Assembly (NCBI GenBank): GCA_012845835.1
Contig: JABAKD010000024.1
Location: 3,390,061 to 3,454,060, forward strand
Direction: 5' to 3'
Source: Undaria pinnatifida
Taxonomy: Eukaryota > Sar > Phaeophyceae > Laminariales > Alariaceae
Length of the DNA stretch: 64,000 bases
Part shown: piece by piece, positions 1 to 64,000 of the stretch
Layout: every line of letters begins with the position of its first letter
How positions within the stretch are numbered: position 1 is the stretch's first letter
Notes under the pieces: generated by a model
Databases searched by the model: none
What the model was told of the DNA's origin: nothing
Seen by the model: only the letters and a program-made list of their open reading frames with translations
Translations under genes and position numbers: made by a program

Positions 1-335
1 CGAAAATCTATTGTTTTTGGTCGATATAAACGGGCCTCACAAGGGTTAAGGAGCCCCTCCAGTCATGAATAGTCCGGCCATAACGTGCTACCTCTGCTGT
101 AGCAGCCATTGTGTGTTTTTATTGATGAAATACTTCATTGTGTGTTTTTATTGATGAAATACGAAGTACTAAGTCGGTTTGTTGGCTTTCTTCACCACCC
201 AACTACTGACTAAATAGCTAGCCACCACGTCCAGTTTCCCTTACAGCAGACAAAAAAAAAAACGATGCAAAGACAAAAAAACAAAACTGCAAACCAATCA
301 CAGAACGCGTCAAAAGCGAGCGCAATCGCACTGAC
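1..335. other. No gene recognised; short direct repeat
   Basis: Downstream side of the last visible PDF exon. A 33-bp stretch around GTGTGTTTTTATTGATGAAA is tandemly duplicated (110-165). I could not find the final PDF exon here. Confidence 0.4.
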
Positions 336-401
336 CTTTTCTTTCTCCTCCGGTGAGAGGCGGTCGATGTACACCTTTCCGTCAAGGTGATCATACTCGT
401 G
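336..401 (-). CDS. PDF: PDF exon 6 (motif 3, HEYDH)
   Basis: Encodes HEYDHLDGKVYIDRLSPEEK plus two codons. The two His are metal ligands and the Glu is the catalytic base. The acceptor is ATCCAG. A donor GTCAGTG follows the last AAG; read-through would instead give a short unrelated tail to a stop, so a further exon is likely. Confidence 0.94.
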
Positions 402-3400
402 CTGGATAAGCGAAAAAATCAGAGGGGAAATGAACGAAACAACAACAGAAGCGGGGAAAACAGTATAAGAAGTGGGAACTAATCGGTTAAAACAAGAATG
501 GCCAAATAGACCAAACCAAGTTCCTAAATAAGTAGGGTTGCTCGATGTACAAATGTACGCCAAGGTGGTCATAATCGTGCTGTTCAAGCAAAAGTCAGAG
601 GGGAAATGGCAAAAGGGGGGTTGGGAATATATCAAACATAAGGAAACTATCGTAAGAAACGAAGGAACTCGCTCGATATAGGTAAGAACTGGGCAAAAAA
701 TGAAGGCTTACCGTCGGGGGAAAAAAGGGGGCGGAGCGCTTGATGGACGTGTTTTTTGTTTGTATTGTTCTTAGGGATGAAGACAACAATAAATATGATG
801 CACGTCTTTTGAAGTAGACGATATGTAACAAAGAGCGGGGAAACCATTATGGTAAAAACTTTTCGGCACCCAGGTCCAGCGACCCAAAAGCCAACATACG
901 TGGGGCAAAATCAACCTTCTCGGAAGAGAGCGCGCAAACGTGAAACAAAGCAACATATCATATTGAGCTCGTGTCACACATCTCCTTCCCGTGGTACTTC
1001 GCACGCGCTCCCTACCCCCGCGGCCCGGCGCTTCTTCGCTTTTTCCGAAAGGCCGACGCCCTAATCTTCATCGATATCTGCACACTTTTCCTGTAAAGTC
1101 CCAAGGGAGCAACTAATAAAAAGGTCTGTTTGAAAACATAAAAAATCAAAACACGTCGTCGACTGTGAGTGCGATCAATTTACTGGTCGATACTCATCTT
1201 CGCAAGTTGCGTGATACTCCGACCGAGCGTATTTTCTAAGACATATTACTCTTTGAAGATATCGTACACATATGATACCCCTGGATGTTGCCAGGGTTAA
1301 CAGGACAATTTTACTACGAGCGATTTCGGCCCACAGTCATCCTACGCCCTGATACTATATAGCCCGTAATCGTCATCTATTTTATAAAAAATATTTCAAG
1401 CACGTCAGCCGTGAGTTCGACGAATTTCAGGTCAATACTCATCTTTGCAAGCTGCGTTGTTGGTACTTACTCCGGAGTATAATATACTATATGGGTGAGT
1501 TTTTATTTATACACGCTTGTCCTGTCCTCTGAAATCCCAGAGGGGCAACCAAGAAAAAATATACCATTTTTTTTTTCAAAGCGGGAAAATGAGGAATCCG
1601 GGGAAAAACGATAACGCGGCAACTTTTTACAATACAAGCGGGAATAGCGAACAAATCCGGAGATTGAGGAAACCAGGAAAAATGTGAGTAAGGTGGAAGA
1701 TTGAAATAAAGACGAAATCCTCGATCTCGCAGCTGAGTGTCGCTTAAATAAAAAAAAGAAAAGAAAAAAGAAAACGGCAACATGAGGAAACCGGGAACAC
1801 TGTGCTTTAAACTGGAGGAAAGTTGAGGATAGTGTTGGACCAACGAGTGTATTTTGTCGAATACCTGGTAAACGGCAAACTCTACATCTGTATCAAACCT
1901 CTCCTCTCCTCTCACTGTCCACCGCTCTACCAGTACATAACACTTCATAACCACTCCATGGGCTTGACATTCCCAAAATTTCGAGGACGCGTGCTACGAT
2001 GGTATACCGCTTTTTGGCTGAAACGGTTTCTGAATGACAGGCTTTTAACCCAAACTCGTCCGAATTTCATCGTTTTTTTCGCAATAATTTTCGTCGCATA
2101 CCTAGGCCATGGGATTGATTGTTCATCGAGTAGAACGTTTCTTTTTTTATCCAAATCCGCTTTTGGGTGGGGTATCGAGCTCCTAAATCAAGCAGCCATC
2201 CTCATCAGGCAAAATGGTGCGCCTCTCATCACACCGTAGCATGCGTCGAGGACGAAAAAAAATGTGTGCATGAATAAGAAACAATCCATAATGTACAGCT
2301 GTAGGTCCCCGCTGAAGCGCTACCTGGAATATTCTTGCGGTCCAGTCAGTGTATTTCTTCTTGACCTTCTTGCCCCGTGCATTCAACGCCTCCACTTTAA
2401 CCCAGTTACGTCGCTCTACCTGCCGACACGAAAACGAAACGAAACGGAATGAACCGAATTGAAATGAAGCGAAACGAAACAAACGAAAAAATAAACAAAA
2501 ATAATACGAACGAAACAGAACATAAGAGTAACGAAAAAATACATAAATGTGAAACAACTAACAAACGATATGCAACTAACACGAAACTAAACGTGACGCA
2601 TACAAAACGAAACGAAGTTCATCGTGCACAAACGAGCCGAAGCGTAGCTAAACAAAAACGAAATCGTGTGTAACGTTAAACAAACAAAAGTAGAACAACC
2701 GAAACCGACGAGACGAAACGGAACGAAAATAACCGTAACGAAAGGAAACACGAAACAACAGCAACAACAACAACAAAACGGCGATGATTCCACCCTGCCC
2801 TCCCCCATGTCGGGGAATGACAATAGTCCCTGATAGTCGGTATTTTTCCTTGCTGTGCGAATTTGACAGGGATGAATCTCACATGACCCCCCACAAAAAA
2901 GGCTAAAAAACAAACATATCTACGAATTTTGGGGCGATCGTTCCCACATCTTCCCCCTGCTAGCAGGTGGTTCATCATTTCCATATGTCCCCTCATACAT
3001 GAAATTACGGGGATGGTTCCCACCTGTCCCCCCATGTCGGGGAATGACAAGCATCCCTCCTCGTCGGTGATTTTTTCTTTCGCATACGAATTTTAGGGGG
3101 ATGGTTCCTCCCCCCCCCCCCCAGGAAATGCTTCATACTGTAAACGAATTTTACGGGATGGTTCCCATCTGTTCCCTCCAGGTGGTGGCTAATTATCTAT
3201 TACGGGGATGACTCTTACCTGTCCCCCCATGTCAGGGAATGACAAACATCCCTCCTCGTCGGTAATTTTTCCCTTCCCGGAAGCGACGATCCTCGGGTTG
3301 ACGAGGATAATCTCGTCGAGCCAATGTCCTGCGTCGCCCTCTTAAGAGGCGAGAAACGGCAGCGGCGGCGGCGGGCCGCGTTCAGTTGGACTACTCCTTT

Positions 3401-5769
3401 TTTTCGTACAGTAGAGGCCCCTCTAGAGGCCCCTCTAGAGCGCCGATTCATTAGTGCCGGTTGCCTGATATAGTGCCTGTGAAATCGCTTGACACAGGTG
3501 AGAACAACCAGTATAGGCAGTATGCGGAGTAGTGCGGGTTGCCGCTATAGTGCCTGTATTTACCTCTATAGTGAACACATCGGCACTATAGCGGCAACGG
3601 GCACTACCGTAATGCACGCATTTTTCTATACAGCATGACCGGGCCGACACGGTCTTCCTACGTAGAAACTGGGGGCTTGCCTCCGTCGGCAGAAAATACA
3701 CATATTCATTGGCATCCGCCTTTTAGTACTGTAACACACTTCGCTGCAAAGTTTTTTTATATTTTTTAACCAAGCCCCTTTTACTACTGCACGGCACCGC
3801 TTCCTTTTTTTTATTCTTAATCAGTGTAGCTGTAATACCGCACTGTACACACTGATACATCTACCTCAAAATTCAAACTACTTTTATCACCGAGACTTTA
3901 GCTAAAGTGCCAAGGGGGGGGGGGGGGAAGCGATTTCGGCGATAGCGGCGGCGGCATGAAGCGGTAGAAAGCTAGGCGGAGCGGAGCGCAGGGCAAACCA
4001 CGGCGCGGCAAGCAACTCCCGTATATCTCGAAAAAAAATCAGGGACCGCTCCTGTTGAGACAGCTCCCATGGTGGGAGAGGCGTGAATGCGGGAGCGGAG
4101 GAGTAACACAGACCAAAGGTGCGTGGGCGTTACTTGGAAATAGTGGCGGCGGTGGTGGCGGCGGCGGCGCGGCGGAGAGGATCTTACCAGGGTTAAATAC
4201 CATGAGGCGTTTGTTCACCCCGACCTGGGGCGCCGCGAGCCCCACCCCTTTCGCCGCATACATGACCTGGGATGTGCGGTACGCCACACAAACAAAGAAA
4301 CACCGGCGGACACACGACAACAGCGGTGGACACACGGTATACAGTTCCGACACGCGCCGGGAGACGCATCCGGGTGGGCGGGTGGATGGGCGGAGGCGTG
4401 GCGGTGGGGGGGTGAGTACGGGGGCGGGGTGGAGTGGGGTGGAGTGGTGATTGACACGAAAGGAAATGAGAGGACGGAGGTCGGCGAGATGGGATCGGGG
4501 TCGCCAGTTAATAACACAAAAAGGAGCCTCCGATTGTGCGCGATACCCATCCCCTCCATTCGACCCCCCTTTCCCGCGATAGGGAGGTGGCGGAAGCCGG
4601 AGCTCTGCGTTGTTTTTGCCTGACGGGACACATCAGGTCCCTCCTCTCTATATCAATAGCACGCTCAAATCCCACTCCAACTGCAACCACGTCTTGAAGG
4701 CAAAGTAATTAGAGTTGGATTCGACTGTATCAGCGCTTTTCATGGGTCATGATCCGGCCCGCGGGTCGGGTCAGGGCGTTCTCACAAACTCGCGGGTTGA
4801 GTCGGGTCGGGTAAAAAGGTGATCGAAATGGCACGGGTCAGTTCGAGTCGAGTCCGTAGGGGTTCAAGCCTCACGGGTCGGGTCAGATTACCCTGTTCCG
4901 ACCCGGCCCGCGAGAACTGATCCGACCAGAAAACAAACTCATGGAATTTTCTCACTCTAAAAATCCAAGTGATTGATCCCCAAAACGTGACTGCATTTCT
5001 AAAGGGGGTTAACGTGGAATATGACCCCCCCTCCCCCCTCCCCCGATAACGCCTCCCGTACCTTGAGCATGTCCTTGGCGAGTTTCTTGAGGTCGTCGTC
5101 GAAGACGTCTATCTCCGCGTTTTCAGCTCTCAAAGCTGGGTGGGGGTACTTCAGGATGCGCAAGTCGGTACCTTCCACCACTCCAGGATCGATCTGGGGG
5201 GACGAGAATGTGGATGTGAACGTTGCTGTCATTGTTTTGTCCGTTGCCCGTAGTTGAAATACTACCACCACTGCTACGCACTGCCGCTACTACTCCTTTT
5301 TCTACTGCTACTGCTACTGCCGCTAATATTCCTTCCCCCACTGCTACGGCTACTGCTACTGCTACTGCTACTGCTACCGCTACTGCTACTGCTAAGAGTA
5401 TTCCTGCTACCCCAAATTCACCTAAACACATTAGAATCAGTACACAGCTATACCGTTTGCGCACGAAGCATCCAACCCCCCAATCCAGTCCAGTTCGCAG
5501 CAGCCACCACCAATATAATCACCAACACCATCCCCGCCCATCCTCTCCCCCCCCCTCCCCTCCCACCTCCCCCCCAACACGCACCCCAACCCCCGCGCCC
5601 GCCCCCCTCCCCCCCCGCCAGTTGCACGACGAGAGGACAAACAGCTCAGCGAGCGCCACGTCACGTAACATGGTCATACGGCATACCATCCACCCACCTC
5701 CTCCTCCATCTTCTTGGCTGGAGCTGTGGCCTTGCTCTTCTCGGCGGTGGGACTGGTATCGGTGCTCAT
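336..5769 (-). CDS. PDF: Peptide deformylase, six exons seen, 3' end probably outside window
   Basis: Removes the N-formyl group from the initiator methionine of organelle-made (plastid or mitochondrial) proteins; a metal-dependent hydrolase. Exons in transcript order: 5769-5698, 5193-5062, 4266-4188, 3328-3219, 2419-2324, 401-336 (555 nt, 185 codons). All junctions are GT-AG and phase-compatible. Motif 1 GVGLAAPQVG is in exon 3, motif 2 EGCLS (metal-binding Cys) in exon 4, and motif 3 HEYDH (two His ligands plus catalytic Glu) opens exon 6. The length matches the family (about 170-190 residues in the core). A donor after the codons for SPEEKEK implies one more short exon that I cannot find in 1-335, so it is probably beyond the window. 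The start at 5769 is the first ATG in an open frame, with a stop just upstream. The N-terminus (MSTDTSPTAEKSKATAPAKK) is not an obvious targeting peptide, so an upstream exon may be missing. Introns contain decayed copies of exons 4 and 6. Confidence 0.9.
541..607 (-). pseudogene. Decayed copy of PDF exon 6 and its flank
   Basis: Matches 361-433 base by base over the acceptor, the HEYDH codons and the upstream intron (shared word TCAGAGGGGAAATG). It reads HDYDHLGVHLYIE after a CAG acceptor, so the catalytic Glu is replaced by Asp and the rest has drifted. It lies about 180 bp upstream of the true exon in the direction of transcription. Confidence 0.8.
1138..1238 (+). repeat. Dispersed repeat X, copy 1
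   Basis: A roughly 95-bp interspersed sequence with core GTCGATACTCATCTTCGCAA and an end resembling TGATACTCCGATCGCGCGTA. At least eight copies lie in this window. No open frame and no clear terminal repeats are seen. Confidence 0.7.
1380..1458 (+). repeat. Dispersed repeat X, copy 2
   Basis: Shares the core CAATACTCATCTTTGCAAGC with the other copies. It lies 240 bp from copy 1 in the same orientation. Confidence 0.65.
2324..2419 (-). CDS. PDF: PDF exon 5
   Basis: Thirty-two codons beginning VERRNWVKVEALNARGKKVK and ending with TARIFQ, the segment that joins motif 2 to the metal-binding helix. The acceptor is CGGCAG and the donor GTAGCG, phase 0 at both ends, so IFQ joins directly to HEYDH of exon 6. 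Confidence 0.93.
2430..2760 (+). repeat. AACGAAACGA-type short-period repeat
   Basis: A degenerate array of ACGAAACGAAA words fills the intron immediately upstream of PDF exon 5. On the coding strand it is a pyrimidine-rich TTTCG run, so it also supplies the 3' splice-site tract. Confidence 0.75.
2795..2860 (-). pseudogene. Third, decayed copy of the PDF EGCLS exon end
   Basis: The same segment again, about 225 bp further downstream. The word CATTCCCCGACATGGGG is kept, but the motif reads QGLLSFPDMGEG, so Cys is lost. It is one unit of a tandem duplication that also carries the following intron sequence. Confidence 0.7.
3017..3090 (-). pseudogene. Second copy of the PDF EGCLS exon end
   Basis: Repeats the 3' half of exon 4: KITDEEGCLSFPDMGGQ is still intact, followed by GTGGGA in place of the GTAAGA donor. 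The WLDEIILVNP half is absent. An AG before the A-run (minus strand) would keep the frame with exon 3, so use as an alternative exon is formally possible, though the pyrimidine tract is poor. Confidence 0.75.
3219..3328 (-). CDS. PDF: PDF exon 4 (motif 2, EGCLS)
   Basis: Starts after GCAG in phase 1 and reads HWLDEIILVNPRIVASGKGK, then ITDEEGCLSFPDMGGQ. Cys of EGCLS is the metal ligand. The donor GTAAGAG is strong. The 3' half of this exon and its donor are repeated twice in the following intron (3017-3090 and 2795-2860). Confidence 0.95.
3478..3606. repeat. Dispersed repeat with a long hairpin
   Basis: GTTGCCGCTATAGTGCC at 3538-3554 is repeated inverted at 3582-3598 with a 27-nt loop, and the pairing continues outward with mismatches. 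The left flank (GTGAAATCGCTTGACACAGG and onward) recurs at 16931-16990, so it belongs to an interspersed family. Confidence 0.7.
4188..4266 (-). CDS. PDF: PDF exon 3 (motif 1, GVGLAAPQVG)
   Basis: Encodes VMYAAKGVGLAAPQVG and then NKRLMVFNP. The first stretch contains the conserved GxGxAAxQ substrate-binding motif. The acceptor is CCCAG and the donor GTAAGAT. It starts in phase 0 and ends in phase 1. Confidence 0.95.
4735..4925. mobile_element. GGGTCGG-rich MITE, copy 1
   Basis: Five copies in the window share a roughly 200-bp body of GGGTCGGGTC words with the blocks TTTTCACGGGTC at one end and GACCCG...GTGAAAAGCCCTG at the other. This copy starts GCGCTTTTCATGGGTC and its right end is degraded. 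It lies in PDF intron 2. Confidence 0.65.
5062..5193 (-). CDS. PDF: PDF exon 2 (start of deformylase domain)
   Basis: A pyrimidine-rich tract ending CCCCCCAG precedes the exon, and the donor GTACGG follows AAG. It encodes DLRILKYPHPALRAENAEI and the following acidic helix, the typical N-terminal strand and helix of peptide deformylase. It has 44 codons, phase 0 at both ends. Confidence 0.9.
5270..5400. repeat. TACTGC microsatellite
   Basis: Imperfect (TACTGC)n and related CTG-type hexamers in the first PDF intron. The Ala/Val or Leu-run open frames across it are artefacts of the repeat. Confidence 0.85.
5698..5769 (-). CDS. PDF: PDF exon 1 (N-terminus)
   Basis: Twenty-four codons from ATG at 5769, polar and Lys/Ala/Thr-rich, ending in three Glu codons. 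The donor GTGGGT follows, and phase 0 matches the next exon. This exon is assigned by open frame, phase and position, not by homology, so it is the least certain of the six. Confidence 0.6.
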
Positions 5770-5844
5770 GGATAAGCGCCCGCTTCCACTTCCTGGGCGC
5801 CTGGTGACACTCCTGTCGAGCCATGGTCATTCAATAAACTAATG

Positions 5845-6015
5845 TGAGATCCCCATCATCATTATCATCATCAATTTCATCATCATTTATCATCATCATC
5901 GCCATAACCGTTATCGTCGTCAACATCGCCATCACCATCATCATCGTCATCATCATCAGCAGCATCAGCATCAGCATGATCAACATTATCAACATCATCA
6001 TTCTCCTCCTCATCA
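5845..6015. repeat. CAT trinucleotide microsatellite
   Basis: About 170 bp of imperfect (CAT)n just upstream of PDF exon 1 in the direction of transcription. It could lie in the promoter region; no TATA box or other core element is evident. Confidence 0.85.
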
Positions 6016-6244
6016 TGACACAGCCCAAAACCAATACAGCACAACCGGACAGCTCTCCCCCGATTGTTTTCGTCGTTCTAAAGCTTCACCTGGGTGAGCG
6101 TTGGGGTGGGGTCGAGGGAACAGGTATTGGCGGCAGTCAGGGTTTGGGCTAGGTTTGAAATATTGAAAAAAGTAGTCAACGCATTTACTTGGTGTTAGAC
6201 TAACCGTCTAAACTACTGTCAATTCAACTACAGACATCAGTGAA

Positions 6245-6660
6245 ATTAGCATCTCGCCCGGGGATCGGGGTGTGGGGTGGGCGCTACACATCGGTATCCC
6301 TTTATCACTGCAAAACCTTTCCCCAATGTGGTGAGGTTGGGTTTGCTACGAGGGTATTCCGGAAGGCTCAGGTCCGGGTGGAATCAGGGTGCCAAGCAGG
6401 AGCAGGGTGAAATTTGCGCGTATATGATACGCGTGTTGACCAATTAAACATCCCGAAATACCAGTAGTTGACCAATGAAGGGCAGTGTCGAACAACTGGT
6501 GAGGCCTACTGCTATTGTATTACTATTATCATACTAGGACATGGTATCTTTAAAATTCAGGCCGTCCAACAGAGATCGGACGGTACCAAATCAGCGCGAG
6601 CAGAACTGATTACTGGACTACAGTACAGCACAAGACATGACATCCATCCAGTAATAAACA
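6245..6660. repeat. Detached copy of the 9.4-10.9 kb array unit
   Basis: Contains the same ordered blocks as the array further on: GATCGGGGTG, ATCGGTATCCCTTTATCACTGC, CCAATGTGGTGAG, then a region matching GGCCGTCCAACAGAGATCGGAC. Confidence 0.7.
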
Positions 6661-7911
6661 GGGTATGCAGTAAGAAAGGCAGGCTGATGTTTACAGGAAT
6701 ATGATAAATCCGGGAGCGATTATACCGTTCGCGACAGCACCTAAGAATCTGGCCGTGAAGAATTTCAGGCTGGAGTTTTAGAAGACAATAAGAACATGGC
6801 CTGTTTTTGTACTGAAAATAGTGTACGACACACCCTGCCCAAATAAGATTAACAATTCCATCCTGGCCGATAATAAGAGATTCTTAACTGGTGTCGCGTA
6901 CCGTACCGAGGTCAATATGAAACGCCCCATCTCCCCAATAAGAAACCCAGTCTGGGCCAGTATCTCCGTTTCGTATTAGGTGTCCTGTATTGTAGTAGTT
7001 GTATACTCGACGGCATTGTGGATCAAGCAGTGACCCCCCCAGGTTGATATTAATAGCGGGTTGGCGATTTTCCAACATCTAGTGGGTTGGAAAACACGTA
7101 AAAAATAGCATTGAAAACGACGAATGCTAGAGATCAACGCTAACCAACCCACGAAAACACAAGGTTAGGGCAATTCTTGTACAGTCGGATCCGTCCGTCG
7201 ATTAAGGCCCTTTTCGATTGGTCAGTCGATTAAGGCCCTTTTCGATTGGAGACCGAAGCGGGCTTCTTACACCGTCGAAAAAGAGCAAATGTGTAAGGGA
7301 ATTCTGATAAAATTAAGTGAAAAGCTTTACTTGAATAGGTTTAATAACTGTAGACCCTTCAAAAAAAATTTCTTTGGTAGTATTCCTACGATCAACAAAT
7401 CATAAATAACAGTACTTGATTTTTTTTCACTTTTTGTATATTTTAAAATAACTACTGAATTTGATGAAGACTTATATATTTGATTCAATAATTAGAAGCT
7501 CTTTATAAACAAATCTAGGACGAATCTTTGAATATGCCATTTCGACTCAGATTTTTGTACTGAGCGATCTGACATGCACATCCAGCGACAAAAGCTCGTC
7601 AAATCGACTGGATGCGTCAGTCGAATTGCTCTGTCGAAAACGTTTATGAACCCATTCATGAACCCATCGCATCATTCTTCCCACCACAAAACACACGTAC
7701 ACCCACACACCAATACCAGGTACCACACAGCACAATCTTACATCAACGCCCACGCTGGCTTGGCTGCCATCACAGGTGCTGCTTCTTGCCGAAAATCAGC
7801 GTGGCACATTCCTAGCCCCGCCTGCCAGCAGCGTGTATATTACCATGGCAGATGGCAGCCGCGCGCCGTATCGAATACATTTTCCCAACGACAGCTACGT
7901 TTGCTATGTAC
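6661..7911. other. No gene seen
   Basis: AT-rich stretch with no credible exon. A 28-bp direct repeat containing CGATTAAGGCCCTTTTCGAT is doubled at 7197-7250. Confidence 0.4.
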
Positions 7912-8006
7912 TATAAAAATTAAAATACACTCGAGCTGTGAGATGGAATATTTTGTCGAAACTCATCTTTGCAAGCTGTGTGTGATACTCCGATCGCGCG
8001 TATTAC
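7912..8006 (+). repeat. Dispersed repeat X, copy 3
   Basis: One of the best preserved copies. It has the core AAACTCATCTTTGCAAGC and the end TGATACTCCGATCGCGCGTA. Confidence 0.75.
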
Positions 8007-8464
8007 GGGTTGTGTGTCCTCATCAAGGATATAGGTCAGCGACTTCCCTTGCAACTACAGTGTAGCCATCAGGGTCAACAGGGTGATGTTAGTCAGTCTG
8101 TGCGCGGAAACTATAAAACCCGGTTCTGAGGGGGACAAAATCTGACAGCTGTGGAAGGAAATGCATCAGTTTATTTAGTGAATCCTGTAAGTCGAATAAC
8201 CGGCGAGGGGAGGGCGGAGTTTTAAGGACGTGGGGGCCTGATTTTGATCAAAAAGGGGGGCGGGAGGGGGGGAGGGGGGGATGGATAGGTGGGACAGCTA
8301 AATTTGTGCGTGGAAACTATAAATCCTTCTTGTGGGGGAGGGGGGAAGGAAATGTGGCGGGGAGGGGGGGGGGAGGCTTTAGATCGCATAGATGTAGGGG
8401 TTTACTATACGCGTGGTGCTAGGTCTAGGCGATGGTGCGGGTGGTGGGGAAGGAGGGGGAGCTG

Positions 8465-8495
8465 GGGGCGGGGGGGGGGGGGGGGGGGGGGGATT
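8465..8495. repeat. Poly(G) tract
   Basis: An almost uninterrupted G run in a 250-bp G-rich stretch. A second A/G homopolymer junction lies at 8616-8649. Confidence 0.9.
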
Positions 8496-8679
8496 GCAGC
8501 AGCGGCATGGACGGCTCTAAAAATATAATGAGGCGATATCCAGGGCGTAGAAGTGTTTATTACTCTGGCGGATTTCGATATTAGGTGGGGTGTTTGAGCA
8601 AGACAAAGCGAGGAGAAAAAAAAAAAAAAGGGGGGGGGGGGGGGGGGGCGGAAAGGGTTTTCAAGAGGTTTAGGTCACA

Positions 8680-8775
8680 TATAATGTTAAAATACACTCC
8701 AGCTATGAGATCAAGGATTTGGTCGACACTGATCTTCGCAACATTGTGTGTAATCTTCCGATCGCGCGTATTAAT
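8680..8775 (+). repeat. Dispersed repeat X, copy 4
   Basis: Begins TTAAAATACACTCCAGCTATG and ends with CGATCGCGCGTATTA, matching copy 3. Confidence 0.75.
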
Positions 8776-9419
8776 CATATATGTCGGGGCTTGCTATACG
8801 CGCGGTGCTGGGTCTAGGCGATCGCGCGGGGTGGGGGGAAGAAGGGGGCGTTGGAGGGGGGGAGGGGGGACGAATGAAAGCTACTTCATGATATGTCGTG
8901 GCTCTCGGCCGTGCAAGGCCACGAAGAACGCAGGTTTGGCGGCTATGGGCCAAGTCCAACGCCACGAACCCGCTTGGAAGAGGGCCCGTCGCGCGTGAAG
9001 CACACGTTGCTCGCGGAGAACGCACAGAAGCACAGAGATTCCAACCCACTTTCGGCTGCCATACTCACACCAACCGCCTCCAGAAATAACACAAAACTAC
9101 AAAATCGACTTGACTGTCGAAAAGGTCCTTTTTTGCTCACGGATCCTACTGCTGTATAAGAATTGGCCTCAGCAAAAGACAAACAAACGTAGGAACACGT
9201 ATTTCTCAACGTACCGGGTATTTTCTTCTTGTTTTTTCGCTGATTCTTCGTGGGTTGGGTTGGCCTTGGATTGTGGCGTTTGACGGTTTCAATACTAAGA
9301 GGAAGATGTTTTCCTCCCCTGTTCTTACCCAACTCAAAATTGGTACATCGCAAACACTCTGTTACGTGATACCGCCCCTACGACTGCAGCCCACAATCTT
9401 GATTTTTATGGAACATTAG

Positions 9420-10920
9420 TCGTGGGGGTTCATGTTCGCAGCTTCGCAGCGTTGGTGTTAGAGTCGTGCTTAGTCTACGACCCACCCGCACGACCGCCAA
9501 TGGGCCGCTGTTCCGGGAACTCATTCGGTCACTCGTCGCCGACGCGGACTCGTTTAACGCGACCACTGACAGGTCCGGGGAGATCGGGGTGTGTGCGGGG
9601 TACACACTGGTATCCCGTTATCACTGCAAACCCTTGTACCCAATGTGGTGAGCTTGGAGCTTGGGCTTTACTCCTACAGTAGTGCATTGTTCGGCGAAGG
9701 TCACGCCGTCCAGCATGTACCCACCAAATCAGCACGAAAAGCACGACTGCCAACTGCCACTCTCGCTGCACGGGGAACTCACCGGTCGCTTGTCGCTGGC
9801 GCGGACTCGTTTTACGCGACCAACAACCGGTCCGAGTAGATCGGAAAGGGGGGGGGGGAAGACATCGGTATCCCTTTTCGCCACCGCAACACTTGCACCC
9901 AATGTGGTGAGCTTAGGGTTTGTTCCTACAGGAGAGATTTTACCCACGAAGGTCGGGCGGTCCAACCGGTACCCACCAAATCAGCACGAACAGGCCGACC
10001 GCCAACCGTCACTCTCGCTGTCCCCGGAACTCGCCCGGTCGCCCGTCGCCAACTCGGACTCGTTCGTTGATTACCAGGTAAGTAGCTACAGGTCTACTAC
10101 TGTTTACCATGAATAGGGCATGCATCTTCGAAAGTCAGGCCATCCAACAGAAATCGGACCGTACCCGCCAAACCAGGGCGACCGCTGACCGCCACTCCCG
10201 TTGTCCCGGGAACTCGTCCGGTTGCCCGTGGCAAAATCGGCCTCGTTTAGCACGACGACCAGCCGGTCCGAGAACGCGAATTACTCGAGCCTGACTCTCG
10301 CTGTCGCCAAAACGCACCTGGTCGCCCGTCGCCGACTCGGACTCGGTTGTTGCATACCAGGTAAGCAGTTAAAGGTCGGCTACTGTTTACTATGAAAATG
10401 ATGTATATTCTCGAGAGTCAGGCGGCCCAACAGAGATCGGATCGTACCCATCAAATCAGGACGACCGCTGACCGCCACTTTCATTGTTCCGGAGACTCAA
10501 CCGGTCGTCCATTGTCGACGGGGGCCCATTCGACGCGACCACCTACCGGTCTGAGTAGATCGGGGTGGGTGCGTGGGTGAGGGGGTTCACATCGGTATCC
10601 CTTTTTATCACTGCAAACCCTTGTGCCCAACGTGGTGAGCTTGGTATTTCCTCCTTCAGCAACAGTAGGACATCCCCAAAAGTGAGGCAGTCCAACTCGT
10701 TCCTAGCAAATCAGCACGACCGCCAACCCGTCCGAGACCGCGGATTGCACGAGCGTCACTCTAATCTTCACCCTTGTTGTCCGGGGAACTCGCCCGGTCG
10801 GACTGGTTTGACGCAACCATCGACCCGTCCGAGACTCGGACGGGTCGGTGGTGGCGTCGAACGAGCAGGCGACGGGCGACCGGGCCGCATCCCGGGACAG
10901 CTAGAGCGAAGCTAGTGCGG
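9420..10920. repeat. Tandem array of about 265-285-bp units
   Basis: Blocks such as CCCAATGTGGTGAGCTT (about 9635, 9898 and, as a variant, 10626) and CCAACAGARATCGGA (10142 and 10428) recur in the same order. Several units open with TACCAGGTAAG. Degenerate GCCGACTCGGACTCG words fill the units. No gene is evident. Confidence 0.75.
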
Positions 10921-13900
10921 CACACTACAGGACACTTCGAAAAAAGAAAACATAAATGCTGACCCGGGCTGGGTTTCTTATTGTTGGCATAGGGGGCTTC
11001 TTGCACCAACTTTCGCGTGTACCGGCTCTCGGATTTCTTATATTCCAGTAAATGTCAGCGTGCCATTCTAGTTACTTATTACCCTATTTCTTAGCGCTCT
11101 GTGGGAATAAACGCGCCGTTCTTATTACCCTGGTTCTTATTACAGTAGGTGTCCTGTATCTGGTACCACTCTGCTGTAGGCCTGTCCGCCCGTGGTCGCG
11201 TCCAACCGGCCCGCTTTGACGACGGGCATCCGGTTGTGTTCCCGGGGCAGAGAGAGGGAGACGGTCGTGCTGTAGGCTACACCTGAAGGCCATGACGGCA
11301 AGGGGCCACATCTTACCCCAATAGCCCACATAATGCGGCCAAACTCTCACCCCAACATTGCGAACCTGCGAGCACGATCCAACTCTATTTCCATGAAGAA
11401 GTGTGTGGGTTGACCCCATAGGGTTGGTAATGTGGCAACCGCAACCTTTTGAGCTGTAGCATCGAGCTGTCACAACATCGACGAGTTATGCCACCACCGG
11501 TACGCCAAATAACTATGACATGAGGTATGATACACTGTTAAAGAGGGTGTTGAGGGTGCAACATCTGAGCAACTTAGGTTTCGAGGTTGATCGCTCATCG
11601 TGTTCCAAAGCTCCCATGATACCATAGACACCAACCCATAAATACAAAAACACACCACGAGCACTGGTGGGTTCGGTTGCTGCTGAGTGCCATGTGAATC
11701 CAATGCATTGCCGGGTCCCATTGCCTCTACGATGGTATCATGACGTCATGAACGCAACAACGCAAACATACCCCACCAAAACAACACCTGAAAAAATGCA
11801 ACACGTACCGTCACCAGTTTCATTCTTAGCTCCATCCCGCTTGGAAAGGGTCGAGCGAGGGAGAGTTTTTTTTTGGCAGCGGAGAGGCAACAAAGCCATA
11901 TTCCATGAGCGTTGCAGCCTCGGTGCGTTGAGGATGGGGTTTGTCTACAGTGTATGGCAACGCAAACAAACGACGCGAAGCAACGGACACTAGACTATAT
12001 ACTACTTTGCGTTACCTAACAAGGTGCTGCTGCTGTCGACATGATGAGTGCGATAGTGCTCTGCTATACGCCCCTCCCTGTCGCGGAGCCGCCACGCAGA
12101 AAGCCCGCGCGAGGGGGAGGCCGAGGCCTTGGATCATGAAAGCCGCGCACAGAGCTCGGGCGGGGGTGGTGACCATTGCTGCACCTTGGGAGCCTGGAAA
12201 AGACGGATGCTTCTGCAGTCAAAGAAAGGACGCGGCTGGCAGGCTTGCTGCAAAAAGTAAAAAGGAGAGTTGGGAGTTCATACTTTTTAAATTGGCGTTT
12301 TTTTGTGTTGGGCTTGTTGTCTCAGAGGTAGTCACCGGTTCGGGCCGCAATCGCATTGCCAGGAGTAATCTGCAGCCAGCGTAGGCTATCAGCAGGATTG
12401 GAGAAGCCCGTCCCTGCCGTTCATTGGTGGAGAAGTAGACGCTTGGGCGGCACGTGGGGTCCCTAACGCAGGCGCGATCCGCCGTTTACTTTTGTTCATC
12501 CACCCAATCCCTAGGTCCTGCTACGACGCTTCACGAGGGGAGAACTGACTGCTGTGACTACGACCTCTCGTGCTCTCGGCTATTCTTTCTTCCCAAGGCA
12601 GCAGCGGGTTCAACCTGAGATAGTCGGGGTGTGTGGCTATGGAGATGTCTCGGTAACATCTTCTCTCACCAAGACAAGATAATCCCAAAACCCTCGCTAG
12701 GAGGGGGGAGGGGGAGTGCTTCTCCATTACGAGCTCAGGCCAAGCGGGGGTGGGAGGCGTCGAAGTATCCTGCGCGGGCTGCCGTAATTGAGGTGATGGT
12801 GGTGTGGTTTCGAGTACAGCAGTAGAATAAGGTACACGTGTACACGCACTATGTTGTACATGCTGCTGTAAGTCTTGCTGTGCGTAGACTTTTTTATACA
12901 AGCGTTGTTCTGAATTTGGACGAAGAACGGAAACACGATGACACGCGCACGCTCATGGACGGAATGATCTGATCTTGCGCTCTTGGGTTTATACGAAATC
13001 CCCTGTTGGACCTTAATGTAAGGACCGAGTGATAATCATATATATAACTAAAGTGTTCTTATATTTCCGTTCACGTTGGTGGGTGCTGATGTCCATCACG
13101 ACCGTGTTCATTACTTGACTCCAGTATGCATTACCCTGGTACCGGTGTATTGCTTGTTTTTGAATCAAAAAGTGTGCTGCTGCGGCTGTTCCAGGTACCC
13201 GTGGAGGCGTGTGGTAACATCACATCATTCATACTCTGGTAGACAAATCGTACGTCATCCTTGTGTACGAGGAAACAAGTTGTCGATACTCAGCTTCTCA
13301 AGCTGCGAGGTGCGTGATACGTCGGTCGGTCGCTCAGGCTCTCTGTCTCGTGAATGATGTTTCGTAGACCGTTTTAAAGCCCTGGTTGGAATTAAACACA
13401 TGTCAGCAGAGCAGACACGTCAAGCGCAGGAAAACGCGCGCAGGCAATGACAGCGTCAAGTGTTCCGCACTAAAACCGAGTAGTGTGGTGTCAGTCAAGG
13501 CAAATGAAGGCAAATTTGCTTTCCGTCAAGGGGTGATAGGGCTGTCCCCTGAAACCTTTACTAGCTGCGTATCCATCGTAGCGCATGCCCTGCCCTGTCT
13601 CGCCATCTCGTGAACGATCTGGTCGCAGGCCGGTGACTGCCCTTGTTGGAGTACGAGGCACCCGTATTGCGACAAGGGTCAACGCAGCAGCAGTACCCCA
13701 GTCAGTCAACTTTAGCAGTCAACACTGGGCAAATATGTCAGGAGGCGGCACTTTGACCCCTTGACCGACGGCAATTTACGTCGGTTTACCTTGACTTACG
13801 CCATACTACTAGGTTATAGAGAACGAACGGTTTTGCACCCTTGGCCGCGGGAAATTTTCCCTTGGCTGGCCGTCTCCTGACATCTTTGACAACGGGGCGA

Positions 13901-14470
13901 TATTATTTTTTTTTGCGGACGATTACGGCGTGTTTTGGTCCTCAACAATTTTGCAAAATTCGAAATGTGCGCCTTCACGTACGTATTATACGTACGCACG
14001 TATCGAAATTTGTTCAGCTCGCACTCGCTTGAATTGAACTTCAACGACCAATCAACAACGACCCAACGGTACGACAACGATCACCTCCCCCGTTCTCCCG
14101 TTGCGTTTCGGCGTATTGGCCGATTGGCCGACCTGGTGACCGCGTCCCCTAACCCCTACGGGTACTTACTTTCCATTAAGGCCTCCATGTTTTCGGGAGA
14201 ACTCGCGCTTGCGAGGTCGGAATCGTGGAATCCGGAATCGGGTCAAAATTCGGACATTCGGACATGCGCGGCCGCACTGCCCCATTACTACACGGTTTTG
14301 CCACTCGTATGTCGATTACTACTTCTGCATCATTTGCCGCCCGAGATGCCACTTATGCTTCGTAACTATTAATTGCTATTCGTAACGGCCAAAGATCGAG
14401 AAATGCGCCGGTTTTCGATGGTATTATGCGTTGTTTTTCCGTAAAACGGGGTGACTGACATTATTGGGAT
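10921..14470. other. No convincing gene
   Basis: Unique-looking sequence with scattered repeat fragments. An open frame at 11941-12384 has no recognisable domain. Around 13230-13330 there is a weak relative of repeat X, and 13690-13800 has TTGACGG-type words resembling those at 27.2 kb. Confidence 0.4.
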
Positions 14471-14474
14471 TTTT

Positions 14475-15360
14475 AAAACCATGGAACTAACCTTATTAGC
14501 CCTAACCCATACGCAATACCAGTGCCGCCCACTAGGGGGTCGTAATGACGTCACTGGGGTGAAGTGGTTAAAAATACCCAAGTGTGTATGACTGGGCTCT
14601 AAAGGGATTAAAGGCTGCTTGGAGCCTTAAAGCTTGCCTTCAAGCCGTTTGTGTGTCCAAACACAACGCCGTAGAATCCCCATCAACAAAAAATCATGGA
14701 ACTAACCCTATTAATCCTAACCCATACGCGATACCGGTCGAAGTGTCCCCTAGTGACGTCATGACGTCACTGGGGTAAAATGGTTGAAAAACCCCAAATG
14801 TGTATGACTGGGCTCTAAAGAGATTAAAGGCTGTTTGGAGCCCTAAAGCTTGCCTTCAAGCCGTGTGTGTGTTCAAACACAACGCCGTAGACGGGAATCC
14901 CCATAAACAGAAAATCATGGAACTAACCCTATTAACCCTAACCCATACGCAATACCGGTCAAAGTGTCCCCGAGTAACGTCATAATGACGTCACTGGGGT
15001 GGAATGGTTGGAAAAACCCAAATGTGTATGGCTGGGCTCTAAAGGATGAAAGGCTGTTTGGAGCCTTAAAACTTGCCTTCAAGCCGTGTGTGTGTCCAAC
15101 ACACAACACCGTAGACCGGAATCCCCATAAATAGAAAATCATGGAACTAACCCTATTAACCCTAACCCATACCTGGTACCTGACACGCAATACTGGTGGA
15201 AGTGCCCCCTAGCAACGTCATAACGACGTCAGTGGGGTGAAACGGTTGAAAAACACAAAAATGTGTCATCATTGGGCTCGAAAGGGATTAAAGGCTGTTT
15301 GGAGCCGTAAAACTTGCCTCCAAGCCGATTGTGTGTCTAAACACAACGCCGTAGACCTGG
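14475..15360. repeat. Tandem array of about 215-223-bp units, four copies
   Basis: ATGGAACTAACCCTATTA starts units at about 14480, 14696, 14917 and 15140. Each unit carries a GACGTCA word (TGACGTCA in most), the block GGGCTCTAAAGGGATTAAAG and GCCTTCAAGCCG. Units are about 85-90 per cent alike by eye. Confidence 0.9.
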
Positions 15361-15914
15361 AATCCCCACAAGCAGGGGATAGGGTAGATATTCTAGGCAT
15401 TTCGCAAAGAACCTTCCAAAGAAATTTCCAATTGGAATTCTCCGCTTGGAAATCTCTCTCCCTGTGGGCCGAAAGCGCGTTTCGAAATACGTCGCCCTTG
15501 TCCACTACTTTTCGGAATTTCCACAAAAAAAAAGGGGTATGAATATTGGTTCACCACGATACTCGCCGATCAAGGTGAATAAAGCACGTAGTTCTGCAAC
15601 AAATATTTTCACTCTAATTCCAAGTAATTCTCCCTACAAAACGTGGGAGCACGAGCCTTAAAATTTGCCTTATCCCTGATTACGGACCGTAGTGCGTGCC
15701 TTAACCATACGCCTTAACGCCGTCTGTGGCGTGGCTAGGGCCTACCCTAGGCTGCCACGTACGCTTTGCAACGGCCGAAAAGGAAGAAATGGACGACGAA
15801 ACCAATTAATAATTGCAAGCCCAGAACTGCAGCACTAAATTGCAAGTCCTGTTGTTCCAGGGCAAAACGCATTGTCGGAGTACCGGTAACCCCAATAGAC
15901 CACCCCCCCATTAG

Positions 15915-16136
15915 GTTACAGATGGTGGCCACAGAAGGCAAAAAAGGAAGGAGATAAGATAAGCATTAAATATTTATATGTAATATGTGGAAGAAGCGTA
16001 CTGAGCCCCCCAATGTTGGAGGTTTCTCTGTCAAGAGTAGGGAAGGTGCTCCGCCTCGAAAGGGATGCGTATTCAATGGTCGAATGACTACGAAGGCAAG
16101 CAACAAATGAGTCCCCCCCCCCCCCCCCCGCCCCCA
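15915..16136 (+). mobile_element. Non-LTR retrotransposon family A, truncated 3' end
   Basis: Shares with four other loci the 3' block GATGGTGGCCACAG ... CAATGTTGGAGG ... GCAAGCAACAAATGAGT and then a poly(C) run (16113-16130). Only the last roughly 220 bp are present, as expected for 5' truncation on insertion. Confidence 0.75.
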
Positions 16137-16259
16137 TTTGTTTGGGTCAACCTTCTACCCTGATGCCACCTGGACCTGATGCCTCCTAGCACCTTTTGGT
16201 GGTGCAGAAATACGGCGACCAGCCCTCCACAGGAGCCGCCGGGGGCCTTGAGCGTGTAA

Positions 16260-16410
16260 GCGCCCACCGTAATCGTGTGGCTTGCAAATAGTGCTGCGGG
16301 TCTGGGATTACTATTCACCGCGCCCGAAATGGGAGCGCCCACCGTAATCGTGTGGCTTGCAAATAGTGCTGCAGGTCTGGGATTACTATTCACCGCGCCC
16401 GAAATGGGCC
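16260..16410. repeat. 75-bp tandem duplication
   Basis: Two nearly identical copies of a unit starting GCGCCCACCGTAATCGTGTG. Near identity suggests a recent event. Confidence 0.95.
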
Positions 16411-16774
16411 CGTTTTCGTTTTTTTTCATTTTTTTTCTAGTATACCGGGGAAAGTTCGTTCGTGTCCCCCGAGTAGCCTTTACTTGCAGCCACGTTACCC
16501 AACGTAAAATGCTTATTTTTAGTTTGTGTTCCTTTTCCGGTCACCCCCACTCGACAGGCTGCGGTCACTCATGGTCTTTGGTTGCTGGTTGGGCCATTGT
16601 GTACGTCTTTGCCCGGTGGGATCTGCAAGATACGGATCTTGAACACGTCTCATGACGGCAATCGCAGGATTTAGACTATCTAGATTGTGGTCTGTCCGAT
16701 ATGCGCATGCTTCCATTAACATTGGCGGTTTCTCTATCGCCGGTTGAGTATTTTCTTCTTTTCCTTTTTTTTTC

Positions 16775-16925
16775 TTTTTTTTTCCATCCTCCGGCGGATG
16801 GGGAAAAATAAAGCTCTAGCTCACCGCACTTCCACGTATTTTCATATGCGTCGTGTGTCGATTTAACTCAGTTGCTTTCGCAGCCCAACGCTAGCTGGCG
16901 CACCCTTCAGCCAGTCGCCCGCGAT
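16775..16925 (+). repeat. Dispersed repeat Y, copy 1
   Basis: CCTCCGGCGGATGGGGAAAA ... CACTTCCACGTATTT ... AACGCTAGCTGGCG is also found at 27640-27785 and 36445-36600. It is about 145 bp, preceded by a T-rich run, so it may be a short non-autonomous element. Confidence 0.7.
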
Positions 16926-18180
16926 CGTCCCTGTGAAACCGCTTGGCACAAATGAGAACAACCGATAGTGGCAGTACGCGGAGTAGTGCTGGTGTCAAGG
17001 GGTTGCGTGTCATACGTCACCCGCTTGCCATCGACCAACACGGACCACCGACAACCTGTAGTCTAGATGCTAGAGCTGTGAGTCGGCCTGATTTTACGAC
17101 CTATAGTTAATCGGTTCGTGCCGTTAGCCAAAGAAAGGCAAATCAACTAGGCCGGCTTTTAGTTTTGACAAGTCGGCCGACGGAGCCAGCCGATGGCCAG
17201 CCGACTTGCCGACGTAAGTCAGGCGATCGAAGCGAGGACAGTTAGCCCCCCCCGCCCTGGGAACCCCCGCCCAAAACTGGAAAAATGTATCCCGCATTAA
17301 GCGGTATCCCCACAAGTATGGAAACCCGATAAGTTGGATAGTCGGCCCCTTCGGGAATCACCTAACTAAATAATGTCAATGTCGACTTTTGGACTAGTTA
17401 GTTGATGACTTCGGTCGTGCCGACCCACAACTCTAGTCATGCGCATCATACTCGTACTGTAGTTGACAACTGTTGCTGGTGGGCGAAAGTGATGGATCAT
17501 AAGGAGTTGCTTACTACATCGGCATCTGGTGGTACGTTCACGAGTACTGAGGGCGAGCGGCTGATTAATCTTCAGATATTTTTTCGTTTCGGCCCCTTTG
17601 TTTAGAGACCAAAACATGGGGAGTGAGTGCGGTGGTATCAACCGAGCCGTTCGCCCATAATTTGTCTAAACAAGTACCTGAACCTCTGCTCTTCTCTCCA
17701 CACAATTACCAGCTTAGTGCCATTTGCAGACCCGTCCTGCATTTAAAAGGGCGAGCGGCAGTTCTTGTTGCCTCGGAGATTAGTAAACATATACAAGGGC
17801 TCCGCTCCGCGGGCGGCTGACGCCGCCCGCTTCGCTCGCGCAAGGAATAATGAAACTACAACAGGAAAGGGGAGAGAGCGAAGAGGCCCATGGTTTGGTA
17901 CGACTAGCGAATTGATAATGCCAAGAGCTGCTTGCGCGGAGCTATTAATAGTTGCCCTGTCTGTGCTGTGCGCTGCTATGCTGTGTGCTTGTTGGCGCTG
18001 TAACATTCTGGTCGGCAGTGTGCGTTTAATTTGCGAGGCGGGGGAAACATAGGAACCGAGAGAGGACAATCAACTTTGAAGACAAAGCTAAAAAAAGACG
18101 AGTACAAAAGCACGTACATACCGGTACCTTGTATACCTGGTACTTCGCATCATATACCTGGTACAACTGCTGTATGTTCG
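16926..18180. other. No gene seen
   Basis: Contains a fragment of the 3.5-kb dispersed repeat (16931-16990). No exon-like segment stands out. Confidence 0.4.
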
Positions 18181-18184
18181 AAAG

Positions 18185-18600
18185 AAAGCACAGCGCAGCA
18201 TGAAACAGCACTGCACCGCAGGGCAACGCACGGCAACGCACCGCACCGCACCGCACCGCACGGCGCTGCGCTGCTGTGAGCTGTATATAATAGCTATGGC
18301 CTGAGCTGAGCTGGGGGTGCATTTTTATTGTGGTTCAGCAAAATGAGAGTACGTGAGTACGCAGCAGAAATCATTCAACACGGCACAGCACGGCACAGCA
18401 CCCCACAACACTGCACATCATCGCACAGTACCGCACCACACGGCAGGGCACGGCAGGGAACGCCAGGGAACGGCACTGCGCGGCACTGCACGGCACTGCC
18501 CTGCTGAGCTAGCGCTGCGCTGCTGAGCTGTAGCGCGCTGTGCGATGCTGGGCGGAGCTGAGCTGATAATTACGCGATGAGCTAAGCTAAGATCATCAGG
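18185..18600. repeat. GCACGGCACC-type degenerate pentamer array
   Basis: Words of the form CGGCA/CCGCA recur every five bases and then change to (GAGCT)-type words around 18510-18590. It is interrupted at 18280-18375 by non-repetitive sequence. Confidence 0.8.
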
Positions 18601-18969
18601 CTGGGACCTCTGTCTGATGAAAGCTTCGTGCAATTATCATACTGAACGTGAAGGGAATCAAATAAAAGCTGGACCGTTCCGCAAGTAATGAAAGGAGGCG
18701 GTGTCCAGGTAGTATGTGGTATTCCAAAAAAACAGGAGTTTTGAACTCATCAGGGGGAGCAAAAAAAACAATTTCCAAAAAAACGCTAAAAAAACTTGAA
18801 TGTTGAACAAAAAAAAAAAAAAAAGCCCTGAGAAGCGCTGTTTCAGGCATCCGAGCCCGCTCAGCCGTCTGGAAAGGAGAATGTCGTAAAGTTAGTGTGG
18901 AAATCGAAACAAATGGAGGCCTCTCAATTCTCAGGGCCTCTCAGGAGATCGATATTTGTAAGTAATTGT

Positions 18970-19155
18970 ATAGGGACAATGATACTAGCGACGACGTCGG
19001 CTTTTTTTTTAATCGCGACTACGGGGACAGTTAGTAGTCATCCCCGGGTACGTTAGCGTATTATATAGTAAGGATATAGGGAAAATGATACTCGCGACTA
19101 CGTTGGCGTCTTTTTGAATCACGACTACGTGGACAGTTAGTAGTCGTCCTCGGGT
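18970..19155. repeat. Direct repeat of about 107 bp
   Basis: ATGATACTAGCGACGACGT ... GGACAGTTAGTAGTCATCC is followed by ATGATACTCGCGACTACGT ... GGACAGTTAGTAGTCGTCC: two diverged tandem copies. Confidence 0.8.
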
Positions 19156-19214
19156 TTCAGGACTTGCGTTTCGGGTTGGGGGTCGGCTTTGCTATGCACG
19201 TGTCGTAGAGCTCC

Positions 19215-19637
19215 TTACTTCGCAGTTTGGATACACACTATTTGCCCCAGCAGCCCTGGCTGCCCCCGTACGTCACACTCTCTGCCCCGGCAGCCCTGGC
19301 TGCCCCCGTACGTGTGGCCGATGCTGAAACCGCCATTTAGTTTTGACATCCCCCCTACTTGATGCCCCAAAGAAGTTAGTGGCTGATACAGCAGTGCCGT
19401 TCGTATAACGCGCAAGATACACCCCGTGGTATTAATCTCAAAAGCGGTTGTCTCTAAACCGTGGGGCGCCGGGCACACACGGCGAGAGTGGTGGCACTTT
19501 AGAAATATCTCCTCGGGCGAGATCTCGTCTCCGTAGACGACTCGCGCGGCGGTTGCGCTCCCCCCCTTGTGGAGAAAATGAGCTTCGAAAATCGCCCGAA
19601 GGGCTGTGTCGCTGGGGTTACGCTGTTTTTGTGCCAT
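19215..19637 (-). CDS. Open frame of unknown function, doubtful
   Basis: One hundred forty codons from ATG at 19637. The first 60 residues (starting MAQKQRNPSDTALRAIFEAH) have a protein-like composition. The C-terminal part runs through a 36-bp tandem duplication (CAGCCCTGGCTGCCCCCGTA at about 19250 and 19292), so that part is unlikely to be conserved. No domain is recognised. It could be a fragment of a real gene or chance. Confidence 0.15.
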   Translation of the reverse strand: MAQKQRNPSDTALRAIFEAHFLHKGGSATAARVVYGDEISPEEIFLKCHHSRRVCPAPHGLETTAFEINTTGCILRVIRTALLYQPLTSLGHQVGGMSKLNGGFSIGHTYGGSQGCRGRECDVRGQPGLLGQIVCIQTAK

Positions 19638-19639
19638 CG

Positions 19640-20690
19640 TTTATTTTGCGCGTAGTAACCGTATGTAGGTTGTCTATTGGTGTCGGGAGGATGTTCCGTC
19701 TTCCTTGAGATATAGAGTTACGAGCTCGGGAAACGCGCCCTCCTTCGTCACAGCCTTGAGCGTAGAACGTAGATTTTCGTATGAAACGATATCATACAGT
19801 AGTACGAGCAACTTTTGTCTTTTTGCTCACTAGTATGTGGTATTCATACCGGTATATGTTATATTCTGTTGATCGTTTACGAGTCATTGGCTGTACCGTT
19901 ACTCCTCTCCTGGCAGTACTACTTTTCGTAAGTACGGTCTCTGTTGGCCTACATTCGTGACCGTTACGGGCGTGCGCAGAGCCACCGGCCGCCGTGAAGC
20001 GGTCCTTGAAATATATTACGGTCTCACAAGACCTCCACATGCCGATATATATAGCCGGTATCCAGAGTGTACCCCTTCGTAAAGCACCGTGTAAATTATT
20101 GCTAGTGTTCGTGCAGCATGGTACTTCCCCAGGTAGCTGGACCTGGCATGTTACTCTCCCATAACCTACACTATCTGCGGTAGGTTTATGCCGTGTATAC
20201 ACTACATGCTCGACTTTTAAGGGTGTAAGTATGTTGATACCAGGCGCTCTACATCCTGCGTCCAATTTTTGGAGACAGCACTTTTGGGGACAGCTTTTGA
20301 TGATTATTTTAAAAATATTTCATCGGTCCTCTGCAAGCAACTTTCGAGGACATTCTTTTTTTTCGAATTTTGCAGCGTGAGAAATGGCTTATTGCTGAAC
20401 AAAGGCAAGACCCTCCCCCTTAACCCTTTTAGCACCACATTCCCGAGATGTGGACAACACACTCGGAGTTAGACTAGGGTAATTTTAGGAGTTAGAAATA
20501 GGTCAAGTACTAGGATGCTCGAATACGACGAGTAATTCAGTACAAAGAGCAGATCTGAGAATGTACCCACTTAAAATAAATAGAGACGAGAGATAGTTGA
20601 AATGGTACCATGAAAAAATTAAAAAACAAAATAATAGGACCCCTCCCAATAAGTGAAAACAACTCACCCACATAATATGTTACAAGTACC
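19640..20690. other. No gene seen
   Basis: Includes AT-rich stretches and isolated repeat words. No exon or RNA gene is recognised. Confidence 0.35.
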
Positions 20691-20696
20691 AACAAC

Positions 20697-20775
20697 GCAG
20701 CTTGTGAAGATGAGTATCGACCCCAAATCCGTCGAACTCACAGCTGACGTCCTTAAACCAATTTTATAACATATC
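20697..20775 (-). repeat. Dispersed repeat X, copy 5
   Basis: Reverse orientation: GCTTGTGAAGATGAGTATCG is the complement of the X core. Confidence 0.7.
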
Positions 20776-20779
20776 AAGT

Positions 20780-21566
20780 AAGGAACATGCCAAGAAAGAG
20801 GTTGCCAGCAACGACTGGCAGGGCTGACCGGGCTGTATGGGAGAAAACAACGAAAAAGCGAGCTAGATTAAGGTGGCACAGCGTGGTCGAAAAAGTATGG
20901 AGTTACCTACGGTGAAGGAAGCCAAGAAGAGATACTGTCCATTGAGGGGTTTGGGGGTGCAAGACGAAGCGAAAGAAATAATAGCAGGAAGGGAAAGGGT
21001 AGCGCTAAGAAAGGTGTGAATGGACAGTTAGAGATATACGAGGAGGTGGGAATTGAAACGTATTGGCACCGCCCAATGAGCTATGCGAAAACGCCGAAAC
21101 TTCGTTTTCGTGTCAGAGGTCTAGACTGCTGGCCAGAAAGAAAAATGAGGTATACCAATGGTCGGGTGGAAGAGGAAGGTTTAACATCTACCCATGTGGC
21201 AAAGACGATATTAGAACCCGCATAGTGGATGTGAACTGTACAAGGAGGAACGGGATGCGTTGGAGGAGATGAGGGACACACGAATGTGGCATGGAGAAGT
21301 ACATTAGGTAGTAGCGACGAAACGAACGCTATCGTAGATGATAGATGGTGGCCGCAGTCGGCCAAACCAGAAGGAGATAAGATAAACAAAACAAACGTAC
21401 CAGGTATGTATCAATAGGAATGTGGAAGAAACGTACTGAGCGCCCAAATGTTGGAAGTGTCTTTAGTAGGAGTAGGAACGGTGCTCCGTCTCGAAAGGGA
21501 TGTGTGGTCAATGGTCCAATGATTAAGGCAAGTAGCAAATGAGTACGCCCCCCCCCCCCCACCCCT
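20780..21566 (+). mobile_element. Non-LTR retrotransposon family A, 3' portion with broken ORF
   Basis: Longest family A copy. Fragments in three frames read in order RLPATTGRADRAVWEKTTKK, RARLRWHSVVEKVW, QLEIYEEVGIETYWHRPM, AKTPKLRFRVRGLD, a CGK-containing segment, and GCELYKEERDALEE in a shifted frame. This looks like the region after the reverse transcriptase of a LINE, broken by frameshifts and stops. The 3' end is GCAAATGAGTACGCC followed by poly(C). No reverse transcriptase domain remains, so the LINE assignment is inference. Confidence 0.65.
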
Positions 21567-21639
21567 TGCGACCCGCGGTGCCTCCCGTACGTTGTTTGTG
21601 TGCGTGTGTACTTCATACTACTCCGTACCCGCCTCCCTA

Positions 21640-21840
21640 ACCCCCCCCCCCCCTCCTCCCCCCCTCTCCGCCCCCTCCCTCCCAACAGCAGCAGCAGCAG
21701 TCGCAGCAGCAGAAACATAAAAAGTAGAAAAAGCGGAAGCAGCGGCGGAAGCAACAGCACCAGCCCCACCAGCAAGAGCAGCACCAGCACCAGCAATAGC
21801 ATCATCATCAGCAGCAGCAGCAGCATCTTATCGCATTGCG
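21640..21840. repeat. C-rich run and AGC/CAGCAG microsatellite
   Basis: CCCCTCC words are followed by imperfect (CAG)n. The Ser-rich and Leu-rich frames here are microsatellite artefacts. Confidence 0.8.
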
Positions 21841-22108
21841 TTGCACTGCCTCATCAGCGTGGTGGTAGTGGCCGGGATTTTCGTTTCGTTCTGACGCGCT
21901 TTTGTCTCTTCGACGGAGCCGCTTAAGAACCAAGGAAAAACAACCAAGAAATAGGCCGTGGGAACCCCCCGCCACTTTCTTACGCCGATACAAAAGAAAG
22001 GGGAAACCCCTCTCCGCTTTCTTTTACGCCGGGAGCGAGGGAGAGGCGAGGAAGGAAGGGACAGGGGGCGCAGGGGAGAGGGAATAAGACGCAGGCTTTG
22101 GTTTCTGC

Positions 22109-22228
22109 ATGATGTCTTTCGCTAGGGGGGGGGGCGGGGGGGCGGCGCCTAGCGTGGATCAATTACGGCGGATGGCGGATCTGGCGCTACGGCAGGTTAA
22201 GAAGCTCAGAAAGTACGAGCTAGAACAG
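22109..22228 (+). CDS. SIZ1-like: SUMO ligase exon 1
   Basis: Forty codons from a double ATG: a Gly run, then a basic amphipathic helix (DQLRRMADLALRQVKKLRKY). Donor CAG/GTGAGT. The helix is compatible with an N-terminal SAP-like segment but too short to assign. Exon 2 does not follow in phase, so an unseen exon may lie in the 4.5-kb intron. Confidence 0.55.
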
Positions 22229-25200
22229 GTGAGTCCGATGATTGGTGGGCGTCGTTAGTCGCCGTGATTGGTTGGTTTGGTTTGGTTGGGGGATGTGTTG
22301 CTTGAGAGTTGTGATGGTTTGGTGTGGGGTGTGTGATATGGTTCGGTGTGTCGTTACTGTGCGCACTTGTTTGTTTGGCTTCTTGGATCGGCTGTTTGGT
22401 TTTGATTGATTGGTTGGTTTGGTTTTGGGTGTTTTGATAGGGTTGTCGTTCGTTTAACGTGTGTTTTGGTGTTTTTTTTTTTTTTTTATTCCTTCAGTTC
22501 CTTCTATTTTTTTTTCATGACCTTTTCTTGACCCACACGCTTCTTGCATGTGGGTTGTGGATGGGGGGCGATCGGTTACTCTCGGTTCTAAGGGAGTTAC
22601 TGTTTCGCGGATCCCGTTGTCAGTTGTGCGTGCTCCAAGGTCCATATTCCAATCTCCAACCTCTAATATCGGTTGTCCAACCCGTCCTCCTATCCATCGT
22701 CCGATCTTCATATGACCAATTTCCTACCTCCGAGACTTGCTGCATGCACATGCCATTCTTACTCTTTAACAAACCCTATATTATATTGGTTCTTTATACA
22801 ACTCGTCACGTTACAAGTTATGTATTCCAATCTCCGATCTCCGTTCCTTATCCAGTCTCCGATCTCCCGTTATTTTGTAATGGTTCCTTGCCATTTGCTC
22901 TATCAAATACCAAATCTCCGGTGCCCAGCATCCAGCCTCCCATGTCAATATCACGATGTCCAATGCATCCAATGTACACTTTGGAATCTCCCATCTGCGA
23001 TCTCAACATTGCACATCTCACCAGTAGCCTTTGCGATGTTCTCACCCCACAAGTCATACCAGATAAAAGTACCAAACGTATTTCAGTATTTCGATGTTTG
23101 AGGTGGTCCGCACATTTTTTTCATCAGTTTTTCCAAAACGCGGGGCAACGCCACGCTCGGGTCGGAGCGTTAGCCTGGGTTAGGGGTAGGGTTGGGGTTA
23201 GGGTGGGTCGACGCCCTCTCGCGATTTGACTAAAGAAGAGCACAAAAACACGAAAAAAACAGCTTAAAAACCTCTGTAAAGTTAAATATATTTGGTACTT
23301 CGTCTGGTGCGAGTTGTGGGATAAAGCCGGTAATGGCGCCTCCATCTCCCATCTACTCCACGCTCCAATCTCCGACCGGAGACGTACAATCTCCGACCGG
23401 AGACGTACAATCACCGACCGGAGATCCCCAGTCTGCGACCGATGATATCATCAGTCTCTGATATCTCACCGCACCACAAACCGACGAGTGGTTCGAGGGG
23501 ATGACGCGTCTTGTTCCCCATCCATTTGAAGAATCCGTCTCCTATCTCCAACAAATCCCAAGTCTACGATCTACAATCGATGATCTGTCAAGTATCCGCT
23601 CTTCGATCCCCAACCTTCTCCAATCTCAATATCGGGAGCCAATAGCCAAAGCAAAAGGTGGCTGGGCGGCCAGCTGCGCTTGGTTATGCGGCGTGGGAGG
23701 GTCGCAGGGGCGGGGGAGGGAGGGGGTGGGCGCCGCCGCCGCCATCTAGTCTGTGCTGCGGAGCGTTATAGTTATGCTTCGGCGGCAACGGCAATGATAC
23801 CGTGGTTGTAACGGCGATGGCGCCATGGTTGCACACATCTGACATATGATCTATATGATCTATCCCACTTGATGATCTACACATTTCAGGAGAGATCTGT
23901 ATGGTCTAACTCATGTTACCGGGTGGGACCCGTACGATCTGCACGATCTGCATGATCTAACATACGTTTCCAGGTTGGGATCTGTGCTCTCTATGTACAG
24001 ACCCTGGACAACATCTAAGAACGGCAAATGCAGCATCTACTGTAGATGATCTTGATCATGGTTTGTCCTATGTGTGCATGGTTGCAACGGCTGATGAGAC
24101 GTGTGCTACTCCAGAGTTATTGGATCCTATGTTGTGACTATTGGCTAGATTGTGGCGTTGAGTTGCTGTGAGAACAATGAGTTAACGTGAGAACAGCGAC
24201 AGCAACAGTTCCGGGGGTAACAGCTATAATACCGCGGCGGTCACGACTATAGGCGCGGCGTAGCGGGATGATGCCGTGACGGTAACGACCTTTGCATGGC
24301 GGTGGCAGCTGTGAAATATTACACGATGGTACCATGGTTGTGTGACACTTGTGTGATCGCTAGTGTCACTGCGGCGGCGACAGCTATGCGTCGGCTAAGG
24401 TAACGGCTATGGCGCCACGGCGGACACCGCTAGATGTCATGCCTCGGTCGTCTCTGTCGTTTCGCTATCATACCACCCCGTCCCTCGCTGAGAGCTGCAA
24501 ACCGCTCTCCCTGAGCGCTGCAATGAATGTCTCTCGATTGAAGTGCTGCTTGGCCTTTTGTGTTTATTTGTTTGTTTAGTTGCTTGTTAGTTCTTGTGTT
24601 GCGCTCTTCGCGTGGTGGAATGCTTAGGAAACAGCGCGTCCTCCCACCACCCCCTCCCCTTCCCCACAACTCCCAATCCTACCCCCATGCCGACCCTACT
24701 TTCCACCCCGACCCCCAACCGGACGCTAACTCAAATTCTGCCCCATGCGCCCACCCCCACCTCGACCCTCACCCCACCTCTAATCCCCACCGCCACTTCT
24801 AATTCAACCACCCCGACTCCAGTGCCGACCCCAACTCCAAACCCCTCCTCAATCCCACCCCAACCCCCACCTCCACCCCCACCCAACCTCCCATCCCGTC
24901 CCTCATCCGTCCGAGCCCCGCCCCGACCTCGCGCCCCACCCCAATCCCCACCCTTACTTGAACCCCCTCCGTCAGTTAGACGCTCTACCCATGGAACTAT
25001 TTTATTCACGTTACTAAAGTAGCTCAACGGGTACAGCTTCTAACTTGCATCCCCCCCCCCAACCCCCATCCCCAACCCTCACTCGCAACTCCCACCCTCA
25101 ACTTCCACCACCCCCGTGCCACCTCTCTATTCTATACCTCTCGCCCCTCATCGTTGTTTTATTGGTAAGCACAGGTATGTGTGGTGGCGGGATTGCCAAC

Positions 25201-26489
25201 GTCGGGTTTGAAGGCCACGCTCCTGAACAACATCGAGGCCTACCTTGGCCGTCAGTTCGGGTGCGCCATTAAGTGTACATCGGTATCGGCATATATTGTA
25301 ACGGTCGGTAGTTGTGACGGTCGATAGGTGTAACGGTCGGTAAATGTAACGGTCGGAAGGTGTAACGGTCGGTAGGTGCAACGGTCGGTAGGTGTAACGG
25401 TCGGTAGGTGTAACGGTCGGTAGGTGTAGCGGTCGGTAAGTGCAACGGTGGACAGGTGTAACCGTGAACAGGTGTAGCGGTCGGTGGGGGTAACGGTCGG
25501 CAGGTGAAACGGTCGGTAGATTTAACGGTCGATCGGTGTAACGGTCGGCAGGTGAAACGGTTGGTAGGTGGCACGGTTGGTAGATGAAACGTTCGGTAGT
25601 CGTAACGGTCGGTGTGTTCAACGATCGGTGGATGTAGCTGTCGGTAGATGAAGCGGTCGGTAGGTGTAGCAGCCCGTAGGTGCCGCGGTCGGTCGGTGCA
25701 GCGGTCGGTAGGCGTTAAGGTCGGCAGGTATCACGGTGGGTAGGTGAAACGGTCGGTGCGTGTAACAGGGGGTAAATGTAACGGTCGGTGGATGTAATGG
25801 TCGTGGAGGTGTGGCGGTCGGTAGGTGAACCGGTCGGTAGGTGAACCGGTCGGTAGGTGAAACGATGGGTCGGTGTAACGGTCGGTGGGTGAAACGGTGG
25901 GTTGGTAGAACGGTCCCTGCGTGGAATGGTCGGTTGGTAGAACTGTCGATAGGTGTAACTATGGGTAGGTGCGGCGGTCAGTCGGTGTTACGGTTGGCAG
26001 ATGTCACGCTCGGCAGGTAGGGTATTTGCGGGATACCAAATTAGGTTGGGTAGGAAACCATAATAGTATTTGTGTTGAAACCGACGGATGTGATAGCTTT
26101 AGACGAATCCAACCCACGAAGTAGATTTGAACTGCAAAAAATGGTCGCCGGCTTGAATACTATTTTGATACTTTGAAGTATGTTTTACTACTCAAACACA
26201 TTTGGTATGTCGCAAACGCGCTAGTGTCACGGTCAGTAAGTGTGACGGTCGGTGGGTGTAACGGTCGGTAGGTGAAACGGTCGGCAGGTGGAACGGTAGG
26301 TAGGTGGAACGGTCGATAGGCCTAGCAGTTGGTAGATGTAACAGTCGATGGGTGTACAAGTAGCGGTCGTAGTTGTGTCGTTAGGTATAGTGGCGGTTGG
26401 GTTGTCGATGAGTTTCTCTGTCGGTAGGCCTGTCAGCCGGTGTGATGGGTAGGGTTGGCAGTCGGGGCAACGGTCTAAAGGGTTGCCGG

Positions 26490-26521
<32 letters not shown>

Positions 26522-29500
26522 ATTGTTGTTGTTGTTGTCGTTGTCGTTTCTTGGTTGTCGTTTTTGTATTTTGATGTTTGCTGACGTCGTGTTGCCTCTT
26601 ATCATGGGACACTACAGACCTGTACGGAACTATTGACGACACAGGACGGTGCTTGTGTTTCTGTGTTCCTCCTTACGTCCTTCCTCCTTAACGGTCTTTC
26701 GTTAGTTTCATGTTTCTTTTCTCGTTTCCCCTTTTTCTCTTGAAAACGAACAGCCAAGTGATGAGGTCGTCTGGGGGGGTGGCGTCACACGCCCTGGAGC
26801 TGGCTGCGGTCGCTGAGGAGATCAGCATGGGATACATGGACGTGCTGCAGAAGCGCCCTGTGGCTGGGACATATTCTCATCATACTGCCGGGGTAAGAAC
26901 TGAACTTCATGTCAGAGTAGTTCAGACAAGTGCCCTGACCAAGCAACGCGAGGCAGAACTTTCTGAAACCACCCTTCGCAAAGCTGGTTCGTTACAGTTG
27001 CAGTAAGTGTTGGTTGAGCAAGGGTACATTTGAACCATTTGTTGGATATTTCGATTTTTATTGCTGAACAGTAAATATGTCGGTTGACAGCGCTCTTAGC
27101 ACTTGACGTGTTAATACAGCCGTCAACAATTTTCCCACACCAAAATCTGATGTATGTCGTCGGAAGAGGCCAGCAACCTTCCCCTTGACGGTCATCCCCA
27201 CCCTGACGGACACCCGTCAAAGAAATTCCCGCACTAAACCAGTACGTTACGTCTACCAAGAGACCTTGACGGGTCAATTTTTTTCCCGTTGACGGACGTT
27301 CGCCCGGTTGACGGACATTCATCAAGGAAATTCCCACACTAAAATTGGTATATAACGTCTATAAAGAGACCTTGAAGGGTCGAAACTAGAGGCACCCTTG
27401 CCCCTTGACGGAATTCGCCCGTTGACGGACATCCATCAAAGAAATTCCCAGGCTAGAACTAGTATATTACGTGTAAGGAGACCTTGAGGAGTTGGAACTA
27501 GACCGTCATCCGACATGGTTTTATAGATTTTTTTTTTAAATCCGCCAGCTGTAAGGTCGATAATTTAAAGGGTCGATAATCATCTTTGCAAGCTGCTTGA
27601 TGCACCGTCTCCTGGCATCTTTGGTCGCAACGTTTTTTTTTTATATATCCTCTGGCGGATGCAGAAAAATGACCACACTTCCACTTATTTCCATACTTCG
27701 AAGTACATACCAGGTATCGTGTCAGTGTAACTCAATTGCATTCGCACTCGAGCGCTAGCTGGCGTATCCTTCGGTTCCCATAGCAATGGCAGCGCGATCT
27801 GTCCCTACCGGTGGTCACCGTACGGATGCGTTATCGTCGCAACGGTGGTTTCGAAAGTCTTTCGTTAGGGCGCGGTTTGAGTTCGAAGCTCGCATTCGCT
27901 CGAAATACGCAAGCGAGAAACACGTCCGGTAGTGCGTAGTGCACGTAAAAAACACGACCGATAGTGCGTAGTGCACGTAAGAAACACGACCGATGGTGTT
28001 CAAAGAACAAAAAGTGAAAACACGGCGGCGGCCCTGGTCACCGAGTATGCTCTAAAAGCCTCTTCCATACAGCAGAAACCAAACTATCCTCCCCCAACCC
28101 CCCCCGAAAAGAACACAACGCTTCTGCTTTTTTTTATTTTTCTAATGAGTAGACGAAAAAAGGAACAAATTTAACCCTGACACAAGCTGTAGAAACCAAA
28201 AACCGAATATTTCCTCCGCCCCCATTTTTTTTAAAGAAATTAAGCGAAGCATAACAGCGCGCGTCCGATATTTTGGTGTGATCAAGAAGGTGAAGCAGGA
28301 CGGCGGTGGCTTTGGTCAGCGCGCCTTGGCCCCGCTGGCGAGGGGAGGGGCAGGAGGCGGTTCTTCGGGGGCGGGGGGAGGGGCCGCGCCGGGGTGGGAT
28401 GGGGAGGCCGGGAAGGATGTGCTGCGCCGGTCGGAGCTCGACCCATTTGTTGAGGTGTCTGAGACTGTCGGCGGCCCTGCGAAGCTGGAGCGTGGGTCAG
28501 GGTGAGTGGGCGGCTTGGGGTTGGCGTTAGGGCTAGTGCTTCCCTGCTGTGGAGGGATTAGGGTTTGCTAGGGGTACGAGTATCTGGTGTGGCAGGGGTA
28601 GGGTTGTTGTGGTGGCCGGGTTGGGTTTCTGCTGTGGCAGGTTGAGGGTTAGGGTTAGGGCGAGTGAGACTATCGGTGTAAGTGAGCGTGTTGGAGAGGG
28701 GGTTGGGGTTGGGGACGTTTTTGCTGTCGCAGGGTTAGGGTTGGCGTTGCTGTCGCGGTCGTTTAGTTAGAGCTATTGCGACTGAGGCTATCAGCGTAAG
28801 TGGGCGTATTGGAGAGGGGGTTGGGGTTGGGATGCTGTTGTTGTGGCAGGGTTCGGGTTAGCGTTTCTGTTGCGGTGGTAGGGTTTAAGCTGTTGAAGGT
28901 TGCGCTGCGGCGGTCGGGGTTAGGTCCCTTCGTGGAGGTGACTGAAGACTATCAGTGGCCTGGCGAGGCTGGAGCGTGGCTCAGGGTAAGTGGGCGTGTT
29001 GAGGGGGGGGTCGGGGATACAGGTGGGTTGGGTTACTGCTGCTGTGGCAGGTTAGATTTGTAGGGTTAGGTTTGTTTTGGCAACGTTGGGGTTACTGCAG
29101 CTGTGGCGGGGTTAGGGATTTTGCTGGGGCAGGGTAGGGTTAGTGCTACGGAAACTGTGAGTGGCCCGGCGAGGCGGGGGCGTTGGTTGGGGTAATTGGG
29201 CGAGTTGGGAAGGGGTTTGGGGTTACTCGGGGTTAGCGGGGGTTAAGGTTGGGGAGAGGGTAAGGTTTTGTGCTGTTGCCGTGGCGAGGTTCGAGTTGCG
29301 GAAACTGTGGGCAACCCGGCGAGGCTTTGAGCGTGCGTTGGGGTGAGTGGGCGGGCTGGCGTTAGGGTTGGGTTACTGCTGCCGCTTGCCGTGGCGAGAT
29401 CAATACGGCAAACTTCAAATGGCTTCGTTTTTGCTTTCTCTTATTTCTTTACGAACTGTTTTGTGTTGTGCAGGCCGCAGGATGGAGTGGTGGTTGGCTT

Positions 29501-32500
29501 TAACCTATCTCAGCCTGTGATGGAGGCGACTCGGCGCTCGCTTGCGGCAGATAAGAGGTATGTTTTTTTTTTTTATGGGGCTTTTTCTTGGCTATTAAGT
29601 TAACGCCTTTTCAAGTGGCAACCCGTTTTGTTGGGACGAATTACTTGAAAATAGTATAGCAATATAGTTTGGAGGGTTAACCCGTTGGGTAGGGGCTTTG
29701 AGTTCGCTGATTGTAAGTCGCCTCTAATTATTTGTTAGCTATTTTGTTGGCTACAGTACGCAATATAGTTCGTTGCGTGTGGCACGTTGCGGAGTTTTTG
29801 GGTCTTGTGCGTCTGTCCGACGCTTCTGTGGCTCGACGCGTGTTTTTATGATTTGTTTTTTACGTCAACCGCCCGCAATAAAAATGTCATAATTGTATCA
29901 TTGTTAGGCATACGTCAGTTGTTGATAGCTGGCGTAAAAGTGACGAGAGGAAAGCGCCAGAGAGCGTGGGTTAGCAAAACTCGGTAAGAATTGACGAGCG
30001 TAAAAATCTGAAACGTGGGATTTGCTGAACCCTATGCGTGATAAAAACGAAGGCGTGTACCGTTGGGGAAGAAGGAAAGACACCTGTGACCACGGCTTTT
30101 ATCCAGAAGGTCACTGAGGAGGGCAAAAGCTCTTACGGGTTGAGCTCGGTAGTCGGAGTGATTGTTAACAAAAAAAAGGCTTTTACTCACGCTACCCAAC
30201 TAAGAACTAGCCGTGAAGTGAAGAAAAAACATTTATTTTCACGGTTCATGCACCGGCTCGCGGGTCGGTTTGTGATGTGCTCCAAAACCCGCGTATCGAG
30301 TCGGGTTTGGTCGGGAGGTGTTGGAAATCTCACGGGTCGATTGGGGTCGGGCCAGGAAGTTTTCAAGCATTACGGGACGGGACGGATCACCCTGGCCCCG
30401 TCCGATGACCCACGGGAAGGGATCCGACCCATGAAAAACCCCCAAAAAAAAGCGCTGCAGTCCCCCGTTCTCGGCCTTCGGAGACCAAAAAGAAAGAAAA
30501 CGCACTGGTATACAGTACCGGACACCAAATAAGAAGACATAATTATTTACCCAGGGTGGGTTTCTTATTTGGGTAAAGGAGGCGTTCTTACACTTTTTTT
30601 TTTTTTGCCCCAGCGTACCGGCTCTTTATTTTATTTTTTTTCCGTGGTATTTCAGCCCTTATTTTCTTGTTTTTCGCCGTTTCTCATTGTCGTAATATGG
30701 CTCTTAACGCCGTTACCGAAACCCGTGCTGGGGGGAAAATTACTTGAAGAGTTAGTATAGATAGGGGTTTGGGGGCTCTAAAGGGGTTGAAGCGGATACC
30801 CCAATATGCTTGCAACTGTCGTGTCGTCAACCATGTGCGCTGGTGAACGGCACAATATAGAAAAAACGTACCAGGGACCTGGTAAATTATTTTCGGACGT
30901 TTTCGGTCGGACGCCGCGGATCTCCGACTCGACTCAGCTTTCCCCTACCCACCCCCTCTACCCCCCCCCCCCTGCTGGTATACGTCCACACCCTGGACAA
31001 TAGGTTCCAGGTCAACAGGCAATCGGTAGGATCCTATTCCAATAGGAGGCCTATTGTTGCTTGTGATAGGTATCGATTGGCACTTTTCAAGCTTATTGTG
31101 GCGGGCAATAGGTATCGATGGACACCTTCGTTGATCTATTGTTCGGCCAATATTGTATTTGCATGTAATATCGAAACCTATCGGTGAAACAGATAACTAT
31201 CGATAGGAATTTCCAGAGCTTGCCTGTTCGGGCGATAGACTATTGGGACTGCGAGACGATACCTACTGTTTCTAACGATAGGTATAGATATACATTTAAC
31301 CAAACCTATGGTTTCGGAAAATGAGTATGGGCCCAAATTAACGAAGAACACGGGAAATCGTACTTCGATTTAATTTTTTTAATTTCATGAAGAATACACG
31401 AAAACATCGACGCTGCTTCTCATCAAGGAACGGCGTAGTGCGTTCTAGAATAATAAAAACGCAAAAGGGTAGACGAACACCCGTGGGCAACGACCGAGGC
31501 GAGCGATGGCTCACGTCCTCCCCGGAGCGCCGCGGCTGGCGGCAGATTGTTTTTGCCGGCAGCAGCTAGGAGGCTATAGCTCTAGGCGTCTCTTGAATGG
31601 GCTGGCGCCGCCCGGCCGCCCCACACGGGCAGCAACAACGGGGATATAGCGGTCGAACTTCTGTGCGAAGTCGTGATGTGGTAGTTGGTCGTGTAACTTT
31701 CGAGGTGCAGGGCGACGAAAAACTGGGTTTGCGCCGGTCTCGATTGTGTTTGAGGCGTCGCAGGCGGTCTAGACTGCTAAGGGCCTTCGGAGACCGCGCT
31801 GCGGCTGCTCCGGTGGTCCTACCTCTCGCAATGGTGCCTTCTCGCCTTTAAATCAGCCGACGACATGGCACAAATTCGCGTGGCCGGCTTCGGTTACATA
31901 TAGAACATGCCATGCCTTGGTGCACAAACTCCCCAAATTGAATTTCGATTTTCGACGAAATTCGACAACAAAAGTATTTTTTACTTGTGTATTTGATTTT
32001 TCGTGACAATTCTGAGAATGCCTGCTCGGTGATTCATTTTTTTCACCAATCAGATGCAAGTTAAATGAATTTCTAAGAAAGACATCGAATTTCGATTTGG
32101 CAAGTTCCTCGGTAATCTGGGCCCTATCGATAGACCTTTTACAATTCTATTGTTTCGGGCGACAGGTATTGACAGATCTTTCACCATTCTTTTGTTTCGG
32201 ATGATAGGTATCGGTACGTAGACCTTTCGCGATTGTATTGTTTCAGTGTTGGAGAGTAAAGGCGCTCGAAGACAACCCGTCTCGGTGCAATCAACTCTTG
32301 TTCGCCAGTCATCATCCACACCGCACGCCCCTCCAGCCCCGCGGAGAATGCCTGAAAACGGCGCTGTCTGTCCTTTTTGTGCCCTAAGAAGCTCAAGGTG
32401 GGTGGTCTCAACAAGGTAGTAGTACTTTTTTGTGTGTTCGACGCGAAGCTCATGCCCGCAGTGTTGTAGAGCGACCTGTTTGTGTGCCGTTGGGTTCCTT

Positions 32501-35500
32501 CGTATACCCTGGATAATATCCTATCGAATAGGCTGTTGGGCCAACAATAGGTCGGCAACTATGAGGATCGATACCTATTGCGGGGCACAATAGCTCGGCT
32601 TCGGGGTCTATCGATAGGTATTGTAAGCATCAATAGGGTAAGAGCAGTGGCTATAATAGCCTATCGTGCGACCGATGTGCTTGCGAAGGTGTATATCGAT
32701 AGGCATCTTGGGCACCAACATAATTTGAAAATGAATCCCAACAGGCTATCGTTCGAACAACACCTTTTTATCGCCACCAATCAATACCTATTGGTTAAAG
32801 CGGTAGGTGTGCGATGATATCGATCGATACCTATTGCTCAATGTATTAGGTTTGCAAGGGTAGCGATCGATGCCTATAGCCCATTTTAATAGGTTCTCAA
32901 GGGTATCGATCGATACCTACTGATAATCTTGTACATTTACTCGCAAGGGTTTCGATCGAAACCTACTGCTTGTAAAAGCATACCCTCGTATTGATTAGTA
33001 CATATCATATCTACGAGTATACGTACCGCATACCCCGGGCTATTGTTTGAAGCAATACCTTGGATGATATCATATCAATACGTACCTTGACCTGCTCCTT
33101 GCCTTCTGTTTCAAAACAGCAGATTTACGATAATATTATAAAAAATTAAAATATGTTTTTATCGATAGGTTTGTGAGGATTTCAATCGGTAGCTGCTGCT
33201 GCTGCTGTTGAACAAAAACACCTCTCGCTTTTTTTTTCGAGGCTATCAATCATTCCAATTCCTATGAACCTATTGGGCAAATAAATAGGTACCCATTGAT
33301 AAATTCACCCTCCTGGTGCAGGTTACAATAAGGGTTGATATTCAATACACCAACTCGACCCCACCAACTTGTGGACAGACCAACAGGCGTCCTCAATACA
33401 TGGACTATTGTACGGGGCTTTATACCTACTGGTTATAGCAATAAATATCGATCGACAATTTCACTGACCTATTGATCAAACAAGAGGTATCGATCGACAC
33501 TATTGGTCACAGTAATAGGTATCGATCGACAGTGTGACATACCGATTGTAAGAACAATAGCCTATTGTGCCGATTTATGAGAACCTATTAGTCGAAGAAG
33601 TAGGTATCGATAGACAGATTCATACACCTATCTAAAGAGCAATAGGCTATTGTACCAATTTCTCTGGACCTATTGGTCAAAGCAATGGGTATCGATTGAC
33701 AAAATGGCGTACCTATCGAAGGTTTCAATAGGTATTCGATATGCCATACCCCATCCTATTGACATCCAATAGGCATTTTCCATAGGCTATTGTCCAGGGT
33801 GGGATACGTGTTCCCGTATTCTTGAACGCCTCTGTTGGACTTGTTATTGTGTGGGAAAACGGCACTCCGGAGGGTCGAAAGGCGCATATATTGATGCAGG
33901 CGTACAGGTTTATCAAGAATAGAGCTTCCCCTCCCCTATCTTTCCTCTCCACCCCCGCCTCTGCTATATAATCCCCTAATCCCCCACCCACCCCCCCTGT
34001 CTCTGGTCGTGGCCACACCAGAAATAACGAAATATAGAAGCCGTCATCCAACATGCAAGAATGTGCGCACATGGTGCGAAAGTCCGCCTCCCAAATTGTT
34101 GTTGGTAAGATGCAGGTCGCCCTTCATGCTACTCGCCGAACACCTCACGGCGTTTCGCGCTTGGTGCACGCAATGCCTGCGTGGTGGGTGAAAACCCGAC
34201 GTACTTCGTCCTGACATTTTAGGGATGCAGGGGTCGATGGTCTCAAGACTACGGCTATGTATGAAATGAGTACCCCCCCCCCCACCCCGCCCCCGCGCCT
34301 CTATGTCATACCCTATCCCCGCGATAGTAGTGTACCCATTTGAAGACCATTCGGTCTAAGACCATAGTAGAGATAGGACCAAGTACATTGGCTTGTCAAG
34401 AAGAAGAAACTACTTGGAAATTAGTGTATAGAGAATTTTGGCAGTAGGTAGCAGATAAGACCATGGTAGAGATAAGACTACCTAAGTTGGCTTGTGGCGG
34501 GCTGGTCTTAAACTGGGTACATCACTGTATCCTTGAACGCAAACCTGTGTTGGTTTTGCTATTGTATGGAAAAACAGCACACCGGAGGGTCGAAAATCGC
34601 ACATACTGTTGCGGGCGTACAAACTTAACAAGAACGGGAGCAGCGGCGGAGTGGACCGGGATTTGGAGCTAGGGGGGCATCTTTGGCCACTGGAGTCGGT
34701 CTGCCAGGTCAACAGAAGCTTTCAGCAGCTCAAGCAACGCAAGGTGTGGATCCCGCCGTCTCGCTCGCTCTTGGATTTGTGAGGCGTTTTTATGAGTTTT
34801 TTTTTTTTTCCTGGGGCTTTTCGTGTGGGGGGATTTCTTGCTTGTTTTTTTTCGATCGCTGATACTCCGCTTGCTTGATGGGGTGCTGCTTGATTGATGG
34901 GGTGCTGCTTGATTGATGGGGGGGGTTGGCGTGCTAGGGAATGAGCCAGTTTTTCGTTGCTCGTAAGGGTTTTGCTTGTTGGGGCTGTTGAATGAGGCTT
35001 TCCCTGAGGCTTTTCGTTCAGTTTTTTTGTACGAGTTGTTTTGCTGGCGAACTTTCTTGTTTTTTTGCTGCGGCCGTGGGTTTGCCTTTTTTCTCTCTGT
35101 CGTTCGCTGGCTGGCCTTTCGTTTTTTTTTGCGGAAGGCGCGGAGGGAGGGGAGCAGGGAGGCGGGCGTAGGGGTCTGTCTAGGATGGGATGGCGTTTTC
35201 GCGTAGTTTGATGGTCTGCGCTGGGGGTGTGTGTTTTATGTTGGCGCTGATTGTTGATGCCGAGTAACTCATGCTCACGCTTGCGGCAGAACGCCGAAGG
35301 ACAACCCGGCTGCAGCGCATTAAAAAATTAATCCTACGTTTTGCGCGATGACTGAGCCATACATTGCACACCTCGTTGCATGATCGTTGCATGACAGGTC
35401 ACGACCTAGAGCATTTAGATCCTATAGCTGCCGTCATGAGATGTTGTGCAGGATCTGTCTATTTAGATATTATAGATCATATAGCTGCCGTCATGAGATG

Positions 35501-38173
35501 TTGTGCAGGATCTGTTTATAGATCAAATAGATGCTATAGCTGCCATCATGAGATGTTGTGCAGGATCTGTACGTAGAGAGTACAGGTCCGAAACCCTTGG
35601 GAAATTTGCTGGATCATACAGATCGTACGGTTCCCACCGGGTAACATGAGGTAAACCGTACAGACCTTCCCTGAGATATCTGAATCATCGCCTGGGGTTC
35701 TGTGTGATCTGTCTGACTTGTGAAGCAATGTTGAGGAGAAGATTATTAGAGGTAGGGAACCGAACCAAGCATAATCTGGCTTTTATTTCGAGAGATAATT
35801 TCGGAGGCGTTTTGGTTCATAACTCTGAGGTTGAAGAATTGGCATTGATTGCATCGGCTTGACGGTTCTGGTGGATCGTGTTAGCGGCTATACCAAGTGG
35901 CCACAGCACGGAACGGTGCTGGCAGACTGGTAGAACACGCGAGCAGACAGTCGTGCTGTTGCTAGTAGCTGGCCGGCAGCTGCGGGGCCAGGTATTCGTG
36001 ATTTCTGCCTGACTTGTGAAACAGCCTTTTCTTGGTGCACCCACTCGTTTAGGGACAAACTGAGTGCTGAGTGGTACGAGTAACGCGCGCAGGCGTAACG
36101 CCCAAAGCCTTCTCACGATTACGCCTCAACCCGAAAATGTCAAAAGTGTCGCTCAAGTCCTTGCTGGTGTTCGTTCTTCCCATGCACGGCGCTGTGTAAC
36201 TACCGTTTCATAATTGCGGCGCAACCGCATTTCATTATTTTGCTGTGTCCCTTGGTTGATGTAGAGTAACATCTTCTCGCGGTTGCGGCGCAACCCGAAG
36301 GTATGTTATATCCATTGTAAGTCGCACGTTGTGTGTAAATAGATGCCATCACTGCACGAAAAAATTGGCACAATTACAATGTGTTGGTAATAGTGCGGGG
36401 GTGGAATAAACTGTTGAGTTCAGCTTTGTTTATGTTTTTTTGTTTTTTTTTCAATCCTCCAGCGAATGGGGAAAATTAACGCTCAAAAGCTCAGCACGCT
36501 TCTACAAAAGGTAGTTTTATATATTCAGGTGTGCCGATTTACCTACGTTGTAGATATTCAAACCGGCGCTAGCTGGCGTGCTCCTGGGTTCCCGTGGTAA
36601 CTAGAGACGGCGCGAGCTGGTTAATGCTAGTTCAGGACATTAATTAATTGCTGCCTTCAGGGGAGTTGCTACAGAAGTACGTAACAATGCACGGTAGGGG
36701 GCTGCACTTTTTGAACCAAGCGTTTCTTACCGGTTGAGCTCCTCCAGTGTTTGAACTATCGGTTAGCATGATATTCTCACGGGTGTGCCTAGTATCTGTT
36801 CCAGGATTAGCGCGGAGAAGTGCCGATCGGGCTGCGGGAACGAATGCCTTGGAAGGCATGTGTCGGGTGAGATATTGAGCTCCTCATGCTTGCAGCTCAG
36901 AAACTTCTTAGAATGTTCTGCACCCCCTTAGCGTGGGAGGACTCCAAGTGCAGAAAAATACGGTTTCACGCATGCTCATGGTTGCGGCGCAACCCCAAAT
37001 GTGACCCGTGCCTTTCTTTGCAGGTGTTCTTCCAGGGCACGACGCGCAAGCTGAAGGGGGACTGCTCCCCTCTAGACATCGGACACGCCTGCCGCCTAGG
37101 GGAAAACCGAGTGGAGCTCTACAGTTCCGACCCAGACTGCCACGCCGTGGTGGTTCAGGTATGGTTTCGTGAATACCTGGTATATGACGCTGTTTTTCGC
37201 TACCCTGGTACGTAGCTTCACACCGTTCGTCCCTCGAAGAAAAAATAGTTAGTGCTTGGGGGATTACGGTAGTATGGATTGCTCAATGTATTTCGCCCAC
37301 TACTATGTAGCAGTTGTTTTAATATTGTTTGGTGTTGTGCTTTGTGTGAATAAATTGCTAAATACCTGGTACGTCGTTTGTGGCACCGACAAAGCGCGTG
37401 TAAATACCGGTCGCCCCGGTGGCGTATCAAGTTATCCTCGAACCTGTATAGATCAGTTTCGTGAGTTCGAGCCCCCCCGAGTGCATACTCGTACTCGTAT
37501 GAATTCGTGGGGAATTTTTCTTGTGCACAAATTGACTTGCGGAAAGCGCGAGAGCGTGAGTTAGCAACACTCGATGGAAAATCGACGAGCAGTGGGATTG
37601 CTGAACCCTACGTATGCGCGATGAAAATTGAAGGCAAGAACCGGGGGGAAAAGGACGACTCCTGTGACCACGGCTTGTCCAAAAGCTGGAACGCAGAAGT
37701 GTGAGAAAAACAAAACAAAAATACTTGGCTCTTTAGTTAAAATAGTATTGTAAGCATTTTTTTTTTTTACAATACAACATAGAATGACAAAAAGACACTC
37801 AATTTTGCAAGCTGCGTGTGATGCTTCGATAGCGCGTGCGCGCCGACCTACATGTGTCTTGTATACGGGGGAAATGTTTTATGTTTTGTTGTTTTAGTTG
37901 TTGGTGCCAGGCGAAGAAGACGCGACAAAACTGGGGTGGGAGACAGGACACCGTCTGTTTTTGTCGTTGTTCTCGTGTTTTAACCCCTTTCGTACTGTAT
38001 CCACACGTTGGGGATAACATTCTTGGAAAATGTGAGGGTGATTTTGTTCCCGCGTCAACCGCGTTAACATAGTTTGAAGACCGTTGACCGTTACCGTTGA
38101 GTTGTGGAAAGTTTTGGTCGCACCCCACCCCGCCCGGGTTGTACGGAGCGTGGTTGCTAAGAAGTATATTTGG

Positions 38174-38205
<32 letters not shown>

Positions 38206-38291
38206 GGTGTTGGTGTTGGTGTTGGTGTTGGTGTTGGTGTTGGTGTTGGTGTTGGTGTTGGTGTTGGTGTTGGTGTTGGTGTTGGTGTTGG

Positions 38292-38328
<37 letters not shown>

Positions 38329-41300
38329 AGTGTTAGTATTTAAAATACGTGTCGGTGTTAGTGTTGGTAATGATGTGGTGTTGGTGTGGTTGGTGCGGGT
38401 GTTGGAGGTAGTGATAAGTGTTGGTGTTGGTAATGCTGGTGTTGTCATTGTTGTTGTCGTTCCGTTGTCCGTTCGTAGCAATCGTTCGTTGGTTACCCAA
38501 GCATTTGTTTGATTAGTAATTCCTTGCCTGCTACCTTGTGCCAGTGTCTCTGAACCGTGCTGACTTTCTTTCGTTCTTCCTTGACGTGTTTGTGTGCCCC
38601 CACCTTTTTTTTTTTTGGCCAGACCGTGAGGCTGGTCGGTGTGGACGAAGTGCTTCGGAATATCAAGCAACGCTCTCACCTCACGAAAAAGGTCAGTCTA
38701 CAATTTTTCTCGCTCGAGACATGGTGATAGTGTCTGCCGCATTTGTAGGGCAGGGAGTTGGCTAACTCAACGTCCCTGACTAGACTTTGAGCATGGCATT
38801 GGTACCTGTTGTAGTCGGATGCCTGGTGCGTTTTATTTGTCTGCTTGAAACTTGTAATATACACCAGGTATATATTTTGGAAAGTCGTGAACGAAACGGA
38901 AGGTTTGCTTTTGATTTTCACGCCATTTCCATTTGTTTTGCTTGCGTTTTCTTGTTTTTGTTTTTTGTTTTGGCGTGAGCAGATGCCCTCCATCGAGTGA
39001 CGTGATGTTCAAGCGGTGCCTCGATTTCGTCGCTGGGTATAGTAATATTTTTATAGAAATATAATATAGAAGAGAAAAATGGGAGATTTCGGAAAAGAAA
39101 AATTGAACGAAATGAAAAATGGATTTCAGACCGGTGACATTGGAAGGCCAAAAGTTTGAAATTCCCGAAGATCCCAGCTAAAGTTTGCCACAACGGTCGC
39201 CTATGGGCCCAATTTTGTAGATTTGTTCTTTGGACCTTTGCAATTTTTCGGATTTTTTTTTTTCACGGCGATCTTGACGAACATCTGCTTGAGAATTTCT
39301 CAAGCAGATCTTGGATTAGACGCGGCTTGATTTCGTGTTCTCCACACACTTCTTTTGACAAAATCAACGACATCGTCGTGAACTCTGAACGTGGCGAGCT
39401 CGTTAGGGCCTCCGACCCCCCCTTGGTGTACAGTGCTCACTCTACGGCCGGTGATTCGTGGCGGGCGCCGATCAGGCTTCTGTTAAAAACACATTTGGCG
39501 GCTAATGTGTAGAACACTGAGACAATAACTCTATCGCCTCCCACCGGGCGAAATAAATGATTTTGAGAGGTGACGGAAGACCACAGGACAACACAAGCAA
39601 CCTCTCACGCCCTAGGGCATGGATCGAGATGGATTCTTCAGCGCTGTCACCTATACTCATGTGACCTCTTCCGGAACGACGAGGAGTGACGATGGGTTGT
39701 CTCTTTCTCGAGATCGAAGGTCAATCGTGTTTGGTGGACGATGTTGATCAAGGCTTGATCAAAAATTGACAAAGTGACCCATTGGACCGCATGACCCCAA
39801 AAAAGGGCCAGAAAAAAATGTCAATTCTTCCCCATAGCGACGTTACCCGGAATCTTTCAGCAAATTAGCCCCAAAAAAGGTTTGGAATCTTTTTGGCCAA
39901 ACTTTCGGCTTTCCATTAGCATCGGTCTCACATCGTTTTTTTTTTTTTCATTTTTGCTTTTGTTTTGGCGTGAGCAGGAGGCCCTTCGACGAGTGAAGCG
40001 ATCGTTCAAGGGGTGTCTCGACCTCGATGTCGCCGCGGGCAGCAGCGAGGAGGAGGAGGAGGAGGAGGAGGACGATGGCAACGGGGACAGCGACGATGAG
40101 CTCATGGCGACGTGCACGAGGCTTTCCCTGCGATGTCCGCTCGGTCTTGTGAGTGGCGGGTTTTCTCATGGGTCTGTTTTTTGCTTCGTCGTCTTTGTTT
40201 GCCGTTGATTAACCCTGTTGCTGACGAAAGGCTAAGGCCTGCCCTCCACTAATTTCAAGCTGTTTTCCCGAACAATGTGGTCGTAATTGTGAAGGAGTTA
40301 AACTAACCCTTTTTACGTTCTGCTGCTGAATGCATGCGACACTAATTCCAAGTAGTTATGTCTTGGCCCAAAGAAGCCTTGACGCGGCCGAAAAGACCGG
40401 TCTCCTGTGTACAATGACGTAGTTGCTTAGACCCCCCCCCCTGTCCTTTCTGCAATGTTGTTGAGTTTCAGGTGTCGATAACGTGCCCGGGTTGACGGTT
40501 AGAGTAACACTAGCATGTATAGGCCACACGAACCGTTGACCCGCCCAAAAATCCCGGTCTCCTATAATATAATAGCACTTTTGTGTAGACCCGACCTTCC
40601 CCCCGCCTCCCCTCCGCAATGTTGTGGAAACCCGGGTGCCGATAACGTGCCCGGGTAGAGGGTTACATTATAACTAGTATGCATAGGCCAAAATAGGCCT
40701 TGACGCTCCCATAGGGTACGCTATCCTAGGTTTAACCATGATACAAGTTTAGACCCCTGCCCCCCGCCCCCGTTTCCTCCGCAATATTGCTGAAACCCAG
40801 GTGCCGCTTTCTTGCGCGGGCAGAGGGTGATTATCAAATGCTTCGACCTGTAACCCCCGCCCTACCCATCTCCTTCCCTCCTCTCCCCTCCGCAATGTTG
40901 TTGAAACCTAGGTGCCGATAACGTGCCCGGGCAGAGGGCGATTCTGCAAGCATCTCCAGTGCTTCGACCTAAAAACATTCCTTAATTTTAACAAGGACTG
41001 CGCCGGGGCCGCGTGGAAATGCGGCGTGTGCAACATGCCTCTTAGACCCGGTGAGACCTGTGGTGCTGTTGCTGGTTGTGGGGGGAAGGGGGGAGAACGG
41101 GGGGTAGAGGGGGGGAGGGGGGCAGGGATGGGGGGGAGGTGGATGGTTGGGAGGGGGTTGGGAGCGGGGGTTAGGGGTGGTAAGGAATTGCAGCGTGTGT
41201 AACACGCCTCTCTAACCAGATAAGAGTTGTGGTGCTGGTGGTGCTGGTGGTGGTTGCGGGGGGATGGGGTGGATTGGGCTGGGTTGGGCTGGGTTGGGCC

Positions 41301-44300
41301 GGGTTGGACTGAGCTGGATTGGGCTGGTTTATGGAGGGGTGGTTGGGGGGTTGGGGAGGGGGGCGGTTGGCGGGGGAGGTGGTGGTGGTGGGGGGGGGGG
41401 GGGGGGGGGGGGGGTTGTTGGTAGTGGCCGTGGGTGGGGGGACTGGGGTGAGGGGAGGATGGTGGTGCTGGTGGTGTTGTTGGTGATGGTGGCAGCGTTG
41501 GTAAGGTTGTAGATGTTGCGTCGGTGCTTTTTCTCTTTGGTGAGGTGTTTTGTATGAGTGTCCTCCTCCTTATCATCCTTCCCCCCGCCCCCCCCCCCTC
41601 GTCTCGTTTTTAGTTTGTTTTCTTCCACCTGTAGCGGACCTTGTAGTTGATGTCATGCACTTACTAGGGCGAGGTGATCCGCACCTTGGAGGAGCAAGGC
41701 TTGATCGACTAGGCCTTTCAGCCCCTTTAGAGCCCCAAAACCCCTCCAAATACTAATTCGAAGTAACTCTTACCCCAAAAAGGCGTTTCCGTTGGTAAAG
41801 GCGTTAATCCGCCTGCTCGTTATCCTCCTTTTCCTTATGATCCTCTTGTGTACCCCTCCTCCTCATCCCCCTTTTTCCACCCGGCCCACATATTTTTTTG
41901 ACGCTTTATAGCGGACCTTGTAGTTGATACATACTTGGACGAAGTGGTCCGCACCTTAGAGGAGCAGGGGCTCACCAACGAGGCAGAGGAGGTGGAGATT
42001 CACAAGGACGGTCACTGGGACCCCATCCTCGAAGACCAGAAGGTATTGCGCGCAAGTTATGTCGAGATGTATGGAGGATTATACCATCCTGCACAGAAAT
42101 GTACCACCCCGATCCGGAAATATAAGAAACGTTTTGTTTTAATATTGATGTGCAAAGGTTGCTTATAATCACAGACATATTGGTAACGACTATTTGAGCA
42201 TTCATGTGTTTTATTTGCCCTGTTGGAGGTGTCTATTGGGAGTAGGAACGGTGGTCCATCTCAAAAGGGATGCATGGTCAACGATCAAATAACTAGGGCA
42301 AGCATCAATGAGTATGCTCCCAGTGGTCGGTGCTTTTCCGTCCAGAATGGCTGTGTCCTTTTCGCTAGGCTTATAGACTCTATACCGTCGTGGACCAAAG
42401 TGTAGGGACCATTTGAGTGTTCATGTTTTCACCCGAACGGCAGAGGTGTACCCTTTTTTGCATCTGAGACTCCTAACCCTTTGAGGAGCTCTGTACTAAT
42501 CATAGTATATACGTGTGTCCTACAACCGGTCGCCCCGGTGGCGTATCAGGTTATCCTCGAGCCTGGTGCAGGTCGGTTTCGTGAGTTCGAATCCCCCCGA
42601 GTGCATACTTGTATAAATTCGTCGGGGAATTTTTCTTGTGCACAAATTGACTTGCGGAAAGCGCGAGAGCGTGAGTTAGCAACACTCGATGGAAAATCGA
42701 CGAGCAGTGGAATTGCTGAACCCTACGTATGCGCGATGAAAATTGAAGGCAAGAACCGGGGGGGAGAAGGGACGACTCCTGTGACCACGGCTTGTCCAGA
42801 AGCTGGAAAGGTCAAGTGTGCAACCTTATACTAACTTGAAGTAAATTTGTAAAAAAATGGGTTTCCAGTTGTTGAGGAGACGCGTGCTACGATATTAGAG
42901 GTGCCCCACTTTTTTTTGCTGAGGTTACTCAAGTTGGGAGCTCAACACCTCTCCCAAAAGCTGATTTGGAGAAAAATAAAACTGCTATTATCCCGGATGA
43001 AAAAATCCCATGGCCTAGGTATACAACAAGAATAATCATGCAAAAAGAAATTGGCGTTCTTTTCCCGACGATATTGGGGTTAAGCAGCCCCGTCATTCAG
43101 AAAACGTTTTCGCCAGAAAGAGGTATACCTTAGCACAATCTACGACGAATTTTGGGTTAAGGAAGCCCCGTCATTCAGAAAACGTTTTTGCCAGAAAGAG
43201 GTATACCTTAGTAGAATTTACGACGATTTGGGGTTAAGGAGCCCCGTCATTCAGAAAACGTTCTCGCCAGAAGGAGGTATACCTTAATACAATTTACGAT
43301 CATTTTGGGTTAAGGAAGCCCCGTCATTCAGAAAACGTTTCAGGCGAAAAGTGCTACCTGTATAGTAGCATACATCCTTTCCTTGAATATAGTATAGGGA
43401 GGCATTTTGGGACTCTAAAGGGGTCAAGGAAAACCGACAAAATGTTGTATCTTATGAAGCATCCCAGGGCCTAGGCATGCTACAACGAAAAATACTGCCA
43501 AAAACATCGTTGACCTTCAAGAGGATGTGGCTTGACCCCTTTAGAACCCCCGAAACCCCTCCCTACACTAAGTTCAAGTAATTTTGTCCCCAAAAAAGGT
43601 TTCCAGCTGTAAATGCGTTAATGAGCCCCGTCTTTTAGAAAACGTTTGAGCCAAAAAGTGCTCCTGCTACCTCCATCGCAGCGTACGTCGGGGTCCACGG
43701 CTCTCCAGACGTGGGTGGAGAATTTCACCGGTCCAACACTACTACCGACCCCGGTAGCGTACGTCGGGGTCCGTAAATTTCCGTCCAGCATGATATCCAC
43801 TATTACTATGCGTTTTATGCCCCTATTGTAGCATACACGTCGAGGTCCGTGCATTTCCGTTCAGTGTCATATCCACTACGCTTGGAAACTAGCAACCCTT
43901 TCATAACCCCTTTAGAGCCCTTAAACCCCTCCCTGCACTAATTCCAAGTGGTTTTGTCCTAAAAACGGGTTTCCAGCTGTAACAGAGTTGGCTCGCACCC
44001 TTAATAATCAGTTAACCTTACCCCCTACCTTTAGAGCCCTCAAACCCCTCCCTATACTATTTCCATGCGGTTTTGTCCCAAAAATGGGTTTCCAGCTGTT
44101 AAGGCGTTAACCCGTACCCTTAATAATCAATTCACCTCACCCCCTACCTCTAACCATAACTCTTTTACAGTGGGTACCCCGACTTCAGAGCGCCTCGCGA
44201 CAAGCCGAAACATGCGCTCTTTACCCCTTTAGAGCCCCCAAACCCCTCCCTATACTATATCCAAGTAATTTTGTCCCCAAAAACGGGTTTTCAGTTGAAA

Positions 44301-47300
44301 AGGGTTAACTGCATAGTTCCCTTATCTGGAGTGGGAAATATACCATAGCGTTTTGGTATAGGCGGGGCACTCCGATTTGACCGCTCCTAAGTTCCGAACG
44401 GTCTTATCCTGGGCGCTCTTATATCGGGGGTGACCACTGCGAAACCCCTTTCCAACTCTTGGCGTTATCCTAGTGAAGTTCCAAGTCCTTTGTCCCCATG
44501 TCTGGAGTGCGGTGCTAAACGGGTTAACGCGGTGGCGGCAGGCGGGCAAGGGTAAAAGGGTAGGCGAGATCGGGAAAAAATAAAAAAAGTCAGAAAAATC
44601 TTTGGGCGAAAAAGTACTTGGTACCACCTATCGTGGAACACGCCTCCAACCATCAACCCTGCTCTGATCCTTAGGCCGTTGTGTATGGTACCGCGATCCA
44701 GGTCACAGATGTTCCTGACATTCGTTTCACCGCCTAAAGATCAAGATGCCGACGCAAGATTTCCAGTGTGTATGGTAAAAACAAGTCCAGAAGCAGAAGC
44801 TAACAGTATTGTTCAATGTATCCGTTGACATTTTTTCGAGGGGCGGTTGTATGATTTCGAAAACCCGAATCACACACAAACGCGCCACAACACGCTACAG
44901 ACCATGGCGATCAAGGTGCGCGAGGGTCAAGCGGCAGCTGCTCGGCAAATGTCCCAGGGGGCTGCCGCATCTTCGCGAGTTACTGCTGTGCTGTGCGTGT
45001 GTTCCCGGGGGGGCAAATTTGCGGCCTAACCTCGAGACAATATCTGGAGAAGAAATACCTTGTCCCGATCTCAGCCTGAGATCGGGACGAAACACCCGTT
45101 TTCGATGGATTTTCCGATCTTGAAAGTTGTCAGAACCAACATTCGTCTCCGCATGCAGTGTACACAGATCTTTCTTGGGGCGAATCTTGTAGAGATCAAG
45201 ATCTATGGCCTACATCGGGGTACCGTAAACATTGGCGTTAGCTCTACCGTTAACGAGGGCTTTTCACGGATGAACCGACCCGGAAAACCTCATGGATCGG
45301 ACCGGGTCGAGTCAGGAAGTGGTCCAAATCTCACGGGATCGGTCTCGAATCCGGTCGGGAGGTTTTCAAATGTCACGGGTCGGGTCGGGTCGAGTCGGAT
45401 CACCCTGACACGACCCGGCCCGCAAGAAATGACCCGACCCGTGAAGGCACTGCCTTTAATCTCATTGGGACTTGACGAAAGTGTACTTGGTAGGGACCAA
45501 AAAAAGACGATTGCGATAGGTTCAGGTGTCTGGCATTAGCGTGTCAGTCTTGTTTTGCCCTTCGCAAGTCTCGAAGAGGTTAATCCGCTGCTTCAATTGC
45601 CGAACGTGCCCCCGCACTATAGTAGCTCCAAGTGGTTTAGACCCAAAACGCGTGCGTGTACAGTGCTGACGGGTTATAACCCGAAGCCTTAACCCCTTAA
45701 GAACCCCTCCTATACTAAATTCAAGTAATATTGTCCCCCAAAACGGGTTTCCCGCTGTGAAGGCGTTAAGCCTACCCATAACCCTACGTCTCAAAACCCT
45801 TCCTTTTAACCCTAGCTAACCCTTTAACCGCTGCGACGGCAGGCGGGCAAGAGTAGGCGGGATCGGAAGAAGACTCAGGCGGCCGCTGCTGCTGCTAGTG
45901 GCGGTGCTCAGGGGGGCATGTCGACATCGCCCGATGTGATTGGTGTCCTCGAGAATGGAGGTAAGAGTGAGTGGTACAGTGGGGTGGGATGGGGTTGGGT
46001 TGGGTTCGCTTGGCTTGGCTCGGCTTGGCTTGGCTTGGCTCGGCTTGGCTTGGCTTGGCTTGGCTTGGCTTGGCTTGGCTTGGCCTGGCTTGGGTTGGGT
46101 TGGGTTGGGTTGGGTTGGGTTGGGTTGGGTTGGGTTGGGTTGGGTTGGGTTGGGTTGGGTTGGGTTGGGTTGGGTTGGGTTGGGTTGGGTTGGGTTGGGT
46201 TGGGTTGGGTTGGGTTGGGTTGGGTTGGGTTGGGTTGGGTTGGGTTGGGTTGGGTTGGTTGGTTGGTTGGGTTGGGTTGGGTTGGGTTGAGGTAGGTTGG
46301 GTTGAGGTAGGTTGGGTTGGATTGAGTTGAGTTGGGTTGGGTTGGGGGTGGTTCGGGGTGTGGTGGTGCGGAGTAAATGCCTCCCCGTGGTGTGCCCAGC
46401 GGATCGTGGAGAGGTGAGGAATGTCCGAGGAACCTCGTTCGCATGTCGTCTAGGCTTTGCTTCTGTCTCCGCCCTCTGAGTAACGTGCGCGACCTCAAAT
46501 CGAAAGTCCTGCGAGGACGTAACTAACGCCCTTTTTTTTCCCCTCTTGTATTCTCTATATCCGTTTTGAGTATCGCGTATGAAATGATAGCTCAAATCGG
46601 AAATCGTAACGTAATGTGTTTCTTGCTTCCGGTTCTCCTTTTGCTCCCACCCCCAGGCGGCAACCCGGAAGACTCGGCGGTAGATTTGGATGGAGACGAT
46701 GCTGTGAGTGTAGCCGTTGGCGGGGGCGCGGCGGTCGACTCTAGCCCCCCCCCTGCTGCGCCAGGAGCACCAGCAGAACCAGCTGAACCTGAACACGAAG
46801 TGTTCGACCTCTCCCTCGACAGCGACGAAGACGAGGAACCCCCCGCCCCCATCGCCCCCCCTCCCGCCCCTCGGCCGGTAGACAACACCCTCGCCTCTGC
46901 TGCTGTTGCGGCTGCTGCTTCTGCCGCGGCGGCTGCCGCGGTATCCCCCTTGCTCTCCCCGGTTAACGGCATCGGTGGAATTAACGGCAGCGGAAGCAGC
47001 CACGCGGCGGTAGAAATTGGGAGCACCAGCAGCAGCAACAGCAGCCTTTCTAGCACTGGTGGTGGCGGCGGTGTTGATGTGGGCGGCGGTGACGTCGGCG
47101 GCGGTGGTAATGGTGGTGGCAGCAGCAGCAACTCGGCTGCGGTGATGCAGTTTCGAATTTCCGACATTCTTTCGGGAGCGAGCGCCTCTGAAAAAGCCCG
47201 ACACCCCGCGCCCGCAGCCAAGAACGGCGACAGCAGCAGCGGACGGCAACCGTTGGAGCTCCCCCCACCTCCCGCCATGGACTCGGCGAACGCTTCTGCG

Positions 47301-49656
47301 GGCCGTACTTCCCCAGCGACGAGTGTAAACGTTAGCGGTGGTGATGGTGGTGGAAGCGGTGGCGGTGCGAGGGGGGAGGGAAGCAGCGCGTTTGATATGA
47401 ATGGAGATGGCGGCGGTGGTGCCCGGTTGGATGCCTGGGAGCGGGGGGTTCTTGCGGTGAGCGGCGGGGGCGAGGAGAGGGGGAGGGGGGCAGGGACAGC
47501 GGCGCACGCGCAGCTTGGAGCGCCCCACCTTCTGTGGGACAACCCGCTGGTTGCGTTTTCTACGGGTCATTCACAGATGGCTTCGCTGACGCCTGCGGGG
47601 GAGGGGTCTGGTAGCGGCAGTGGTGGCGGTGGGGGTAATGGTGTTACCGCGGCTTGCGCTCGACGGCAAGGGCAAGACCAAGGACAAGGGAAACAGGCGA
47701 CAGTACCCTCGTTTAATGGCGTCGGGAACAACAGCAGCAGTAGCAGCAGCAACGGCGTCGCGGCGGGAGGAGGAGGGGGAGGCGGTGCAGGGGCAGGGGG
47801 AGGGTACGGACAATCGCACCCAGCGCCACCGCCGCTATCTCCGCCCCCGCTCTCCTCGCCAATAATGTCAGCGTTAGGGTCCGGTTCAGGGTCAGCATCC
47901 GTGGCAGCCGCAGCAGCAACAGGGGCGGCGCCCAGCCCCGCGCTACATCCCCCGAACATGCACAACTGCAGTCCCGGGTTTTCCACTTCTTCGCTTGGAA
48001 GCACCGGGGGGCAGGGGACCGCTATGAGGGGCTTGACCAACCCCTGGGAAGGACTGGACAACCAGGCGCGTTTGGGGTCGTCGGGAGCGGCGGGGAGGAT
48101 GGGGGGGTCTACGATCGTTGGGTGGGAATCGCCGGCGGTGCCGTCGGGGGCGGGAGGGGGAGCGGGGGCGGGGGCGGGGACACATTCGCTGAAGCGACCT
48201 AGGCCGGGCAGCAGCGCGTCTGATTATCAGGTACAGGTGTTACCCCGAAATTGTACTACTGCTGTAGTGTTTTTTGGGGGGATTTGGGTTGGGTTGGGTT
48301 GGGTTTTTCTTGCGCTGTGTTAAGTTGTGTTGCCATGTGTGCTGGGTTGGGTTGGGCTGTTGAGTTTGTTTATGTTGCGTTCGGGGTTTGGTTGGATTGG
48401 GTTAGTTGTTGTGTTGGACTGGGTTGTGTTGGTGATTTGTTGTGTTGGGTGCTGGGTGTTGTGTTGTGTTGGGTGCCGAGTTGAGTTTGGTTTGAGTTTG
48501 GGGTGGGTTCGGTCGTGTGTGCTGTGCTGTGTGGGTTGTGGTGTTGTGTCGTACGAGGGTTCATAGATTGGGGAGGGGGGGGGAGAGAGAACGGCTGCCT
48601 TGTGTTAGGGTTGGAGCGGCGGCGGCATCTCGGGGTGCTTTGTATGTGTCGGAATTTTTGTCTGTCCCGTGTCTCTCTGTCTAGCTGCGTTTGTGTGTGC
48701 GGGTATCGAATGCGCTCCATGGATGGTATGCCGGCCTTAGTGAGGCTAACCGCCCCGCGTCCCCCCTCCGTATTCGGCGCCATTGTCTCCCTCTCTCGCG
48801 CCTTGTCCACCCACACACCTGCACCAACACCACCAACACCAACACCAACACCAACACCACCAACACCAACACCACCAACACCAACACCACCAACACCAAC
48901 ACCAGCACCGATACCAACACCGTTACCCGCACCACTAACACCAACATCGCGACCATTCCCGGCACCAACACCAACACCAATACCACTACAAACACATACC
49001 ACCAATATCACCATCACCACGACCAACACGCACCATCACCAACACCACGACCAACACACACCACCAATACCGCCAACACCACGAGCAACACCAATACCAA
49101 CACCAACACTACCACCATTACTAACACCAACACCCCCACGGTTACAATCACCACCTCCCCCCACCAGAAGCAGGCGCAGCAGCGAGTCCGCGCGGCAACG
49201 GCCGGGAGACTTTCATGCAGTAGTAGCAGCAGCAACAAGACTTCCAACAGCAGCAGCAACGGCAGCAGCAGCAGCAGCAGCAATGTTCAGAAAATTCCCT
49301 TCATAGGCAACATGTTCGGATCCCACGGGGGTGGAAGCGGCAGCAGCAGCAACAGCGGCGGCGGCAGCGGCAGCAGCAGCAGCAGCAATGCAGACAATGG
49401 AAGAAGAAGCACTGCGGTCAACATCGGGCTCGGCTCCGGTATTGACAGCTTTTGGAGTGGGACTGCCAGCAGTGGTGCGAGCGGCATCGGTGGTAATGGC
49501 AGGCGAGGTGGCTTGAACAATCCTGCCACCGCTACCCCCACCGCTGTTGTAGGGGGAGGCGGGTCGGCTTCGGGAGTCGGAGGGGGAGGGGGGGTTGTAG
49601 GTTGGGACGACGAAGTTCTGCGAACGCTTGATGGACTCGGAGATCCTATAGGGTAG
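22109..49656 (+). CDS. SIZ1-like: PIAS/SIZ-type E3 SUMO-protein ligase, at least 13 exons
   Basis: Transfers SUMO from the E2 (Ubc9) to nuclear substrates. Exons: 22109-22228, about 26754-26892, about 28299-28501, 29474-29557, about 34644-34743, 37024-37158, 38623-38691, 39978-40148, 40912-41050, 41912-42042, 45843-45960, 46657-48230, 49168-49656; about 1,150 residues. From exon 3 onward every junction is GT-AG and in phase. The PINIT domain runs from DPFVEVSE (exon 3) to exon 7. The SP-RING is in exons 8-9, with zinc ligands in CKH and CGVC. The post-ring segment with DGHWDP is in exon 10. The C-terminus is Ala/Gly/Ser/Pro-rich and carries a SUMO-interacting motif VFDLSLDSDEDEE. Plant SIZ1 and animal PIAS share this order. 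No PHD finger was seen and the N-terminal SAP is not clear. Confidence 0.92.
22640..23620. repeat. Degenerate CCAATCTCCGATCT-type repeats
   Basis: Many short TCTCCGATCTCC/CCAATCTCC words in intron 1 of the ligase. At 23355-23420, CTCCGACCGGAGACGTACAA is repeated in tandem. A GGGTTAGGGGTAGGG stretch resembling telomere repeats lies at 23172-23205. Confidence 0.6.
23880..24140 (+). repeat. Inverted partner of 35400-35720
   Basis: Ordered blocks GAGATCTGTATGG, CATGTTACCGGGTGGGACC, CGTACGATCTG and CTATGTACAGACCCTGGACAACATCT match the complement of the 35.4-35.7-kb sequence. Confidence 0.7.
24645..25115. repeat. C-rich low-complexity block
   Basis: CCCCAACCCC/CCCACC words on the plus strand with strong strand asymmetry. 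No coding signal is seen. Confidence 0.75.
25290..26020. repeat. 16-bp minisatellite (GGTGTAACGGTCGGTA)n
   Basis: About 45 imperfect units. Because 16 is not a multiple of three, all frames stay open for long stretches and give spurious Arg/Pro/Thr-rich ORFs. It is interrupted at 26021-26224 by unrelated sequence and resumes at 26225-26360. Confidence 0.95.
26225..26360. repeat. Continuation of the 16-bp minisatellite
   Basis: The same AACGGTCGGTAGGTG units appear after a 205-bp interruption. Confidence 0.9.
26484..26550. repeat. GTT microsatellite
   Basis: (GTT)n of about 20 units with one interruption, 200 bp upstream of exon 2. Confidence 0.95.
26754..26892 (+). CDS. SIZ1-like: SUMO ligase exon 2 (uncertain start)
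   Basis: A strong pyrimidine tract ends GAACAG, and the donor is GGG/GTAAGA. The open frame contains SHALELAAVAEEISMGYMDV, helix-like and protein-like. Its frame requires a start phase other than the phase 0 left by exon 1; the end phase (0) fits exon 3. Confidence 0.55.
27170..27515. repeat. Tandem repeat of about 110-bp units
   Basis: TTGACGGACATCCATCAAAG-type starts at about 27200, 27308 and 27422, each followed by AAATTCCCACACTA and AGAGACCTTGA. Confidence 0.85.
27545..27615 (+). repeat. Dispersed repeat X, copy 6
   Basis: Contains CGATAATCATCTTTGCAAGC. Confidence 0.6.
27640..27785 (+). repeat. Dispersed repeat Y, copy 2
   Basis: CCTCTGGCGGATGCAGAAAA ... GCGCTAGCTGGCG, colinear with the 16.8-kb copy. 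Confidence 0.7.
28299..28501 (+). CDS. SIZ1-like: SUMO ligase exon 3 (start of PINIT)
   Basis: A Gly/Ala-rich linker leads into DVLRRSELDPFVEVSETVGG, resembling the first strand of PINIT domains (LPFYEVLDELIKPT-like). It ends in phase 2 at GTGAGTGG. The exact acceptor is unclear (GCAG at 28298 chosen; AAG at 28286 is an alternative). The end of this exon is echoed several times downstream. Confidence 0.8.
28502..29420 (+). repeat. GGGTTAGGG-rich intron with echoes of exon 3
   Basis: Intron 3 is built of GGGTTAGGGTT words (telomere-like but irregular) and repeated fragments of the end of exon 3 with its donor: 28897-29005 (still reads LRRSGLGPFVEV), 29148-29200 and 29290-29355, plus shorter pieces near 28663 and 28778. 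Confidence 0.8.
29474..29557 (+). CDS. SIZ1-like: SUMO ligase exon 4 (PINIT)
   Basis: After TGTGCAG it reads PQDGVVVGFNLSQPVMEATR and then RSLAADK. It corresponds to the FxLTxxQ strand-helix of PINIT. Phase 2 in and phase 2 out; donor GTATGT. Confidence 0.85.
29600..29680 (-). mobile_element. TTAA-flanked micro-MITE
   Basis: An 81-bp element bounded by TTAA at both ends (29600-29603 and 29677-29680). Termini TTAACGCCTTTTCA and GGAGGGTTAA are near-inverted. It belongs to a family of ten or more copies with internal GAAACCCG...GGACAAATTACTTGAA. Confidence 0.7.
29936..30115 (+). mobile_element. tRNA-derived SINE, 5'-truncated copy
   Basis: Matches the body of the 37.4-kb copy from AAAGCGCCAGAGAGCGTG through TTGCTGAACCCTATGCG and CCTGTGACCACGGCTT to the end. 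The tRNA-like head is missing. Confidence 0.75.
30238..30445. mobile_element. GGGTCGG-rich MITE, copy 2
   Basis: Begins TTTTCACGGTTCATG, with a GGGTCGG body, and ends GGGATCCGACCCATGAAAAA. Confidence 0.65.
30697..30790 (-). mobile_element. TTAA-type micro-MITE copy
   Basis: TTAACGCCGTTACCGAAACC ... AATTACTTGAAGAGTTAGTA ... GGCTCTAAAGGGGTTGA. The right TTAA is mutated to TTGA. Confidence 0.65.
30989..33801. repeat. TATCGATAGG-rich block with inverted ends
   Basis: Ends CACCCTGGACAATAGG (30989-31004) and GCTATTGTCCAGGGTG (33786-33801) are inverted, with one mismatch in 16. Inside are dozens of CCTATTG/CAATAGG and TATCGATCGACA words spaced irregularly every 30-60 bp. A non-repetitive insert lies at about 31320-32090, and a third end-like copy ACCCTGGATAATA at about 32507. 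No transposase was found. Confidence 0.7.
34005..34292 (+). mobile_element. Non-LTR retrotransposon family B, truncated 3' end
   Basis: The reading frame ends RSPFMLLAEHLTAFRAWCTQ before a stop, then a 3' block GACGTACTTCGTCCTGACA...CTACGGCTATG, and finally AATGAGTACCCCCCCCC. The same peptide and 3' block occur at 58.06-58.40 kb in reverse. Confidence 0.65.
34644..34743 (+). CDS. SIZ1-like: SUMO ligase exon 5 (PINIT)
   Basis: Encodes HLWPLESVCQVNRSFQQLKQ, matching the QWPxxxDLQVNG part of plant SIZ1 PINIT. The chosen acceptor (GAGCAG at 34643) keeps phase 2 with exon 4 but has a weak tract. The donor is GTGTGG, phase 0. Confidence 0.75.
35390..35720 (-). repeat. 64-bp tandem repeat in the inverted element
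   Basis: AGCTGCCGTCATGAGATGTT recurs at about 35418, 35483 and 35548 (three units). With 35580-35720 it forms the complement of 23880-24140. Confidence 0.8.
36115..36320 (+). pseudogene. Echoes of the acceptor side of SUMO ligase exon 6
   Basis: 36120-36190 parallels 36978-37050: CGCCTCAACCCGAAAATGT, a pyrimidine tract, then GGTGTTCGTTCTTCC in place of GGTGTTCTTCC. Shorter partial copies of GCGGCGCAACC follow at 36212 and 36286. Confidence 0.6.
36445..36600 (+). repeat. Dispersed repeat Y, copy 3
   Basis: CCTCCAGCGAATGGGGAAAA ... GGCGCTAGCTGGCG. Confidence 0.65.
37024..37158 (+). CDS. SIZ1-like: SUMO ligase exon 6 (PINIT core)
   Basis: Forty-five codons including LKGDCSPLDIGHACRLGENR and VELYSSD, the conserved PINIT strand-turn-strand. 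Acceptor TTTGCAG, donor CAG/GTATGG, phase 0 at both ends. Confidence 0.93.
37405..37692 (+). mobile_element. tRNA-derived SINE, full-length copy
   Basis: About 288 bp. The head has a polymerase III A-box-like GGTGGCGTATCAAG and a B-box-like GTGAGTTCGAGCCC at tRNA spacing. The body includes TTGACTTGCGGAAAGCGCGA and CTGTGACCACGGCTTGTCC, ending near AAAGCTGGAA. Three other copies are in this window. Confidence 0.8.
37780..37842 (+). repeat. Dispersed repeat X, copy 7 (partial)
   Basis: ACACTCAATTTTGCAAGCTG ... GATGCTTCGATAGCGCG. Confidence 0.6.
38170..38345. repeat. GTT/GGTGTT microsatellite
   Basis: (GTT)n, then (GGTGTT)n of about 17 units, then (GTT)n again. The Val/Leu/Cys and Asn/Thr ORFs here are artefacts. 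Confidence 0.95.
38623..38691 (+). CDS. SIZ1-like: SUMO ligase exon 7 (end of PINIT)
   Basis: Twenty-three codons including TVRLVGVDEVLRNIKQRSHL, the closing strand and helix of PINIT. A T-run plus GGCCAG forms the acceptor; donor AAG/GTCAGT. Confidence 0.9.
38960..39046 (+). pseudogene. Decayed copy of SUMO ligase exon 8 start
   Basis: TTTGTTTTGGCGTGAGCAG is identical to the sequence before true exon 8, followed by a diverged copy of its first 60 bases (TTCAAGCGGTGCCTCGATTT versus TTCAAGGGGTGTCTCGACCT). It has an in-frame stop. Confidence 0.85.
39978..40148 (+). CDS. SIZ1-like: SUMO ligase exon 8 (acidic linker into SP-RING)
   Basis: EALRRVKRSFKGCLDLDVAA, then a run of eight Glu (GAG microsatellite), then LSLRCPLGL, the conserved SLxCPL that opens the SP-RING. 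Donor CTT/GTGAGT, phase 0. Confidence 0.92.
40415..40850 (+). pseudogene. Three decayed copies of the SP-RING exon start
   Basis: TGTCGATAACGTGCCCGGG at about 40472, GTGCCGATAACGTGCCCGGG at about 40638 and GTGCCGCTTTCTTGCGCGGG at about 40801 each follow a CCCCTCCGCAATGTTG-type tract, as in true exon 9 (40912). They break off within 20-50 bases of exon sequence. Confidence 0.88.
40912..41050 (+). CDS. SIZ1-like: SUMO ligase exon 9 (SP-RING zinc finger)
   Basis: Reads VPITCPGRGRFCKHLQCFDL, then KTFLNFNKDC and WKCGVCNMPLRP. Zinc ligands by family comparison are Cys12, His14, Cys37 and Cys40 of the exon. QCFDL is the E2-contact signature of MIZ/SP-RING fingers. Acceptor CCTAG, donor CCCG/GTGAGA, phase 0 to phase 1. 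Confidence 0.97.
41183..41240 (+). pseudogene. Decayed copy of the SP-RING exon end
   Basis: TGCAGCGTGTGTAACACGCC and the following TTGTGGTGCTGG match the end of exon 9 and the start of intron 9. It still reads CSVCNTPL before a stop; the donor GTGAGA has become ATAAGA. Confidence 0.85.
41250..41480. repeat. G-rich block with poly(G)
   Basis: TGGGTTGGGCTGGGTTGG words, then an uninterrupted G run of about 24 at 41390-41414. Confidence 0.85.
41628..41712 (+). pseudogene. Decayed copy of SUMO ligase exon 10 start
   Basis: CTGTAGCGGACCTTGTAGTTGAT, then diverged GAGGTGATCCGCACCTTGGA, parallels 41905-41990. The frame is broken after DLVVDV. Confidence 0.85.
41713..41815 (+). mobile_element. TTAA-type micro-MITE copy
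   Basis: CCCCTTTAGAGCCCC ... AATTCGAAGTAA ... GGTAAAGGCGTTAA. Confidence 0.65.
41912..42042 (+). CDS. SIZ1-like: SUMO ligase exon 10 (post-ring segment)
   Basis: Encodes DLVVDTYLDEVVRTLEEQGL and later EVEIHKDGHWDPI, the conserved helix plus W-x-P segment that follows SP-RING and contacts SUMO in SIZ proteins. Acceptor TTATAG, phase 1; donor AAG/GTATTG, phase 0. Confidence 0.95.
42190..42315 (+). mobile_element. Non-LTR retrotransposon family A, short 3' fragment
   Basis: GTTGGAGGTGTCTATTGGGAG ... GCAAGCATCAATGAGTATGC. It lacks the poly(C) run seen on the other copies. Confidence 0.65.
42526..42809 (+). mobile_element. tRNA-derived SINE, full-length copy
   Basis: A-box-like GGTGGCGTATCAGG and B-box GAGTTCGAATCCCCC are better preserved here than at 37.4 kb. 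The two copies are about 90 per cent alike. It lies in intron 10 of the ligase. Confidence 0.85.
43065..43350. repeat. 77-bp tandem repeat, four units
   Basis: CCCGTCATTCAGAAAACGTT occurs at about 43090, 43165, 43242 and 43320, with GCCAGAAAGAGGTATACCTTA between copies. Related words occur near 2025 and 56215. Confidence 0.9.
43523..43622 (+). mobile_element. TTAA-type micro-MITE copy
   Basis: CCCCTTTAGAACCCCCGAAA ... TTTCCAGCTGTAAATGCGTTAA. Confidence 0.65.
43908..44111 (+). mobile_element. Two adjacent TTAA-type micro-MITE copies
   Basis: Copies at 43908-43992 and 44025-44111 share CTTTAGAGCCCT, CCTCCCT and GGGTTTCCAGCTGT. The second ends AAGGCGTTAA. Confidence 0.65.
44222..44309 (+). mobile_element. 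TTAA-type micro-MITE copy
   Basis: TTTACCCCTTTAGAGCCCCC ... GGGTTTTCAGTTGAAAAGGG then TTAA. Confidence 0.65.
44515..44602 (+). pseudogene. Decayed copy of SUMO ligase exon 11 start
   Basis: GGCGGCAGGCGGGCAAGGGTA, then AGGCGAGATCGGGAAAAA and AAAGTCAG, parallels the acceptor and first 45 bases of exon 11 (GACGGCAGGCGGGCAAGAGTA...). The true exon is 1.3 kb downstream. Confidence 0.8.
44884..45020 (+). other. Possible optional exon or chance ORF
   Basis: CTACAG precedes an open stretch reading TMAIKVREGQAAAARQMSQG. Exon 10 to exon 11 is already in phase without it, and no domain is recognised. Confidence 0.2.
45062..45088. other. 27-bp near-perfect palindrome
   Basis: GTCCCGATCTCAG and CTGAGATCGGGAC are exact inverted copies separated by one base. 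It lies in the intron between exons 10 and 11. Confidence 0.9.
45262..45450. mobile_element. GGGTCGG-rich MITE, copy 3
   Basis: GGGCTTTTCACGGATG at one end, a GGGTCGGGTCGAGTCGG body, and GACCCGACCCGTGAAGGCAC at the other. Confidence 0.7.
45689..45769 (+). mobile_element. TTAA-flanked micro-MITE
   Basis: TTAA at 45689-45692 and 45766-45769; ends TTAACCCCTTAAG and GTGAAGGCGTTAA. It sits 73 bp before exon 11. Confidence 0.75.
45843..45960 (+). CDS. SIZ1-like: SUMO ligase exon 11 (basic segment)
   Basis: A basic cluster (AGKSRRDRKKTQ, a possible nuclear localisation signal), then Ala-rich, then STSPDVIGVLENGG. PDVIGVL is itself SIM-like. Acceptor GGCAG, donor GGAG/GTAAGAG; phase 0 to phase 1 fits both neighbours. 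Confidence 0.85.
45990..46345. repeat. Pentanucleotide array (TTGGC)n then (TTGGG)n
   Basis: About 20 TTGGC units, then about 35 near-perfect TTGGG units, in the intron between exons 11 and 12. The G-rich strand is the coding strand, so both DNA and nascent RNA could form G-quadruplexes. The Pro/Thr/Gln/Asn and Trp/Val/Gly ORFs are artefacts. Confidence 0.97.
46657..48230 (+). CDS. SIZ1-like: SUMO ligase exon 12 (long low-complexity tail with SIM)
   Basis: A 1.57-kb open exon with good tract CCACCCCCAG and donor CAG/GTACAG. It starts GNPEDSAVDLDGDD. EVFDLSLDSDEDEE near the start is a hydrophobic core followed by acids, the form of a SUMO-interacting motif. The rest is Ala, Gly, Ser and Pro runs encoded by GGC/AGC/GCG repeats, probably disordered. 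Confidence 0.85.
48270..48560. repeat. Degenerate TTGGG/TTGTG repeats
   Basis: Irregular TTGGGTT and GTGTTG words right after exon 12. Probably the same expansion tendency as the 46-kb array. Confidence 0.7.
48815..49125. repeat. (CCAACA)n/(CACCAA)n array
   Basis: About 300 bp of imperfect ACCAACACC units ending just before exon 13. It supplies a C/A-rich upstream tract. Confidence 0.9.
49168..49656 (+). CDS. SIZ1-like: SUMO ligase exon 13 (C-terminus)
   Basis: After CCCCCCACCAG it reads KQAQQRVRAATAGRL, Ser/Asn/Gly runs, then a less repetitive end VGWDDEVLRTLDGLGDPIG and a TAG stop at 49654-49656. Phase 0 matches exon 12. It is supported by phase and frame, not by homology. Confidence 0.7.
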   Translation, partial: KQAQQRVRAATAGRLSCSSSSSNKTSNSSSNGSSSSSSNVQKIPFIGNMFGSHGGGSGSSSNSGGGSGSSSSSNADNGRRSTAVNIGLGSGIDSFWSGTASSGASGIGGNGRRGGLNNPATATPTAVVGGGGSASGVGGGGGVVGWDDEVLRTLDGLGDPIG

Positions 49657-50019
49657 AGGAGGGGTGGGAAGGGGGCGGGGGCGGGGGGGTGTATTGGGGG
49701 GTGCGAGGGTAGCTGACACGCCAGGGTTGACGTTGTCTCTGCTGGGGGGGGCTTCACTTTTTACGTACGCATGCATAAAATACACGCACCACGCCTCGCT
49801 GTTCCGTTTTGTTTTGTGTCGCCTTGCTTGGGGGGTGTTGGTAGTGCTGGTAGTGGGGGGCAGGGTCGGGCGGTTGTTGTGGTGGAGCCTCTTTTTTTTT
49901 TTCGTCTCGTTGTTTACTAGCTCGAGGTCGGGCGACCCGGCTTGGGTAAGTGCCGTTGAGTTGGCTCGGTGCAACTGGCTTGGCCTGGTGCTGCTTGAGC
50001 AGGCTTGGTTTGGCTTGGT

Positions 50020-50475
50020 TTGACTCAGCTTGGCTTGGCTCGGCTTGGCTCGGCTTGGCTTGGCTTGGCTTGGCTTGGCTTGACTTGGCCTGGCTTGGCC
50101 TGGTGCTGCTTAGCTTGGCTTAGCTTGGCTTGGCTTGGCTTGGCTTGGCTTGGCTTGGCTTGGCTTGGCTTGGCTTGGCTTGGCTTGGCTTGGCTTGGCT
50201 TGGCTTGGCTTGGCTTGGCTTGGCTTGCCTGGGCGTGGCTTGCCTGGGCTTGGCTTGGCTTGGCTTGGCTTGGCGTGGCTTGGCCTGGCCTGGCCTGTCC
50301 TGTCCTGGCTTGGCTTGGTTGGCTTGGCTTGGCTTGGCTTGGCGTGGCGTGGCGTGGCTTGGCTTGGCTTGGCTTGGCTTGGCTTGGCTTGGCTTGGCTT
50401 GGCTTGGCTTGGCTTGGCTTGGCTTGGCTTGGCTTGGCTTGGCTTGGCTTGGCTTGGCTTGGCTCGACTTGGCTG
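50020..50475. repeat. Pentanucleotide array (TTGGC)n
   Basis: About 85 units of TTGGC with a less regular stretch at 50220-50345. It begins about 360 bp after the stop codon of the SUMO ligase and may be in the 3' UTR or beyond. Confidence 0.97.
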
Positions 50476-50929
50476 ATGTTGGCTGAGCCTGACGTGCCTG
50501 GCCTTGCGTTGCCGCGGCTTGCCTTGGCTCGGCTCGGCTTGCCTCAGCTTGCCTCTTAATGGCGTGAATGCTGATGCCGATGAGGGAATAATTTCTCGCC
50601 GTCGCCGTCTTCGCGGGCGTCTCGTGTGTCTCCTTGGTGGCCGATTTTTCGTTCTGGTGGTTCCGGCGTGGAGCTGGCTATAGATACACCATGCAGACAC
50701 GCGCACGCACGCTGTCTGCGCGGCGTGCGCCCCTCTTAGACGGTGGCTGTGGTTAGCTTGAATAATTCCCGGCCTGGAGACGGACGGTGGTGGTGAGATG
50801 AGATGGTTCGGAAGGCAAGACCCGTTTTTTCATCGGGAAAAGGTTTGGTGAACCACTCGCGAGCTGCGCTTTCGTCTTGGGCGTGCTCGTAGGTGCTACT
50901 TGAAGTGATACTACTGCTGTAAGTGGCGT

Positions 50930-52790
50930 TAGCGCTAAGGCTAGCGTTAAGCGCTGGCGCTAAATAATGAGAACGCGTTAGGGATGACGCTAACTATTGG
51001 GGATATTGGTTTTTTACGCTTGAGGCTGGCGCTGGGAGGTTACGCTAGCATTTACGAACGCTGAAGCTGTGGAATTGACGCTGATTTGTTGACGCTTGAG
51101 ACACTGACGCTTGTCGTTGGTATGCCGAATGGTGCCTGGGAACAAAAAGGTACTGCTACAACGCTACGGCCAAATGTTGACCATTGTTGACGCTCACGCC
51201 AACGCTTACGCTGACACGCTAGCGTTAAGCGTTATTACGCTGTGCCAGGTAAGCGTTGAACAAGAATGGGCCGCTAACGCTAACGCTGAGCTTGTTGACG
51301 CTGATACGACAACGCGGGCGCAAACAGCCCCGATGCTAGCGCTGATCATTATTATGAGAATCGGTGTCAAAGAAGGAATGTTTAAGATACTTGAAGCTCG
51401 AATGCTGACGGTGAGATTATGATGCTGAAATAGATACCGACGCTTACGCCGACACGATGGCGTGTAAGGATCAATATGCTTAGCGTCGAAGGTGTTGTAA
51501 ATTGTAGACGCGCAATTGTTGACGATATGTGAACCCTTGCTCTTACTCCGACGCTAGCGCTATGCATTACAGCGATGAGCGGCGCCAGGCAAGCGCGTGT
51601 TGTCAAACCGCTGACGCTTGCACATGTTAATGCCGTGGTGTTCACGCTGAGACGCTAATGCTTACGCCGACACCGCTAGTGTTACGTGTTGCCATAAGCT
51701 AACCTGTGTCGAACGAAAACAGGATGCTATCGCCAACGATGACAGTGACACGAAAATTCTGACGCTTGCGCGGGCGCCAGTGCTGTAACCGTTGCAATGC
51801 CAAGCAGTGGCGAACAAGGTGTTGTTAACAAAACACTGAAACTCAAATGTTGACGCTGAGGCGCTGATGCTTACGCTGACACGCTAGCGTCACGCGTTAT
51901 GGTGCTAAGCAATAACGAACAAAAACGGGGCCGTTAACATCGCCCAGATGTTGACGCGCTGAGCACGACTACTATGCCGGCCCTAGCGCTAAGCGTCAAT
52001 ATTCTCCTAAGCGGTGTCGAATGGGGAAATGTTAAAACGCTGACGTCCAACTGGCGACAGTGAGGCGCTGACGCTTGCACGCTAGCGTTACGTGGTGTTG
52101 CGCTCAGCAATGTCGAACAAGAACGGGCTGTTAATGCAAACGCTCAGATGTTGACGCCGACGCTTGCGTCGACACGCTAGCGCGAAGAGTGCCCCTATGC
52201 TACCCGGTTTTGAATAAGAGCGGGCCGTCAACGTTAACGCTCTACTGTTGACGCGAAGATGAAAACGCTTACGAAGACGCTAGCTAGCGCTAATCTTTAC
52301 CATTATGCCAAGGGGTGTCGAACGGAAGGTGTTATAAAAATGCTGGCGCTCGAATTTGACGCTGAGGTGTTGGCACTGAGGCGTTGACGCTTTTATGCCG
52401 ACACGCTAGCGTTGCGCATTATTTTACCAAGCGTTGTCGAACAAGAACAGGCCGCTATCGCGAACGTTCATAACTTAATGCGCTAATCGTTGTGGTACGA
52501 ATCGGTATCGAACAGAAGGCGAAGTGTTGCTAAAACGCGACTTTCAAAAGTTGACGCTCAGGCGTAAAAAATGCTGACGTTTACGCTATCTCGTTATTAT
52601 TGCACTAGTCGCTGTTACGCCAGGCCGTGTCGAAATAGAAAGTGCCGTTAAAATGCTGTTGCAAGGGCGTTTGCACGGAGACGACAACGCCGACTGATGC
52701 AGACGAGGATCAAGCGCTAATCTATCAGGCGGAGAGTTGAACAAGAACAAGACGCCTGCGCTGACATGGTGACGATTATTACGCCGGTAA
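50930..52790. repeat. Satellite-like array, about 105-bp units in alternating pairs
   Basis: GACACGCTAGCGTTACGC and GTCGAACAAGAACGGGCCGT mark one unit type, and GTCGAACGGAAGGTGTTAAA the other. Anchors fall near 51255, 51365, 51702, 51805, 51915, 52017, 52113, 52215, 52315, 52435, 52510 and 52632, so spacing is about 100-110 and the two types tend to alternate. Confidence 0.8.
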
Positions 52791-53165
52791 GACCAAGGCT
52801 ACCGTAGGAGGGGTGGTCACTAGTAGGGCGCGAGCGCCGCGAGTAGCTACCATATTTAGGTGCAATCGACCAATGCTACGATGGGGGGGTCCCTCTTCGA
52901 GCCATTTTCTTTCAGTGGCCCGGAGTCACTCGCGCGAGTGGCCCCCTGTTCCTTTGCTGTTTCTGCGGCACTAAGGTTGGGTGCTACTTTAATTTCGCGA
53001 CATGAATCCGTAGTCTAGTCTAATGCAATAGTTATCCACGTTAAGCATATAAGCCTAAAGTCTGTTCGTCAGTGAGGTACAGAGTCACTCGTGTTAGTGT
53101 GATACCTCAAATCCATTAGTGAAAAGGGGGGCGTATTAGCATCCCCCCTACCGTAGCCTTGGTCA
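52791..53165. mobile_element. MITE-like insertion with 18-bp inverted ends
   Basis: GACCAAGGCTACCGTAGG at the left and its near complement CCTACCGTAGCCTTGGTC at the right. It is flanked on both sides by TA one base away, compatible with a TA target site as for Tc1/mariner elements. It contains ACTCGCGCGAGT and related short palindromes. No coding capacity. Confidence 0.75.
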
Positions 53166-53167
53166 TA

Positions 53168-54110
53168 ACATCTTAAGGTAAGCTATTTTGTTTCCGGTTC
53201 ACGACATTCACCCACCGCCTTGAAATTGTTTCTTCGTGACCAACTTTTTCAAGTCTGTTTTCGAGCGAAATATAGTGTAGAGCCATTCGCGAAACTGCCT
53301 CATGTACTCGGTAAATGAAAACAGGGACATAAAACTAAATATTTGGTACAATTTTATGTGTGATACTACTGTATATATTTATACTATGTGCAAGGTTCCC
53401 TTCGGGATGGGGTTGACTTGATATCCCGGGGGCGTCGCAAGTCGAAAAGAGGAAACACAAGACTTCCAACGGCATTTACAGGTTCGAGCTACAGTACTGT
53501 TTTTACTGCAGCATGCTGCTGTATGCTTCTTATACCTGGTCTTACTGTAGGTCAGACGATGTGTGTTCGACTGTTGCGTTGGACGTGTCAATGTTGTCGC
53601 CATTCGATCTCCTGCTGCTGTGCACCAGCCACACGCACGTACACCGTGACTACTGGCACAAAGGCGAGAGCTTGGAGCGCGGCTGCCGTTGTACCACTGC
53701 TGATGTACTGCCGTACGTGGTACCTGGTAAACTTTAATTGCGGCTGCTAGCTGTTTTTTCCAAAAACATCCATCGCTCTTCTTGATCGTGTTGTGTTCCT
53801 ATGACAGCACACACCCCACCCACACAGAAACCGAAGCGCACACGCATACACACAGGAGCACCGTCCGTGGCTGTCACCAACGAGTGCTGCTGCTGCTGCT
53901 GCTCTGCTGCTGCTGCGCCGAAGCAGACAGCATAGAGGGTAGAACAATTGGACTGGTGTTGTTGAACGGCGGGCGGGGAAGCGGAGCGAATAAAAATATC
54001 CGGAAAGCGGGATATTTTAAAAAAAGTGCATAGCTTACATAAACACCTACCACTATGTAAAGTGCAATCTAATACTTCAGTACCTGGTACTATATTACCT
54101 GTAGCCTTGG
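53168..54110. other. No gene seen
   Basis: Separates the main satellite block from its fragment at 54.1 kb. Includes a CTG microsatellite (53885-53925) and two TACCTGGTA palindromes. Confidence 0.4.
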
Positions 54111-54111
54111 C

Positions 54112-54260
54112 CACACGCTAGCGTTTCCCGTTAATATGCGAAACGCTGTCGAACAAGAACGAGGCTCTACCGCTGACTTGTTGACGCCGCGAGGTTGGCG
54201 TTTGGATGTTGCGCCGACCCAAATAATAGCAAGGCTAATTGCTGACGCCAAAAATGCTAC
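54112..54260. repeat. Fragment of the 105-bp satellite
   Basis: CACACGCTAGCGTTTCCCGT and GTCGAACAAGAACGAGGCTC match the main array, so the array was probably split by insertion of 52.8-54.1 kb. Confidence 0.75.
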
Positions 54261-55431
54261 TCATGGAATAATTACTGACGTATAGGACGGGTGGATACAC
54301 CGACGTGCGACCACTGATTTATCCTACAGCAATCGAGAAGAAAAACTGGCTCAAAAGTACTGCTGCTGTTATTCCTAGGAGTTACTCTTACAGGTTTCCC
54401 TTCTCGGATACGACAAATCGGCTACGTACGGGTGCAGAAGTCTGAGGCCGCTTTTCCTATATGATTCCTGAAGCATTTTTTTATACAGAATTTTCTACGG
54501 TTTCTGAAGCCACCCCGCCCTTCCTGTTATTACTGGCTGCTGCTCTATTGCTGTCGCTGTTGCTCTGCTGCTGCTGTGTGCGCTTATAACTCACCCCACT
54601 GCCACTAATACTTCAATTACCGGCTCGTGCACATTCTTGTACTGAAACCGTACTAAACTACCACCACGCACGACGACGGCGGCAGATAAATCAAAAATAC
54701 AAATATGGCCGGAATGGCTACAGAGAGCTGTCAAAACATGCGCGTGCTGCTTTTTGCTTTTTGCTTTCTGCTTCTGATGCTGCTGAATGCACTTCCGACT
54801 CAGCCTACTGCTATTAAATACTCCGGAGTACTACGTCGTACACTAGCTGTGTTTTCGGATATGCTGTCATCATCCACTCGCAAATATTCCTCATACTGAA
54901 CTCGCATTACAACATGTATGCATTGGCGGCGAAAATACACACGGAAATGGCCACGTGCAGAGCTGTCAAAACAGTAAGATCATCTACAGATCAGCCGTTG
55001 CCAGCAGCACAGGCTACCTCATGGCCGCAATGCCAGAGGACTCGCCAGCATCAACGACCACCAGCAGCACGCAGCAACGAAAGTGTACACAGAACGCGTC
55101 CCCCACTCCCCCACCACCACCCCCCTCTACCCGCCCCCTTTCCCACTCAAGCGCCACTAGTTTGCCTACCCGCCAATATCTCGGCGTTTCTTACTGCCAC
55201 GCCGAGAAGCTATCGTCCATGATGAGCTGCACGAAAACAGGGACACCGCGGGGAAAAAACGACGTAAAGAAAAAGCACGCACACGAAACACGCGCAAACG
55301 TGCAAAACACGAAAAAAAAACGAGCAAAAAGGCGCAAAAACGAGGACGGGGGACGGGGACGTTTCGGGGTCAAGGGGAAAAGGCGAATAATGTATGAAAC
55401 CCTATCGGTGGCGGTAGCAACCAGCCAGGCT
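54261..55431. other. No gene seen
   Basis: Open frames at 54705-54899 and 54955-55620 have biased composition and run into the MITE. No domain is recognised. Confidence 0.35.
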
Positions 55432-55642
55432 TTTCACGGGTCCAACCCCGACCCGTGGGTCGGGTCAGGAGGCTTTCAAAAACTCGCGGATCGAGTCGGG
55501 TCGGGTCAGAGGAGGTGTTCGAAATTTCATGGGTCGGGTGGTTACGGGTCAGGGGGGGTTTCCAAATCTCACGGATCGGTTCGGGTCACACTGATACGAC
55601 CCGACCCGCGAGAGAAGTGACCCGGCTCGTGAAAAGCCCTGG
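55432..55642. mobile_element. GGGTCGG-rich MITE, copy 4 (best ends)
   Basis: CAGGCTTTTCACGGGTC at 55432 and GGCTCGTGAAAAGCCCTG at the end are inverted. CAGGG-type ends are typical of hAT elements. No convincing 8-bp target duplication was found. Confidence 0.75.
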
Positions 55643-56394
55643 TAACTCGTAGCATAACCCGTTCGGGGGGAACATCAGAGAGGAAGCCACGATCAAGATA
55701 AAAAGACCATTGCCGCATCGGCCACCCCAAGCGATGCGGGCTGCTGAATCAGGGAGCGAAACATGCTACGGCGGTAGAGGTGCACCGTGTGTGTTCTGAG
55801 GCTCCTAACCTCTTGAGGCGCTCTATACTATTGGTAACTCACTCGACAAAACTGATTTTGAATGAAAACGCACACCGATAAACCCACCCATGGCCAACGC
55901 ATACCAGAAAAGAATAACATCGCACAAATAGGAACATGACACGACGATTTTGAGATAAGGACCCTCATTCTACGGTAGCCCCCCCCCCGACTTTTCTTCA
56001 ACGAAATCGCCGGTGTCGAAACCAGCTCCCGGTCGTATCTCCTTAAATACGGTGTCCCCGGACACCCCGACGTCATCGTTCGATAGACCTTCGCTCACAA
56101 GAAAATACATGGAGACTTTTAGAATCCTTCTCCGCGGCGAGCAGCCATGAAACGTTCTGTAAAGAAAATCGCTGGTTTTGGGGAGAGGCTATCGTAGTAA
56201 GAATCAGTACGGAGCCCCATCATTAAAAAAAACATGATAAAAAAAGCGCTACTCTATCGAATAGCACCCGTCGGGCGGGCGGTGTTCTTACCGTACTCAA
56301 ATCCAACGGTTTTTACAACTCAAGCGCAACATTCATACTAATTATGCTGCTGCGCGGTCACACTACGATAGACGTTTCACAAGGCCAACCATGT

Positions 56395-56583
56395 TCATTT
56401 TTTTTACGGATCGCGACCCGGCCGGCGGGTCGGATCAGGAGGTGTTCGAAATCTCACGGGGTGGGTCGGGCCGGGTCAGAAGATTTTCGAATCTCACGGG
56501 TCCCGTCGGGTCGGGTCGGGTCGGGTCGGGTAGCCCTGAACAGATCCGACCCACGAGAAAATGGACCGTCCGGTGAAAAGCCC
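56395..56583. mobile_element. GGGTCGG-rich MITE, copy 5
   Basis: Left end degraded (TTTTTTTTACGGATCGCGAC); GGGTCGGGTCGGGTCGGGTC body; right end GTCCGGTGAAAAGCCCTG. Confidence 0.7.
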
Positions 56584-56607
56584 TGATTTTTTCCGGTCCG
56601 ATTTTCT

Positions 56608-56699
56608 GGGTCAACCCCTTCAGAATTGCAGCCACATTTTGGGGGAAAACCACTTAGAATTAGTGTAGGGATGTTTTGCTGTCGTAGTAAAAGGGTTAA
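56608..56699 (-). mobile_element. TTAA-type micro-MITE, diverged copy
   Basis: GGTCAACCCCTTCAGAATTG ... CCACTTAGAATTAGTGTAGG ... GTAAAAGGGTTAA. Confidence 0.5.
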
Positions 56700-56899
56700 G
56701 GTGTGTACTTGAACGGTTCAGAAAAAAAGTACTTGCACCCATTTTCGAGTACCTTAAACGGTCCCCAAAACAGAGTTGCACCCATTTTCGAGTACTCGCG
56801 ACGACTTGCCTTCACGCTCAGCCATGCAAGCCAAGGAGGACAGTATCCAAACAAAAATATATACGTAACAGCCCATGCAGCAACTGTACACAGTATAAA

Positions 56900-57062
56900 G
56901 CAGCAGCAGCCGTAGCATCAGCCGTAGCATCAGCAGCAGCAACATCAACAGCAAACAGCAGCCGCAGCAGCCGCAGCAGCAGCAGCAGCAGCAAAGACGC
57001 ATCAGCAACAACAACAGCGAGGACTAAACAGCAGCAGCAGCAGCCATCAGCAGCAGCAGAAG
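56900..57062. repeat. CAG microsatellite
   Basis: Imperfect (CAG)n/(CAGCAA)n. The Leu/Cys/Ala runs in overlapping frames are artefacts. Confidence 0.9.
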
Positions 57063-57279
57063 AGAAACTCACATTCACGCTCCCAGCAATGCCGATCAAG
57101 GGGCACACAATCCAAGGCAGGGAGGGCAAAAGCACTGCCGCTACCACCTCATTCGTCGTCAAAGCCTTATGCCTACAAGGGGGAGGAGCGGAGGCGGCGG
57201 GGTGCGTGCGTGTATGGGGAGGCGTACCCATCGTGGGAGCGGCGGGGTGTGTGTGGGGAGGGAACTATTGTATCTTGCA

Positions 57280-57385
57280 CGGTCATAGCCCGTAGGACCA
57301 TAAACCTTCGTCGGGTTTTCACCGACCAGAAAGACATTGCGTGCACCAAGCGCGAAGTGTCGTGAGCTGTTCGGTGAGTTGCATG
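57280..57385 (-). mobile_element. Non-LTR retrotransposon family B fragment
   Basis: Reads, on the minus strand, LRAWCTQCLSGR then a stop, and shares GTCGGGTTTTCACCGACCAG with the 58.1-kb copy. Its extreme 3' end has been lost. Confidence 0.6.
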
Positions 57386-57735
57386 AACCGGGGGTGTGTG
57401 GGGGGGGGGCAGCGGGGATGGAGGTGGGAGGAGGGTGGAAGCGGGGGGGCGGGGATAGGTGGCGGCGGGGCAGGAGGGGGGGAAGGGGAGTTAGAGGGGA
57501 GGGTGGGAGGGAGAGGGTGGGAGGAACAGGGGAGGGGGAGGGGGGCAAGCAACCAACCTTCAGAAACGAAACAATACTGGTAAACTGGTGCTGGTTGCGC
57601 GACGGCATAAATCTTCTTCCAACCCGTGCTCCCTCCCCTGGGGGGGGGGCGGATGTTGAGGGGTGGTAGTGAGGGGGAAGGAGGGGGAGGCGTGAAGGGG
57701 GCGGGGGGGAGGGAGGGGGGGAGGGCGGAGGGGGG
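57385..57735. repeat. G-rich block
   Basis: GGAGGGGG/GGGAGG words, no coding signal. On the minus strand it is the C-rich tail region of the adjacent family A element. Confidence 0.7.
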
Positions 57736-58020
57736 CGTACTCATTTGTTGCTTGCCTTAGTCAGTTGACCATTGACCACGCATCCTTTTCGAGACGGAGC
57801 ACCTCCAACATTTGGGCGCTCATTACGCTTTTTCCATAGATTACATAAAAACTGTTTCCTTATCCTATCCCCTTCCTGTCTCACCGTCTGTCGCCACCAT
57901 CTATCTTGAGTAGCGATCGTTTTCTCGCTACTCTCTAGTCTACCAAACTCTTCCATGTCACATTCGTCGAAATCTATCATTCCTTCCACATCCCGTTCCT
58001 CGTACAATTCATATTTTCTT
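57728..58020 (-). mobile_element. Non-LTR retrotransposon family A, 3' end with intact ORF tail
   Basis: The longest open family A tail: 88 codons including FDECDMEEFGRLESSEKTIA and ending NVGGAPSRKGCVVNGQLTKA. The 3' end GCAACAAATGAGTACGCC is followed by a C-rich run. Confidence 0.7.
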
Positions 58021-58054
58021 ACTATGTGAGTCCTACTCTCTATTGTGAGGAGGG

Positions 58055-58400
58055 GGGGGGGGGGTGGGGGGGGTACTCAGTTTGTGCATGGCCGTAGTCG
58101 TATGACCATAGGCCCTCGCATCCCTACAATGCCGGTACGGAGCACGTCGGGTTTTCACCGACCAGGCAGACATTGCTTGCACCAAGCGCGAAGCGCGGTG
58201 AGGTGTTCGGCGATTCGCATGAAGGGTGAACTGCATCCTTCCAAGAACCGCTCGTAAGACGGACTTTGGCACCTTGTGCCTACTTGCTTGATTATGGATG
58301 ACAGCGCCAATGAGTTACGCTTTGTTTCTGGTGTGGCCACTCCAGAGACATCAATGGGTATCATTATGTAACTGCTTTGTGGGTGCCTTACCATATTCAC
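58055..58400 (-). mobile_element. Non-LTR retrotransposon family B, 3' end
   Basis: A frame of 81 codons ends SPFMRIAEHLTALRAWCKQC then LPGR and a stop. The 3' block runs to CACAAACTGAGTACC and then poly(C) (58053-58074 as G on the plus strand). Confidence 0.7.
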
Positions 58401-58975
58401 ACTACCAGATGCGATAGTTCCCCTTGTGCGGAGTTAGGGTTCCCCACCCCGCACATTATGACCGAACTCGATAACCATCCTGGTGACCGCCAAAAAAAAA
58501 CAAAAAAAAAAACGGTACCCTGATTGTCTAGCTCAAGCAGTGACTGGCAGGTTACAGCGTCGTTGCCAACCAACGCCAACCCCAATATACATGTAATGTT
58601 TTACAGCGTCGACGCCAACCAATGCCAACTATTTTATATATCAAGGGGGAAGATGGGGGGGGGGGGGAATCGCGATTCAGAACAGCGAAAAACTAAGGCC
58701 GACATGCAGCTTCTCAGTGAACAACTGGTCGCGCTATATCATACTGCTGCGTCCACCCACCTCGACCCCCCCCGCTCCCCCCCCCCCCCGCTCCCAACAC
58801 TGCAACACCCACATTCCGGTGTTGAAGAACGAGAAGAAATACAAAAAAGAGCCGTAGATCATCTGGTAGTGAATCGTCAACCCCACCATGCCAGTGACCT
58901 GAAAAATGAAACACAGAAGTGCATCGAAGGAAAAAAGGGCATCGAAGTTATGCATACATACAGCAGGGGGGCGGG

Positions 58976-59096
58976 GGAGGGGGAGAGGGGGGGGGGGGTT
59001 ACTCAGTTGGTGCATGGCCGTAGTCGTATGACCATAGACCTCGCATCCCTACTATGCCGACACGGAGCACGTCGGGTTGTCACCATCCAGGCAGAC
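58976..59096 (-). mobile_element. Non-LTR retrotransposon family B, short 3' fragment
   Basis: Shares GTGCATGGCCGTAGTCGTAT and GGAGCACGTCGGGTTGTCAC with 58.1 kb. It ends GAGTAACCCCCCCCC on the minus strand. Confidence 0.7.
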
Positions 59097-59535
59097 AGAG
59101 GGGGGAGAGGGAGGGGGGGAGGGGGGGCGGGGGAGAGAGGGCAAGGGAGGGCGGGGGGGAGATAGGGGGGACGGAGAGAGAGGAAAGAGGGAGGGGGGAG
59201 GGAGAGAGGGGAGAGAGGGAAGGGCTGGGGTGGGTGAAGGCAGCCCTTAGGGGCGGTGGCGGCTGTTGTAGGGAAAGCTTGCCGGGGGGAGGGGGGCGGG
59301 GGGGTGATCGGGGAATCTAAATAAGAGTGAATGGAAGACATGCCTGTACACAGCGGGGGGAGGGGGATACTAAATGGCGGGCGGGCGGGGGGCGGGGGAA
59401 TCGACGGCGACAATGGCGGTTGTAGAAAGGGTTGCGGCGGCGGAGCGGGGCGGGGGGATGACAGGGGGGATATTCATCGCACGGAAGATTTTCGAGGGGG
59501 GAGAGAGGGGGGTCGCGACAACATACTAGAAGAAA
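59097..59535. repeat. Polypurine G/GA tract
   Basis: Several hundred bases of GGGGAGAGAGG words on the plus strand with very few pyrimidines before about 59225. Confidence 0.85.
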
Positions 59536-59539
59536 AATA

Positions 59540-60400
59540 TTAACATAACGACAGACATATTTAAAAAGCGGCCGTGAGCAGCAGCAGTAGTGGCGGTATG
59601 ATCCCTTCACCGCTTCGTCGAAAATCACACCAAACACTGACCGATTTCAACCGGACACACACCAACGCCGGACGACAACAAAACAATTCGGTGGGAGTGG
59701 GTTGGGTTAGGTTTGGTTGGGGTGCTGCCCCATAGCTACGACTCCACTATCTGCCGTCTGACATCTGCAGTCGGAGCCACAACCAAACCACCAGGAAACG
59801 AACGCACGATGGACACTCCGTATGGATACCGCCGCTCTGCTGCTACATATGGCTAGTTGTCGTTGTGAACAGAAACGATAAACTTCATGAACTACACCAG
59901 GTACCAGATACCACGGCACGGTTTCCCAATAGCCGTTGTGGTCCAGAGCAGAAAATTCAGAATATATACCGGTATCAGGTACCAGGTATCATGGTACACA
60001 ACTTCGGCTATTTCGGTCTACACCATCCCACAACTAATGGTACCACACATAGAACAGCTACGGCAAAGGCGCGCTCATTTTCCTTGCAAGGGTGGTGACT
60101 CGAGGAGCTCTTTCCCCCACCACCCCAAAAACTGAACTGGACAAAACTGAAGGTGCCACCCAATGCACGACTCCATGGCGCCCTTTCAGAGCCCCCAAAT
60201 CCCTCCCTATACTAACTTCATAGTCGGATGTTGGTCCACACGTTCGTTACTATGTTGGTCCGCATCCATCTTACTCTTACGCGTGTTGATGCCAAAAAAC
60301 GTGCCCCTAAAATTTTGCTGTCCCGAACACTCTTGACCAAGGACCAAGAAAAACCTCCGCCTTATACTCGTACATGTATTCTTTCTTCTTCTTTTTCACA
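59540..60400. other. No gene seen
   Basis: Contains two palindromic TACC/GGTA clusters (59894-59990) and a truncated micro-MITE piece at 60181-60225. No exon is recognised. Confidence 0.4.
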
Positions 60401-60410
60401 CACATTTTAC

Positions 60411-60681
60411 TTTCCAGCTTCTGAACAAGCCGTGGTCACAGGTGTCGTCCCTGCCCCCCGGTTCTTGCCTTCCATTTTTATCGCGCATAGGGTTCAGCAA
60501 TCCCATTGCTCGTCGATTTTCATCGAGTGTTAATAACTCACGCTCTCGCGCTTTCCGCAAGTCAATTGGTGCACAAGAAAAAATCCCCACGAATTTATAC
60601 GAGTATGCACTCAGGGGGATTCGAACTCACGAAACTGACCTGTACCAGGCTCGAGAATAACCTGATACGCCACCCGGGCGA
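60411..60681 (-). mobile_element. tRNA-derived SINE, full-length copy in reverse
   Basis: On the minus strand: tRNA-like head with GTATCAGGTTATTCTCGAGC and GTGAGTTCGAATCCCCC, then the shared body TTGACTTGCGGAAAGCGCGA and CTGTGACCACGGCTTGTTC to the end. Confidence 0.85.
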
Positions 60682-60699
60682 TAAACATATTGCTCATCC

Positions 60700-61002
60700 C
60701 TTCTATTATCTTCTCAGTTTTTATTCTCCTTCTTAGATCCGGGGTCCCTTAAGCAGGCTCTTCTACCCCCTGCCTACTACGGTACGCGCCGTCGTTTTCA
60801 TCGTGAGAAGACTGCAGCACTTTCTTCCCTCGACGACTCGCATCGAATCGCGCCTACTCACGCAGGTAGGCGCTCTCAGCAGTTGATCGCTTCGATTTTT
60901 ATTTTTCGCAAAAAAACTCAAAAGTCCGACCCACGTGGGATTCGAACCCCACATCCAACTCTAGTAGCATTCGAGGGTAACCGCCAGACCACCGGGGCGA
61001 CC
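60700..61002 (-). mobile_element. Second tRNA-derived element (Ser-like head)
   Basis: Minus-strand 61002-60930 has TGGTCTGGCGGTTACCC, a seven-base loop ATGCTAC (anticodon GCT if real), and a paired T arm GTGGGGTTCGAATCCCAC. The acceptor stem pairs poorly and no functional tRNA end follows. The downstream part CACGATGAAAACGACGGCGC resembles the SINE body, so this is more likely a SINE than a tRNA gene. Confidence 0.55.
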
Positions 61003-61039
61003 CGCTACAATCATGACCAGTTATTGTACGGACACCGCA

Positions 61040-61440
61040 CTAAAGGATACCGCACTAACGCGGGACCTGGTTAGCGCGGTGTCTTGGCAGATCACGACAA
61101 CCGCACTATAATGGGACCCCGCACTATCCAGGGAATGGTGCGCTACAGAAGTACTCTGTTAGACGAGCAAGGCCGTGGCAAGCGATTATCACTGCACTAA
61201 ACTGGGCCACCGCACTAAAGGGTACCGCTCTACCGTGGGACCTTGTTAGTGCGGTGCCTTGCCAGACGACGACAACCGCACTATAGTGGGACCCCGCACT
61301 ATCCCGGGATGGTGCGGCACAGTTTATACTACTCTGCAGGACAAGCAAGATCATGACAAGCAATCATCACCGCATTAAACCAGGCCACCGCCATGAAGGC
61401 TACCGCACTACGGCGGGACCATGACTGACCGCATGGCGGT
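61040..61440. repeat. Tandem repeat of about 180-bp units
   Basis: CACTATAGTGGGACCCCGCACTAT-type blocks at about 61108 and 61280; GACAAGCAA...ATCACTGCACTAAAC at 61157 and 61340. Rich in CCGCACTA words. Confidence 0.85.
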
Positions 61441-61454
61441 AAAAAAATTACCGT

Positions 61455-62075
61455 CGTAGGTGGTAGCCAAGAGATTCCAACCACCGTAAAAACGCAGAAA
61501 AGAACAACCAAGGATCCTCCGCCCAGCACAATTGCAAACGGTTCTTAAACAACCAAGGCATACGCAGCAAAGAGAAACCAACGGCCTCCCGCCCTATGCT
61601 TGGGCAAGAAGTACAACCACAACTGGTTATGAAGCCGTTTCAATCACCCACCCACATAAAAGAGCTACCCTCCGCCGTACACAGCTAAAGCGGTTACAGC
61701 AGTAACAGACCTAATATTGTATAAGGCGGAGCTGCTAGAATTTTATGTGCAACGCTTGAGCCAAGACCAAAGAGCAACCAGGGGCCGAGGAACGAAGGGG
61801 CCCCGGCGCTATACAGGAATAGCCGGCTATTTATACCGTCTCAACCACCGCACACACAGCACAGGGCAAACAAAATACATAGGGTCATCCGCTTTACACA
61901 ACCATACCCGGTGATTATACGGTCTCAACCACCGCACACAGATAAAAGCAACCAAGGACCAAGGAGCGCCCGACCTATACAGCCGAAAGCGGCTATTGTA
62001 GAGCATCAACCACGAAACACAGCAAAACACAACCAAGGGCCAAACCATATCTGCCCCGTACAAGCGCAAGCGATT
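61455..62075. repeat. Tandem array of about 80-bp units
   Basis: TCAACCACCGCACACAGCAA ... AGCAACCAAGGACC ... AGCGGTTATTATACCG recurs every 75-85 bp. The array resumes at 62585-62900 and near 63590-63650. Confidence 0.8.
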
Positions 62076-62080
62076 ATTAT

Positions 62081-62180
62081 TCTATAAAATTATTCTAACA
62101 ACGTCAGCAGTGAGTGCGACAAATTTAGGGTCGATATTTTTTTTCGAAAGCTGCGTAATGCACCGGTCGCCCGCTTATAG
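62081..62180 (+). repeat. Dispersed repeat X, copy 8
   Basis: AACGTCAGCAGTGAGTGCGA ... GCTGCGTAATGCACCGGTCG. Confidence 0.65.
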
Positions 62181-62224
62181 TATTTTTTCATGAGTCAAAA
62201 CCTAGTTAATATCAATAATGGACG

Positions 62225-62313
62225 TTAACGCCTTCACTGCTGGAAACCCTTCTTGGGGACAATTTTACTTGAAGTTAGTATAGGGAGGGATTTGGGGGCT
62301 CTAAAGAGGTTAA
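62225..62313 (-). mobile_element. TTAA-flanked micro-MITE (cleanest copy)
   Basis: 89 bp with TTAA at both ends (62225-62228 and 62310-62313). Termini TTAACGCCTTCACTG and CTCTAAAGAGGTTAA; internal GGACAATTTTACTTGAAGTT and GGGAGGGATTTGGGGG. Confidence 0.78.
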
Positions 62314-62584
62314 GCCTGCAATGGACCATGATGAAGACATTAACGTGTTAGGTGTCGTGGCAATTGTCATCCATTGCAGTAAGAGATAGATAACTGCCAT
62401 ACTAACGTTGATGTATATATATCGCCATTCTCATCTTTAAATCGAACAAAAAACAAGGCATCCTTTATTATTAGCGCAATTAATATAGGTATTACGATGG
62501 CGTGGCATGTATACCATTTGCTGTAACATTGTCGTACGGCCTCGACCTGTGGCCCATGACGGAAGGGAAAAAAACACATACTAG

Positions 62585-62900
62585 CCCATAAGCCTCAACC
62601 ACCACACACAGCAAAGAGCAACCAAGAACCCTCTGCTTCTACAACCACGAGCGGTTGTTATACCGTCTCAACCACCGCACACAGGAAAGAGAAACCAAGG
62701 ACCCTCGGTCCCATACCTGGTGCAAGGAATAAACGGTTGTCATACGTCCCGGTTCTTATACGGTCCCAACCTCCACACACGGCAGATATAGCAACCAAGG
62801 ACCAAGGATCCTCCACCCCCCACACAACCAATACCTTTTTTGTCACCGTCTCCTCCACGACACACACACCAATGAACAAGCAAGGTACACAGAAACATGT
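62585..62900. repeat. Continuation of the 80-bp array
   Basis: CAACCACCACACACAGCAAA, AGCAACCAAGAACC and CAACCACGAGCGGTTGTTAT in the same order as at 61.5-62.0 kb. Confidence 0.8.
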
Positions 62901-63389
62901 GTGCACCCTTGGGTGGAGCATATAAGCCATGCACCCCTGATCAACGTATAAAAACAAGCAATACCGATGGATCTGACACAGGGATGTACGTTACCGGGTA
63001 TCGGCAGTTTATTTTATTTTTTTATGCGGTAGTATGAAGTTCCAGGTATTAAATTTCCCGTTTTAAAATAATGCCTCCACATCATCTATTGGAACGCCCC
63101 GAGTATCTTTTTATTTTAGCGCTTGCAGCATCCTCCGGTCAGCAAAGCACCAGTAACGGCAGTGTATCGGTAGCGGAGTGCGGTGATGGCCTTTCTGGCC
63201 GAAACAGGTAATTACCGGCAATACTTGACGATGGGAAACGGAAGCAGTAACGCCCATCCCCGATCAGACACAGAAAGGAGACCCGGGCAACCAAAAACAT
63301 GGCTCTACAGCCCCCCAAAAGGACACCCTCGCCTAGGCCAAGGCACAGCGCCCCTAAAATATACAGCAGCACAACCCCTCCCTCCTTCC
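62901..63389. other. No gene seen
   Basis: Includes AT-rich sequence at 62990-63120. Nothing coding is recognised. Confidence 0.4.
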
Positions 63390-63515
63390 CCGTGAAGAAG
63401 CGTAATGAGCACCCGATTGTTGGAGGTGTCTCTAGTGGGAGTAGGATTGGTGCTTCGTCTTGAACGGCATGTGTGGTCAATGGCCACATGACTAAGGCAA
63501 GCAACAAATGAGTAC
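63390..63515 (+). mobile_element. Non-LTR retrotransposon family A, short 3' end
   Basis: GTGAAGAAGCGTAATGAGCAC ... GTTGGAGGTGTCTCTAGTGG ... GCAAGCAACAAATGAGTACC and a C-rich run. Confidence 0.75.
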
Positions 63516-63659
63516 CCCCCACCCTCCGCCACGAGATGGTATTTTCCGCGAGCTGAGATAAGTATGGGCGAAGAGCCCATCGCCCTGTACAACCATGAGC
63601 GGTTATTAAGTTACGTGTACAGCATCAACCAACGCCGATGCACAACAAATATCAAACAA

Positions 63660-64000
63660 CAACCACGTCCCAAAGAGCCTGAGCCCACTTTAGTATAAGC
63701 AAACGGTCCGAGGACCAACGCCCGAATGGGTAGGGTGGGCCGTAACTAGACCAAGTCCGGCGGAAGGCTGTTTTTCATCGCCGGGGTTCTCGTTAGTGGG
63801 TGGGCTTGCGCAAGTCCCACACAACCCGGAAGGAGGATATCCCGGGTGGCTATCTCCACCGCACCTCATCCCTAGGGATCAAGTCGGGTCGACGTACTCA
63901 CGCATCCGTACAAAACGGCAGCTTGCGCAGCTGGAGTACTAACGGGGACCGTCGGCAGGAACAGCTCGCGCTATCGCCACCAAGGGAACTGAAGGAAACG
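63660..64000. other. No gene seen
   Basis: Window end. No exon, RNA gene or repeat family member is recognised beyond a final 80-bp array unit at about 63590-63650. Confidence 0.35.

Follow-up and report, generated by a model that had tools for sequence, protein, structure and literature searches.

In the genes of Undaria pinnatifida sampled here, decayed copies of exon edges (hereafter echoes) are present in the adjoining introns, and short local copying reaches the introns as often away from exon edges as at them. The edges appear to be bystanders, and not targets, of an ordinary process of mutation. We consider it quite probable that this process is a neutral, short-range, same-strand duplication, probably tandem, which works in introns and intergenic DNA and sometimes includes an edge. 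The original prediction, made from a single stretch of DNA, held that the introns of two unrelated genes grow by a standing process of boundary duplication, with the redundant splice site decaying afterwards; the echoes themselves are confirmed below, and the special role given to the boundary is not.

Exon-edge echoes in the window

The stretch analyzed (the window) comprises 64,000 nucleotides and is part of a 511-Mb assembly with 68 contigs. The exon positions of its two genes were set anew by visual inspection of the sequence. The minus-strand gene is, judged by its sequence, a peptide deformylase (PDF), with an open joined frame and a match to Pfam Pep_deformylase (PF01327, E 8.7e-52). 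The plus-strand gene, whose joined frame is likewise open, is regarded as a PIAS/SIZ-type SUMO ligase (the ligase), a name derived from its match to the zf-MIZ/SP-RING domain (PF02891, E 9.3e-16). Probes of 100 nt centred on 29 placed boundaries were compared by Smith-Waterman alignment (SW) with 1.5 kb on each side, short-period tandem repeats having been masked ahead of both edge and interior probe searches. This edge set leaves out the acceptors of ligase exons 3 and 5 and the edges of the last exon, which are unplaced. The source exons or edges and their copies are the following.

3219-3328, minus strand: PDF exon 4, source of two donor-edge echoes (by-eye placement, open frame, PF01327)
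3004-3081, minus strand: echo 1 of the PDF exon 4 donor edge (195 bp off, 63/70 identical, blastn E 2.3e-21, SW 105 vs. reversed 20)
2783-2874, minus strand: echo 2 of the PDF exon 4 donor edge (~423 bp off, blastn to exon and echo 1, SW 59)
336-401, minus strand: PDF exon 6 (by-eye placement, open frame, Pfam)
542-608, minus strand: echo of the PDF exon 6 acceptor edge, AG retained (176 bp off, blastn E 1.7e-10, SW 70 vs. reversed 25)
28414-28520, plus strand: ligase exon 3 donor edge, exon end 28501 (by-eye placement, blastn, SW)
28897-29004, plus strand: echo 1 of the ligase exon 3 donor edge, with GTAAGT (within blastn pair 28414-28660/28897-29151, E 1.2e-18; SW 71 vs. reversed 22)
29154-29207, plus strand: echo 2 of the ligase exon 3 donor edge (offset 690, SW 43, blastn to echo 1 E 1.3e-5)
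29301-29400, plus strand: echo 3 of the ligase exon 3 donor edge, with GTGAGT (offset ~840, blastn E 8.7e-8, SW 61)
33816-33919, plus strand: copy of sequence just 5' of, or inside, ligase exon 5 (34527-34634; 711 bp apart, E 1.2e-18)
38972-39024, plus strand: echo of the ligase exon 8 acceptor edge (SW 52 vs. reversed 27)
40912-41050, plus strand: ligase exon 9, SP-RING part (zf-MIZ PF02891, by-eye placement)
40449-40491, plus strand: echo of the ligase exon 9 acceptor edge (offset -440, blastn E 4.5e-5, SW 57)
40595-40662, plus strand: echo of the ligase exon 9 acceptor edge, AG changed to GG (offset -277, blastn E 1.5e-17, SW 97 vs. reversed 22)
40776-40832, plus strand: echo of the ligase exon 9 acceptor edge (offset -111, blastn E 5.9e-10, SW 69)
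41184-41243, plus strand: echo of the ligase exon 9 donor edge (offset 169, blastn E 4.5e-5, SW 36 vs. reversed 21)
41632-41699, plus strand: echo of the ligase exon 10 acceptor edge, TAG retained (blastn E 5.9e-10, SW 57 vs. reversed 20)
44524-44554, plus strand: weak echo of the ligase exon 11 acceptor edge (SW 35 vs. reversed 20, just below the count cut of 36)

Ligase exon 8 starts at 39978, exon 10 occupies 41912-42042 and exon 11 starts at 45843. Three echoes each accompany the donor of ligase exon 3 and the acceptor of exon 9, and two the donor of PDF exon 4. At the exon 9 donor the strict alignment ends 8 nt inside the exon, and the blastn pair (41015-41074/41184-41243) spans the edge.

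Same-strand copies scoring at least 40 were found at 6 of the 29 window edges, against none in reversed and none in reverse-complement flanks, so these decayed exon-edge copies are real. At a score of at least 36 the figure is 7 of 29, and the highest reversed-control score over the same edges was 27. Self-comparison of the whole window (E of at most 0.01) returned 173 same-strand and 56 opposite-strand pairs, with 5 matches against the reversed sequence. Ten cases had been listed in the original prediction, ligase exon 9 being counted twice, and eight of them stand, that of exon 11 weakly. The copy at ligase exon 5 is real and its edge is unplaced (it was excluded from the edge counts for this reason), while the case of ligase exon 6 comes down to a 19-nt fragment of intron flank (SW 33) that lacks the coding sequence attributed to it. 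The same orientation and the distance of 0.1-1.3 kb given for the listed copies were both confirmed.

The window also contains repeats of other kinds. An element of ~300 bp lies in two ligase introns (37406-37703 and 42525-42820, 91% identical), with a related piece at 29937-30109; by eye, it carries a tRNA-like GTTCGA(A/G)CCCC box and has a possible inverted copy near 60300-60660, and it looks like a tRNA-derived SINE. A diverged element of ~85 bp has at least six copies in ligase introns 9 and 10 (41714-45781), at about 41722 in intron 9 and at about 43531, 43906, 44028, 44224, and 45702 in intron 10, plus a partial copy outside the gene at 60180. Pentanucleotide arrays (45980-46346 and 50002-50474; TGGGT-type, GGCTT-type) are located in and just past the ligase gene, and long arrays with a 16-bp period (TGTAACGGTCGGTAGG) upstream of it, at 25297-26018 and 26224-26356. 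Away from any recognized exon, four 216-bp units at 14475-15375 (84% matches in TRF) represent a local duplication outside both genes.

Copying rates at exon edges and in intron interiors

The pooled sample, 147 edges in 17 genes of a single assembly, joins the two genes of the window with five proteasome genes and ten chaperonin (CCT) genes. CCT exons were located by PF00118, and 79 of the 81 exon matches were used (two lie outside the fetched genes). In these ten genes, 50 introns with adjoining profile coordinates, equivalent to 100 edges, were resolved from the reading frame, the splice consensus and these coordinates. For the proteasome, 15 of 52 matches were used, covering five genes and 9 introns; myosin matches were left out of the counts. 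Interior probes for the window come from 11 introns in the pooled count, others being omitted where exon edges are unplaced.

A nearby same-strand copy scoring at least 36 was found at 25 of the 147 edges, distributed among 10 of the 17 genes (the other seven have none), which bears out the predicted recurrence in unrelated genes. At the same score, reversed and reverse-complement controls gave 0/147 each at the edges, and reversed intron interiors 0/1275. Yet the interiors themselves carried copies at 252 of 1275 probe positions (p = 0.51 against the edges), and at a score of at least 40 the comparison was 21/147 edges vs. 216/1275 interior probes (Fisher p = 0.48). The CCT genes alone gave 17/100 edges vs. 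74/429 interior positions at a score of at least 36, with none in either reversed control, and the proteasome genes alone 1/18 vs. 26/131. In the window, at a score of at least 46, a local same-strand copy was present for 6/29 edge probes, 32/208 in introns, and 52/342 in intergenic DNA. Multiple copies follow the same pattern: copies were found at 92 of 425 interior positions and were multiple at 32, compared with 25 and 12 of the 147 edges. A survey across the genome had been proposed together with the original prediction; within our 17-gene sample exon-edge copies are not enriched.

Exon middles had fewer copies than edges (5/79 at a score of at least 36, with probes of 80 nt instead of 100), as expected where copies must not disrupt the exon. 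The interior background does not seem to be of a single kind. Reverse-complement copies scoring at least 40 were found for 36/1275 interior probes and 0/147 edges, and of 123 interior clusters, 30 have counterparts in other regions. One of 21 edge echoes has a match in another fetched region. The inverted partners and the recurring clusters indicate that the interior background is partly transposon-like, and that the clean rate would be somewhat below 216/1275.

Location, arrays and decay of the copies

All 50 copies derived from the 25 echo-bearing edges fall within the adjoining intron, following donors and preceding acceptors; the search reached 2.5 kb in both directions, and none of the 50 lies across the exon. 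The same confinement is seen among spaced pairs within gene spans (at least 100 bp between the copies), of which 1 of 93 straddles an exon where 16.1 +/- 3.4 would be expected; when the 93 pairs were placed at random in their own genes, none of 2000 placements was as low as one. These pairs form 61 clusters and pairs from one array are not independent, but the deficit of straddling pairs stays large. Over 256 kb, direct and inverted pairs stand at 176:7 within 1.5 kb and at 28:8 between 1.5 and 10 kb. These 256 kb contain 71 separate duplicated loci, 32 of which comprise two or more pairs; copies, with transposon-like pairs not removed, take up 8.9% of the bases.

Twelve of the 25 echo-bearing edges have several copies (2-7). 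The longest series is a donor ladder in a CCT gene, where the exon end at L007:9444 is followed by seven echoes at offsets of 190, 274, 357, 435, 522, 605, and 688, i.e., a step of ~83 bp over a span from L007:9445 to L008:about 145. By eye, GT is present at the site or within one base in four of these seven. Other multi-copy edges have offset sets of 124/249, 111/231/400, and -92/-186/-360. The echoes at 111, 231, and 400 belong to the donor after the first matched CCT exon of L011/L012 (C29:7283501-7299500, minus strand), and all three retain GT.

Most edge echoes now appear spaced from their source (17 of 21, with an extended alignment shorter than half the offset), the median extended length of the copies being 64 nt. 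Among the 15 youngest loci (best pair at least 90% identical), five have adjacent copies, two have gaps of 6-50 bp and eight have gaps above 50 bp. A count by pair, in which young interior pairs were mostly adjacent or almost so (12/13), was discarded because few loci lay behind it; the recount per locus gave the 5 of 15. With 17 of 21 edge echoes spaced and 8 of 15 young loci gapped by more than 50 bp, individual cases do not by themselves establish a contiguous tandem origin.

Of 25 inspected alignments (17 from CCT genes and 8 from the window, including exon 11), 20 extend 3 nt or more past the boundary into both exon and intron, and the mean identity across the first 20 intron bases is 0.66-0.70 in the 25 cases. 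The intron flank was therefore copied alongside the exon, which indicates an event at the DNA level and rules out an RNA-mediated origin from spliced transcripts. Since the edges were set by frame and splice consensus beside a profile match, and the echoes lie beyond them, no new intron is inferred.

Once formed, the echoes lengthen introns and decay, as had been predicted, and they drift without visible constraint. Identity between the real edge and its echo amounts to 0.849 in exon sequence and 0.811 in intron sequence, whereas between echoes it is 0.760 in exon-like and 0.748 in intron-like parts, all four values coming from aligned stretches only, which favor similar positions. This contrast is the one predicted for copies drifting beside a constrained exon. 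The splice dinucleotide is exact in 26 of the 36 copies that cover it, compared with 0.707 for other dinucleotides on the exon side and 0.623 on the intron side. Redundant splice sites are thus not lost faster than their surroundings, contrary to the preferential decay that had been proposed, and neither dinucleotide retention nor the identity of exon-like vs. intron-like parts gives any sign of selection on the echoes.

Origin of the copies and comparison with known systems

The same strand, the confinement to the contiguous intron, the ladders and the rarity of jumps across exons point to contiguous tandem duplication, and slippage or unequal exchange may have been the molecular step. Same-strand duplication would be frequent, with units ranging from tens of bases to a few hundred, often multiplied into minisatellite-like sets. 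A duplicated stretch that happened to span an exon-intron boundary would leave extra copies inside the adjacent intron, and the working boundary would be the copy still joined to the exon, the 5'-most at a donor and the 3'-most at an acceptor. Selection would hold the exon copy, the extra ones being free to drift as neutral DNA, splice site included. Indels or insertions, together with decay, would wear the set down until a lone, spaced echo is left, which could account for the spacing seen at present.

One competing explanation, which we consider rather unlikely although it deserves attention, is repair-mediated capture, a mode described in vertebrates and exemplified by the mammalian doublets, in which a broken intron is mended with a short stretch copied from the vicinity, so that the copy is spaced from the start, with no tandem stage. 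The short and mostly spaced copies fit it (median 64 nt, 17/21), as do the gaps above 50 bp at 8 of 15 young loci, and human duplications of this type are located mostly within 3-5 kb of their source (PMC2671141). On our reading of the model, however, capture should also put copies across exons and in inverted orientation, and we see 0/50 edge copies and 1/93 spaced pairs across exons, with direct and inverted pairs at 176:7.

The boundary-specific duplication process of the original prediction could explain why edge copies are common (25/147, 10/17 genes), but it has become very improbable now that edges and intron interiors are found to have equal rates, both in the pooled sample and in the window alone, and that interiors show copies (92/425) and multiples (32/425) about as often. 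It is also hard to believe, and a shade harder, that the echoes are functional as alternative splice sites or decoys under selection: the exact dinucleotide in 26/36 copies and some strong consensus sites such as GTAAGT would agree with this, but other dinucleotides are retained about as often, and echoes resemble one another to the same degree in exon-like and intron-like parts. As for chance or low-complexity similarity, the window is indeed rich in simple repeats, but with short-period repeats masked the reversed controls gave 0/147 edges and 0/1275 introns at a score of at least 36, which leaves this possibility close to nil.

Neutral same-strand duplication has likenesses among known systems. 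Minisatellites (VNTRs) are repeated units arranged in ladders, and the seven copies at ~83-bp steps at the CCT donor resemble them; unlike in minisatellites, the terminal unit here is an exon edge kept by selection. The doublets that Thomas et al. are said to have described in 2004 are mammalian short paired duplications, reportedly identical or nearly so, under 100 bp and biased to the same strand, and we know of no exon-edge survey of them. In the literature consulted, mostly outside subscription journals, we met boundary-crossing tandem duplication as isolated examples and came across nothing that surveys exon-edge echoes, and we do not claim that no such survey is in print. Boundary-crossing tandem duplication as such is already published, and what is useful here is its frequency and polarity.

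In the RdRp gene of potato, a tandem genomic duplication across an intron-exon boundary created a new intron (PMC4974935); here, judged by the frames, the copies stay within the old intron and drift. Repair-mediated duplications are portrayed as short, proximal (mostly within 3-5 kb) and ongoing through evolution (PMC2671141). They share with the echoes this short proximal copying and the occasional partial exon/intron pieces, the human donors being partial exon/intron in 4/824 cases, a figure obtained with methods too different for a comparison of rates. The same text describes one inverted human case, whereas the copies found here are nearly all direct and seldom lie across exons, and the published set leaves out copies lying no farther than 50 bp from their source. 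The tandem repeats of Ectocarpus are reported to have a relatively even distribution over the genome (PMC12477816), and such an even spread would fit an edge-blind process if the genome analyzed here is that of a relative.

It is conceivable, although we would put it forward only tentatively, that short tandem duplication proceeds at an unusually high standing rate in this lineage. About one in six exon edges would then lie beside its own near-copies, splicing would routinely pick the terminal copy, and duplication would be a main contributor to the long introns. Exon-edge echoes are tagged duplications, in which the original is known and under selection and the copy drifts alone; they show which way a local duplication went, how it decays and how old it is relative to others, with no need of a second genome. 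The edges with multiple copies, with up to seven extra donors following one exon, offer a natural test of spliceosomal choice between near-identical neighbouring sites. Echoes are also raw material for longer introns and sometimes, as in potato, for new ones.
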